The notes under the pieces are model-generated. The model searched no databases. It saw only the letters and a program-made list of their open reading frames with translations, and had not been told where the DNA came from. A stretch of DNA of 64,000 bases from assembly GCF_021134715.1 (NCBI RefSeq), contig NC_060028.1, forward strand, positions 7,276,501 to 7,340,500, written 5' to 3'. The number at the start of each line of letters is the position of its first letter. The stretch's first letter is position 1. Shown one piece after another: positions 1 to 64,000 of this stretch. The position numbers and the translations under genes are program-made. This DNA is from Daphnia pulex. Lineage: Eukaryota > Arthropoda > Branchiopoda > Diplostraca > Daphniidae.

Positions 1-468
1 CGCGCTGTTTATAAGCCAGGAAATTTTCGATTGATGTGCATATACGGCTGCGGTCGGCACATTTTATATATTTTCTTTCTATTTGTTATCGTAACAGAAC
101 AGACAGTCACTAAAGTAAAAAATAAAAAAGGACAGTGTGCATTGGTGTAACTGACGGTTGCGACCCCCTTTGCGCCATATGGACGCAGGAGGAGGAGGGG
201 GTACACACACAAAAGGCCCAAACTGACAGCCTGTCACAGGTGCACCCACCGCCGCCATCTCGTCAGCAGCAGCCCCCGTGTCTGAACCAAAAAACCCCGA
301 ACCGGCCCAACCAGCACCGAGTGATGTCTAATGTTGTCGCTCATTTCCCTTTTTCGTTTTTAAAAATTCTCTGATGGGGGCCTTATTATTTATTTGAAAT
401 AGACGGGGGGATTTTGATCGGGAACTGATTTTGAATTATAAATCGGGATGATAAGAAAAAAGACTTAC
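1..468 (-). other. Partial intron of the RBM24/38-like gene (runs off the left edge)
   Basis: A consensus splice donor, GTAAGT on the minus strand (positions 468-463), directly follows the first coding exon. The bases down to position 1 are therefore intron of the same gene. I see no second RRM exon here, so the intron is longer than 468 bp in this window. Confidence 0.75.
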
Positions 469-879
469 GAATCCGTATCCGCGTGATTTGCCCGTCTGGC
501 GGTCGGTGATGACGACGGCCTCCTCGATTTCGCCGTAGACTTGAAAGTGTTCGCGCAGACTGGAGTCGGTCGTGTGGTAGGGCAGTCCGCCGACGAAGAT
601 CTTGGTGAAGGTCGTGTCTTTGATGGAGCCAGAGGCTGAGGATCCCGACGTCGACGATCCCGTCGAGCTACTACTCGATCCCGACGATCCCGTTCCGGCC
701 ATGGCGCCAATACCACCAGCAGCACTGATTAAACCGACGACCGAACTGCTGTTGCTGCCGCTACTGCTGCTCACGCTCCCGCTCCCGCACAGGCCGATGA
801 TCTCCAAGTCGCTGATGGAGTGCTGGTGCTGGTGCTGCTGTTGTTGTTGTTGGTTCAGGTGATGGTGAGACATCAACAT
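469..879 (-). CDS. Rbm24: RBM24/RBM38 (SUP-12/SEB4)-like RNA-binding protein, first coding exon
   Basis: This is the first coding exon (137 codons) of an RRM protein. The first ATG in frame is at 879-877 (M-L-M-S-H-H-H). A Gln/His-rich run is followed by a long Ser/Gly-rich low-complexity segment. The RRM begins near residue 93, with RNP2 KIFVGGLPY and the family signature [19 protein letters not shown], which is nearly invariant in vertebrate RBM24/RBM38 and nematode SUP-12. The exon stops inside RNP1 at a GTAAGT donor, so the rest of the RRM and the C-terminus lie left of the window. Family members bind GU-rich RNA and control muscle splicing and mRNA stability; I infer the same role here. 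The low-complexity N-terminus is much longer than in vertebrate orthologues. Family assignment is firm; RBM24 versus RBM38 cannot be decided in an invertebrate. Confidence 0.92.
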
Positions 880-3800
880 TCTTTTTCGAAACAAAACACT
901 TGATCAACTGATTTCTTCGGTTTGAATTTCTTCTCTCGATTGCGTCACACGAAATTGTTTTTTTTTTTTTTTTTTCAAATCGATTCGCGGGTTTTAAAAA
1001 ACTGAGGATTTGAATCGAGTTCTATCACAATTGAATGGTCGAATCCATGAAAAATTGGTTAAACGCGGATGGAATAGATTTTGAAAGTTTGAAATGTAAA
1101 AAAAAGAAAAACTTTATTTGTGTGTGTTTTTCCAATATCCGAAATGAAAATTGACGTAAGAATAAACAGAAATCGGTTGGCGGGGAGGGGATATGAACCA
1201 AAAAACCCAAAAACAAATGAAAAAGATTGTTCGAGTCAACCGGAGCAACGAAAAAAAAACCGGCAGGGGTGTATGAGAGGACGACGACGACACTTCTTTC
1301 CAATGCGGATGTCAGGGAAGTGGGGAACCGACTGAAAATATACTCTGATTACTTTCGTCGCCGGAGTGCCGGTCGGATCTGCCGCCTCTTTCACTGCGCT
1401 CGGCGCTCGACGCTCTCCTATTTCTTTCCCTCTTTTTCTGCGCTTATATTCCCACCCGCTTTCGCCCCGCTTCCACCCACCAACCCGTGTGTACACTTTC
1501 TCTCTCATTCTACGGGGCCTTCGTGTATACTACACCGCCGATACGCCGAGTCAAACGCAAATAAAAAAGGGCGAGACGACAGTGGCGCCGCTCGTGCGAC
1601 ACGCACATTTTGGCCCCCGCGATTCACTTTTGCGCTTCTTTCCTTCCTCCGCAGTAATAATAAGAGAAGATGCAATCACCCAATCAACACCAATCTCGGC
1701 CCCCCGATTAACCGACTGCTACACCGCCTGATCCATTTGTTAATCCCGGGCCCCCGATTTAAATGCAATAAAAAATCCAAATCCAAATCAACAGAAGTTT
1801 ATAATCAAATCTCGTTGCTAGTCGGAATTCAAATATAGACTCGGAAACCCTACACTTGTCGCTATATACTTATCGATTTTGAAAAGAATAAAAAGCAGGG
1901 ACTTGGTGGCGTATACATGTACATAAGGGGCTGTGCTGGCGTTGTCGACGGTGTCGAGTGTTGTTTGACGTGTCTTTAAACCCGCCATCCTTAACGAGCT
2001 GGTGGTCTAGTAGCTACTCCGTTTTTTTGTTTTCGGGTTCGGGGGCTTTGGTGCGGGGGTCCCATATTCCCAGTTCAATATTTGGCGAAAAAATAAAAAC
2101 TTACTGTTTTATTTTAGAAAGGGCGAAATGAGAGTCACGTGCAGCTAGCGGGAGCACGAAATATGAGGTGTTCATATTTCTTCGAGTCTCTGGTTGTATA
2201 ATTATGCGTGCTATACATATACTACTACTAGACTCGACCGTATAGATATCTTATCCATGGCAAGAAAAAGGAAAAATTAAAGCATGTAGCTGTATACAAG
2301 CGGACAGCAGCACGACACGATAGATAGTATATACACAAGTCTAACTCTTTTAGACGTTGTGGCCCAGCAGCACCGCTCCCGCTGCTTCTTTCGCCCGATG
2401 CGTATATATACACAAAACATATCTGCCAGCCGCATAATTCCATCGGGAGTTGGATGACACACGACCTATAGCCGCGGGAACTCTCTCCCTCTCTCCAACG
2501 TGAAAGGTAATAATAAGGACGAACCCAACTACTACTAGCTACTACTACTACATAACATAAGGTCGTCGCCTAGTTACACACACACCAGTGTATAATAATG
2601 TCTATAGAATAGAGAGAAGGAGAGAGAGATATATTTATTACACGCTCGTTAACGTCACGGAGCCATCATCGGGAGGACTAACGTAATTTATGACTCCGAA
2701 GAAGTTATAATATTAGGAATATATTTGTTGTCTCTTTTTCTTTTTTTCTTTTTAAATTTTAGGCTTCCGTTTTTTTTAAAATGAGAATAAGGGGGGATTT
2801 TCGCGCTCAACTCTTCATCATATGTGCCGTCTCCCGCGGTTGCCATCGAAACAAATCCTCGGGTAAAAAAGAAAAAAGGAAAAAAGAAAAGATGGAAATA
2901 AATGGAAATAAATGAGAAAAGTATCTCTCCATATCTTTCTGTCCCGTCTTTGTCGCTTGTAAATCAACATGGCCCGTTTCATCATTCTTTCATCGTCGTT
3001 TTCTTCTATTCACGGACGGACCCAAAAGAAAAAAAGAAAAAAAAAAGTTCATTCCTCCCCTTTGTCAAACTGGTCTATATAGTGTGTGTGTGTGTGTTTA
3101 TAATATGGCACAGCTCACAAGTCGTTTGGTAATTAGAAACAAAAGGTGGAAACCCGACAAGGGCCCCCCAGTGACGCATCAGTCCCGAAACAAAAAAATG
3201 AGAAAATCACGATCCGTTTTTTTCCCTTGTGTGAGGGTCTTTAAATAATATGCGATCACTCAGGAGAAGCCAAAACGCGTAGGCAATAAACATCCCGAAA
3301 CCAACGTGCGACATCAAAGCTGCTCTTCTATAATATATCTTCCTTGTCTTGTTTTTTTTTGGAACCCGAAAATGTCCGTCGTCCAGATTAGCAACGACGG
3401 AATTATAGATTTGATTAGTTTATTGCGTACTGGAATTTTGATTATTTTTTTGGTTTTGCGTTTTACCGTTCCATTGAGTTTCGTGGATATGCGAGTGAGG
3501 AGGTGTTGGCAAGGGTTGGCACTCGTCGGCGGGAGTCGATGATGGACTACCCCCCCCCCTCTCCCGTCCTCTGTATGTTTTCTTGTGTTTTCCAAGTGAC
3601 AGGTTTTATGTCCGAAATGCCGGTGCATATGGGGCGATGACGACGACGCCGCCCTGCCGCCCAGCGGCGACATACATCACGTGGAGAAGGGGGGGGGGGG
3701 GTTGTCGTGAAAAGAAACAAAACAGGAAGGCCACTCTCTTCATGCACGGGCCGTCTGCCCGCCCGCCATACCCGCCCTGTGTGCGCGCTCGCTATATTCT

Positions 3801-5011
3801 CCATCCGCACCACTCTCCGGCGCTGTGCGGATGGAGGAGCAACAATGATCGTAAATATTCCCAGAGTCGGAACACAAGAGTGTGTCTTGTGGGCGCGCGT
3901 GGACAGAGAAACAACTTGAACGCGGAATAGTCCGGATTTTCTAGTCTCTCTCTGCTGCTGGATGCCGTAAACTTTTATCTTGGCGATGGCGCGCGCGCCG
4001 CGGCGACGGAGATTGGAGATGGCGGCGATGGCGGAGAGCGGCGGAGAGCGGCGGGGAAAAACCGGCGCGAATGCAAAACATATTCAAACGGGAATTTATA
4101 GTGTAGAACGTTTCATTGCACGGGCGGGCTATGATTCATCCGGTTTGGAGGAACTTTGTACACGCTTAACTGCAGATGAAACTGAAAAACGAAAATTGGG
4201 AGATGGACAATATACAGTCGCACTCCTGCCAAGTGGTAGAGTGGTGGCGACGAGTGTCGTTTAGCCCCCTGACGTTGAAATATTCTTGCCTCATAACGTG
4301 TCACGTCACAAAGTGACTGGGTTTTGTTCCCCCCTTTCCTCTTCGAGGTGTATGTATAATCCTTTTTGGAGAAAAGCAGACTCTCTTCTTTCTGCCTCCG
4401 ATATTTACCGCGTTCGATGGATCAGCGGGCGACGTGGCCTGTTGACGTAATCCCGTGCAGTCGGAGTTGCAAAGGATATCCCGGAGACCCTCCACTCACG
4501 CTCACTCACTCTCCCCGCAGATCACCATCAATTTCCATGTCCAGCTGAGGCAACAACCAACATCAGTCGAGTCGAGCTCAAGTGAACCTTTCAACCCGAA
4601 AGTATTTTCCTTGTGCCCTCGACGTTTGAACAGAAATAATAAGACGAAAAGGTCAAAAGTTACGTGACGTTTTTTTCTTTTCCAAAAAGCGAAAGCCGAT
4701 AACAAGATTGGCCCAAAAAAATGTTAAAAACGGACGAATGATTAGTAGATTGACAGGATAAGAACACGAGTTATTTTGCGATGACAAACGTTTGGGAGGG
4801 TGTTTCAAACAAAAATTATAGATCTAGTTAGTCATCGTGTAAAGCTCTCAAAGCTTTGGCGGAATGGAAATATAACCGTCATCGTTCTTCTTTTTAAATA
4901 ACGCTGGTCTACCGCTGGTCTCCGAGGTGATTTCCAATCGGTTGAAAGATATTTTTATGTCCGCTGCTATCCTCTCAAATAAATTTCAATATGATTTGAA
5001 TTTTTTTTTGT

Positions 5012-5038
5012 TTCTTCTTCTTCTTCTTCTTCTTCTTC
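5012..5038. repeat. (TTC)n microsatellite
   Basis: Nine uninterrupted TTC triplets, within a longer T-rich tract that starts near 5000. Confidence 0.9.
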
Positions 5039-8000
5039 GGTTCAGTGCCTTTTTGCGCTTCTTTTTGTTCTTGTTGTTGTTGTCGGTTTTTCTTCCTTGT
5101 TGTCGCTGATGTGAGAGCCGCGCGCGACCGGCGACCCCCTCCTGGCAGAAGCCGAGCCAAGATGAGGAATTCTATTTCTAGAAAAGTCGGGAGAGTTTTC
5201 TCTTTTTTACCTTTTTTTTTTTTTTTACTTTTTCCCGAAAAGGAGACACGAAATGAAAATAAAATTGGAAGACGACCGAGAGATCGACCATAAGCCACGG
5301 TCTGCAAAAATCTGCAATAATGACAATAATTTAACTTTGCGCTTTTCTTTCTGTGCGTTTAGTTATCCGCTTTTATGTTTAGCCAACGGCATTTTCCTTG
5401 ATGGGCCCTACAACGAAGATATGACAAAAGTGGCTTTGGCTATACCCATAACAAAATAACCCAAGAGATTCAATCAACACAGTCAAAACAAACCAAAAAA
5501 GATCCTGCGAGTTTTTCTCTGAGTGGTAAAATTTCAAAAATCTCAGATCTCAACCAAGCCAAAAAATCCTGACAAAAGGACTGGGCAGGATGTGGACAGA
5601 TACAAGTCAAATAATAAACCCCCCCCCCCACAAAGTCGTGTAGTAGAAGAAGGAAAAAAAAAGAGGACTGCTGCTGGACTTTGGTCGTAAAAACTCGTCG
5701 CCACAGCGCAGAGGATCGCGGCGAGAGGTATAGTGAACAGCTGCGATTGCGGGAAGAATTACAAGCGACAGCAGCGACTCAGCGCAACTCCATTTCACAA
5801 ATCCTCTCCTCTAGCCACTGCTGCTGCTGCTGGCCAACCACTAGGAGTTGCCCTACTCTCTTTTCTAAACTCAAAATGGGAAAAACAAAACAAAATAAGA
5901 ACTTTTTTTGCCAACGGGAAAAAAAGAGAATAATCTTTTCCTTCTGAGAAGTTTGGGTTTGTTTTCTCCTTTCATTGTCGTCTCTTCACTCGGCGGCCAT
6001 CGTCGCTGTCATCTAACAGGATCGAATGGCCACCACTAAAAAGGAGTCAAACAACAAAAGAGAATGGGCACTGCGCTGGATGGGCAAAAGGCAGGAAATG
6101 ACTATCGACTGTGAATGGACAAGATCCAACGGCTTGTCGTCGTTATCCGCACAGGATCGCCGCCGTCTTGTTTTTTTTTTTTTCCTTTCTTCCTCCCGGC
6201 TCCTTATGGACCATATAAGGGTGGCAGGGCAGCCTCTTATATCGTTGAATCTCCTTCTCTATGTACCCCTTTGACTATTGACCGTCACGACTTGGTGACT
6301 TATACTGCGGTTAGCCCCCCTTCCATTCCATTCCGGCTTGTCCTGCTGCCGGAATGCCAAAAACCGCCGGCCAGCAAATAAAGAATGTGGACCGGACCCT
6401 CCTTCCTCCAGCACCCACAGTCGCAGCTGCATAATGGGTCATAGTATATATATATAGTAGTACGTTATAATATGGGTTGGAGCAGCAGCAGCAGCATTAT
6501 TGTGTTGTGTGTGTGATACAATCGATTGCGGCAAAGAAGAAGGAAAAAAAGAAAGACCGTGAACGAGTGCGGCGGCATGCCATAATCCCATTAAGACCTT
6601 ATTGCGTTTACAGCCGCACACACACTATATAGTAACGTCAAGTCCAATCCGACGACGCTGTAGGCATACAACGAATGTGTAGATATATATACACACATAT
6701 CAATGCGTGTGTAGAAAAGGACTGTAGAGATATATTTATACACACATATTATATACATAGCAACTGTGTGGACTCTATACGGAGGCTATTCCCTTGTGTC
6801 GAATATTTCCTTTTAGATTTCCTGGAAAATTTTTTTTTTCTTTCTTATTCTTTAGTTTTTCTATAGTTTGGTCTCTGTAAATTATGCAGACGAGTCCCAT
6901 CCATCCATCGGCCGGGCTACAATGCCGTGTTGAAAACGTCGCCGGCCCCACGGTCCACATCATTCATCGATGCGTTCCACCACCACCACCACCAACGCGG
7001 TATCGATTATGCCAGTGTGGCTCGTGCACCGGGCATAAATCAACCTGTCAGAAGCAGAGCTATACACCAGCCCAGCCGAGTGCTGTATAGGTTTCAGAAG
7101 CGATAGTTTTCAAACCTCCTTCTCTATATTCTAATCTAACAATGCGCCATTATTTGTAGCGTTTTCGACACGCACAAACATCTGAAAAAAATGTCAGATT
7201 TTAAAATAAAAATGAGTTTTAAACTCGCTACTCCGCCCCGGCTCTGTTGCGAGTTTGAAATCGACAAATCAAAAAAGTGTTTGGCTGGTCTTGTGTGTAT
7301 ATAATGTCTGAGCTGTGTGGTTTCGTAAAATCCAGATTTTCGACTATAGACAGTTTTCCGGCCGTCACGCTACAGCCATAACGCGGCCGCCGACACATCA
7401 GCAAACGGACTTTGTTTCTTGTAATATTTTTTGGGGGGAAGAAGAGGAGGGCCGATGTCAAAGCCCTTCCGAAACTTTTAATGACCGTATAGGTATATAT
7501 ACTATACACGTACGAGCCTTTTTTTTGTCTTTCTGAGAAGAACAAAACAAGAAAAGTCAAAGTTTAAAAAACAAAAAAATAGGCGCCGTGTGTTCTATTT
7601 TCAAACTGTTGATCGACCGTGGCCATTCTCTATTATCCCGTGGAACTCTTTTGCATTTCTCTCCTTTCCCCTTTTAACCCTCTCTTTTTTTTTCTCTCGG
7701 TGGTCCGACGGGATCGTTTTTTAAGGATTCTCCAAACTGCTTTTGACGACGCGAGAGAGGAGAAAACACAACACACACACACACACAGAAAAGGAAGCTA
7801 ACCATTTTGAATGGCTGACGCGTCTATAAAATGAGAGAGAGAAAGGGACCCACTATATACTCGTTTAAGTGAACGAAATAACAAACGTCTTTCGACTTTT
7901 TATTCCTTTTTTGCCGGGCGATGGAGAGACCAATGCGGATTATTGTTTATCGCCGAGTTCTTCCCCCGCTCTGAGAGATACTTCACCCAAGGCGATATAC

Positions 8001-8380
8001 GACCGGCGCCACATTTGAACGCGCTGCGGAGAAAGAATACTATATCCCGGAGAACAGCAGCAGCACGTATAGGGGAAGGATGATGGCAATATATAGTAGC
8101 TGCTGTGCAACTCTACTACACCAGTGAACGTTTATTCATCCGGAATGACGAGAGGAGCAGAAAGAAGAGAGAAAAAAGCGCGGATGATTTACGCCGGAGA
8201 TTCTCCTTCTTCTTCTTCTTCGCGTTTACGGTTGCCGCGCCGTTGTTTCCGTGTCAAACCCAAAAAGAAGAAAAAAAGGGGCGACTCTCTGTTTTCGAAG
8301 CTCGTTCGATGAGAAAGATAGCGTGTGTCTCTGATATGTATAGATGTTAAAGCTTGCTCAAGAAGAAAGAAGAGTTCTGA

Positions 8381-8400
8381 CTGCTGCTGCTGCTGCTGCT
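8381..8400. repeat. (CTG)n microsatellite
   Basis: Uninterrupted CTG triplets in a noncoding context. Confidence 0.85.
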
Positions 8401-8763
8401 ACTGCACAACCTAGAAAGAATGTGTCGTGCTGTTTGAAAACCGCCATCAAAACAAAAAAGGCTAAGAATTTTTTTCGAATGTTTTTTATTTTTTATTTTT
8501 TCCTTTGGCGCTAGCTCTTTTATAGCGTCTTCATTTCGTGAATGGCGGGCATATATGAAGAAGATGTTGGCCAGCCAGTTCTTTTTTTATTTTGTTTTGT
8601 TTTTAAAAAGAAGTAAAAGTCCTTTATTTCGTGAAAAGAGAAAAAAGGAAATCCCGTAGCGCTGAGTTTATTATTACACTTTGTTGGTCACGGAATGGCA
8701 CGGAGCGAAAAACGTGGCCGGCAGTCGTCAAGAGACACCATGCAGCATTTGATGGGCGACTGT

Positions 8764-8780
8764 TGTGTGTGTGTGTGTGT
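8764..8780. repeat. (TG)n microsatellite
   Basis: Uninterrupted TG dinucleotides. Similar TG/CA runs occur near 3082, 7775, 9229 and 61331. Confidence 0.85.
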
Positions 8781-11700
8781 TTAATGGCCGACGTCGGACA
8801 ACAACTCCTCCCTCATACTCTCGACTACTCTCTTATGTACAGTCGAGTTTCGACCTCCTGTATATTACGCGGCGCTAATACTTTATTCTTCTCTAGCTGT
8901 GCTAGGCTAGTCAGTCTCTCTCTCTCTCAAGACTATGTTGATTTAAAACGACGACTATTCCCGCGCGCGCCGTCCGGATATGTATATATATACCTGATGC
9001 TCGGCAATAACTCTCAGCCAGCCGCTGAGCTGTTGTGTTGAGTGTAGAGAATGAGAAGTCTTCTTCTTCTTCTTGGCCATCAGTTTGATGTTGGTGGGTT
9101 TCCGAGAGCAGCAAATGATATTATTACCGTCGTCCCGTGGTTTATTTCTAACTTGTGCGTCGAGTTCCAATTCTCTGTAGAAAGGAGACCAGGCAAACAC
9201 ACACGGAGAGATGTAGAGAATCGGAGTATTGTGTGTGTGTGCTCTGTGGCCTCTGTTTAGACTGATGGACGGACAGACGGAAGAGAGCCATCAGCATCCG
9301 GGTAAATGTAATTCCAGTGTGACTCACGCGCACGCACACAGTTTCGGATGGCGGAGGCGGAGAGAGGATTGGGCGCACCGCGCAAAACATCTGTCGATTC
9401 ATTCATTACATGGTGAGAAAGACGAGAGTTCGGGAGGGCGGCGTCACAGCAGCAGTATATAGAGCCGTGAGAGAACGAGCATATAAGATTGAGAAAATAC
9501 CAACAACAACAATAACAGTAACGAAAGACAGTTATACAGGCGGTTTATTCTGGGATCTCTCTGACGAGACGAGAGAAACTCGAGTGTCGACCCGTTTAGA
9601 TTATTTCCCACACACAACCAACCGAATTCAAAATGAAACATTTCCATCACAGTGTCTGTCTTATCCCCGTATATCGCCAACAAGAGGTGAAGAATAACGG
9701 GACAGACCTTTTTTATTTTTTGTTAAATTTCATCAACTGTATATATCTTTAAATATGTGTGTAGGGACCAACGGAGAAAAGATGCGGAGTCGCCCAATTA
9801 ACATTCTAGGACGCTGCTGCTGCTGCGGCAATCGGTTTTTATTTTCTACCCGAAAAAAAAAGAAAAGAAAAGTTCGGATCATCTTTCTCTAGTTGGCGCT
9901 GGGTCCGGGAAGATTTTGTGGAATTATTTTTTGTTGTTTTTGCACTAGGGCGACAACAGATACATCAATGTTGTTTCGACTTGACGGGGCATACCCGACG
10001 TGTGTCCCCCCCTCCCACTAAAACATTTTGGCCCGCCAGTCTCTTTTGTAAAACAAAGTTTTGAGACTTGAGAGAGAGAGAGAGAAAAAGATTTCGGTAT
10101 TTTGACCCCATCGCACATGCAGCGACGTCCATCTCCCTTTTTGCTCTGATGTTGACGGTTGCGACACCACCATCCGGTTGGGACCCGGAATTTTTTTTTT
10201 CCTTCCGCTATTTTTCGTCGGAAAGATTTTCGAATTTTTTTTTAAACATTCTCTTAAGAGTTTCTACGCGTTATTTTTATTTTTATTTTATTTTTTCTCC
10301 AAAATGGGCACTCACTTGTCGTCTCTCATCAGCCGTTGAATCTTTTGACAAACTCTTCCGTCTAACAGATTTCAAATGTGTCAAGACTTTTGCAACCAGC
10401 CGAGTTTCCGGTGACGTCACGAATCGCCCGAAATTGCCAAACGCGCCCGAGCGGGAGAGAGAGAGTTGAAAAACAACTTTTAAAAAAAGTCACATCAAGT
10501 TGTATCAATGTTCTATTATAGAGTCTAGAGTTGATTTAGTTGGTCCGTTTTTGTCTTTTGGCAAGCGACGCTCATAATTCAGAGAATTCAGACTTTTCGG
10601 CACCGAATACCTAGCGCCGTTGTATTTTGTGGTTCACCAACCACTCCAAAAACGAAGCCCCACAAAATGAACTTGCCTACAAAAAGAGAAAAAGAAGTCC
10701 TGGAAATTCGATGGCCGCTACCAGGGATAAATTCCTCTGCAATCTTTTTTTTTGTTTTGTTTTTACGGTCCGTGATGGATCGATTGTTGATCAAAGACAA
10801 CGAGTTCCACGCCTTTCCAGCTCCGCGATTGCGGGCTAAATCTCTCTATCGTGAGCGGCGCAGTTTTTATTTTTCGTTTTCTTTTTCTGTAACATAGTAT
10901 ATCTAAAGAAACCACGTGCACCACATACCCTGCCGACCAATCGGCAATCGTTTCTCCCGACCGGCGAGAGATGAAACGATCCGCGCTTTTCACGCTAAAG
11001 GAAGGATCCATATAATTAAGTTGAAGGGAATTAGTGATTGATAATGAAATTTTCCGAAGCGACGCCGGGATGCTGCGCAGAGTAAGATGATCCTTCACAC
11101 ACTTGACTGCGAATCGCGCTAAATCTCCCAGCTGTGACGTCTGTAGCTCGGCGCAAAAAAAAAAAGAAGAACTATCCCAGCGCAGCTAGAACGGTCGCTT
11201 GCCAAAAGCATTGTCATTATTCTCATTCTCTCGGTGAGTAATCAATGGCCTGTTGTGTCTGCTGGACTGTCTGGGTGCCACACTCTCAATTCGAGTAAAA
11301 AGAGAAAAAACAAAAAAACGACTCGAACCTCACACAGAGAAACGGAACGCAAAGAAAAGCAAATGGAATAAAACACGCGGAAATCTAATGAAGGCCAAAT
11401 GGAAAATCTCATTCCCCTATCTCTTTCTTGTTTGGTTGAGAGGGAATAGAAAGTGAAATAATAATAAAAAAAAAAAGAAGAAGAAGAATTGTGTGTGTGT
11501 TGCGTGTGTGTTTACCACCGTCGTTATTCCAATGCTGCGTTAACAACTGTGCGAGCGTGTCATAGCCCATCTCGACTCGGCGCTCGAGATCGAGACTTCC
11601 TGCTACTCCGCCGCTTGCTGCTCTGCTCTTCTTTTTTTCTGGAGTTGGAGAAGATAAGCGACACACAACGAAGAGAAAAGAGAGAAAGAGACTCACCGGA

Positions 11701-12759
11701 ATAAATTTAGCCGAGGCAACCGCAAAGTTATTCGACTTGTTCGAATTCCTCCGTCGTCGAGGAGACACACGAACAAGACATTCTCTGGCTCTATCTTGTT
11801 GGCCACGCCATTTCTATATACCTTTTCTTTAACAGAACGGTGAGACTTGGTGGCAACTTTTTTTTCTTCTTCTTTTCTTTCCCATTTGAACCTCCGACAT
11901 TTTGGAAATAAGCTTCAAAAAGAAATAAAAAAAAGGGGGGGGGGAAATCACAGGCCAAAGAGACAAGAAGTATAAAATAATAGAAACAGCTGGCGAGTTG
12001 TTGTTTTGCCTTTTTTTTTCTCTTCGCCCTTCTCTCTTCTGTTTTTTTTTTTTATTTCGTTATCTTCTTTTCTCTTGCATTCTCTTTATTTTTTTCGCTG
12101 GGCCCCATTAAAGTATTCCAGTTGGTCGTGTCCATGTCCCTCCCCCCCAACCAACCAAACCAACCCCCTTAATTTCGAGAAGCAACAACAATAAAAAAGA
12201 AGCAACAGCAGCAGTGCGGATGAAAGAGGTGGGCCGTGACTCGTTTACTGGTGAGCCGGAGAAAGGCCAGCAGCAGCCAGCCAGCCAGGCACACGCCAAA
12301 CTCTTGTGTGGTGGTGCTCCACCCACGAAATCACAACACCGACGATTGACACGCCACATCCACACACACACATACCGTTGCGCCGCCCACGGAAACACTT
12401 TTTGGTATCATCACAACAACACAAACGGGCACATTTAGCCTGCAAAAAAAACCCCGAGACGTAGTAGTAGTAGTACTACAGCGGTAGGGTTCCCATCTAT
12501 CGGACGGGATTGTAAACAACGACCGGAAGATCGTCATTGCCGGCCTGGGGCCTCGGCCACTACCTACGTTAGCATCAATCCGAAACCGAAGATTTTCTTT
12601 GTTAATCGTTTGAATTTCCCTCTATTGAGAACAATCATGAATCCACCTCGACACGCTCCCTTAAGAAAAATCCTTCGGGTCTAAATAGATAAAAATTTGT
12701 GTGTATAAAGTGCTGAAGATGGGTTGGATATGGGGACAGAATCGGCTACAGCCAAACTA

Positions 12760-15229
12760 TTAGGTGATCCACTGTTGTTCGTTGGCGAACTGGAAGAAAT
12801 CTCCGGTTGTGCTGGCCACCACAGCCGGAACGAGACTGTGATGATGGGCGACGGCTTCTTCCACCGGCATTTCACCGGGATCGCCTTCGGCTTGACCGCC
12901 TCTTTCCTCCTCTTCTTCCTCTTCGTCTTCCGGTTCCTCCGCCGGATTCTCACCCGCCGTCTCTGCCTGAGCGTCTGGCTGATTAGAGTTGTTGGCTCGC
13001 AAGTGGATCTTCCTGTGTTTAAAGTAATTGGCTCGCACCCGGAAGGCCTTGCCGCAAATCGGGCAAATGTTGGGCTTCTCGCCCGTGTGCAATGTTGAAT
13101 GAACCTGATTGAGGAATAAAAACAATTTAATATACAGAAACATGAAGACGATGGGGATAAATTTTAAAGTGCAATTCACCTTAAGATCCCTGGGCGTCTT
13201 GAAAGCTTTCTGGCAGATTTCGCAGGCAAACTTGCGCTCGCTGTGGACATACTGCCGGTGACTGTTCATGCTGCTCGTGCTGCGGAATCCCTTGCCACAA
13301 TCCACGCAGGTGTGAGGGAACTCGCCCGTGTGCTTTCGCATGTGAATCTCCAGTCGATTCTTGTGGATGAACCTGGAAACGAGAAAATGAAGAACCCCAC
13401 TGATTTGTGAAACTTTTCCGGATAAATTTGTAATTCATTTACGAGGCGCTGCAGTGCTGACACTGGTGCGGTTTCGTGCTCTGGTGGGTCTTCAAATGCT
13501 GGTTGAGTGAGCTTTTATTGCTCATGGGCTTCTGGCAAACGTGGCAAACGTACTGCAAACTGTTGTCCGGCCCTCTCTCGTGTATCTTCTTGTGACACTT
13601 GAGACTGTGGTTGGTGGCAAAGGCGGAGCCACAGGCTTCACACTTGAATTCCTTGAGTCCGCTGTGGAGTTTGACGTGGTTCTCCAACGACAGGATCGTC
13701 TTCATCTTCTTCCCGCAAAGATGGCAGACAAAATCACCTTCGCCGGCGTGAACCGTGTTACTATGCGCCAGCTGCTCGGCCCGTGTCATAAAATGTTCTT
13801 CGCAATACTTGCAACTGTAAGGCAACCTGCAAAAACCAGTGAATAAGACAAGATAAGGTTATGGCGAATAAAAAGGTATTGGCTATCCTTACGGATTCTC
13901 GTCCGTGGGGTGTCTCTTCTGGTGGTACTGCAGATGATTCTTATACTTAAAACGCATACCACATAACTCGCAGGTGTACTTTAGGAGCTAAAAAAGAAGG
14001 GGATTTCTTTAGATTTTGCAAACTAGTTATGATTTTGTGTGGGCGAAATACCTTCTCCTGGTCTCCGTGGACTTTACGTTTATGGGTGTTTACGTACTGG
14101 GCAGTGTTAAACTTTTTCTGGCAAATGTCGCACTCAAATTCGCGCTCGTTCGTGTGCGAATTCATGTGGTAGACAAGTCGTGAATGCTGACTGAAAACCT
14201 TTCCGCAGTGCTCACACGGATACTCGACGAGGTGACTCATGCGGTGAGCCTGATACATCTTCTCCGTTCTGCTGGTGTAATCACAAGCGTGACAAGGGAA
14301 GATAGGTTGCACTTGATGCATTTTAAGGTAATGTTTGGTCACCTCGCAAGCTCGGCCCTTGATGGCTTTTTGGCAAACTTGGCATTCCCATAACTGGCCG
14401 GGCCCACCACCAATCAGCATTTCATCTATAAAAAAAAGATAGAATTTTAGATTTAAAAATGATAATAACATATTTTCAGTTTGAAGATTTGTCACATACA
14501 TATCAGGGTGTTTTGTCTTTTACTGATGTGCTTTTGAAGTTTAACTTTCTCTGCAGGGGTAAATTGTCTTCCAACTTTGGTCTCCAGGAAAGGGATGTTA
14601 AACATGAACTTTTTGTGCCTTGGTGTTTGTTTCTTTTTTTCTTCATTCGAGTCATCTGAGTGCTCATCACTTTCCGAGTTCAACTCTTCTTCAAATTCAT
14701 CTTCAGTTACAGACAATTGATCATCTTCTCCTTCAACAGAGTCTGCATCATCTTGATTGGTCTCTGCGCTGTCTTCAGGCTTGATTCCTGTTGCATCCAT
14801 GGCCTCCTCAAGGACTGCTGCAGGTGGAATTTTTTCTGTAACAATTGAATCATCTTGTACATATTCTTCCACCAACTTGGTGAGATGGTTCGAAATAGTT
14901 TCATTCTGCAAAACAATTGGTTCTTCTACTGGAACAGTCCTGGATTCCTCCAGTATTAGAGGTGGGTCTTTAAACAGGGACTGAACCTCGTGGCACTTAT
15001 GGTAAAACACGCTCCACTCCTCAACCCTCCCACTACAATTATGACAAACATTTTTTGAATATGTTTCTTTGTCAGAAACTTCAATTTCAAGATATTTTTG
15101 AATGGCGAAAGCCAAATATCGCTCAGCATCTCCAAATATGTCAAGGTAAGATATATCCAGACATTGTACACCGCACAGTCGACAAATGGGAATCGAGTTC
15201 GCCGTTTGATCATGTAACATTATATACAT
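12760..15229 (-). CDS. ZAD-domain C2H2 zinc-finger protein (13 fingers, six coding exons)
   Basis: Six coding exons join in frame: 15229-14500, 14425-14052, 13987-13893, 13826-13443, 13372-13180 and 13104-12760. They give about 706 aa, and all introns are GT-AG and 66-80 bp long except the short ones at 13892-13827 and 13442-13373. Residues about 14-90 form a ZAD domain (ICRLCG... VCHNC), the arthropod-typical zinc-binding dimerisation module. An acidic linker rich in Asp/Glu/Ser follows. Thirteen C2H2 fingers then run from exon 2 to exon 6; the last two are linked by T-G-E-K-P, and the first and sixth are slightly irregular. The C-terminus has a long Glu tract. ZAD-C2H2 proteins are nuclear sequence-specific DNA-binding factors; the target is unknown. 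The start is ATG at 15229, with an alternative ATG in frame at 15220. Finger 5 lies alone in the 95-nt exon 3, and finger 10 is split by intron 4. Confidence 0.93.
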
Positions 15230-16140
15230 TTTACCAATATGTCAGTTCGCAGAAAATAATACTAAAACAAATTAAGCTCAAATAATGTAACGATTGCTTT
15301 TTCGAAGGCTGCTGTTATTGTCATTTGACAGACGGTTACAAAAAACAATAATACTGCATTTCCCAATTGCGCGGTTGCCAAACTGCCCAATCCAATTCCT
15401 AACGGTCTTTCAACGTGAAAATCGCGTGAAGCACTGAAGCATAGACAAAGACCACTGGTTGATGCTGTCCATAAGAAAATTAACATGGCCAACTGTCGCC
15501 AGTATTCTTGCTACCCTTCCTCCGATTTTCCCGATTCTGTTTTGCTTGTCCTGCCCTCTAGTGTACGTTTTGTTCTCTACACTCTGCTTACATCTATTCC
15601 ATTGCAATCATTCAATTGATTTCTCTGCTTTTGCAATTGGCAAACGTCAAAATTTAATACAAAATGACTTTTAAGTAAAAATTTGTATGAAAAAATTACC
15701 TAGAACTTATAAACGCCAGCAAAGAATTTTACCAAGACAGAAGGAAAACAACTTTCGTCTGCAACACCCTTGGTAGCCACGGTGCAGTACAGCAGTTTAT
15801 CCGCTAGGGGCAGGACAAGCAAAACAGAAACTCGGGGTCAGTAGGGATAGGGCTAAAAGGATAGGACATGCGAAACCAGTCTTCTTTATCTATGACTGAA
15901 GCGTGATTGCTACTTGCTGGTAACATCTATGCGTCATACGAACAACAATTAAAGCACATATGTGGTTTATAAGTTTAATGCTTTCAACCCAATTTTTTAT
16001 GAAAATGCATTGTAAGAGATTAATAAGAGCAGAAAAGAACTGAAACAAAACTGTAAAAAGAAACAAATAAAAACAAAACTAATGTTGGTGATTAGTTGTT
16101 TAAATCCTTATGTCGTATTGTTTGGAAGTGGATGATCATT
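15230..16140. other. Intergenic region upstream of the zinc-finger gene
   Basis: This holds the presumed promoter of the minus-strand zinc-finger gene and the 3' flank of the cysteine-rich peptide gene to the right. No TATA+initiator pair, RNA gene or supported ORF is visible. Confidence 0.5.
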
Positions 16141-16544
16141 TTAACGCGTGCAGCATTGGCCGTTGCGACAAGTTCTGAAGAAAATGTAAATGGAACATGT
16201 TGTACTGCTCGTGCAAGAGGCTACATAAAACGAATAAAAATACTTGCATTAGTCGTTTTACCTTGCCGATTTATACAAATAACATGTTTAAATTAAACTT
16301 GACATGAAATTATATCCATGATCACAAGACTTACAGCCTCCTCTACAGATAAAGAACTGATCCTGTCGCACTAAGTTTTCCGTTTCATCAGCTGGCGAAG
16401 ATTGAGCGGTGATGATCATCATCGCAAAGATGGAGGCAAATAGCTGATTACAATAAATCCGAATTAAAATGAAATAATCAAGAGGCTCTAGTATAATTTT
16501 TATGCTGTAAACAATGATGAACTAACTAGAAATTTCTGGAACAT
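16141..16544 (-). CDS. Secreted six-cysteine peptide T1 (three exons)
   Basis: Coding exons are 16544-16527 (18 nt, MFQKFL), 16443-16335 and 16220-16141, joined across GT-AG introns of 83 and 114 bp (phases 0 and 1), giving 68 aa. The N-terminus is a clear signal peptide (hydrophobic to about residue 20). An acidic propeptide-like stretch follows, then cysteines at residues 39, 45, 51, 60, 65 and 66, spaced C-x5-C-x5-C-x8-C-x4-CC. Six cysteines suggest three disulfides. The gene is a clear paralogue of T2 at 54.4-54.8 kb: same exon sizes and intron phases, same MFQK start, same SSCT motif. I do not recognise the fold. The spacing is unlike classic knottins, and an antimicrobial or signalling role is only a guess. 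Confidence 0.82.
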
Positions 16545-19214
16545 TTTCTTTTGCTGCTTTACTGATGCTCGTTGAACGGCGATTAATTCTCTCGACAATC
16601 TGATTTGCTCCTGGCTGACGAATGGGTTCGCGTTTATTTCGTTAGCTCATGACTAGCCCACTATTAGCTCTGACGGGTAGTTGTTATTCAATCCCACAAT
16701 GAGACATCTGTTCCAAAAAGGATGTTTTACTGCATAGCCTATTCAAGTTCCAGATTTGAACCAGACGTTGGCCGCGTTGGACCTTGTGTGCACTTGTATG
16801 CATAGCGGAGTGTGTCCAATCTGTCACAAAGTCTCAAGGTTTGGGAATGATGCATATTGACTATAGTCAATATACTGTAGGACGTGTAGGTTATGATTAT
16901 GCAACAAAAATTTCTAATTGCCGTCTGAGATATATGAATCTCTTACAAGATGCGAATTCAAAATAGAAAAAAAGAAGGAAGAAAAAGTCATTGCAGACAT
17001 ATTATTCGGAGATTGAGACTTCAACAAAAGTAAATTATCCGTAACCGTAAAAGGAGACGAGAAAGCAGCGGGATTTTGCAAGAATTTTTTTAAAAGGAAA
17101 GATATGGAAATGGAAAAAAACCAACATATATTTTATTCAACAATTACCCAATTCCCACGAAAATAAATCGCGTGTTTTCCGTAGATGTGAGCAATCATAT
17201 CTGATTAGGAATTGCAGTCCGTCGACAACGTTTCGCTTTCAATTTCTCAGCCTGGTGGGATACATAGGCTAATTAGGCAAGAGCGCTTCACAACATTCTG
17301 GCCATAAATTATTTCAGATATATACGTACTTTACCGGCATGTTTCTGGTAAGATTGCAATGGCAACAACCATTTCAACTAACCCATAGAATAAAACTTTC
17401 TTATACCGGTAACAGGTACTACCTAGACCGCAGAATTTCTTATTCAGCAAGCTTGTCACCACAATGAAAGGGGGGGGGGGAGAATTAAACTATAGACATA
17501 GTACTACATCGTGAGTCGTTCCATTTGATATTTAACGCGCGTGACAAGTTGTGACACGACTTTTTCGCCACGCCATTAAAGTTATAATTAGGTTGAAATA
17601 TTTATGGGCATTTAAATGTATAAGGTCAGTTCAATTTGGATAAAGGAATCGTGTACAACCACCACGTCCTTAATTTATCATCAGAACGAAAACCGAACGG
17701 AATTAGAAGACAACAACAACAATAAAGAAAATGGTTTTTTTTCCCGACACGTTTGGATTTCAGCCAGCTTCACCCTACCAGCAGGGAGCGGAAGCCCTAC
17801 AGAAACAAAAAATAAATCTGGAAACCTCTGCTTATTATCTGCCAGTCAGTCTTCTTACCACGATCATGCATTACTGTTGTTCCCAATATTAACCGGGAGT
17901 TATTGATTGATGATGGAGCAAAAAAGAAATTAGCGCTAACTTTTTTGACGCATCCGAGGGGTCCATAACATGTCTTGATAATGAATAACCTTATAAGCGT
18001 ACATTAACTAGACCAGTTCTCTCTACTTCTGCTTAATTGTGTATGACTTATTGACCAGCTGGGCAGGGGTGGTCCATTCATCAACGTCACGACAATGTAC
18101 GTACAAATCGAGCTTGAAAATAATTCTGGCACAGTTAGAGCCTGCAAAGTAGACTAGACTCCGACTAGACTCATCATCTCTGTCGTGACAAATGAATGTC
18201 GTGTCATCGACACTGCAACTTTTACTCCGACTCTGTCGTCTCCGTCGTCGTCAGTAGAAAAACACGATAGGTCACACCCCGCAAGTCCTTGAGAATATAG
18301 AAAAAGAGGACGACGTTACGAAATAATTAGGTTTTCTACGTTTGTCAAGTAATCGCAAGCAGCATTTCGCAACTTTGATAATCAGTGGACCTTGACGATC
18401 TAAAAAATTCAAACCTTCTCACAGCTCACGAATTGCGGTTCCTGGTGGCGTGAATGTCAGGCGAATGCGAACAAAAATCTCTTTCATATGATTCCTTTAA
18501 AATTTTTCAAGATAATCTTTTGAGATTGCGATACCAACACAATAAAAGAGAAAACTTGAAGTGAAAAAAAAAAGAAATACAAAAAAACAAACAGATGTTA
18601 TCGTGTCTGTTCAGGTTCTTGGAAATACATTTTTTTCCATTTAGCAAGCAGCATAATGTTCCACGAACCGTAGGTTCACGTTCAAGTGGCCTACTTTGAA
18701 ACCGGTTTGGTCCGTCCAAAATTCATGAGCTTCCTGTGTTTTTTCCTCTCTGTTTTCTTACGCCTCGGCAAATCCAGTCAGTTTGCAAACAACATAACCA
18801 CAACTGAAAACAAAATTGGCGACGGTAAAAAAAAAAATAATAAAAGTAAGAGGTTAGAGAGATTGATGGGGAACTCAGAAATTTTCTAATTTGAAAGCAC
18901 TCCCGGTGTGGATGATGTAAAAAAGATGAGACCATCCTTCGCCATCGGAGCGTGACTAAGTGCTGAGCCTTCGTGAGTTAAACGTGACTGCGATGCGCAG
19001 AGGCAGCGCTCATCCATCCTTAATGGCTGCGCATAAAGCAATAAGAAATACCTTTCTAATAATTGATCACTTTCCGACGGCCCGCGAAGTAAAAGTAAAA
19101 ATGAAAACGAAAGTAGTCACATACCGGACTAAATTTTATCCACTGTGAATTCATTGAGTGTATATACGTACGGCTGCTGATATAAAAACAAGTCTTACGC
19201 CAGACGAAAGCAGC
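16545..19214. other. Intergenic region between T1 and S1
   Basis: I see no supported gene. The first about 100 bp contain the T1 upstream region, with an AGCAAATCAG element and GATTAATC-CC plus AGCATCAG elements (minus strand) that recur upstream of T2. The rest is AT-rich with mononucleotide runs. Confidence 0.5.
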
Positions 19215-19230
19215 AAGAGGAGGAGTCTAG
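19215..19230 (+). promoter_or_regulatory. Shared S-family upstream motif (AAGAGG-GGAGTCTAG)
   Basis: AAGAGGAGGAGTCTAG lies 16 bp upstream of the S1 TATA box. Near-identical copies precede the TATA boxes of S2 (52970) and S3 (55989), so it is a candidate cis-element of this family. Confidence 0.55.
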
Positions 19231-19245
19231 CGTCATCCACGTTGG

Positions 19246-19281
19246 TATAAATTCAATTTACTGTCCGCTTTTGCAAAACAG
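19246..19281 (+). promoter_or_regulatory. Core promoter of S1 (TATA box + initiator)
   Basis: TATAAA at 19246 and an ACAGT initiator with its A at 19280, 34 bp apart, matching the spacing of the other secreted-protein genes here. Confidence 0.6.
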
Positions 19282-19386
19282 TTTGTGAAAAACAAGAACC
19301 CCTACAAGGCTGAATTGTTATACTTGTGTGCTGTAAGGATTTCAGTTGAGTTTTACTGCCGTGGCAGTTGCAGCTCCTCATCAAAC

Positions 19387-19726
19387 ATGAAAGTATGATT
19401 TTGTTCCAAATTAAGCCAAACGTTGTTAGGCATATCCAGTCCAAACTAAAAAGTTATGTGTTCTATAGGTCTCCATCGTCGTCGCTCTATTGGTGATTGC
19501 AGTTTCCAGCCAATCGCTGTACAAGAAAGAGTACGCTCCCAAGCAACAGGAATTTCGCGGCTATAATCCGGCATCCATTTCCAAACCGTATAATACCTAT
19601 CCTCAACATGACTATAGGTACAATTATGTCTACCCTATCGAAGAAAACGAGCCAGTCTGGGAACCGAAAACTTGGCCAAAAATCATGATATTCTTGGTCC
19701 GATTGAGAAAAATGATTCATTTTTGA
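19387..19726 (+). CDS. Small secreted peptide S1 (RKM-tail family)
   Basis: Exon 1 is only ATGAAA (19387-19392). A 76-bp GT-AG intron follows, then exon 2 (19469-19726), giving 87 aa. The protein starts with a signal peptide (MKVSIVVALLVIAVSS) and is then Tyr/Pro/Asn-rich. It ends in PKIMIFLVRLRKMIHF, a short hydrophobic and basic segment. S2 and S3 have the same gene structure, a similar central YxxN motif and the same C-terminal pattern (P-x-x-hydrophobic-x-F, then RKM and 2-3 residues). This shared tail is probably the functional or processed part. I do not recognise the family. Confidence 0.82.
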
Positions 19727-20672
19727 TAAATAAGGACTATCAGTTATTATCAGTATAGAGCCAAAAGCCAAAGACTGATTTATTGCTTCGCGTTAAACCT
19801 TTATGTTTCATCGTTACCTGATTTTTGAACATTTATGAGTACTTAAAATGGCAGTTAATTTTTAAAGTTAACTTCCTTGTTCCTCCGTACGTTGATCTTG
19901 AAAGAGAGTATTGAAAATATAATCTGGTTGGAGCATTTTTAAGAGACAAAACTTCCGGCAAAAAGAAATTGTTGGAATTAGGATGAGGATACAGACTGAA
20001 GAACTCTCACGAATCTCTTGATATTGTAACCAAAAAGAAATTGTTGGAATTAGGATGAGGATACAGACTGAAGAACTCTCACGAATCTCTTGATATTGTA
20101 ACCCAAATAAAACATTTAGAAAGTCAAACAAATTCTGTATAGCTTATACTCTTGCCATTTTGGTTGTAGGCTATCATTCATCACTCATTAAAACACAGTC
20201 GCTTTGATGTTGGTAGACCGTACAAATAGTCTATATAATTAACATCTGGATTCATGTAACTGCGTGTAGCTCAGTATAGAAGAGCTGTCGTCCTTGAAGA
20301 TATCAACATCTTTAATAGAAATGTAGGAATAAAACTTCTAATTAATACTCAGAAGAGAAATATCGCGACAGGTACTTTCAATTTTAAGGAATACTTAACA
20401 ATTAAATACTCGATAAAATATTTTGATCATTACGGTATCGTGTTAATTGGCGATTAAAAACTTAAAATTTTCAAAAGTTCCTGGATCAAAAAACTAAATG
20501 GGGATATAATTTTACTCGACGTAGGCTACAGCATTTTCTGATGAATGCAATTAACAATATGACCAGACCCTAGCGTAAATAAGAAATCCGAAAAACTTTA
20601 GCAGATAAATGCGGATAACCTTGGTTTATAAGAAAAGTGATAAAATCCGATAAAATCGCAATACAAAGAACA
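19727..20672. other. Intergenic region between S1 and the 3' end of G1
   Basis: Apart from the 72-bp tandem repeat listed separately, this is AT-rich unique DNA. An AATAAA at 20106 could serve S1 but lies 380 bp past its stop. Confidence 0.5.
19959..20102. repeat. 72-bp tandem duplication (two copies)
   Basis: Copies 19959-20030 and 20031-20102 match without a difference I can see. The period is a multiple of three, so minus-strand frames stay open, but there is no other coding evidence. Confidence 0.9.
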
Positions 20673-20744
20673 TTTATTGAAACGAAAAGTTAAATTCATC
20701 ACAGACAAATTTACGGTGAATTAAGTGTAGGCAAATCTTTCGTT

Positions 20745-20846
20745 TTAGTATTTGACAGGATAATTTGGGGCGTAGGAAGGATACTGTGGTGGAGACGAGT
20801 AAGTCGGTTTGTATTCCGGATACGCAGGCCTGTATGCAGGTTTGTA
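20745..20846 (-). pseudogene. Untranslated C-terminal remnant of G1
   Basis: Beyond the premature TAA the frame continues without error through the conserved tail to TAA at 20747-20745. An AATAAA follows at 20678-20673. Confidence 0.75.
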
Positions 20847-21201
20847 TTAGGCTGGGGCCGGGTGGGCGTACGTTGGCTCATGGTAAGCCGGTTTGTGCTC
20901 GGTATAAACTGGCTTATACTCTGGGTAAGTGGGCTTGTAAGCTGGTTCGGCGTAGTACGGCTTTTGAGTTGGATATTCCGGCTTGTACTCCGGCTTGTAT
21001 TCGGGCTTGTACTCCGGCTTATACTCTGGCTTGTACTCCGGCTTGTATTCGGAGTAGTAGCTAGGCTGCTGATAATAGGGTGCTTGATCAGCAACAATGG
21101 CTGCAATTAAAACGGCGATGATTAAAAAGACCTGCAATGAAATATGGAATTGTCCTATTAATATCTTTTCAATTTAAATTTGAAAAATGTCAAACCTTCA
21201 T
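20847..21201 (-). CDS. G1: YKPE-repeat secreted protein, truncated by an in-frame TAA
   Basis: Exon 1 is ATGAAG (21201-21196), followed by a 64-bp intron and exon 2 from 21131. The 96-aa product has a signal peptide (MKVFLIIAVLIAAIVA), a YYQQPSYY segment, six YKPE repeats, and the first 42 residues of the family tail, then a stop at 20849-20847. All other family members read Ala-Tyr-Lys here. G1 has a 3-nt insertion giving GCC TAA TAC AAA. The remaining tail codons stay open to a second stop at 20747-20745, so loss was recent, or the base call is wrong. Partner gene on the other arm is G12. Confidence 0.8.
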
Positions 21202-21242
21202 ATTGTGTTAGATTATGTTCTTGTACAAAGGATGAATGAATA

Positions 21243-21279
21243 ACTGATGCTTTTCCGCTGATGTCTGGTATATTTTATA
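21243..21279 (-). promoter_or_regulatory. Core promoter of G1
   Basis: TATAAA at 21279-21274 and TCAGT at 21247-21243 (A at 21245), 34 bp apart. Confidence 0.75.
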
Positions 21280-21401
21280 CGTATTGGAGCGACACACCTT
21301 CTTCGGCGATGGTTTGCTGATACAATTCTGCAAATCGAAAATAAGAACAGGAGGAAAAATTTGCGGTTTCATTTCAATTTCATCGAATATTTTCACTCTT
21401 A

Positions 21402-21428
21402 ATTTTTGCGGAAATTTCTCCTTGAGGT
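21402..21428 (-). promoter_or_regulatory. Conserved upstream block of the G genes (copy at G1)
   Basis: ACCTCAAGGAGAAATTT followed by CGCAAAAAT lies about 200 bp upstream of the G1 start. The same block occurs at similar distances upstream of G5, G8 and G12 and in diverged form at G4, G6, G7, G9 and S2. Confidence 0.5.
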
Positions 21429-21633
21429 ATGCCAAAGCCAAAAAGGAAATCTATATCGGAAACCACCAATGATGGTCAATCCCGCATTAGCCTATCTTAG
21501 AGAAAATAGGGCGACGTCTTAATGATCAGTCTCGTGTGTCTTTCTCGCTCCAACGCTCCATAATCCATCATCGTATCCCTTTTTATTTGTGTTTCACTTC
21601 TTGCTTGAAAATTAATTATCTTTCTCTATTTTA

Positions 21634-22643
21634 CAGTAGCCTACCTACCGAAAGTCTTTGGAAGCCCGAGAGGACCTTATGCAAAAACGCTGTTTTTGCA
21701 GTCCTCTAAGTACTACAGTTTTTAACCAAATTCTTTCAAATTTGGTATGTACATAGGTAAAGGTAGTGAAAACACCTCTGATTTTTTCCGATTTTTGTTT
21801 TCATTTTCCGAAGTACTTTTAGCCGGTTCTAAAAGTCTTTAGAATGCCGAGAGGACCTTATGCAAATTAGGCCACTTTGGCCATTTTTTGCAGTTGAACG
21901 GCTAGGGCTAGGGAAACGCGACTTTTTTTTTTAATCGGCCTGCGTTAGCTTTATATAAGGTCTGATTTTCAATTTTTTTCATTTATATTATCTAATGTGA
22001 ATTTGAAGTTGAAAAACGAAAAAGTAGAATTCCCCTTTTTTCCGCACCCACCCCTTTGTTTTTTCGTTGGCGCGAGAGATAGTTAGTAGTTGCCGGTTTT
22101 TCCAAATACCGAAATTTTAAATGTTAGGGGCAGGGGGAGAAAAAAGACATGCCATCTCTAGGACCTTTTTTTTAGACTTGGTATTTGGAAAAACCGGCAA
22201 CTACGGGATCCCTGTGATCCCCCCGATCACAGGGAAAATAACTGAGAAATGAAAACTTTTCATTTTCACATCGAAATTAAAGTGATTTCTCAAATGGCAT
22301 GGGGGCCAACATTTCAGATGAGGTTATAGAGCTAACGATGCTCTTTTTTTTAAGCCCTAAAGAACTCTCCTAGCCCTATTTTCCGTCCAGTACAAGAGAG
22401 CCAAATTAGTACGATTTACTACTGGCCCTCTCGACTGTGCGGAAACTTTTTCCTCCAATTTAAAAGGGACGTTCCCGTGAACGAAAAAATACCCAAAAAA
22501 TATATGCTATAAACCTTAAGTCTAAGAACCCCCTGTCCAAAAATCGTTTTCGTCCGACGAAAACTTGACTTTTGGCGAATTTTCAAAAAACCCGTTTTCC
22601 CATAAGCTTCTCTCAGCTGTGCGGAAACTTTATGTAGCTACTG
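21634..22643. mobile_element. TA-flanked DNA-transposon-like element (non-autonomous, 1010 bp)
   Basis: Both ends begin CAGTAGC-TAC reading inward and both are flanked by TA, a likely target duplication. The opposite palindrome arm lacks this element and breaks in homology exactly at its right end. Inside are a perfect 25-bp inverted repeat (22086-22110 with 22180-22204), a GC-rich hairpin (22208-22235) and two imperfect direct copies of an about 35-bp segment (21652 and 21831). There is no transposase ORF. The superfamily is uncertain; a TA target fits Tc1/mariner-like elements. Confidence 0.65.
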
Positions 22644-23080
22644 TATATTCAGTACATTCGGCTTTTTTAAATATCAGTACATTTGCCACAGGTGTCCACA
22701 TTTAAATTAACGAACACCAAAGTGCCAAAGAGACCCTTAAAAAAAAAGCCGATTTGAATATCTATGAATTTCTCCTCCTCTTCCGTTCTTGTTCAGATTC
22801 CTGAGTGATCCTACACATCGAAGATAGCAAGAAAACAAAAGGTAAAACGGTAAAATCGTCAATCGCACCAAGAATAATATTGTTAAAATTGAACTTGAAT
22901 TTCATGACTCATACGTCACTGATTCGAATGAGAGGTTCAACTAGTATGAAAATGAACATCCATTCAAAAAAATGGTAATTATTCTTCAGAGACAAACAAT
23001 TTATTCAGACCGATAAAACATCAAGTGAAATTCATCTCAGACAAATTTAAATGATGAGCTATATGGAAGACGCAATTGTT

Positions 23081-23629
23081 TTAATATTTGACTGGATATG
23101 TTGGGGTGTAGGAAGGATGATACTGTGGTGGAGATGAGTAAGTCGGTTTGTATTCCGGATACGCAGGTTTGTATGCGGGTTTGTAGGCTGGGGCCGGATG
23201 GACATACGTTGGTTCATGGTAAGCCGGTTTTTTTTCGGTATAAGCTGGCTTATACTCTGGGTAAGTGGGCTTGTAAGCTGGTTCTGCGTAGTAAGGCTTT
23301 TGAGTTGGATATTCCGGCTTGTATTCGGGCTTGTATTCGGGCTTGTATTGTGGCTTGTACTCTGGCTTATACTCTGGCTTATACTCCGGCTTGTATTCGG
23401 GCTTGTATTCTGGCTTGTACTCCGGCTTGTACTCCGGCTTGTATTCCGGCTTGTATTCCGGCTTGTATTCCGGGTAGGAGGAGTAGTTTGGCTGATGATG
23501 ATATGCTTCATCAGCAGCAACGGCAACAATTAAAGCGGTGATTATTAAGACCTAATAAAATATTAAATTGTTTTATAACAAACACTAATTCATGCCTTTT
23601 TTAACAAAGAGTGGGCAGCATACCTTCAT
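23081..23629 (-). CDS. G2: YKPE-repeat secreted protein, longest form (158 aa)
   Basis: Exon 1 is ATGAAG (23629-23624), the intron is 72 bp, and exon 2 runs 23551-23081. The signal peptide is MKVLIITALIVAVAA. The mature protein starts DEAYHHQPNYSSYPE, has 13 tetrapeptide repeats including YKPQ and one or more variant units, and ends in the family tail with an extra His (QYHPSY) before YAPTYPVKY. AATAAA lies at 23005-23000. It is divergent from G3, with only about 490 bp between the two TATA boxes. The mirror copy is G11, of identical length. Function unknown; see G5 for the family discussion. Confidence 0.85.
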
Positions 23630-23672
23630 GTTGTTTTATATGATGTAACTGTACGAAGACCGAATGGACAAC

Positions 23673-23707
23673 TGATGCTTTTCCGATGGCTACTGGATGT
23701 TTTTATA
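23673..23707 (-). promoter_or_regulatory. Core promoter of G2
   Basis: TATAAA at 23707-23702 and TCAGT with A at 23673, 34 bp apart. Confidence 0.75.
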
Positions 23708-23746
23708 CTGGATTATCACATTTCTTCTCTTCCTGCTTTCGCCTCA

Positions 23747-23873
23747 ATGTTGATAGGCTATATTGACGGTGTGGTTTTTACTTCAATTCGTCAAGAAAGT
23801 GTTCACAATATGTTGATAGGCTATATATTGGTGGTGTGGTTTTACTTGAATTCGTCAAGAAAGTGTTCACAAT
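23747..23873. repeat. 63-bp tandem duplication in the G2/G3 divergent promoter region
   Basis: Two imperfect copies beginning at TTGATAGGCTATAT and ending at GTTCACAATAT. The same duplication is present between G10' and G11 (about 48528-48655), so it predates the palindrome. Confidence 0.8.
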
Positions 23874-24193
23874 ATTTTTACTGTATGGCTAATAAGCAAT
23901 AGCTTTCACATTGGTACGGTTTGGTGTGGGTAACACGGAACTTTCATTAAATTATTTTCCAGTATCATAAGTATATTTGGCCGCATACAGAAGAAAATGA
24001 AAAAGAATTCTTCTGTCACAATTCTTCCATCTGATATTGATAGTGAACAATATGACCAAGATGCTTCCTTAGTGGGAGTATTCGATATTTGATAGAAAAC
24101 CGCAAAATTCTCTTTTTAGATTTTTGGCATTTTTCCTTTGCAGAATATCTGCCGGAACGAATAGCAAAAGTAGAGGAAGAAAATTTAACCCAG

Positions 24194-24230
24194 TATAAAA
24201 ACACGGATGGAACGTGAAGAAGGCATCAGT
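24194..24230 (+). promoter_or_regulatory. Core promoter of G3
   Basis: TATAAA at 24194 and GCATCAGTT with initiator A at 24228. The 5' UTR would be 46 nt. Confidence 0.75.
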
Positions 24231-24273
24231 TACATTCAGCTGCTGTAAAAAATAACATCACTACGCCACAATC

Positions 24274-24750
24274 ATGAAGGTATAATCATTCAAATTTTCT
24301 GAAAAAAAAAACTCAATAAAATGCAAGCAGTTATAGCGATACAAAAATGACAAACAATTTTTCCAGGTCTTAATCGTCGCAGCTTTAATTGTTGCTGTTG
24401 TTGCTGACCAAGCACCTTATTATCAGCCGAGTTATTCTCCCTATCCGGAATACAAACCCGAGTACAAGCCGGAATACAAGCCAGAGTATAAGCCGGAATA
24501 CAAGCCCGAATACAAGCCGGAATATCCGAATCAAAAGCCGTACTACGCCGAACCTTCTTACAAGCCAACTTACCCAGAGTATAAGCCAGCTTATACCGAG
24601 CACAAACCGGCTTACCATGAACCAACGTATGCCCACCCAGCCCCAGCCTACAAACCCGCATACAAGCCTTCGTATCCGGAATACAAACCGACTTACTCGT
24701 CTCCACCACAGTATCCTTCCTACGCCCCAACATATCCAGTCAAATATTAA
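24274..24750 (+). CDS. G3: YKPE-repeat secreted protein (129 aa)
   Basis: Exon 1 is ATGAAG (24274-24279), the intron is 87 bp (the longest in the family), and exon 2 is 24367-24750. The signal peptide is MKVLIVAALIVAVVA; then DQAPYYQPSYSPYPE, six YKPE repeats, YPNQ (others have YPTQ), and the full tail ending in YPVKY. Candidate AATAAA signals lie at 24752 and 24862. The mirror partner is G10' at 47.7-48.1 kb. Confidence 0.85.
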
Positions 24751-26565
24751 CAATAAAGCCTAAGTTACATAGTTGATCTTGTAAAAATACTGGCGAATCA
24801 AATCTATATTTTGTGTTTTAGTCAATGTTAAAATGTTGATAAACCAATTCGCATTACTGACAATAAACTGAAGGTATGATAAATATGAAATTTCCCATTA
24901 ATTGACATTTCAAATATAATTTCCCGATCGTTGCTTATGCAGTCAGCGCGTGGAAACGTTGCCGTCACTATTAATGTCGTATATCTCTTCAAAGACGTCT
25001 TAATAAGTGGTTTTGGTATAGGGGAGACTGGAGTAAAATGGGACAGTTTTTGTTTTCCCCCTATATCTCCCAAACTAATTATTTAATTTCTTTAAAATTT
25101 TGTTTTTATGTATTCCATGTTATAATGAACCCCCCATTTTTTTTATATAATTTAATCATGAACCATTTCCCCATAAAATACCTTTAAAGTTGCCTCAGAT
25201 TTGTGGGAGGGGCCTATTTTGGGGGGTAATTGAGGACACTGGGGTGGGTGGTAAGGGACGTCCTCCGTTTTCGCCTTAAAATTCATTAATAAAATTGAAA
25301 AAAATTGAAAAAGTGTTTCACTGCATAGACTCTTCGAGTTTATAAATGTTTCAATTAAATTATTGTGTTAATGAACCTTTTTTCTTATATATACAAATTC
25401 CCTTATGGAGCTGTAGGACATCCTGCGTTGCTAGGTCAGGAAATCGAGCCTCTTAAAAATGCTGTACGCTGACTGGTCCGTAACTGTCCCATTTTAGGCA
25501 AAAACGGCTGTCCCAAACAACCCGATTATGACTCTTTTTTTAAAAAGTTCATACCGTCTAAACAAATTGGTCTAAAATTCTAATTTTTGTTTTAAACGAT
25601 CAAGAAATGAATCAGCTTCATTTCAATATTAAATTTACATGCCATTACCGTTTATTTGTTTCTATAAACATAAAATGGCGGAGACAAAAATTTATAAATA
25701 AAAACCGTTTTTTTAGTTTTGTCAATAACTCATGCAGTTATTGACAAAAATCAACAAAATTTCATGCCGAAGTACATTATACAGATTTACATAACATACT
25801 AAAAAATTTTAAAGTTTTATTAACATCTACTATTTTTCCCCCCACTGTCCCTTTTGACCCGGTGTCCCATTTTACTCCAGTCTCCCCTACACCTTGCCGT
25901 TTGTGCTACAAATCAAAATTTAATAACAATCATACATACTGCTGGGGACACCCAGTCAAATAAAAAAACAGGCAAATGTGGAGATCATTTACCAGTTAGG
26001 TGTTATCATGCTTACATTGTAGTTATACATCGAGTTTGGATGATGCACAATTAAGTATATGGAGACCTCAGTGGTCTGGAATCTATCATACATCAATCAT
26101 ACACAGACTTTGATAGGGTAATAAAGATTAAAAAAAAGCAAATACGCACGAAAATTTCAGGAAAATTTTTTTTAGTCTCAGTCTATTGCAGATTATAAAC
26201 TTAATCAAATAGAGAAAGGCAATTCATTTTCTAAATCAAGGGTGTGAAGGAACAAAGCAACAAATAAGGAATTGATGATGGATTGGAGCGTCGGAGAAGG
26301 AAAACCACATGAGACTGATAGTGATAATCAAGACGTCAACTTATATTTCCTTAAGACAAGGCTGGCATGTCTATGTCTGGTGGTTTTTATTTATTTAATT
26401 TTGTTTTTGCTTTTGCAATAACTCGTGGAGAAATTTTCGCTAAAATAAATAGTGAATCGATAAAATTGTAAACGAAAATCCGCAATAATTTTCCCTGTTA
26501 CTCCTTGCAATTGATAGAATATTATCAGGAGACCATCCCCAAGGGAGGTGTCTCACTCCAAAACA
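24751..26565. other. G3-G4 spacer
   Basis: Holds the 3' flank of G3, the 867-bp transposon, and the G4 upstream region. That upstream region includes a diverged form of the G upstream block near 26430. No other gene is visible. Confidence 0.55.
25021..25887. mobile_element. Non-autonomous DNA transposon with perfect 25-bp TIRs and TA target duplication (867 bp)
   Basis: Both ends start GGGGAGACTGGAGTAAAATG reading inward and match for 25 bp. Flanking TA is duplicated (25019-25020 and 25888-25889). The matching spacer on the other arm (about 47393, and 36781 in the other duplicate) reads straight through with a single TA, so it is an empty site. No transposase ORF is present. It resembles a Tc1/mariner-type MITE by target choice; I cannot name the family. 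Confidence 0.85.
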
Positions 26566-26602
26566 TATAAAAGCAATCAGTCCATAGAACAAAAGTATCA
26601 GT
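26566..26602 (+). promoter_or_regulatory. Core promoter of G4
   Basis: TATAAA at 26566 and TATCAGTT with initiator A at 26600. Confidence 0.75.
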
Positions 26603-26648
26603 TATCAATTCATCCTTCGTCTTAGCTTGTTAATATCATCTAAACAGC

Positions 26649-27117
26649 ATGAAGGTTTGTTAATTCTATATTAAATAAGGACATTCAGCAGTGTCTACCA
26701 AAATGACAAATTATTTATTAGGTCTTAATCATCACCACTCTAATTGTTGCCGTTGTTGCTGACCGAGCTCCCTATTATCAGTCGAGCTACTCTCCCTATC
26801 CAGAATACAAGCCGGAGTACAAGCCGGAGTACAAGCCGGAGTACAAGCCAGAGTACAAGCCGGAATACAAGCCAGAGTACAAGCCGGAATATCCAACTCA
26901 AAGGCCGTACTACGCAGAACCAGCTTACAAACACACTTACCCAGAATACAAGCCAGCTTATACCGAGCACAAACCGGCTTACCACGAACCGACGTATGCC
27001 CACTCGGCCCCAGCCTACAAACCCGCATACAAGCCTGCGTATCCGGAATACAAACCGACTTACTCGTCTCCACCACAGTATCCTTCCTACGCCCCCACAT
27101 ATCCAGTCAAATATTAA
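26649..27117 (+). CDS. G4: YKPE-repeat secreted protein (133 aa)
   Basis: Exon 1 is ATGAAG (26649-26654), the intron is 67 bp, and exon 2 is 26722-27117. The signal peptide is MKVLIITTLIVAVVA, followed by DRAPYYQSSYSPYPE, seven YKPE repeats, YPTQRPYY (Arg where most have Lys) and the tail, here with YKHTYPEYK and YAHSAPAY variants. AATAAA lies at 27187. The 10,612-bp tandem repeat unit starts inside the intron of this gene, so the second copy at 37334 lacks exon 1 and promoter. Confidence 0.85.
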
Positions 27118-28285
27118 AAAAACAGCAACGTCACTCACATTGCTCATCATGTAAATTTATCTGTGATGAATTTCATCTTGCGTTTCAATAAATGTTTCGT
27201 CTATATCAAGGTTTCGTATCATTTATTACAATTTTATAACTTTCGGCGAATGTTTTTTTTTCAGACTTGAACTTCTTTTCTTTTTGAAACCATCGGCTTT
27301 GAATGTCAAATGCTTTTTCAGGAATATTAATCTAAGCGATTTATGGTTTTACCGAATGTTTTTCCTGTTTTCTTCAATGCGCAAGACATAATCGTTATAA
27401 AGCGACACTGCATTGACTTATTCCGATTTCAGCATATTTTGGGCGTTGGCCTCTGTAGCCCTTTTTGGGAGATTAAAATCCCAATTTAAAAAATTGCACA
27501 TCTGTGAAAGTGTGATACAAATACTCCATTAGAAAAGGAAGTAAAATACCCAGATCATTCTACCGCAGTTTGTCGCTGAAGTTTTATTTTCAATTTTCAA
27601 GTAAAATAAGATACATATATTTTCATAAGAAGTTGTAATCACCAGCTCTTGAGCAATTTAGATTCGATGGTTTGTATTTTGAATACAAGAAATTATGCCC
27701 TTTTTTCTTGCCTTGTAAGTTCATCACCATCTGGGATATAATGCATGCATATGTTTTGAGGCCATGGGTTCGTTTTATTATTTCGTGGGATCTCCCTATA
27801 GATAACAATAACGAACTTTGGTAATAATACGCCAACTGATAATAAAAAAGACAATTACCGGAAAAAAGTCAACAGCAGTCAAGTCTGTGGCAGATTGGAA
27901 GAGCAAGATAATTTATTTTCTAAAGCAAGGAGTATGAAGGAACAATGCAACAAATAGAGAATCGATCGGAATCTATGGCGATTCAAACCATGATGGCCAG
28001 AAAGCCACATGAGATTCGGTAATTAAGATGTCGCTCTATTTCCTGCAAGATAAGAGAAGAATGCCATCAGCAGTGGTGGTTTCCGATAGATTTCCTATTT
28101 GGCTTCGGCACACCTCAAGGAGAAATTTTCCGCAAAAATAAAAAGTGAAAATGTATCGGCAATTACTTGATTCGATGAATTGAAATGAAAAACAGCCAAA
28201 TTGTCCCCGTTCTTATTTTCTATTTGTCGAATTGTATCAGGAAACCATCGCCAAAGGAGGTGTGTCAATCTAGCTAGTATATGTA
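27118..28285. other. G4-G5 spacer
   Basis: Contains the 3' flank of G4 with AATAAA at 27187, AT-rich DNA, and the conserved upstream block of G5 at 28112-28140. A 70-codon minus-strand open frame near 27.7 kb is not supported as a gene. Confidence 0.55.
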
Positions 28286-28321
28286 TATAAACAACCAGAC
28301 GTCAGCGGAAAGGCAATCAGT
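28286..28321 (+). promoter_or_regulatory. Core promoter of G5
   Basis: TATAAA at 28286 and CAATCAGTT with initiator A at 28319, 33 bp apart. The copy in the second repeat unit is at 38898-38933. Confidence 0.75.
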
Positions 28322-28362
28322 TATCCATTCAGCTTGTATTCAGTAATATCAACTAAAACAAC

Positions 28363-28866
28363 ATGAAGGTTTGTTAATTCTTTTTTAATGAGATGTTCAG
28401 ACGATGTGTCCATTAATAGGGCAATTTAATGTTTCATTAGGTCTTAATCATCGCCATTTTAATTGCTGCTGTTGTTGCTGACCAAGCACCCTATTATCAG
28501 CCTAGCTACTACCCCGAATACAAGCCGGAGTACAAGCCAGAGTATAAGCCGGAATACAAGCCCGAATACAAGCCGGAGTACAAGCCGGAGTATAAGCCGG
28601 AATACAAGCCCGAATACAAGCCGGAGTACAAGCCGGAATACCCCACTCAAAAGCCGTACTACGCAGAACCATCTTACAAACCCACTTACCCAGAGTATAA
28701 GCCAGCTTATACCGAGCATAAACCGGCTTACCATGAACCAACGTATGCCCACCCGGCCCCAGCCTACAAACCCGCATACAAACCTGCGTATCCGGAATAC
28801 AAACCAACTTACTCATCTCCACCACAGTATCCTTCCTACGCCCCAACATATCCAGTCAAATATTAA
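28363..28866 (+). CDS. G5: YKPE-repeat secreted protein (143 aa), family reference
   Basis: Exon 1 is ATGAAG (28363-28368), the intron is 72 bp, and exon 2 is 28441-28866. The signal peptide (MKVLIIAILIAAVVA) is followed by DQAPYYQPSYYPE, ten YKPE repeats and a tail of about 75 residues made of YKP, YPE, YAP and SSPP motifs, ending YPVKY. The protein has no Cys or Trp, and roughly a quarter of its residues are Tyr, with Pro and Lys next. Such proteins are typically extracellular, and Tyr can be oxidised to DOPA or dityrosine for crosslinking. Composition recalls mussel foot proteins and cuticle or eggshell proteins, but I recognise no named domain. The function is unknown. AATAAA lies at 28933. 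The mirror copy G8 appears to encode the same protein. Confidence 0.87.
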
Positions 28867-30011
28867 AACAATTGCGTCTATCTTGTAGCCCATCATATAA
28901 ATTTGTCTGCGATGAATTTCACTTTGCGTTTTAATAAATTTTTGTCGCTCAAGATTCATTGTCATTTTTTAAAATTTGATTATTATTTATTGGTACCTGA
29001 ACTTCTCCTCGTTCAAATCAGTCACTCATGAATGTCAAGTGCACTTTCAAGAATATAATTCTTGGTGCGAATTACGGATTTACTGATTGTTTTCGTTTTC
29101 TTCGATGTAGACCACTCACTATCACTCTGGAACTCGAAAAGATTGGAAGAAAGGAAGAAATTTAGGTCAGTATATTTTGAAAGGGTTCTCTAATGCTACA
29201 GTCTAGTATTGTCTAATCATAGTAATCAAAATCTAATAAATGCACACCTGTGACACATATACTGAAATAATTTTAAAAATCGTAACATCTAGATATCATT
29301 TACCAAAGTAAGTAGCCTATACTTTATTGCCAATATTTCTCACTCAAATTAGATCCATAATTTAATGACTAATCAACTTCAGAAATTTGAATCAAGATTT
29401 TGTGTTAATAAATGACGCAAATGACGACGTGAATTCACCTTGCCTTGCAAGTATTACCGTATTGTACATTGTCGTTTGGGTGGCGCAAGTGTTTTGAGGC
29501 GAATGGTTCACTAAATGATTTTATGGGGTATATCGTAACATCACGACGGTCTGCAGTAATAAAACCAAGCAGAAAATATGCGCAGACATTTTTAGAAAAA
29601 TTCCTGGTAGTCTACAATTGCAGAAAAGAAGATATAAAACAGAGAAAGATAATTAATTTTTTAGCAATAAATGGGAAGAAACACAAATAAAAATGGATAC
29701 GATGATATGGAATGAGGATCGTTGGAGCGAGAAAGACACACGAGACTGATCATTAAGACGTCGCCCTATTTTTTCTAAGATAGGCTAATGCGGGATTGAC
29801 CATATCATTGGTGTTTTCCGATAGATTTCTATTTTTGGCATACCTCAGCAAGGAGAAATTCCCGCAAGAATTAAGAGTGAAAATATATTGCCAAAACTTG
29901 GATTAATGAAACTGATTTGAACAACCGCAAAAGTTTTACTTGTTATTATTTTCTATTAGTCAAATTCTGTCAGTAAACCATCGTAAAAAGAATGTGTATC
30001 ACTCCAGTAAA
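28867..30011. other. G5-G6 spacer
   Basis: Contains the G5 3' flank, AT-rich DNA, and the G6 upstream region, with a diverged G upstream block at about 29845-29880. An 81-codon plus-strand open frame (29445-29690) has no signal peptide, splice context or recognised domain. Confidence 0.5.
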
Positions 30012-30048
30012 TATAAAACCTACCAGACATCAGTGGAAAAGTATCAGT
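30012..30048 (+). promoter_or_regulatory. Core promoter of G6
   Basis: TATAAA at 30012 and TATCAGTC with initiator A at 30046. The copy in the second repeat unit is at 40624-40660. Confidence 0.75.
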
Positions 30049-30089
30049 CATCAACTCATCCTTTGTTCAAGAACATAATCTTAAACAAT

Positions 30090-30576
30090 ATGAAGGTTTC
30101 AATTTTTTTTACCATTTTTATTGAAAGAAATTCGACTAATAGGGAAATAATATAATGTTTCATAATAGGTCTTATTAATCATCGCCGCTTTAATTGCAGC
30201 TGTTGTTGCTGATAAAACACCCTATTATCAGCAGCCAAGCTACTATCAAGAATACAAACCGGAGTACAAGCCAGAATACAAGCCGGAGTACAAGCCGGAG
30301 TATAAGCCCGAATACAAGCCGGAGTACAAACCAGACTACAAGCCGGAATATCCAACTCAAAAACCGTACTACGCCGAACCTTCTTACAAGCCCACTTACC
30401 CAGAATATAAACCAGCTTATACCGAGCACAAACCGGCTTACCATGGACCAACGTATGCCCACCCAGCCCCAGCCTACAAACCCGCATACAAGCCTGCGTA
30501 TCCGGAATACAAACCGACTTACTCGTCTCCACCACAGTATCCTTCCTACGCCCCAACATATCCAGTAAAATATTAA
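30090..30576 (+). CDS. G6: YKPE-repeat secreted protein (137 aa)
   Basis: Exon 1 is ATGAAG (30090-30095), the intron is 73 bp with a non-consensus GTTTCA donor, and exon 2 is 30169-30576. The signal peptide is MKVLLIIAALIAAVVA; then DKTPYYQQPSYYQE, eight repeats (one is YKPD), and the tail with YHGPTYAHPAP, a variant shared only with G7 and G10. If unspliced, the intron would stop at a TAA near its end, unlike G7. AATAAA lies at 30684. Confidence 0.85.
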
Positions 30577-32115
30577 CAAAGTCTAAGTTAATAGTTGATC
30601 TTGTAAAAATACCGGCAAAACAAATCCATATTTTGTGTTTTAGTATATGTTAAAATGTTGATAAACGAATTCGTATAACTGACAATAAACTGTTTGTAAA
30701 ATAAATATGATTTTGTTCATTATTGATACTTGAAATATTATTTCTCGATCGTTGCAGTTAGTGCGTGATAACGTTACCGTTACTATTAATGTATGTCTCT
30801 TCAAAGACGTCATTAGTGGTTTTATATGCCTTACCGTTTATTTCTACGGTAAAAAATTCAAATTTAAGAACAATTAACTGCACACTGGTGACACACAGAT
30901 TCAAATCAGGCAAATGTCGGGATTATTTACAAATTTGTAGTTAACACGCTTAAATTGTAGTTACCTGGAATTTGGATGGTGCGCAATAAGGTGTGTGGAG
31001 ACCTCAGGTTCCCTTTATTATTTTATGGGCTAGCTTCTATCATAGGTGAGAGTGGGTTATAAAGTCCGTTGTACTATGTGAAACAGCAAGTTAAAAATAT
31101 TTAATTTAGTTAGAAAATTCTAAAATTAATACATGACGTTGTTCATAGGTATCTACTTTATTCCATAAAAAATCATTACTTTTGTACTTTAAGTTTTTAA
31201 GTTTTTTAATAAATAAAAAAAGAACTCTAAAATTCTTAAAAAACACCGGATTTTTTGGAATTTACTCAAAATTTCAAAATTTTATAAAAAAAGAGAGATA
31301 CCAAAAGTATAGATATACCTTTTATCTTTAATAAAAAAAAAATAATTTTTTACTTTAAAAATGTGTTTTGTAATTCAAGTTTTCCCAAAAGCATGCCAAA
31401 AAACCAAAATGTGGGGTAAATTGGGACCAAAAGGGAGTCTGTAATGGGCGGAGCTTAGCTCAGTGGCAATGATGAGAAAATAATAATTTTGAAACAATTA
31501 ATTTTCTTAATTTAGCAATAAACTAAAATCTTAGCGAAAAACAAATACTAGGTGGCAAATATAATAGCATTATATTTTTAAATTAATTTATAACAATATT
31601 TTAGTGCTAAATTTAGAGTTATCGCCCTGTCTCATATAAACCCCGAATTTTTCCACGCCCACTTTTTTTCTGCAACTTTCAAAATCGATAGCGGGTAAAC
31701 TAATGACTCATAAAATAAAATAAAAAATACTAGAAATAGAAAAAAGTGAGAAAAATACAATAAAACAACTATTATTTAAATCGGATGATTGGGAAAGACC
31801 CAACACGAGAAAAACCAATTAATGTTCTAAATCAAGGAGAAGTTAAGTTAGGAGAAGTGTAAGGAGGAAAAAACCACTATGACGTCTTTGAAGAAACATA
31901 CTTTAATAGTGACGGTAACGTTATCACGCACTAACTGCAACGATCGAGAAATAATATTTCAAGTATCAATTTGAACAAAATCATATTTATTTTACATGCA
32001 GTGTATTGTCAGTTATACGAATTCGTTTATCAACATTTTAACATATACTAAAACACAAAATATGGATTTGGTTTGCCGGTATTTTTTACAAGATCAACTA
32101 TTAACTTAGCCTTTG
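30577..32115. other. Palindrome centre between convergent G6 and G7
   Basis: The arms extend to about 30823 and from about 31872. The spacer between them (about 1.05 kb) starts with a diverged paralogue of the G3-G4 spacer (about 30830-31015) and continues as very AT-rich DNA with no supported gene. Convergent polyadenylation regions of G6 and G7 flank it. Confidence 0.6.
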
Positions 32116-32604
32116 TTAATATTTTACTGGATATGTTGGGGCGTAGGAAGGATACTGTGGTGGAGACGAGTAAGTCGGTTTGTATTCCGGATACGCAGGC
32201 TTGTATGCGGGTTTGTAGGCTGGGGCTGGGTGGGCATACGTTGGTCCATGGTAAGCCGGTTTGTGCTCGGTATAAGCTGGTTTATATTCTGGGTAAGTGG
32301 GCTTGTAAGAAGGTTCGGCGTAGTACGGTTTTTGAGTTGGATATTCCGGCTTGTAGTCTGGTTTGTACTCCGGCTTGTATTCGGGCTTATACTCCGGCTT
32401 GTACTCCGGCTTGTATTCTGGCTTGTACTCCGGTTTGTATTCTTTATAGTAGCTTGGCTGCTGATAATAGGGTGTTTTATCAGCAACAACAGCTGCAATT
32501 AAAGCGGCGATGATTAATATAAGACCTATTATGAAACATTGTATTATTTCCCTATTAGTCGAATTTCTTTCAATAAAAATGGTAAAAAAATTTGAAACCT
32601 TCAT
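32116..32604 (-). CDS. G7: YKPE-repeat gene with frame-disrupting 2-bp insertion; readable only with the intron retained
   Basis: Exon 1 is ATGAAG (32604-32599). Splicing at the family sites (acceptor before 32525) gives GTC TTA TAT TAA, a stop at codon 6, because exon 2 has two extra bases relative to G6. If the 73-bp intron is kept, the frame is open from ATG to the normal stop, giving 162 aa. This works because the intron stop of G6 (TAA) is CAA here and the 2-bp insertion restores phase. The retained form has an insert of about 25 residues before the hydrophobic IIGLILIIAALIAAVVA segment, eight repeats and the HGP tail variant. It could be a pseudogene or an intron-derived N-terminus; RNA evidence is needed to decide. 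Confidence 0.6.
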   Translation of the reverse strand: MKVSNFFTIFIERNSTNREIIQCFIIGLILIIAALIAAVVADKTPYYQQPSYYKEYKPEYKPEYKPEYKPEYKPEYKPEYKPDYKPEYPTQKPYYAEPSYKPTYPEYKPAYTEHKPAYHGPTYAHPAPAYKPAYKPAYPEYKPTYSSPPQYPSYAPTYPVKY

Positions 32605-32647
32605 ATTGTTTAAGATTATGTTCTTGAACAAAGGATGAATCGATGAC

Positions 32648-32682
32648 TGATACTTTTCCACTGATGTCTGGTAGGTTTTATA
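32648..32682 (-). promoter_or_regulatory. Core promoter of G7
   Basis: TATAAA at 32682-32677 and TCAGT with A at 32648, intact despite the coding lesion. The second copy is at 43260-43294. Confidence 0.7.
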
Positions 32683-33825
32683 TTCACTGGAGTGATACAC
32701 ATTCTTTTTACGATGGTTTACTGACAGAATTTGACTAATAGAAAATAATAACAAGTAAAACTTTTGCGGTTGTTCAAATCAGTTTCATTTATCCAAGTTT
32801 TGGCAATATATTTTCACTCTTAATTCTTGCGGGAATTTCTCCTTGCTGAGGTATGCCAAAAATAGAAATCTATCGGAAAACACCAATGATATGGTCAATC
32901 CCGCATTAGCCTATCTTAGAAAAAATAGGGCGACGTCTTAATGATCAGTCTCGTGTGTTTTTCTCGCTCCAACGATCCTCATTCCATCATCGTATCCATT
33001 TTTATTTGTGTTTCTTCCCATTTATTGCTAAAAAATTAATTATCTTTCTCTGTTTTATATCTTCTTTTCTGCAATTGTAGACTACCAGGAATTTTTCTAA
33101 AAATGTCTGCGCATATTTTCTGCTTGGTTTTATTACTGCAGACCGTCGTGATGTTACGATATACCCCATAAAATCATTTAGTGAACCATTCGCCTCAAAA
33201 CACTTGCGCCACCCAAACGACAATGTACAATACGGTAATACTTGCAAGGCAAGGTGAATTCACGTCGTCATTTGCGTCATTTATTAACACAAAATCTTGA
33301 TTCAAATTTCTGAAGTTGATTAGTCATTAAATTATGGATCTAATTTGAGTGAGAAATATTGGCAATAAAGTATAGGCTACTTACTTTGGTAAATGATATC
33401 TAGATGTTACGATTTTTAAAATTATTTCAGTATATGTGTCACAGGTGTGCATTTATTAGATTTTGATTACTATGATTAGACAACACTAGACTGTAGCATT
33501 AGAGAACCCTTTCAAAATATACTGACCTAAATTTCTTCCTGTCTTCCAATCTTTTCGAGTTCCAGAGTGATAGTGAGTGGTCTACATCGAAGAAAACGAA
33601 AACAATCAGTAAATCCGTAATTCGCACCAAGAATTATATTCTTGAAAGTGCACTTGACATTCATGAGTGACTGATTTGAACGAGGAGAAGTTCAGGTACC
33701 AATAAATAATAATCAAATTTTAAAAAATGACAATGAATCTTGAGCGACAAAAATTTATTAAAACGCAAAGTGAAATTCATCGCAGACAAATTTATATGAT
33801 GGGCTACAAGATAGACGCAATTGTT
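32683..33825. other. G7-G8 spacer
   Basis: Mirror of the G5-G6 spacer: G7 upstream region, AT-rich middle and the G8 3' flank. No supported gene. Confidence 0.5.
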
Positions 33826-34332
33826 TTAATATTTGACTGGATATGTTGGGGCGTAGGAAGGATACTGTGGTGGAGATGAGTAAGTTGGTTTGTATTCCGG
33901 ATACGCAGGTTTGTATGCGGGTTTGTAGGCTGGGGCCGGGTGGGCATACGTTGGTTCATGGTAAGCCGGTTTATGCTCGGTATAAGCTGGCTTATACTCT
34001 GGGTAAGTGGGTTTGTAAGATGGTTCTGCGTAGTACGGCTTTTGAGTGGGGTATTCCGGCTTGTACTCCGGCTTGTATTCGGGCTTGTATTCCGGCTTAT
34101 ACTCCGGCTTGTACTCCGGCTTGTATTCGGGCTTGTATTCCGGCTTATACTCTGGCTTGTACTCCGGCTTGTATTCGGGGTAGTAGCTAGGCTGATAATA
34201 GGGTGCTTGGTCAGCAACAACAGCAGCAATTAAAATGGCGATGATTAAGACCTAATGAAACATTAAATTGCCCTATTAATGGACACATCGTCTGAACATC
34301 TCATTAAAAAAGAATTAATAACAAACCTTCAT
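33826..34332 (-). CDS. G8: YKPE-repeat secreted protein (143 aa), mirror of G5
   Basis: Exon 1 is ATGAAG (34332-34327), the intron is 75 bp (3 bp longer than in G5), and exon 2 is 34251-33826. The coding sequence appears to match G5 throughout: ten repeats and the YHEPTYAHPAP tail. Identity of the two coding regions alongside a diverged intron points to recent arm-to-arm conversion or selection. Confidence 0.85.
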
Positions 34333-34375
34333 GTTGTTTTAGTTGATATTACTGAATACAAGCTGAATGGATAAC

Positions 34376-34409
34376 TGATTGCCTTTCCGCTGACGTCTGG
34401 TTGTTTATA
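34376..34409 (-). promoter_or_regulatory. Core promoter of G8
   Basis: TATAAA at 34409-34404 and TCAGT with A at 34376, 33 bp apart, as in its mirror G5. Confidence 0.75.
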
Positions 34410-35542
34410 TACATATACTAGCTAGATTGACACACCTCCTTTGGCGATGGTTTCCTGATACAATTCGACAAATAGAAAATAAGAACGGGGACAATTTGGC
34501 TGTTTTTCATTTCAATTCATCGAATCAAGTAATTGCCGAAACATTTTCACTTTTTATTTTTGCGGAAAATTTCTCCTTGAGGTGTGCCGAAGCCAAATAG
34601 GAAATCTATCGGAAACCACCACTGCTGATGGCATTCTTCTCTTATCTTGCAGGAAATAGAGCGACATCTCAATTACCGAATCTCATGTGGCTTTCTGGCC
34701 ATCATGGTTTGAATCGCCATAGATTCCGATCGATTCTCTATTTGTTGCATTGTTCCTTCAGCATCTTGCTCTTCCACAGACTAGACTGCTGTTTACTTTT
34801 TTCCGGTAATTGTCTTTTTTATTATCAGTTGGCGTCTTATTACCAAAGTTCGTTATTGTTATCTATAGGGAGATCCCACGAAATAATAAAACGAACCCAT
34901 GGCCTCAAAACACTTATGCATGCATTATATCCCAGATGGTGATGAACTTACAAGGCAAGAAAAAAGGGCATAATTTCTTGTATTCAAAATACAAATCATC
35001 GAATCTAAATTGCTCAAGAGCTGATTACAACTTCTTATGAAAATATATGTATCTTATTTTACTTGAAAATTGAAAATAAAACTTCAGCGACAAACTGGTA
35101 GAATGATCTAGGTATTTTACTTCCTTTTCTATTGGAGCATTTGTATCACACTTTCACAGCTGTGCAATTTTTTAAATTGGGATTTTAATCTCCCAAAAAG
35201 GGCTACAGAGGCCAACGCCCAAAATATGCTGAAATCGGAATAAGTCAATGCAGTGTCGCTTTATAACGATTATGTCTTGCGCATTGAAGAAAACAGGAAA
35301 AACATTCGGTAAAACCATAAATCGCTTAGATTAATATTCCTGAAAAGGCATTTGACATTCAAAGCCGATGGTTTCAAAAAGAAAAGAAGTTCAAGTCTGA
35401 AAAAAAACATTCGCCGAAAGTTATAAAATTGTAATAAATGATACGAAGTCTTGATATAGACGAAACATTTATTGAAACGCAAGATGAAATTCATCACAGA
35501 TAAATTTACATGATGAGCAATGTGAGTGACGTTGCTGTTTTT
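34410..35542. other. G8-G9 spacer
   Basis: Mirror of the G4-G5 spacer. It contains the G8 upstream block near 34560-34590 and the G9 3' flank. Plus-strand open frames here (34628-35040) read into spacer sequence and are not supported. Confidence 0.5.
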
Positions 35543-36011
35543 TTAATATTTGACTGGATATGTGGGGGCGTAGGAAGGATACTGTGGTGGAGACGAGTAA
35601 GTCGGTTTGTATTCCGGATACGCAGGCTTGTATGCGGGTTTGTAGGCTGGGGCCGGGTGGGCATACGTTGGTTCGTGGTAAGCCGGTTTGTGCTCGGTAT
35701 AAGCTGGCTTGTATTCTGGGTAACTGGGTTTGTAAGCTGGTTCTGCGTAGTACGGTCTTTGAGTTGGATATTCCAGCTTGTACCCTGGCTTGTATTCCGG
35801 CTTGTACTCTGGCTTGTACTCCGGCTTGTACTCCGGCTTGTACTCCGGCTTGTATTCTGGATAGGGAGAGTAGCTCGACTGATAATAGGGAGCTCGGTCA
35901 GCAACAACGGCAACAATTAGAGTGGTGATGATTAAGACCTAATAAATAATTTGTCATTTTGGTAGACACTGCTGAAAGTCCTTATTTTATATAGAATTAA
36001 CAAACCTTCAT
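35543..36011 (-). CDS. G9: YKPE-repeat secreted protein (133 aa), mirror of G4
   Basis: Exon 1 is ATGAAG (36011-36006), the intron is 67 bp, and exon 2 is 35938-35543. Same signal peptide and seven-unit repeat array as G4, but two repeat positions have changed (YKPG and YKLE), and the tail has YKPSYPEYK where G4 has YKHTYPEYK. The frame is intact. Confidence 0.85.
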
Positions 36012-36059
36012 GCTGTTTAGATGATATTAACAAGCTAAGGAGAAGGATGAATTGATAAC

Positions 36060-36094
36060 TGATACTTTTGTTCTATGGACTGATTGTTTTTATA
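36060..36094 (-). promoter_or_regulatory. Core promoter of G9
   Basis: TATAAA at 36094-36089 and TCAGT with A at 36060. Confidence 0.75.
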
Positions 36095-37043
36095 TGTTTT
36101 GGAGTGAGACACCTCCCTTGGGGATGGTCTCCTGATAATATTCTATCAATTGCAAGGAGTAACAGGGAAAATTATTGCGGATTTTCGTTTACAATTTTAT
36201 CGATTCACTATTTATTTTAGCGAAAATTTCTCCACGAGTTATTGCAAAAGCAAAAACAAAATTAAATAAATAAAAACCACCAGACATAGACATGCCAGCC
36301 TTGTCTTAAGGAAATATTAGTTGACGTCTTGATTATCACTATTAGTCTCATGTGGTTTTCCTTCTCCAACGCTCCAATCCATCATCAATTCCTTATTTGT
36401 TGCTTTGTTCCTTCACACCCTTGATTTAGAAAATGAATTGCCTTTCTCTATTTGATTAAGTTTATAATCTGCAATAGACTGAGACTAAAAAAAATTTTCC
36501 GGAAATTTTCGTGCGTATTTGCTTTTTTTTTTAAATCTTTATTACCCTATCGAAGTCTGTGTATGATTGATGTATGATAGATTCCAGACCACTGAGGTCT
36601 CCATATACTTAATTGTGCATCATCCAAACTCGATGTAACTACAATGTAAGCATGATAACACCTAACTGGTAAATGATCTCCACATTTGCCTGTTTTTTTA
36701 TTTGACTGGGTGTCCCCAGCAGTATGTATAGTTGTTATTAAATTTTGATTTGTAGCACAAAACCAACGGCAAGGTGTATACAAAAACCACTTATTAAGAC
36801 GTCTTTGAAGAGATATACGACATTAATAGTGACGGCAACGTTTCCACGCGCTGACTGCATAAGCAACGATCGGGAAATTATATTTGAAATGTCAATTAAT
36901 GGGAAATTTCATATTTATCATACCTTCAGTTTATTGTCAGTAATGCGAATTGGTTTATCAACATTTTAACATTGACTAAAACACAAAATATAGATTTGAT
37001 TCGCCAGTATTTTTACAAGATCAACTATGTAACTTAGGCTTTG
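36095..37043. other. G9-G10 spacer containing the empty transposon site
   Basis: Mirror of the G3-G4 spacer without the 867-bp element. The uninterrupted GTATACACC target lies at about 36773-36781 on the minus strand. No supported gene. Confidence 0.6.
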
Positions 37044-37329
37044 TTAATATTTGACTGGATATGTTGGGGCGTAGGAAGGATACTGTGGTGGAGACGAGTA
37101 AGTCGGTTTGTATTCCGGATACGCAGGCTTGTATGCGGGTTTGTAGGCTGGGGCTGGGTGGGCATACGTTGGTCCATGGTAAGCCGGTTTGTGCTCGGTA
37201 TAAGCTGGCTTATACTCTGGGTAAGTTGGCTTGTAAGAAGGTTCGGCGTAGTACGGCTTTTGATTCGGATATTCCGGCTTGTATTCGGGCTTGTATTCCG
37301 GCTTATACTCTGGCTTGTATTCCGGCTTG
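37044..37329 (-). pseudogene. G10 (truncated): 3' half of exon 2 only
   Basis: The sequence equals the 3' part of G10' from its stop (37046-37044) up to the third or fourth repeat, then ends abruptly at the tandem-duplication junction. It has no signal peptide, exon 1 or promoter. The complete version is at 47656-48130. Confidence 0.85.
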
Positions 37330-37333
37330 TTAG

Positions 37334-37729
37334 GTCTTAATCATCACCACTCTAATTGTTGCCGTTGTTGCTGACCGAGCTCCCTATTATCAGTCGAGCT
37401 ACTCTCCCTATCCAGAATACAAGCCGGAGTACAAGCCGGAGTACAAGCCGGAGTACAAGCCAGAGTACAAGCCGGAATACAAGCCAGAGTACAAGCCGGA
37501 ATATCCAACTCAAAGGCCGTACTACGCAGAACCAGCTTACAAACACACTTACCCAGAATACAAGCCAGCTTATACCGAGCACAAACCGGCTTACCACGAA
37601 CCGACGTATGCCCACTCGGCCCCAGCCTACAAACCCGCATACAAGCCTGCGTATCCGGAATACAAACCGACTTACTCGTCTCCACCACAGTATCCTTCCT
37701 ACGCCCCCACATATCCAGTCAAATATTAA
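37334..37729 (+). pseudogene. G4' (orphan exon 2 of G4)
   Basis: Identical to G4 exon 2 and intact from the acceptor to the stop, but it lacks ATGAAG, intron, TATA and initiator because the duplication begins 4 bp before this exon. It lies head-to-head against truncated G10. The AATAAA is kept at 37799. Confidence 0.85.
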
Positions 37730-38974
37730 AAAAACAGCAACGTCACTCACATTGCTCATCATGTAAATTTATCTGTGATGAATTTCATCTTGCGTTTCAA
37801 TAAATGTTTCGTCTATATCAAGGTTTCGTATCATTTATTACAATTTTATAACTTTCGGCGAATGTTTTTTTTTCAGACTTGAACTTCTTTTCTTTTTGAA
37901 ACCATCGGCTTTGAATGTCAAATGCTTTTTCAGGAATATTAATCTAAGCGATTTATGGTTTTACCGAATGTTTTTCCTGTTTTCTTCAATGCGCAAGACA
38001 TAATCGTTATAAAGCGACACTGCATTGACTTATTCCGATTTCAGCATATTTTGGGCGTTGGCCTCTGTAGCCCTTTTTGGGAGATTAAAATCCCAATTTA
38101 AAAAATTGCACATCTGTGAAAGTGTGATACAAATACTCCATTAGAAAAGGAAGTAAAATACCCAGATCATTCTACCGCAGTTTGTCGCTGAAGTTTTATT
38201 TTCAATTTTCAAGTAAAATAAGATACATATATTTTCATAAGAAGTTGTAATCACCAGCTCTTGAGCAATTTAGATTCGATGGTTTGTATTTTGAATACAA
38301 GAAATTATGCCCTTTTTTCTTGCCTTGTAAGTTCATCACCATCTGGGATATAATGCATGCATATGTTTTGAGGCCATGGGTTCGTTTTATTATTTCGTGG
38401 GATCTCCCTATAGATAACAATAACGAACTTTGGTAATAATACGCCAACTGATAATAAAAAAGACAATTACCGGAAAAAAGTCAACAGCAGTCAAGTCTGT
38501 GGCAGATTGGAAGAGCAAGATAATTTATTTTCTAAAGCAAGGAGTATGAAGGAACAATGCAACAAATAGAGAATCGATCGGAATCTATGGCGATTCAAAC
38601 CATGATGGCCAGAAAGCCACATGAGATTCGGTAATTAAGATGTCGCTCTATTTCCTGCAAGATAAGAGAAGAATGCCATCAGCAGTGGTGGTTTCCGATA
38701 GATTTCCTATTTGGCTTCGGCACACCTCAAGGAGAAATTTTCCGCAAAAATAAAAAGTGAAAATGTATCGGCAATTACTTGATTCGATGAATTGAAATGA
38801 AAAACAGCCAAATTGTCCCCGTTCTTATTTTCTATTTGTCGAATTGTATCAGGAAACCATCGCCAAAGGAGGTGTGTCAATCTAGCTAGTATATGTATAT
38901 AAACAACCAGACGTCAGCGGAAAGGCAATCAGTTATCCATTCAGCTTGTATTCAGTAATATCAACTAAAACAAC

Positions 38975-39478
38975 ATGAAGGTTTGTTAATTCTTTTTTAA
39001 TGAGATGTTCAGACGATGTGTCCATTAATAGGGCAATTTAATGTTTCATTAGGTCTTAATCATCGCCATTTTAATTGCTGCTGTTGTTGCTGACCAAGCA
39101 CCCTATTATCAGCCTAGCTACTACCCCGAATACAAGCCGGAGTACAAGCCAGAGTATAAGCCGGAATACAAGCCCGAATACAAGCCGGAGTACAAGCCGG
39201 AGTATAAGCCGGAATACAAGCCCGAATACAAGCCGGAGTACAAGCCGGAATACCCCACTCAAAAGCCGTACTACGCAGAACCATCTTACAAACCCACTTA
39301 CCCAGAGTATAAGCCAGCTTATACCGAGCATAAACCGGCTTACCATGAACCAACGTATGCCCACCCGGCCCCAGCCTACAAACCCGCATACAAACCTGCG
39401 TATCCGGAATACAAACCAACTTACTCATCTCCACCACAGTATCCTTCCTACGCCCCAACATATCCAGTCAAATATTAA
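38975..39478 (+). CDS. G5': second copy of G5
   Basis: Exons 38975-38980 and 39053-39478, offset by 10,612 bp from G5, with promoter at 38898-38933. No difference from G5 seen; encodes the same 143-aa protein. Confidence 0.82.
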
Positions 39479-40701
39479 AACAATTGCGTCTATCTTGTAG
39501 CCCATCATATAAATTTGTCTGCGATGAATTTCACTTTGCGTTTTAATAAATTTTTGTCGCTCAAGATTCATTGTCATTTTTTAAAATTTGATTATTATTT
39601 ATTGGTACCTGAACTTCTCCTCGTTCAAATCAGTCACTCATGAATGTCAAGTGCACTTTCAAGAATATAATTCTTGGTGCGAATTACGGATTTACTGATT
39701 GTTTTCGTTTTCTTCGATGTAGACCACTCACTATCACTCTGGAACTCGAAAAGATTGGAAGAAAGGAAGAAATTTAGGTCAGTATATTTTGAAAGGGTTC
39801 TCTAATGCTACAGTCTAGTATTGTCTAATCATAGTAATCAAAATCTAATAAATGCACACCTGTGACACATATACTGAAATAATTTTAAAAATCGTAACAT
39901 CTAGATATCATTTACCAAAGTAAGTAGCCTATACTTTATTGCCAATATTTCTCACTCAAATTAGATCCATAATTTAATGACTAATCAACTTCAGAAATTT
40001 GAATCAAGATTTTGTGTTAATAAATGACGCAAATGACGACGTGAATTCACCTTGCCTTGCAAGTATTACCGTATTGTACATTGTCGTTTGGGTGGCGCAA
40101 GTGTTTTGAGGCGAATGGTTCACTAAATGATTTTATGGGGTATATCGTAACATCACGACGGTCTGCAGTAATAAAACCAAGCAGAAAATATGCGCAGACA
40201 TTTTTAGAAAAATTCCTGGTAGTCTACAATTGCAGAAAAGAAGATATAAAACAGAGAAAGATAATTAATTTTTTAGCAATAAATGGGAAGAAACACAAAT
40301 AAAAATGGATACGATGATATGGAATGAGGATCGTTGGAGCGAGAAAGACACACGAGACTGATCATTAAGACGTCGCCCTATTTTTTCTAAGATAGGCTAA
40401 TGCGGGATTGACCATATCATTGGTGTTTTCCGATAGATTTCTATTTTTGGCATACCTCAGCAAGGAGAAATTCCCGCAAGAATTAAGAGTGAAAATATAT
40501 TGCCAAAACTTGGATTAATGAAACTGATTTGAACAACCGCAAAAGTTTTACTTGTTATTATTTTCTATTAGTCAAATTCTGTCAGTAAACCATCGTAAAA
40601 AGAATGTGTATCACTCCAGTAAATATAAAACCTACCAGACATCAGTGGAAAAGTATCAGTCATCAACTCATCCTTTGTTCAAGAACATAATCTTAAACAA
40701 T

Positions 40702-41188
40702 ATGAAGGTTTCAATTTTTTTTACCATTTTTATTGAAAGAAATTCGACTAATAGGGAAATAATATAATGTTTCATAATAGGTCTTATTAATCATCGCCGC
40801 TTTAATTGCAGCTGTTGTTGCTGATAAAACACCCTATTATCAGCAGCCAAGCTACTATCAAGAATACAAACCGGAGTACAAGCCAGAATACAAGCCGGAG
40901 TACAAGCCGGAGTATAAGCCCGAATACAAGCCGGAGTACAAACCAGACTACAAGCCGGAATATCCAACTCAAAAACCGTACTACGCCGAACCTTCTTACA
41001 AGCCCACTTACCCAGAATATAAACCAGCTTATACCGAGCACAAACCGGCTTACCATGGACCAACGTATGCCCACCCAGCCCCAGCCTACAAACCCGCATA
41101 CAAGCCTGCGTATCCGGAATACAAACCGACTTACTCGTCTCCACCACAGTATCCTTCCTACGCCCCAACATATCCAGTAAAATATTAA
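40702..41188 (+). CDS. G6': second copy of G6
   Basis: Exons 40702-40707 and 40781-41188, with TATAAA at 40624. No difference from G6 seen; encodes the same 137-aa protein with the HGP variant. Confidence 0.82.
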
Positions 41189-42727
41189 CAAAGTCTAAGT
41201 TAATAGTTGATCTTGTAAAAATACCGGCAAAACAAATCCATATTTTGTGTTTTAGTATATGTTAAAATGTTGATAAACGAATTCGTATAACTGACAATAA
41301 ACTGTTTGTAAAATAAATATGATTTTGTTCATTATTGATACTTGAAATATTATTTCTCGATCGTTGCAGTTAGTGCGTGATAACGTTACCGTTACTATTA
41401 ATGTATGTCTCTTCAAAGACGTCATTAGTGGTTTTATATGCCTTACCGTTTATTTCTACGGTAAAAAATTCAAATTTAAGAACAATTAACTGCACACTGG
41501 TGACACACAGATTCAAATCAGGCAAATGTCGGGATTATTTACAAATTTGTAGTTAACACGCTTAAATTGTAGTTACCTGGAATTTGGATGGTGCGCAATA
41601 AGGTGTGTGGAGACCTCAGGTTCCCTTTATTATTTTATGGGCTAGCTTCTATCATAGGTGAGAGTGGGTTATAAAGTCCGTTGTACTATGTGAAACAGCA
41701 AGTTAAAAATATTTAATTTAGTTAGAAAATTCTAAAATTAATACATGACGTTGTTCATAGGTATCTACTTTATTCCATAAAAAATCATTACTTTTGTACT
41801 TTAAGTTTTTAAGTTTTTTAATAAATAAAAAAAGAACTCTAAAATTCTTAAAAAACACCGGATTTTTTGGAATTTACTCAAAATTTCAAAATTTTATAAA
41901 AAAAGAGAGATACCAAAAGTATAGATATACCTTTTATCTTTAATAAAAAAAAAATAATTTTTTACTTTAAAAATGTGTTTTGTAATTCAAGTTTTCCCAA
42001 AAGCATGCCAAAAAACCAAAATGTGGGGTAAATTGGGACCAAAAGGGAGTCTGTAATGGGCGGAGCTTAGCTCAGTGGCAATGATGAGAAAATAATAATT
42101 TTGAAACAATTAATTTTCTTAATTTAGCAATAAACTAAAATCTTAGCGAAAAACAAATACTAGGTGGCAAATATAATAGCATTATATTTTTAAATTAATT
42201 TATAACAATATTTTAGTGCTAAATTTAGAGTTATCGCCCTGTCTCATATAAACCCCGAATTTTTCCACGCCCACTTTTTTTCTGCAACTTTCAAAATCGA
42301 TAGCGGGTAAACTAATGACTCATAAAATAAAATAAAAAATACTAGAAATAGAAAAAAGTGAGAAAAATACAATAAAACAACTATTATTTAAATCGGATGA
42401 TTGGGAAAGACCCAACACGAGAAAAACCAATTAATGTTCTAAATCAAGGAGAAGTTAAGTTAGGAGAAGTGTAAGGAGGAAAAAACCACTATGACGTCTT
42501 TGAAGAAACATACTTTAATAGTGACGGTAACGTTATCACGCACTAACTGCAACGATCGAGAAATAATATTTCAAGTATCAATTTGAACAAAATCATATTT
42601 ATTTTACATGCAGTGTATTGTCAGTTATACGAATTCGTTTATCAACATTTTAACATATACTAAAACACAAAATATGGATTTGGTTTGCCGGTATTTTTTA
42701 CAAGATCAACTATTAACTTAGCCTTTG

Positions 42728-43216
42728 TTAATATTTTACTGGATATGTTGGGGCGTAGGAAGGATACTGTGGTGGAGACGAGTAAGTCGGTTTGTATTCC
42801 GGATACGCAGGCTTGTATGCGGGTTTGTAGGCTGGGGCTGGGTGGGCATACGTTGGTCCATGGTAAGCCGGTTTGTGCTCGGTATAAGCTGGTTTATATT
42901 CTGGGTAAGTGGGCTTGTAAGAAGGTTCGGCGTAGTACGGTTTTTGAGTTGGATATTCCGGCTTGTAGTCTGGTTTGTACTCCGGCTTGTATTCGGGCTT
43001 ATACTCCGGCTTGTACTCCGGCTTGTATTCTGGCTTGTACTCCGGTTTGTATTCTTTATAGTAGCTTGGCTGCTGATAATAGGGTGTTTTATCAGCAACA
43101 ACAGCTGCAATTAAAGCGGCGATGATTAATATAAGACCTATTATGAAACATTGTATTATTTCCCTATTAGTCGAATTTCTTTCAATAAAAATGGTAAAAA
43201 AATTTGAAACCTTCAT
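42728..43216 (-). CDS. G7': second copy of G7 with the same 2-bp insertion
   Basis: Exon 1 is 43216-43211; the family acceptor precedes 43137. The frame lesion and the open retained intron of G7 are both present, so these changes predate the tandem duplication, if that duplication is real. Confidence 0.58.
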   Translation of the reverse strand: MKVSNFFTIFIERNSTNREIIQCFIIGLILIIAALIAAVVADKTPYYQQPSYYKEYKPEYKPEYKPEYKPEYKPEYKPEYKPDYKPEYPTQKPYYAEPSYKPTYPEYKPAYTEHKPAYHGPTYAHPAPAYKPAYKPAYPEYKPTYSSPPQYPSYAPTYPVKY

Positions 43217-44437
43217 ATTGTTTAAGATTATGTTCTTGAACAAAGGATGAATCGATGACTGATACTTTTCCACTGATGTCTGGTAGGTTTTATATTCACT
43301 GGAGTGATACACATTCTTTTTACGATGGTTTACTGACAGAATTTGACTAATAGAAAATAATAACAAGTAAAACTTTTGCGGTTGTTCAAATCAGTTTCAT
43401 TTATCCAAGTTTTGGCAATATATTTTCACTCTTAATTCTTGCGGGAATTTCTCCTTGCTGAGGTATGCCAAAAATAGAAATCTATCGGAAAACACCAATG
43501 ATATGGTCAATCCCGCATTAGCCTATCTTAGAAAAAATAGGGCGACGTCTTAATGATCAGTCTCGTGTGTTTTTCTCGCTCCAACGATCCTCATTCCATC
43601 ATCGTATCCATTTTTATTTGTGTTTCTTCCCATTTATTGCTAAAAAATTAATTATCTTTCTCTGTTTTATATCTTCTTTTCTGCAATTGTAGACTACCAG
43701 GAATTTTTCTAAAAATGTCTGCGCATATTTTCTGCTTGGTTTTATTACTGCAGACCGTCGTGATGTTACGATATACCCCATAAAATCATTTAGTGAACCA
43801 TTCGCCTCAAAACACTTGCGCCACCCAAACGACAATGTACAATACGGTAATACTTGCAAGGCAAGGTGAATTCACGTCGTCATTTGCGTCATTTATTAAC
43901 ACAAAATCTTGATTCAAATTTCTGAAGTTGATTAGTCATTAAATTATGGATCTAATTTGAGTGAGAAATATTGGCAATAAAGTATAGGCTACTTACTTTG
44001 GTAAATGATATCTAGATGTTACGATTTTTAAAATTATTTCAGTATATGTGTCACAGGTGTGCATTTATTAGATTTTGATTACTATGATTAGACAACACTA
44101 GACTGTAGCATTAGAGAACCCTTTCAAAATATACTGACCTAAATTTCTTCCTGTCTTCCAATCTTTTCGAGTTCCAGAGTGATAGTGAGTGGTCTACATC
44201 GAAGAAAACGAAAACAATCAGTAAATCCGTAATTCGCACCAAGAATTATATTCTTGAAAGTGCACTTGACATTCATGAGTGACTGATTTGAACGAGGAGA
44301 AGTTCAGGTACCAATAAATAATAATCAAATTTTAAAAAATGACAATGAATCTTGAGCGACAAAAATTTATTAAAACGCAAAGTGAAATTCATCGCAGACA
44401 AATTTATATGATGGGCTACAAGATAGACGCAATTGTT

Positions 44438-44944
44438 TTAATATTTGACTGGATATGTTGGGGCGTAGGAAGGATACTGTGGTGGAGATGAGTAAGTTGG
44501 TTTGTATTCCGGATACGCAGGTTTGTATGCGGGTTTGTAGGCTGGGGCCGGGTGGGCATACGTTGGTTCATGGTAAGCCGGTTTATGCTCGGTATAAGCT
44601 GGCTTATACTCTGGGTAAGTGGGTTTGTAAGATGGTTCTGCGTAGTACGGCTTTTGAGTGGGGTATTCCGGCTTGTACTCCGGCTTGTATTCGGGCTTGT
44701 ATTCCGGCTTATACTCCGGCTTGTACTCCGGCTTGTATTCGGGCTTGTATTCCGGCTTATACTCTGGCTTGTACTCCGGCTTGTATTCGGGGTAGTAGCT
44801 AGGCTGATAATAGGGTGCTTGGTCAGCAACAACAGCAGCAATTAAAATGGCGATGATTAAGACCTAATGAAACATTAAATTGCCCTATTAATGGACACAT
44901 CGTCTGAACATCTCATTAAAAAAGAATTAATAACAAACCTTCAT
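44438..44944 (-). CDS. G8': second copy of G8
   Basis: Exons 44944-44939 and 44863-44438, with promoter at 44988-45021. No difference from G8 seen. Confidence 0.82.
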
Positions 44945-46154
44945 GTTGTTTTAGTTGATATTACTGAATACAAGCTGAATGGATAACTGATTGCCTTTCC
45001 GCTGACGTCTGGTTGTTTATATACATATACTAGCTAGATTGACACACCTCCTTTGGCGATGGTTTCCTGATACAATTCGACAAATAGAAAATAAGAACGG
45101 GGACAATTTGGCTGTTTTTCATTTCAATTCATCGAATCAAGTAATTGCCGAAACATTTTCACTTTTTATTTTTGCGGAAAATTTCTCCTTGAGGTGTGCC
45201 GAAGCCAAATAGGAAATCTATCGGAAACCACCACTGCTGATGGCATTCTTCTCTTATCTTGCAGGAAATAGAGCGACATCTCAATTACCGAATCTCATGT
45301 GGCTTTCTGGCCATCATGGTTTGAATCGCCATAGATTCCGATCGATTCTCTATTTGTTGCATTGTTCCTTCAGCATCTTGCTCTTCCACAGACTAGACTG
45401 CTGTTTACTTTTTTCCGGTAATTGTCTTTTTTATTATCAGTTGGCGTCTTATTACCAAAGTTCGTTATTGTTATCTATAGGGAGATCCCACGAAATAATA
45501 AAACGAACCCATGGCCTCAAAACACTTATGCATGCATTATATCCCAGATGGTGATGAACTTACAAGGCAAGAAAAAAGGGCATAATTTCTTGTATTCAAA
45601 ATACAAATCATCGAATCTAAATTGCTCAAGAGCTGATTACAACTTCTTATGAAAATATATGTATCTTATTTTACTTGAAAATTGAAAATAAAACTTCAGC
45701 GACAAACTGGTAGAATGATCTAGGTATTTTACTTCCTTTTCTATTGGAGCATTTGTATCACACTTTCACAGCTGTGCAATTTTTTAAATTGGGATTTTAA
45801 TCTCCCAAAAAGGGCTACAGAGGCCAACGCCCAAAATATGCTGAAATCGGAATAAGTCAATGCAGTGTCGCTTTATAACGATTATGTCTTGCGCATTGAA
45901 GAAAACAGGAAAAACATTCGGTAAAACCATAAATCGCTTAGATTAATATTCCTGAAAAGGCATTTGACATTCAAAGCCGATGGTTTCAAAAAGAAAAGAA
46001 GTTCAAGTCTGAAAAAAAACATTCGCCGAAAGTTATAAAATTGTAATAAATGATACGAAGTCTTGATATAGACGAAACATTTATTGAAACGCAAGATGAA
46101 ATTCATCACAGATAAATTTACATGATGAGCAATGTGAGTGACGTTGCTGTTTTT

Positions 46155-46623
46155 TTAATATTTGACTGGATATGTGGGGGCGTAGGAAGGATACTGTGGT
46201 GGAGACGAGTAAGTCGGTTTGTATTCCGGATACGCAGGCTTGTATGCGGGTTTGTAGGCTGGGGCCGGGTGGGCATACGTTGGTTCGTGGTAAGCCGGTT
46301 TGTGCTCGGTATAAGCTGGCTTGTATTCTGGGTAACTGGGTTTGTAAGCTGGTTCTGCGTAGTACGGTCTTTGAGTTGGATATTCCAGCTTGTACCCTGG
46401 CTTGTATTCCGGCTTGTACTCTGGCTTGTACTCCGGCTTGTACTCCGGCTTGTACTCCGGCTTGTATTCTGGATAGGGAGAGTAGCTCGACTGATAATAG
46501 GGAGCTCGGTCAGCAACAACGGCAACAATTAGAGTGGTGATGATTAAGACCTAATAAATAATTTGTCATTTTGGTAGACACTGCTGAAAGTCCTTATTTT
46601 ATATAGAATTAACAAACCTTCAT
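46155..46623 (-). CDS. G9': second copy of G9
   Basis: Exons 46623-46618 and 46550-46155, with promoter at 46672-46706. No difference from G9 seen. Confidence 0.82.
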
Positions 46624-47655
46624 GCTGTTTAGATGATATTAACAAGCTAAGGAGAAGGATGAATTGATAACTGATACTTTTGTTCTATGGACTGATTGTT
46701 TTTATATGTTTTGGAGTGAGACACCTCCCTTGGGGATGGTCTCCTGATAATATTCTATCAATTGCAAGGAGTAACAGGGAAAATTATTGCGGATTTTCGT
46801 TTACAATTTTATCGATTCACTATTTATTTTAGCGAAAATTTCTCCACGAGTTATTGCAAAAGCAAAAACAAAATTAAATAAATAAAAACCACCAGACATA
46901 GACATGCCAGCCTTGTCTTAAGGAAATATTAGTTGACGTCTTGATTATCACTATTAGTCTCATGTGGTTTTCCTTCTCCAACGCTCCAATCCATCATCAA
47001 TTCCTTATTTGTTGCTTTGTTCCTTCACACCCTTGATTTAGAAAATGAATTGCCTTTCTCTATTTGATTAAGTTTATAATCTGCAATAGACTGAGACTAA
47101 AAAAAATTTTCCGGAAATTTTCGTGCGTATTTGCTTTTTTTTTTAAATCTTTATTACCCTATCGAAGTCTGTGTATGATTGATGTATGATAGATTCCAGA
47201 CCACTGAGGTCTCCATATACTTAATTGTGCATCATCCAAACTCGATGTAACTACAATGTAAGCATGATAACACCTAACTGGTAAATGATCTCCACATTTG
47301 CCTGTTTTTTTATTTGACTGGGTGTCCCCAGCAGTATGTATAGTTGTTATTAAATTTTGATTTGTAGCACAAAACCAACGGCAAGGTGTATACAAAAACC
47401 ACTTATTAAGACGTCTTTGAAGAGATATACGACATTAATAGTGACGGCAACGTTTCCACGCGCTGACTGCATAAGCAACGATCGGGAAATTATATTTGAA
47501 ATGTCAATTAATGGGAAATTTCATATTTATCATACCTTCAGTTTATTGTCAGTAATGCGAATTGGTTTATCAACATTTTAACATTGACTAAAACACAAAA
47601 TATAGATTTGATTCGCCAGTATTTTTACAAGATCAACTATGTAACTTAGGCTTTG

Positions 47656-48130
47656 TTAATATTTGACTGGATATGTTGGGGCGTAGGAAGGATACTGTGG
47701 TGGAGACGAGTAAGTCGGTTTGTATTCCGGATACGCAGGCTTGTATGCGGGTTTGTAGGCTGGGGCTGGGTGGGCATACGTTGGTCCATGGTAAGCCGGT
47801 TTGTGCTCGGTATAAGCTGGCTTATACTCTGGGTAAGTTGGCTTGTAAGAAGGTTCGGCGTAGTACGGCTTTTGATTCGGATATTCCGGCTTGTATTCGG
47901 GCTTGTATTCCGGCTTATACTCTGGCTTGTATTCCGGCTTGTACTCGGGTTTGTATTCCGGATAGGGAGAATAACTCGGCTGATAATAAGGTGCTTGGTC
48001 AGCAACAACAGCAACAATTAAAGCTGCGACGATTAAGACCTGGAAAAATTGTTTGTCATTTTTGTATCGCTATAACTGCTTGCATTTTATTGAGTTTTTT
48101 TTCAGAAAATTTGAATGATTATACCTTCAT
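47656..48130 (-). CDS. G10': complete YKPE-repeat secreted protein (129 aa), mirror of G3
   Basis: Exon 1 is ATGAAG (48130-48125), the intron is 85 bp, and exon 2 is 48039-47656. The signal peptide, six repeats and YPNQ match G3, but the tail has YHGPTYAHPAP as in G6 and G7 rather than YHEP, suggesting a conversion patch from a neighbour. This is the only complete version of G10; positions below 47942 belong to the tandem repeat. Confidence 0.85.
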
Positions 48131-48175
48131 GATTGTGGCGTAGTGATGTTATTTTTTACAGCAGCTGAATGTAAC

Positions 48176-48210
48176 TGATGCCTTCTTCACGTTCCATCCG
48201 TGTTTTTATA
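48176..48210 (-). promoter_or_regulatory. Core promoter of G10'
   Basis: TATAAA at 48210-48205 and TCAGT with A at 48176. Confidence 0.75.
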
Positions 48211-48527
48211 CTGGGTTAAATTTTCTTCCACTACTTTTGCTATTCGTTCCGGCAGATATTCTGCAAAGGAAAAATGCCAAAAATCTAAAAAGAGAATTTT
48301 GCGGTTTTCTATCAAATATCGAATACTCCCACTAAGGAAGCATCTTGGTCATATTGTTCACTATCAATATCAGATGGAAGAATTGTGACAGAAGAATTCT
48401 TTTTCATTTTCTTCTGTATGCGGCCAAATATACTTATGATACTGGAAAATAATTTAATGAAAGTTCCGTGTTACCCACACCAAATCGTACCAATGCGAAA
48501 GCTATTGCTTATTAGCCATACAGTAAA

Positions 48528-48655
48528 AATATTGTGAACACTTTATTGACGAATTCAAGTAAAACCACACCACCAATATAGCCTATCAACATATTGTGAA
48601 CACTTTCTTGACGAATTGAAGTAAAAACCACACCGTCAATATAGCCTATCAACAT
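48528..48655. repeat. 63-bp tandem duplication between G10' and G11
   Basis: Mirror copy of the repeat at 23747-23873, in the corresponding divergent promoter region. Confidence 0.75.
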
Positions 48656-48694
48656 TGAGGCGAAAGCAGGAAGAGAAGAAATGTGATAATCCAG

Positions 48695-48731
48695 TATAAA
48701 AACATCCAGTAGCCATCGGAAAAGCATCAGT
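48695..48731 (+). promoter_or_regulatory. Core promoter of G11
   Basis: TATAAA at 48695 and GCATCAGTT with initiator A at 48729. Confidence 0.75.
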
Positions 48732-48772
48732 TGTCCATTCGGTCTTCGTACAGTTACATCATATAAAACAAC

Positions 48773-49321
48773 ATGAAGGTATGCTGCCCACTCTTTGTTA
48801 AAAAAGGCATGAATTAGTGTTTGTTATAAAACAATTTAATATTTTATTAGGTCTTAATAATCGCCGCTTTAATTGTTGCCGTTGCTGCTGATGAAGCATA
48901 TCATCATCAGCCAAACTACTCCTCCTACCCGGAATACAAGCCGGAGTACAAGCCGGAATACAAGCCGGAGTACAAGCCGGAGTACAAGCCGGAATACAAG
49001 CCCGAATACAAGCCGGAGTATAAGCCAGAGCATAAGCCAGAGTACAAGCCACAATACAAGCCCGAATACAAGCCCGAATACAAGCCGGAATATCCAACTC
49101 AAAAGCCTTACTACGCAGAACCAGCTTACAAGCCCACTTACCCAGAGTATAAGCCAGCTTATACCGAGCAAAAACCGGCTTACCATGAACCAACGTATGT
49201 CCATCCGGCCCCAGCCTACAAACCCGCATACAAACCTGCGTATCCGGAATACAAACCGACTTACTCATCTCCACCACAGTATCATCCTTCCTACGCCCCA
49301 ACATATCCAGTCAAATATTAA
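48773..49321 (+). CDS. G11: YKPE-repeat secreted protein (158 aa), mirror of G2
   Basis: Exon 1 is ATGAAG (48773-48778), the intron is 72 bp, and exon 2 is 48851-49321. The signal peptide is MKVLIIAALIVAVAA, followed by DEAYHHQPNYSSYPE, 13 repeat units including HKPE and YKPQ, and a tail with TEQKPAYHEP and YVHPAP variants. AATAAA lies at 49397. Of the same length as G2, with about a handful of substitutions. Confidence 0.85.
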
Positions 49322-49759
49322 AACAATTGCGTCTTCCATATAGCTCATCATTTAAATTTGTCTGAGATGAATTTCACTTGATGTTTTATCGGTCTGAATA
49401 AATTTTTTGTCTCTGAAGAATAATTACCATTTTTTTGAATGGATGTTCATTTTCATACTAGTTGAACCTCTCATTCGAATCAGTGACGTATGAGTCATGA
49501 AGTTCAAGTTCAATTTTAACAATATTATTCTTGGTGCGATTGACGGTTTTACCGTTTTACCTTTTGTTTTCTTGCTATCTTCGATGTGTAGGATCACTCA
49601 GGAATCTGAACAAGAACGGAAGAGGAGGAGAAATTCATAGATATTCAAATCGGCTTTTTTTTAAAGGGTCTCTTTGGCACTTTGGTGTTCGTTAATTTAA
49701 ATGTGGACACCTGTGGCAAATGTACTGATATTTAAAAAAGCCGAATGTACTGAATATAT

Positions 49760-50520
49760 ACGTAGATCATTTACTACTTAGCTTACGGTGGTAAAAAAGG
49801 CGCTTTTCTCGGCGTTCCCAAAAATCCAATTTTCTCCGTAACGCGACGATTTTTTTTTGCCGTAGCCGTAGTGTGTAGGAATAAGCTAATTTTTTTCAGA
49901 CTTCTGCAATCAAGGGAAGAGTAGCTTTTAAATCGATCCTTTAAATCGAGAATGTAGCGAATTTTTTAATTGAAAACGGTTTTTATTTTATTGTCCGTTC
50001 TAGTCCCTTTCTCCCCCCCCCTCCCATTTCCGGCCCGCGCGCCATTTTCTCTGTTAAACAGAGAAATCGCGCGCTTATGAGGGGGTGATAACCCGACGTG
50101 TGTGGAATGGGTGGGGAAGAAAGGGACTAGAACAGGCAATAAAATAAAAACCGTTTTCAATTTATAAATGACTACATTAAATATGACGCGAAAAATCTGA
50201 AAATGAAGAATGTTGTTCAACTAGTGAACCTCTTCATTTCAGAGTTTTTCCGTGTCTTCCTAGCTCTACCCGTTCTGTAGTTATCCCTCCTTAAACCCTA
50301 ATTTGCATATAGCTCTACGGAGCGTTCTCAAACTTAAGGCTCGATTAAAAAGTTACCCTTCCCTTGATTGCAAAAATCTAATAGCTTATTTCTACACACT
50401 ATGGCTGCGGCCAAAAAAAATCGTCGCGTTCCGACGAAAATTTGATTTTTGGGAACGCCGAGAAAAACGCCCTTTTCCATTAGGTTCTCTCGCGCGTTCC
50501 CAAACTTTGGGTAGGCACTG
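49760..50520. mobile_element. Foldback-type DNA element related to the one at 21634
   Basis: Long imperfect terminal inverted repeats (about 49793-49889 with 50382-50480) enclose a second nested inverted repeat (49970-50011 with 50119-50160, about 40 of 42 matching). The right end is CAGTGCCTACCCAAAGTTT reading inward, flanked by TA, and resembles an end of the 21634 element. The left terminus is not resolved. No transposase ORF. It lies in the G11-G12 spacer. Confidence 0.65.
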
Positions 50521-50962
50521 TATGTAAATGACTAAGCAACTCCAGAAATTTTGAATCAAATTTCTGTACAATAGATGACGTCAATTTTTGCCCTGCCTTG
50601 CAAGTACAGTACATCGCCGTTCGGATTATGCACAAGTCTTTGAAGAATTCAATTTCACTTAATTATTTTGTGGGGTATAACATACATCATGAGTCATGAC
50701 GGTCTTTGATAATCAAACTTGAGAAGGAAATAAACAAAACGTTTCCCGAAAGCAGATAAGAAGATATAAAATAGAGAAAGATTTTCAAGCAAGAAGTGAA
50801 ACACAAATAAAAAGGGATACGATGATGGATTATGGAGCGTTGGAGCGAGAAAGACACACGAGACTTATCATTAAGACGTCGCCCTATTTTCTCTGAGATA
50901 GGCTTATGCGGGATTGACCATCATTGGTGGTTTCCGACAGATTTCTTATTTGGCTTTGGCAT

Positions 50963-50989
50963 ACCTCAAGGAGAAATTTCCGCAAAAAT
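50963..50989 (+). promoter_or_regulatory. Conserved upstream block of the G genes (copy at G12)
   Basis: ACCTCAAGGAGAAATTT followed by CGCAAAAAT, 219 bp upstream of the G12 start, the same as at G1. Confidence 0.5.
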
Positions 50990-51129
50990 GAAGAGTAAAA
51001 ATATATAGAAAATTACTTGATTCGATGAAATTGAAATGAAACCGCAAAATTTTTCCTCCTGTTCTTATTTTCGTTTTGCAGAATTATATCAGCAAACCAT
51101 CGCGTAAGAAGGTGTGTCGCTCCAATACG

Positions 51130-51166
51130 TATAAAATATACCAGACATCTGCGGAAAAGCATCAGT
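51130..51166 (+). promoter_or_regulatory. Core promoter of G12
   Basis: TATAAA at 51130 and GCATCAGTT with initiator A at 51164. Confidence 0.78.
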
Positions 51167-51207
51167 TACCCATTCATCCTTTGTACAAGAACATAATCTA
51201 AAACAAG

Positions 51208-51699
51208 ATGAAGGTTTGACATTTTTCAAATTTAAATTGAAAAAAGTTAGATATAGAACAATTCCATGTTTCATTACAGGTCATTTTAGTCATCGCCGTT
51301 TTAATTGCAGCCGTTGTTGCTGACAAAACACCCTATTATCAGCAGCCAAGCTACTATCCCGAATACAAGCCGGAGTACAAGCCCGAATACAAGCCGGAGT
51401 ACAAGCCGGAGTATAAGCCGGAATACAAGCCTGAATACAAGCCGGAGTACAAACCAGAGTACAAGCCGGAATATCCAACTCAAAAACCTTACTACGCCGA
51501 ACCATCTTACAAGCCCACTTACCCAGAATATAAACCAGCTTATACCGAGCACAAACCGGCTTACCATGAACCAACGTATGCCCACTCAGCCCCAGCCTAC
51601 AATCCCGCATACAAGCCTGCGTATCCGGAATACAAACCGACTTACTCGTCTCCACCACAGTATCCTTCCTACGCCCCAACTTATCCTGTCAAATACTAA
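51208..51699 (+). CDS. G12: YKPE-repeat secreted protein (141 aa), mirror of G1
   Basis: Exon 1 is ATGAAG (51208-51213), the intron is 66 bp, and exon 2 is 51280-51699. The signal peptide is MKVILVIAVLIAAVVA; then DKTPYYQQPSYYPE, nine YKPE repeats and a complete tail with AYNPAYKPAY where others have AYKPAYKPAY, ending YPVKY. It is intact where its partner G1 has a stop. AATAAA lies at 51763. Confidence 0.87.
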
Positions 51700-51770
51700 A
51701 ACGAAAGCTTTGCCTAACCCTTCACCGTAAATTTGTCTGTGATGAATTTAACTATGCTTTTCAATAAATG

Positions 51771-52969
51771 TTTAGTCTATCGTATTTTTCTGAATTTTTT
51801 AAAAATTTTATTTATATCATTTTCCAGGCTTGAACCTTTCTTTATTTTAAACAACCGAACATAAATATTGAATGTATTTTCATTTGTAATTATCAGAGTA
51901 GTTAACATGGGCGATTCTCAGGAAATAATGTTATAGCGCGGGGATGGGTCGAATGGCTGTGATCCCTTCTGCTGGTAGCTTGCCGTATACTACTGCCGGC
52001 ATGTGCTACCTTGACTATTGGCTAGTGCCTACACACCAACACCCGCACCCCATCATTAAACGTTTCAACCTGTTATCGCAGCACGGTCTACCAGGAGAGG
52101 TACCCAAACGCCCTATCCCTTTCGTCAGCCAGAATAATCAAGGGACTTAGAAGCTTCCTCAAAATGCCGCTAAGATCGCGGGCGTGGCTTGGCCACCAGC
52201 TGTTGTGTGTTGCACAGTCTCCCTCTCCCCCCTCCCTCGATATATTCGTGGAATCCCACCCCAAGCCGCCAGCGGCAATTGGCGGCAATGGCAGCATTGA
52301 AGAGTTCTGACCAAGCTACGCCCGCGACCCAAGCGGCAAACTAGGGAAGCTTCTGATTCCCTTGATTATTCTGCTGCCATGGCGTTTGGGTACCTCTCCT
52401 GGTAGACCGTGGTCGCAGATTCGTCTTTCATATCGTGAGAGCGAACATCCTAATGTGGATTCCAATGACAATGACGGTAAATTACAAATGTTTTTTGAGA
52501 ATACTGATAAGAATGACCACAAGGCAGAGTACATTGACTGTGATAGGAATTAGGAAGCATGATTGCTTCACAGTAAACTCGTATAGAATACTGGGAAAAT
52601 AAACTTACGCAGTTCCCACTTTGAAGATATGACATAAAAAGTAATTAACACACGAGGGTGTTGCGCTGCATGAAAAGAACGGTTATGCAATCAGCGCATC
52701 GTCACAATTACAAGGCGCACAGATGGTCTTGTTATACAGTATGGTGCTGCCGCGTAGCGCAATATGACTTTCTAATTGTCTGTCTCTATATACGTACGTG
52801 TGGTGGTACACCTCAAGGAGAAATCTGCCTCTTTTTCCATTTAATGATATCCGCGCTAAACAAAAGTGAAAATGCAATCAATAATCTTATTGCTACGCTT
52901 CATGTGGAAAACGAAAACCACCGTTTCATTAAGTTGGGAACCATATGTAGTGAACTATAAGGCGAAAGT
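51771..52969. other. Spacer between G12 and S2
   Basis: Contains the foldback element at 52078-52418 and, at 52810-52824 with 52863-52875, a partial match to the G upstream block (ACCTCAAGGAGAAAT, then AAAAGTGAAAATG). No supported gene. Confidence 0.5.
52078..52418. mobile_element. Foldback element or MITE
   Basis: Inverted repeats 52078-52158 and 52345-52418 share GGTCTACCAGGAGAGGTACC and AGAATAATCAAGGGA with small gaps. They enclose about 190 bp with a GC-rich GGCGGC-type core. No ORF is recognised, and true termini and target duplication were not resolved. Confidence 0.5.
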
Positions 52970-52985
52970 AAGAGGTGGAGCTTTA
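52970..52985 (+). promoter_or_regulatory. Shared S-family upstream motif at S2
   Basis: AAGAGGTGGAGCTTTA, 28 bp upstream of the S2 TATA box; compare S1 and S3. Confidence 0.5.
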
Positions 52986-53012
52986 GAGTTCTAACTTCAC
53001 TACAGAGTGATG

Positions 53013-53048
53013 TATAAATTCAACTGTGTTCATTGTAGAGGCATCAGT
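53013..53048 (+). promoter_or_regulatory. Core promoter of S2
   Basis: TATAAA at 53013 and GCATCAGTT with initiator A at 53046, 33 bp apart, identical in layout to the G genes. Confidence 0.75.
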
Positions 53049-53104
53049 TGAGCCGAGTTGAGTGCAGCTGTCTATAGAGCGCGAGGACTAACTTTGAAAA
53101 AGAA

Positions 53105-53428
53105 ATGAAGGTACCTAACAACTCTTTCCATTAGCTTCTGAGTAAAGCGCACAGCTATAAATATTTTTCATAGGTTTTATTCATTATTATCGCTGCTGCT
53201 GCCTTGCTGGTGGTCGATGTTTCAGGCCAATCGTTTTCCAAACCAAGTTTATTCCGTTCCAAGCAGCAGGAATTGGACTCGGAGTTGCCATTCAGATCTT
53301 CTCAGCGCGACTACCGTGAACCCATCTACAGGTACAATAATGCCTTCCGTCCCTTGGAAGAAATACCGACACCTAGGCCGCATTTTATGTTCTTTGTTAA
53401 AAGGATGAGGAAAATGCTTCTTGTGTAA
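53105..53428 (+). CDS. Small secreted peptide S2 (RKM-tail family)
   Basis: Exon 1 is ATGAAG (53105-53110), the intron is 63 bp, and exon 2 is 53174-53428, giving 86 aa. The signal peptide is MKVLFIIIAAAALLVVDVSG, followed by a Ser/Gln-rich segment, YREPIYRYNNAFRPLEE, and the C-terminal FMFFVKRMRKMLLV. REP-Y-N-AF/Y-P aligns with S3, and Y-R-Y-N with S1. AATAAA lies at 53584. No known family recognised; a secreted signalling or host-defence peptide is possible but not shown. Confidence 0.83.
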
Positions 53429-54441
53429 ATAGCATCATTAGTTATTTGTGTTTGTGTAGGTAAATTGTTTTTTCTTCAACAATTTTTTTGAGTTGATGTG
53501 TACTGGGGTTGATTCCGGGTGCAATATTCACGAAAATGAGCTTAAAGATGCACTAGAGATTGTATCGAAATCATCATATAGTCAATAAAAAGTAGTGTCA
53601 AAAGTCTTATATATATTTATACTGAATTACATTTATACATGGTTAACGAATAATACAGGGTTCTTGCCTGATTTCTCCTATGTCAATTAGACTATCGACT
53701 GATGAGATCTGAAAAATTTTGCAACTTTGAATTGTTATTGGACGTGCTGCAAGGTCTATTATAGCACTGTGACTGGCACACGATTAATAATGAAGCGTAA
53801 ACGGAATCGTCGCTCCAACTGTGCCAACGGTCAATATTCATTAAGCTGGCTACTGATTTACTGTAACTGGCCGGATCTGTTGAAAGACATAACTGATGGT
53901 GAAGTATCAAATAATGTGATAATAAATAGAGTGATGAATTTTGATCTCACGCGTACTGGCCTGACAATGTGCAAATCCTTTCGAAGAATTTGTTGTCCCA
54001 AATAGAAAACATAGAATGGACAGTGAGCGACTAATAAACAGGATTTAAAAATTGATGGCCAAAAGCAAAATAAAATATGGCCTGCATAAATAATTAATTC
54101 TCTTGGAATCGCGCCCACACTAAAAGAAATTCCTTCCGGTTGTTAATTGTCAGCCCTTATCGGAAATAGTCATAATTTATTACGGTTACATTTCCTTTCG
54201 ACAATCCGACCTGACTCCTTAATGAGCGCAATCGCAATGCATGCCAATTTGAGACGAAAATAAGATGTTTCACGAAAAGTAAAAAGTACCGGACAGCAGA
54301 CAACTCAAATTGTTTCACGAAAACTTTGTCTGCTTTGATAATATATTGTATTTGTGATAAAAACGGTCAAAGGTCTACACTTTTTGAAATCTGTTTACAA
54401 AAAGCGCCATAACATTGAAACAGTGACTCTATCAGATCAGA
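53429..54441. other. Spacer between S2 and T2
   Basis: The 3' flanks of two convergent genes, AT-rich. Open frames near 53.7-54.1 kb on both strands have no supporting features. Confidence 0.5.
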
Positions 54442-54842
54442 CTAGATACAGCATTGTTTGACGCCAAAAAGATTGGCGCGGCAATTTTTGTAGATAAGAT
54501 TGGTGACACAATCAGTACTAGCAGTGCAGGAAGCTGCAAAATAAATCCATAAATTGCATTATTATTTATGATGTGCTTTTTTTAGTTAGTGTTGCGTTGG
54601 AGTCTAATAGCTTAATCTATAAAATATTACTTACAGAAAGGCTTGCAAAAGGTTTCGTCTAGGCCTCCCACATCGTCAGTGGATTCGGAATTGGTGTGAT
54701 CAATGGCCATAACAGCCAAGATGCAAGCAAAAAGCTGAGTACCGGTACGCAAAAAATATCAATCAGATTTTAAAATATTAAGTCACAAATGGAACACTTT
54801 AAATACTATAGACAGAGTACTCACGAAGACTTTCTGGAACAT
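54442..54842 (-). CDS. Secreted six-cysteine peptide T2 (three exons)
   Basis: Coding exons are 54842-54825 (MFQKVF), 54734-54635 and 54533-54442, with introns of 90 and 101 bp (phases 0 and 1) and GTGAGT and GTAAGT donors. The product is 69 aa. A signal peptide is followed by an acidic segment (STDDVGGLDE) and cysteines at 36, 42, 48, 57, 67 and 68, spaced C-x5-C-x5-C-x8-C-x9-CC. Compared with T1, only the last loop differs (9 versus 4 residues), and the SSCT-x-ST motif is conserved. The mature domain starts at the exon 2-3 border. Family not recognised. Confidence 0.83.
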
Positions 54843-54859
54843 TTTGTAGCGTCGGAAGT

Positions 54860-54913
54860 GCTGATGCTTATCGATTGGTGATTAATCATGTAAAAAGCGT
54901 CCCGGTATTTATA
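54860..54913 (-). promoter_or_regulatory. Promoter region of T2
   Basis: TATAAA at 54913-54908 and GCATCAGC with A at 54862, 51 bp apart, so this may not be the true start site. GATTAATC-CC lies between them and is also found upstream of T1. Confidence 0.45.
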
Positions 54914-55988
54914 CTGATTTGCCAATGGTCTGTTCGCACGCCTGCACTCGATTTGATATTCAAATAAAGACCAGAAGTGCTGCCTGTGCAACCAAAATAA
55001 TTATATGCTAATAAGCGTCGCACATAATTTATTTACCTCAAATGATTAATTATCAGTCTGCATATAGCATTGTCAATAAGCCCGCATACATATATATGTA
55101 TTTAATTGGAATATCAGCAGATCAGCTGGCGCTTATGTCAATCTGCGCCACTTAATTGCTGCTTATCCACACAAAGTCCAGTTGGCTGCTTAATTCTACA
55201 GCAGAGTGACACGCCAAATAAATAGCAGAGATACCGAACATCTGGTGAACCAATTTCAGCCTCCAAAATATTCTCTATACAGAATTCATTTCTGGATCGT
55301 CCGCAATCGTCCGCCGGTGCATAGGCAAATTGACTCACAAAAGTGTATATTCGAAATCTATACATAGACGTACTCACGTACAACGGTACAATTAAAATTT
55401 ATGTAACGGTAATTGTACATTCAGTACGATTCCGGGTTCTTTTTTCCCCCTGTTTTCCTTATAGGCAACTAACTCGTCAAACACCTGCTGCCGACATTGG
55501 AAAAAGTAGAACTTCTTGAAGAACACGGTCTTCATTCACCAAATTGCAGCTTTCGAAGAAGCCCCATATGCTGTGAAAACGGCAACAGCAGTGCAATATA
55601 TGTTTCTGTGCCGAGTATAGTCTTTGTAAAAAAAATTAAAATGATGAGAAAGAAATAGCTTTCTAAACGTGAATGAACCGAACGACCGGCCTCGGCAGAT
55701 TATGGAGAAAGTAAGAAACGTAAAAGCGCAAATCATATTCATTACTACCTTAAAATGTAGCTATGTGTGTTTTTCTTCAGCAAATATGTTAAGATTTGGA
55801 AACCACTTTCACCACAACCACGACTGATGTACACAACATAGGTAGGCTACACATAATAAAATTATGGTAATGAAAAATAAAAATAACAAAATATGACAAT
55901 TGAAATGGGAATATCCCCGGCAAGTCAAAGAGCATCTTGTGCAATGTCATCTGACATCAGCAGCACAGTCGTCCCAGTAAGAGAAAGC
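54914..55988. other. Spacer between T2 and S3
   Basis: Intergenic DNA shared by the divergent T2 and S3 upstream regions. No supported gene; a minus-strand ATGAAG at 55532 lacks the family donor and signal peptide. Confidence 0.5.
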
Positions 55989-56004
55989 AAGAGGTGGAGT
56001 CTAC
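55989..56004 (+). promoter_or_regulatory. Shared S-family upstream motif at S3
   Basis: AAGAGGTGGAGTCTAC, 22 bp upstream of the S3 TATA box at 56026-56031. Confidence 0.55.
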
Positions 56005-56025
56005 GTTCCATGTCCAGTAGCCATA

Positions 56026-56031
56026 TATAAA
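56026..56031 (+). promoter_or_regulatory. TATA box of S3
   Basis: TATAAA in the context CCATATATAAATT. No TCAGT follows at the usual spacing; GCGTTAGTTGAG at about 56070 aligns with the S2 initiator but lies 48 bp away. Confidence 0.6.
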
Positions 56032-56122
56032 TTCCCTCATACGTACACTTTTGGCGCAAAGTGAATTAAAGCGTTAGTTGAGTTCAGCCCGCACAAGTGA
56101 CCACATCCTTCTTATAAATAAC

Positions 56123-56417
56123 ATGAAGGTACATATACTGTTCTTTCGTAGAAGGTTTTACAGTGTTTGAAAATATTCTCGTCTCTATATAGGTGCTTAT
56201 CGTATCAGCTTTGTTGGTGTTGTTGGTGGTGGCGGTGTCAGGTCAAGTACAGCAGATCTTATTTCCTGATCATCCGGCAACAGCACCTTTCCTGGAAAAT
56301 AACCGTCGTGAGCCGGCCTATCAGCATAATGTTGCCTACCATCCGGAACACAGGCCGCCGACAATGCCAAAAATCCTCGTCTTCATGTCGAAGATAAGGA
56401 AAATGTTTCTGAATTGA
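56123..56417 (+). CDS. Small secreted peptide S3 (RKM-tail family)
   Basis: Exon 1 is ATGAAG (56123-56128), the intron is 64 bp, and exon 2 is 56193-56417, giving 76 aa. The signal peptide (MKVLIVSALLVLLVVAVSG) is followed by QVQQILFPDH, RREPAYQHNVAYHPEHRPP and the C-terminal MPKILVFMSKIRKMFLN. It is the shortest member, yet keeps the REP-Y-N-AY-P core and RKM tail, which marks these as the constrained parts. The stop codon is TGA. Confidence 0.83.
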
Positions 56418-59400
56418 ACGGCGGATTGTGTAATATGTTGCCGGAAGAGTCAAGTTTTAATCAGCATCCAAGTATTCATTGTTATTCAAATATTTCTTAT
56501 ATTGACTGTTGAGCGCGGTGGCTCCGTAAACGAAATCAAAAACGAACGCCACTATACACATGTATACAAACTAATTTATATTGGAAAATCCAAACTAATC
56601 ATTGTGTTATTATTAAAATAGTTTCGCATCTTTTGGCGTTAACTTTTTTTTTTTTTTTGCTGGACATTGCACTCCAGTTTGAAAGTTGCGTCATTATTTT
56701 GGGTGCAGGAAAATCCAGAGGAAAACAATATATAAGGACCAATACAGCGACTCAGCCTATTTATTTTATTGTCCGTTCCGGAGCACTTAACCAGATGCGT
56801 CCTGACTGCTCCTGACTTTCCACAGTTAGCGAAAAAAAAAGGGAAAACTTTCGTAATAACGTTATTGTCTTTATATTGCGTTAGGTACATTATTGCTACA
56901 AAATAATCAATCGCGTCAATAGATATAAGCCTTTGAACCCCCCAAAAAACTCGGACACTGTGAATCGATATTTTTATTTTTCTTATTTATCCTCTGGCTA
57001 TATATAAGACGATATGTGGACTAAAGAAAGTGAAAAGAAACCGAGCGAATGAAGCCGGAAGCAACGAATAAAGATACAAACTCTAAACTAGCATACTTCC
57101 AAGTATAAAGGTTATATAGCTACCGAAATGGAATTACCCGCATGTGATGTGTACACAGGTATTGTCTCTATCGCAAACGTAGCTTGGGGCTACCGTGTTG
57201 TTCGTGCCGTCATATTTTTCTCGAGGGCTTTTTTGTTTGTAGGTCGCTTGTTATTATCTCATACATCGGAGCCTATAACAACATGGCGAGATTCGGTTCG
57301 TTTCGCAACATCCTATAACACTGTAATAAGGATCTAAAATTCCTATACAGCTCTCTCTTTTCTTTTGCTTTCCCCCGTTTTTTTGTTTCTATATGTTTCG
57401 TTATTTCTCATTGTCTGGCTGATGTGTGATGATTGAACCCGGACCTACACACCAAAGTTGTTCGCACCAATTACTATAAAGCGACGACGGAAACTCGTCC
57501 ACCACCTGCCTTGCTGATGTAGGCACCTGGACTTACGCGGACTGAATCTGAATTATCCTTGCGCAGTTTTTCCCCGAAGAGATTCTGACGTCAACATTCT
57601 CGCGCTGCTATTCTTTCCTTTTTCAAATTTTCTCACAATGAAAAAAAAACTGCGCGATTGTTGAATCAGAGCAGTGCCGAGTACAAGAGGAGGAGAACTA
57701 AGTTTCCCATTCTCTTGTCGAGCGAAATTATTCCGCGCAAAAAGGTTCAAAGAGAAAAGAGCGGCAGCAAAACGTGAAATATTCAAAAAGTTTCAACAAG
57801 CATTTCAAAAGGCTTGTCAAGACAATCTCTTTTTTTCGCTGTGTTGTATAAACTGATGCGTCGGCCTGCACTTATGCAAAACGTCGATATTATTACAGAG
57901 AAGTCGAGAGAGAAATTCGTGCCAGTCTGAAAACGTCGTTGGACCTGGCGACACGGAGACAGGAGTGAGTCAGGAGGTCACGACGAATCGAATAAAGGGA
58001 AAATTTGAATTGCACGACACCAACGAGTACCACCCCGGAGAGCCGGAAGAGAGCCGCTCCTTATAGTGGATATACGCGTCTTATCCAGATTTCCGACTAT
58101 TCTTGCAATGTTCTTCTTCTCGGAATCAGGAAATGCAAATGAGGGTATACACAGCGCAGCTATCACGCGGAATTTGTTTCCAGAAAACTGCCAGTTCAAC
58201 GAATCACGGCTTATAGTTTATGTATATTCAACCCATCAGCATTAAATGTAGCTAGAAAATCGGCGATCTCGCGACATCAAAAGCGGTCCATATTTCAACT
58301 CTTAAACTTTTTACCGCGTCCTTTCAATTCCAACGACCGACGCGGGAGTCTTTATATGGCTCGTGACGGACGTGCTTTATTATGTATATGTATGCTGTCC
58401 GTTTCAGACGGGAGATGCAGCCTTATTTAACGGCTGGGGGAGCAATCAATGGAATGAAAAGAAGGATCGCAGTGGCACGGAAGACAAAAAAGGATACACA
58501 CGCGCACATCAAAATTCAGAGTATAAGAGCTGTAAAAAAGAAAATGATTTAGGTCGCCCTAATTCACGATAGCATCATGTTGTGATGCCCTAGAATGATG
58601 AGGATGATGGATTCACATCAAGAGAATACGCAAAATGAAATCAAGAAAAAAGCTTTTAGAATAAATCAACCTTTTTGGGAGAATTCCTTGTTGACTGTCG
58701 GAATTCCCGAGTGTGCCGTATTTTATACTTGGGATATATAACGCGCGCTGTTAAAGATTTATACGTAGATAATCGATGTAAACTCTCACAATTATTATTT
58801 CTAATAACCCAATCGATTACAGCCGCTCTATTTTTTTATCAATACACCTCCGCACAGAGATGACAGCAGTCTGTATCGAACGTGATGTGAATGAGACCGT
58901 CTTTCATAATAGATGTCGAATAGATGTCGTCGCTGATGACATTTCATCCACTGTGGTGACAAGCAAATGTGTAGTAGCTAGCGTTCAATCGGGATATGAG
59001 GTGCACCGTCGTCATGTGTAATCTATTACGTTATTTGTGCGCTGTATTCAACATATGTTTGGCGAAGGGAAACGTGTATTCGAATCGATCCCTCGTCGAC
59101 TGGTGAATCAGACCAAACAATTTTCTTGTGTCAGAGAATGGAGAAATGAAAAAAAAAATCTCCCATTCATTATTAAGACGTTCGGATGATCGTGTAAGTG
59201 GAAACGGCAGCCTCAACACCATACCCTTCCAGCCGTTCATAATTTAATCATATCGCCCACGCCGCCCACGCCAATAGCTAGGGATCTAGTGTCCAAACAG
59301 CCAGCGAGTTATAGATTGCAATGAACCTGAAAATGCTTTCTTAATTACGTGTTCTTTGAAAATTGACAACTGCTGATATTATTGGAACGGTGCACGTAAA

Positions 59401-62400
59401 TTTTATGAGACTCGACTGATTGAAACGAAAATTCAAATCTAGTTAAATTTGCATTTTAGAACTTCAACAGGGCGGTGTGAATCAAAAAATGTTTCAAATT
59501 GTAAATTGAGTGGAAGACCTCCAGTAATTATTCCAGTCTAAATTGGAGCAAAGAATTGATAAAAGAAAAGGAGCTATAGCGATCGTTATTTTCCGGCGGA
59601 GAGTCTACAGAAAGGTCGAACTGCGCACTCTCACATTTTCAAAAAGCTGGTGAGGTACAGCTAGTACAAGCAACTCACTAACGATGCGAAGGACGAAATT
59701 GAATCCACGCCGTGTACAATTTCACTCCGCAAGCGACAGAAAAATATTTTCCAAAACTTTTCCTAACTGCAGTTTCCTCCTCATTTTATCAAGACTTATT
59801 GTAACTATTGCGATAGTGCATGTGTAACGATATCGGTTATTGCGTCTGTTATGACGCCTCAGCTGGCATGTCTTGAAATAAAAGAGATGCATAGATATGT
59901 CCATATAAAGGCCTCTATAGTGTGAAAGAAGACCTTATTATCTTTATTAATGCCGCATTTCAGACCGCAGGCTGCACACATAAAGGAAGCCGACTATGCT
60001 GGGCGAACACTATGCTGTAGACGCGCCCTTTTCTCGGCCCGCAATCGAAGACGGCCAGGACACAGAGGCGGACGGACGGACGGACGCCGTCTATGAGCCA
60101 GTGAATAGCGAGCCCCTTTCATCCTTTCTAATCTGAGCGACGACAAGGCCGGCCGGAACACGCGGAATCCTTTTGAAGTGCTGCCTCTGTTGTATACGGA
60201 AAGACGAATAAGACGCTCGCTCGTCATCGGACAAACGTCAGCAATAATATAGTTAAAAGGAGCGGATAGAAGAAGAAGAAAAAAAACCTTGGAACTTATA
60301 GAGACGCGCGGATGTGTGTGTAGGATCGGGATCGGCTCATATTTTTTCGGTGGAAGTCGGTTGCTGATTCTCACAAAAAAAAAAGAAAAGAAAAAAAAAA
60401 GTGTTGACGAGTTTTATAGACCGCAATCGGTTTCCTTCCTTTCTCGGCGCTCGCAGGATCGGCAGCCAATTCTCGGATGGATTATTTGTTGACTTTATTC
60501 GCTCCGCCCCGGCAAGTCATCCGGAACATTTGCCTAGCTTCCATTTCGCTAGCTCCAGATTTGTCCTCTTTTTTTTCGCTTTTGTGCTGGATAATATTGA
60601 TGAAAATCTGCTCGGCGAGTTCTGCGCCAGTTGGCGAATAACAAACAAAACAAGATCCTGTACGGCTTGGAATTTTGGCATGTATAGCGGAGAGACACTC
60701 TATGACACAGCCGTGACATCATTCAGTCTCTGCGACAAAAAAAGTAAACTTTTTTTACTTTGGCTTATGCCAAACACCAGCAGGAAAGTATATATCTACA
60801 TTATTGTTGAACTGACGTTTCCATAGTTACGTAACGTTTTATTACGCACGTTGTGAATTATTACACACACATAACCAGAAGAGACGACACTGTACGTATA
60901 TAAAGTATGTCTTTGTTTCGTGTTTGTTTATCTCGTTACATGAGTTTTTGGGCGTCACCGCTTCACTATAGCCACCGCGATAAAATATGCCATCGGGATG
61001 AATAAGCGCCAATAACTGGTATATATACGGGTGCGGGTATATCTATCTAGAGCTCGAACGATATATAGAGAACGCCCTGTCTTAGATCCTGGTGTGTATA
61101 GGATTCCATAAATTCATTATTCAATACGGATAGTTCGTCGGCGTCATATGGGAGTAGATATCTAAAGCGCCTACACCATCTACTATCAACTACTAGCCTA
61201 TACACAGCGGCCAAGTTATTTATATTCAAGGGAGAGTCTGAGACTTATATGGAGACGACGCGGGAGCTGCTGCTGATCCATTATTTTCTTGATTCCGGGG
61301 CCCCGGCCAAAAGGAAACGAGGCAGATGTTTCATATGTGTGTGTGTGTGTGCAACGAAAAGCGGGAGAGGGATGAGCGCGCGTGACTAGCGAACCGGGAA
61401 ACTTTCACGGGATCGGATAGGAGCGGCGGTGGCGGAGAGACGGCGGCAATTCTCATTAGCGAAACGGAACTCTATAGCGATGGAGATAGAATAAGAGAAG
61501 CGCACTGCAATACATAGCAGAGCGGTCGACACCGGTAGATTTGAAACAATTGCGTGGACCAGCGTGAATAAGGCATTAAAAAAAACTGAGAAAAAAAACG
61601 AAAGAAAAGACTTAATTATTTGATGTGAGCTGTTGCTTTTCATGCCTACCGGATACGATTTCAATTAGATATATGCGCAAAACCCTGCGGTTTTGATATC
61701 ATTTGAGCGCCGATCCCGCGCGCGCTCTGTTCCGGTTCCCATGAGCAGTAAAGGATTTTAGTGCTGGCCTTTCCTCCGGCCTTTTGGTGCTATAAATCCA
61801 CAGCGAGGGAGGAATGACGAGTATACAATCCCGAGCTGCTGCTGCTGCTGCTGCTGCTCAGCCCAAAATCGATACTAATTGAAGTTGATGGAATGTTCAG
61901 CTGTCCAGTTTTCCTCGGCACTTTGTGTGTAGATATAAGAGCGACGGCGACTTTCCACTGGCAATTGGCCGGCAATGGAGTCAAGCAGCTGGACCAGCCA
62001 GAGACGGGCGGCTGCTTCTTTCGTCGTGAGGACTCACGGGAATCGGGCGAACGTTCGCTCCTCCCTCCCCCCGGTCGGCGATTTTTGCCGGACCATTGAT
62101 TTCAATTACGCAAACGGAGCTATCGTGAAATGTCTTTTTTACAAGTTGGGAATGTATCCTTGTACTATTGGGAAGATTCTCCCGCGATTATTCTTCGATT
62201 CATCCAACTCCATTTCCTTAGTCTTGGCTCGGGGGGTCCACTGTTCTTCTTCTTTTTCTTTTCTTTTCTTTTCTTTTTTCCTACCAGCCATTTCTTTCTT
62301 GTCCGCTATGAAATCACACGTCGTTCGTGATGGCGGTGGCGGGCCGGAAGGAAGGAAGTTGAGGAGGGAAGCTATATAGTACGGCCGGCTCTGTGCAAGA

Positions 62401-63752
62401 GAGAAAATTGGCAACCAAGCAGCTGAGTTCTGGGAGCTGAGTGAATAAGAAAAATATCTAGAGATAATAATGGGTCGTCGCTGTTGTTGCGATCTATAGT
62501 AGCCTATACCAGACGCCCAGAAACAATTATTTATTACCAATTTCTGTTTGTTTCTTCGCTTCCAGATGATGTTGGCAAGCGGCTCGGGTCTCCTGCTAGA
62601 AGTTATCGGGGGCTCAGACTTTGTCCATGTGGAAATTGTGTAACTGCCTTGCAGTACATACTGTTGTACATCAGGATATATAAACGGATCAATGGGCATC
62701 CAGCAACTCCCATAGCGCTATATGTATGACACTCAAAACTCGGCAGCAGTTTACAACCGGGGAAATGAGATTCGGCCGTCGCCCGCTGACTGATTTCAAT
62801 TCATCTCCATTTCCCGCGCCATTGGAAGCTGGCAGAAACTATACGTCCAGCTACATATAGGGCCGGCCACCAGCAGCCACGGATGGACCGAGACGAGCAG
62901 TGAAATAAAGAATATGAGAGCATTATATGTGTATAGGCCAGGGCGAGAGAGAGAGAGCGCTATACATAAGGAGAGTGGTTTTTATAACAAACGGAGATTG
63001 GATTCACGCGGGGGACTGGGCTGTGTGTGTTGTGCTGGGCTGTGGAGAATAACCGCAGACAAAAAGAGCCCACAAAACACATTCTATAAAAGATTCCGCT
63101 GGCGCGTTTGCGCATGATGGTTTCACTGTTATCAGCAGGCCACGAAAATTGGAGAAGAAAAGAGAAGAATACTCTGGTAGAAAAGGAGAAAAAGATGGAT
63201 GAAGAAGAAGAAGAAAAAGGGAAGCAATATCTATTGGGCTGAGAGACAGCCGTGCCCAGCACAGTTCACACGGAGCGGCGGCGGTGGCGCGTCGGCGTCG
63301 CCGTGAATGGTGAGGGGGCCAACCGCACAGCGCATGGTACAAACACACCGACGTCAAATACAAAAGCTAGACGGAAGATTGTGTCATATCCCCAGTTGGC
63401 TGGTGAATGGCGAGACATTCACAACCGTTTTCCATCCTCCAAGCGTCTCCTGCTTTTTGGCCGTTTTGGTTTTTGTCGGCTCGTTGATTTTTTTGGAAAT
63501 TTTTCTTCATCCGCGTCAATTTGTTTGCCAGCCATGATGGATGCGCTCGTGTGAACCGCAACAATCGTGTTTCCATCGATGACGGATTGAAACGCTTGGA
63601 ACAATTTCTCTCCGACTTTTGCTTTGGCGAGTATTTCCGTCTCTCTTATTTTCCCCTCTCCATTTTCTCGGAGCTTTCGCTGGGAGGAAAGAAAGAAAGA
63701 AAGAAAAAAAGAGTGGCCGGAGGCGGGTGGAAGCGGCCCGGTTACACGCATC
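56418..63752. other. Noncoding region upstream of the right-edge gene
   Basis: I find no supported gene in these 7.3 kb. It contains T-, A- and CT-rich tracts, a TG repeat near 61331, the GCT microsatellite below, and a GAAA run near 63690. The right part probably holds the promoter and 5' UTR of the gene beginning at 63753. Confidence 0.5.
61835..61858. repeat. (GCT)n microsatellite
   Basis: Eight uninterrupted GCT triplets. Confidence 0.9.
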
Positions 63753-63912
63753 ATGGATCACTGGACAATATCGTTGATGATGGCTTGCACTCTGGCCGCC
63801 TTTGCCGCTACGTCGGCTGTTTATTCCCAGCAACCCGTGCTGATGTCTGAAGTGGATATCGCCGCTTTGGATATCGCCGGCCATCATTTCGACATTGATT
63901 CTCCTTCGGACG
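63753..63912 (+). CDS. First coding exon of a secreted or membrane protein (runs off the right edge)
   Basis: ATG at 63753 opens a 53-codon exon ending at a consensus GTGAGT donor (63913). It encodes a signal peptide (MDHWTISLMMACTLAAFAATSAVYS) followed by an acidic, His-containing segment (DIAALDIAGHHFDIDSPSD). No domain is complete enough to name the family. The exon ends in phase 1, which is common for signal-peptide exons of extracellular proteins. Confidence 0.65.
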
Positions 63913-64000
63913 GTGAGTAGTACAAATTGGAGTGATCCCGGGCCGCTCATTTCCCAGCACATCACCCACCCCGTGCAAACTAAATCTAAATCAAATGGAT

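Follow-up and report, generated by a model that had tools for sequence, protein, structure and literature searches.

We describe an array of 19 loci in Daphnia pulex whose products are built on repeats of the tetrapeptide YKPE. These loci are probably recently amplified relatives of the RR-type cuticular protein genes (CPR; PF00379, Chitin_bind_4), encoding small, secreted matrix proteins of cuticle type that lack the chitin-binding RR domain. The loci lie within a 64,000-nucleotide stretch of the genome, here called the window, in which all positions are numbered unless a contig is named.

Extent and coding content of the array

A search for the motif Y[KR]PE returned 146 matches in 19 clusters between positions 20976 and 51460 of the window. 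The conserved 76-residue tail of the proteins, searched against the genome (133.19 Mb in 13 contigs, with all 32 candidates scored), had 19 matches at E ≤ 0.01, every one of them inside the window. A longer YKPE-YKP stretch pattern occurs 156 times in the genome and never in its reversed control, and is not due to chance. The first-pass annotation had counted 19 full or partial loci, a number that holds, although just 14 are intact, encoding nine distinct proteins, and five are broken. Its range of 6 to 13 YKPE units has to be revised, as intact copies carry 5 to 12 exact units; in a sample of 60 units from seven copies, 56 read exactly YKPE. The open-access papers searched on the Daphnia ephippium or cuticle, or on YKPE repeats, yielded no description of these proteins.

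YKPE genes have a TATA box, a TCAGT initiator, and a first exon of two codons (ATGAAG), followed by an intron of 64-87 bp inside the signal-peptide coding sequence and a second exon that holds the YKPE units and the conserved tail. The signal peptides predicted at first pass are present in the intact copies once this short intron is removed. The composition described there also stands, since the 14 intact mature proteins consist of 23-25% Tyr, 23-25% Pro, and 12-15% Lys, all 14 lack Cys and Trp, and each has at most one Gly. Array proteins end in PVKY. The tail, likewise noted as conserved, is under purifying selection (pooled pN/pS 0.13; dN/dS 0.017-0.192 in 15 pairs of tails), and the 60 repeat units differ from the modal codons by 62 synonymous and 4 replacement changes. 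Purifying selection on a secreted, amplified, Tyr/Pro/Lys-rich product suggests that the protein is probably structural. In a single-sequence fold model of copy E, the signal helix is the sole structure (mean pLDDT 62.9, pTM 0.11).

Along the window, copy A (20745-21201, minus strand) is broken by a premature TAA in its tail, with the stop at 20847, while copy B (23081-23629, minus) is intact, with 158 residues and 12 YKPE units. Intact copies C (24274-24750, 129 residues), D (26649-27117, 133 residues), E (28363-28866, 143 residues, a protein identical to that of three other copies), and F (30090-30576, 137 residues) follow on the plus strand; the promoter motif described below is matched in A, B, C, and D. 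Next come F' (32116-32604), E' (33826-34332, intact, 143 residues), and D' (35543-36011, intact, 133 residues), all on the minus strand. Two fragments then abut at a duplication junction: one of C' (37044-37330, minus), lacking exon 1, signal peptide, and promoter, and one of D (37334-37729, plus), consisting of exon 2 only, without exon 1 or promoter. Second copies of E (38975-39478, plus), F (40702-41188, plus), E' (44438-44944, minus), and D' (46155-46623, minus) are intact, and the second F' (42728-43216, minus) is broken like the first. In both F' copies, 2 extra bp follow the splice acceptor and canonical splicing therefore yields MKVLY*, but the unspliced frame is open for 162 residues. 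The array closes with intact copies C' (47656-48130, minus, 129 residues), B' (48773-49321, plus, 158 residues), and G (51208-51699, plus, 141 residues).

Palindromic structure and the tandem duplication

The array is a nested palindrome that contains a 10.6-kb tandem copy. The inner palindrome pairs a left arm bearing D-E-F (25900-30823, plus) with an inverted right arm bearing F'-E'-D' (31870-36761, minus) at 97.85% identity across a spacer of 1,046 bp, and the outer one pairs B-C (22638-25020, plus) with C'-B' (47389-49765, minus) at 98.87%. The 10,612-bp tandem duplication is represented by 26715-37330 and 37327-47942, which align with a single mismatch in 10,616 positions, at the third base, at the junction. 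This tandem copy is either very recent or an assembly artefact. There is an appreciable possibility, short of our favored view, that the 10.6-kb repeat was laid down twice in the assembly. Seven of the 19 loci sit in the first unit, and the true locus would therefore hold 12. Such an error would fit units that are mismatch-free except at the junction while the palindrome arms within each are about 2% apart, but a recent duplication would equally give identity, and a gene broken cleanly at the junction, leaving two truncated copies, is what one would expect of a genuine unequal event.

Probable kinship with RR cuticle genes

The first-pass annotation assigned the proteins to no recognised family. 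This is correct with respect to profile searches, in which no Pfam or NCBIfam model exceeded its cut-off; PF00379 in particular had no match in copies E and B', and the RR domains of two genes, used as queries against the window, gave a best E of 0.57. It does not extend to the promoter, 5'UTR, intron position, and start of exon 2, which point to RR cuticle genes. Among candidates set aside, DUF4816 (E 0.12 and 0.35; 11-13 bits against a cut-off of 29.4) reflected low complexity, and matches to solved structures, mostly circumsporozoite protein (best E 8.7e-8) and also a chain named OCM3 (E 7.2e-7), reflected repeat composition. Other YKP[DE] genes, at 313 kb and 968 kb of contig C12, belong to a different family with another domain.

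The promoter pattern TATAA-N18-34-TCAGT-N25-55-ATGAAGGT has 78 matches in the genome, against 4 in the reversed control, and 17 of the 78 fall in the YKPE array. Outside the array there are 60 (61 minus one overlapping duplicate), at least 36 of which are followed within 2.5 kb by a PF00379 gene in the same orientation (35 if one RR gene added by hand is left out), where chance would give about 0.14% each; the PF00379 genes are those among 150 of 331 candidates scored. The remaining matches bear on the idea, which we find unlikely, that YKPE genes encode an egg-shell, gut-lining, or other non-cuticle secreted matrix protein and that the pattern is simply a strong core promoter widespread among genes for secreted proteins. 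Up to 24 of the 60 lack a PF00379 gene downstream among the matches listed, including five consecutive ones at 4.98 Mb of contig C10, so RR genes are not alone in having this promoter, and it could reflect shared regulation without shared descent. However, 24 is an upper bound, because the PF00379 matches come from 150 scored candidates out of 331, and the resemblance to RR genes extends beyond the core promoter into the 5'UTR.

Among the leaders of the 60 non-array promoters, the nearest to those of YKPE genes belongs to the RR gene at C6:3371281, with a mean score of 42.7 (next 30.7; median 22.2) in a ranking of the first 80 letters that counts the start codon where visible and favors short complete leaders. 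With the start codon excluded, this gene and its RR neighbor rank at the top of nine chosen leaders under four scoring schemes. When the leaders of these two genes at 3.37 Mb of C6 were compared with same-base shuffles, 0 of 1000 reached the observed score in all eight comparisons, and a separate test gave 0 of 500 in six of seven comparisons and 4 of 500 in the other.

Coding sequences lead to the same place. Once repeats are removed, the top three matches elsewhere in the genome all fall in the group at C6:3.37 Mb (E = 1.8e-6, 1.6e-5, and 0.0028); two of them belong to the two RR genes with the closest 5'UTRs, and the exon following the second-best bears PF00379 (E = 1.8e-12). The best match, at C6:3377733, lies in a gene without an RR domain or any other Pfam match (C6:3377715-3377993, minus). 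It resembles the array genes in its intron-split signal peptide and its SVKY ending (PVKY in the array) but is a single gene with no YKPE array, and its 5'UTR is not clearly alike (the scores are equalled or beaten by 1, 139, 26, and 153 of 1000 shuffles). Coding similarity against shuffles was rejected as proof of descent because an unrelated YKP[DE] gene on C12 (z 9.0) exceeds the RR genes (5.1-7.0). Also rejected was a fusion in which the first and last parts of an RR gene were joined by deletion of its RR domain: their ends look alike (YPVKY and YPAKY), but the 3'UTRs are not convincingly so, since one of 12 comparisons was reached by no more than 1 of 500 shuffles and the other 11 by 25-406. 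An RR domain may never have been present in the ancestor of the array. Against kinship, the cluster is not located among RR genes, with no PF00379 match between 1.71 and 8.33 Mb of C12 among the 150 of 331 candidates scored.

RR-type genes of the same genome, the nearest at C6:3.37 Mb, are probably the closest relatives of the YKPE genes. The two share the TATA and TCAGT promoter, 5'UTR sequence, a two-codon first exon, an intron within the signal peptide, and Tyr-Lys-Pro segments after it; the split signal peptide is usual in CPR genes, and neither it nor the cuticle-gene promoter and 5'UTR, which support kinship, defines that class. YKPE genes differ in having no RR domain and in carrying uninterrupted tandem YKPE units in one coding exon past the signal-peptide intron.

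Predicted function and significance

Our best reading of the YKPE protein is a secreted, disordered, Tyr-dense matrix protein, with the tissue and cross-linking inferred. Cuticle-secreting cells, epidermal or other, would activate the copies in a burst, like other cuticle genes, and the signal peptide would be cleaved off to leave an extended, disordered chain with Tyr at about every fourth residue and Lys and Glu alternating. Having no chitin-binding domain, the protein may fill the matrix between chitin-bound RR proteins and be fixed there through Tyr, by dityrosine or quinone tanning, and/or through Lys. With so little difference between the proteins, the copies would supply dose rather than diversity. 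Similar Tyr-Lys-Pro segments also occur in some RR proteins.

Several known proteins invite comparison. Insect low-complexity proline-rich cuticular proteins (CPLCP) are likewise low in complexity, Pro/Tyr-rich, and secreted; CPLCP is likely a label of composition rather than of descent. Resilin repeats are Gly-rich and elastic, a feature that the nearly Gly-free YKPE proteins do not share. An account of Drosophila pro-resilin (PMC7737337) describes a short isoform that is a secreted, Tyr-bearing cuticle repeat protein without the RR domain; there the domain is lost by alternative splicing, whereas it is absent from the YKPE gene itself. The same account reports that pro-resilin requires its RR domain for function, so that a matrix protein lacking one is not an obvious gain.

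With about 25% Tyr, 12-15% Lys, short tandem repeats, no Cys, and a dose that copy number may raise, the proteins might also be taken, as the first-pass annotation proposed for a glue, for an adhesive or capsule polymer of the ephippium, dorsal organ, or egg shell that is cross-linked through DOPA or dityrosine and borrowed a cuticle-gene promoter. Mussel foot protein 1, the model for such a polymer, also consists of low-complexity Tyr/Lys/Pro tandem repeats. Its repeat is a different one, however, and its decapeptide is absent from all 14 intact YKPE proteins; as mussels belong to another phylum, the likeness would be at most convergence. The structural matches are to low-complexity repeats, the promoter resembles those of cuticle genes in general, and nothing specific supports a glue role, which makes this alternative improbable. 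The ephippium is itself modified carapace cuticle, and the capsule version therefore overlaps with the cuticle reading. Judged from sequence, YKPE proteins probably serve to build the shell instead of acting as a new glue. That the array is mostly a decaying, functionless tandem repeat, as its five broken copies of 19 might suggest, is very improbable given that 14 copies are intact, have their promoter and splice sites, and show low dN/dS.

A bolder extension of the cuticle reading, which we consider doubtful, is that a cuticle gene lineage shed its chitin-binding domain and gave rise to a chitin-free polymer, amplified for dose, in which every fourth residue is Tyr. This polymer would be produced in a burst for a single specialized cuticle such as the ephippium, and the palindrome would still be altering the number of copies from clone to clone.

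Expansions of cuticle gene families are already known in Daphnia, and if the tissue proves to be ordinary epidermis, the YKPE array would be another. The simple Tyr-Lys-Pro-Glu tetrapeptide offers an easy target for the study of Tyr cross-linking in crustacean shell. If our reading is true, matrix proteins without the domain can arise from a family of chitin-binding cuticle genes, and a model crustacean would offer a recent, sharply delimited palindromic amplification in which to link copy number with expression and with the mechanics of the cuticle.

Extent and architecture of the YKPE array

Searches of the genome (133,188,837 bases in 13 contigs, with the window on contig 12) bear out the array of secreted YKPE-repeat loci described in the first-pass annotation. 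A pattern search found 146 Y[KR]PE units in 19 clusters on both strands, and the conserved Tyr/Pro tail that follows the repeats gave 19 genome matches at E <= 0.01, every one inside the window. A TATAA box, a TCAGT initiator and an ATGAAG followed by a GT donor are present in 17 of the 19 copies; the two copies lacking this start are those flanking the duplication junction, one on each side. The signal peptide is interrupted by an intron that measures 64-87 bp in 15 copies (broken copy A at 20745..21201 (-) among them), and exon 2 encodes its remainder, the YKPE units and a tail of 76-77 aa. The fourteen intact copies account for 9 different proteins, 129-158 aa long, and the other five copies are broken. 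In the two F' copies, at 32116-32604(-) and 42728-43216(-), normal splicing leads to a stop once four residues past the Met have been read, and no in-frame splice acceptor was found in either. Read without splicing, the frame that begins at that same start codon stays open across intron and exon for 162 aa. The window also holds a zinc-finger gene encoding a zf-AD domain as well as C2H2 fingers (12760-15241 (-)) and, at 436-903 (-), an exon that encodes an RNA recognition motif (PF00076).

The array forms a nested palindrome, with inverted inner arms at 25900-30823 and 31870-36761 (97.85% identical, 1,046-bp spacer), inverted outer arms at 22638-25020 and 47389-49765 (98.87% identical) and an outermost inverted pair at 88.3% identity. 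A 10,612-bp unit is present twice in tandem with its sole difference at the junction, and may be either a very recent duplication or an assembly artefact. Mismatches between the inner arms are unevenly spread, from 0 in 28400-29149 to as many as 7 in other 250-bp steps, and this patchiness could be due to gene conversion. The 750 bp of 28400-29149 match the opposite arm throughout, though the arms otherwise differ by ~2%, which may reflect conversion around intact copy E (28363..28866 (+)).

Tail dN/dS is 0.017-0.192 (15 pairs from six copies), and pooled tail pN/pS is 0.126 (ten tails, one from broken F'). When the codons of 60 repeat units, taken from seven copies, are compared with the modal codons, 62 differences are synonymous and 4 are replacements; because units within one repeat are non-independent, these counts indicate the direction of selection, not its strength.

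Probable kinship with RR cuticular protein genes

Family models run on the YKPE proteins gave no match above the cut-off, and to that extent the earlier description, "no recognised family", stands; leaders and promoters, however, tie the array to cuticular protein genes of the RR type, defined by the chitin-binding domain PF00379. A promoter pattern derived from the array matches 78 times in the genome, versus 4 for the reversed control. For at least 36 of the 60 promoter matches outside the array, a PF00379 match among those listed lies no more than 2.5 kb downstream (35 when one hand-added RR gene is excluded; PF00379 matches come from 150 of 331 candidates). Five tandem promoter matches at C10:4977168-4984586, spaced ~1.8 kb apart and with no PF00379 downstream among the matches listed, possibly mark another amplified secreted-protein family.

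The RR gene at C6:3371281 has the leader (5'UTR) that most resembles the YKPE leaders, and in a chosen set of nine its RR neighbour ranks next; scores with these two genes were unreached by shuffles in 8 of 8 comparisons. With a repeat-free query, three exons outside the window match, all at C6:3.37 Mb (E 1.8e-6, 1.6e-5 and 0.0028). Two are followed by an RR-domain exon (one scanned: PF00379, E 1.8e-12), and the remaining one belongs to an RR-less gene whose leader is not clearly shared with the YKPE genes, which counts against simple descent of the array through that gene. Low-complexity coding sequence is poor evidence of kinship, and the leader is better: in coding scores against shuffles, an unrelated YKP[DE] gene (z 9.0) exceeds the RR genes (z 5.1-7.0). 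On these sequence comparisons, we assign the YKPE array to RR-less relatives of cuticle genes.

Two other YKP[DE]-repeat genes lie at C12:309000-317000 and C12:965000-972500, their repeats preceded by an exon pair encoding an unrecognised domain (YEFGFNRGNADHH...VKWADTYEGHGEHAWDYNHG) for which Pfam returned no family above cut-off.

A putative role in the cuticle

The YKPE proteins are probably secreted. That they are also extended and disordered is suggested by their composition and by a fold model computed from a single sequence, which is poor (pTM 0.11, mean pLDDT 62.9) and shows one helix, at the signal peptide. Without an RR domain they are not expected to attach to chitin as RR proteins usually do; they are probably instead a cuticle-matrix filler, held through tyrosine and acting alongside RR proteins that carry similar segments. 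Published work describes tyrosine cross-linking in cuticle for resilin (PMC7737337) and proposes a cross-linking role for tyrosine motifs conserved across cuticular proteins (PMC2932725). That the YKPE protein is a glue, one of the roles first proposed, is a much less likely possibility. A Daphnia magna study reports that cuticle proteins increase under predator cues, one of them matching a D. pulex gene with 33 tandem duplications (PMC4236883). Given that gene, a tandem-amplified cuticle family would not be foreign to Daphnia.
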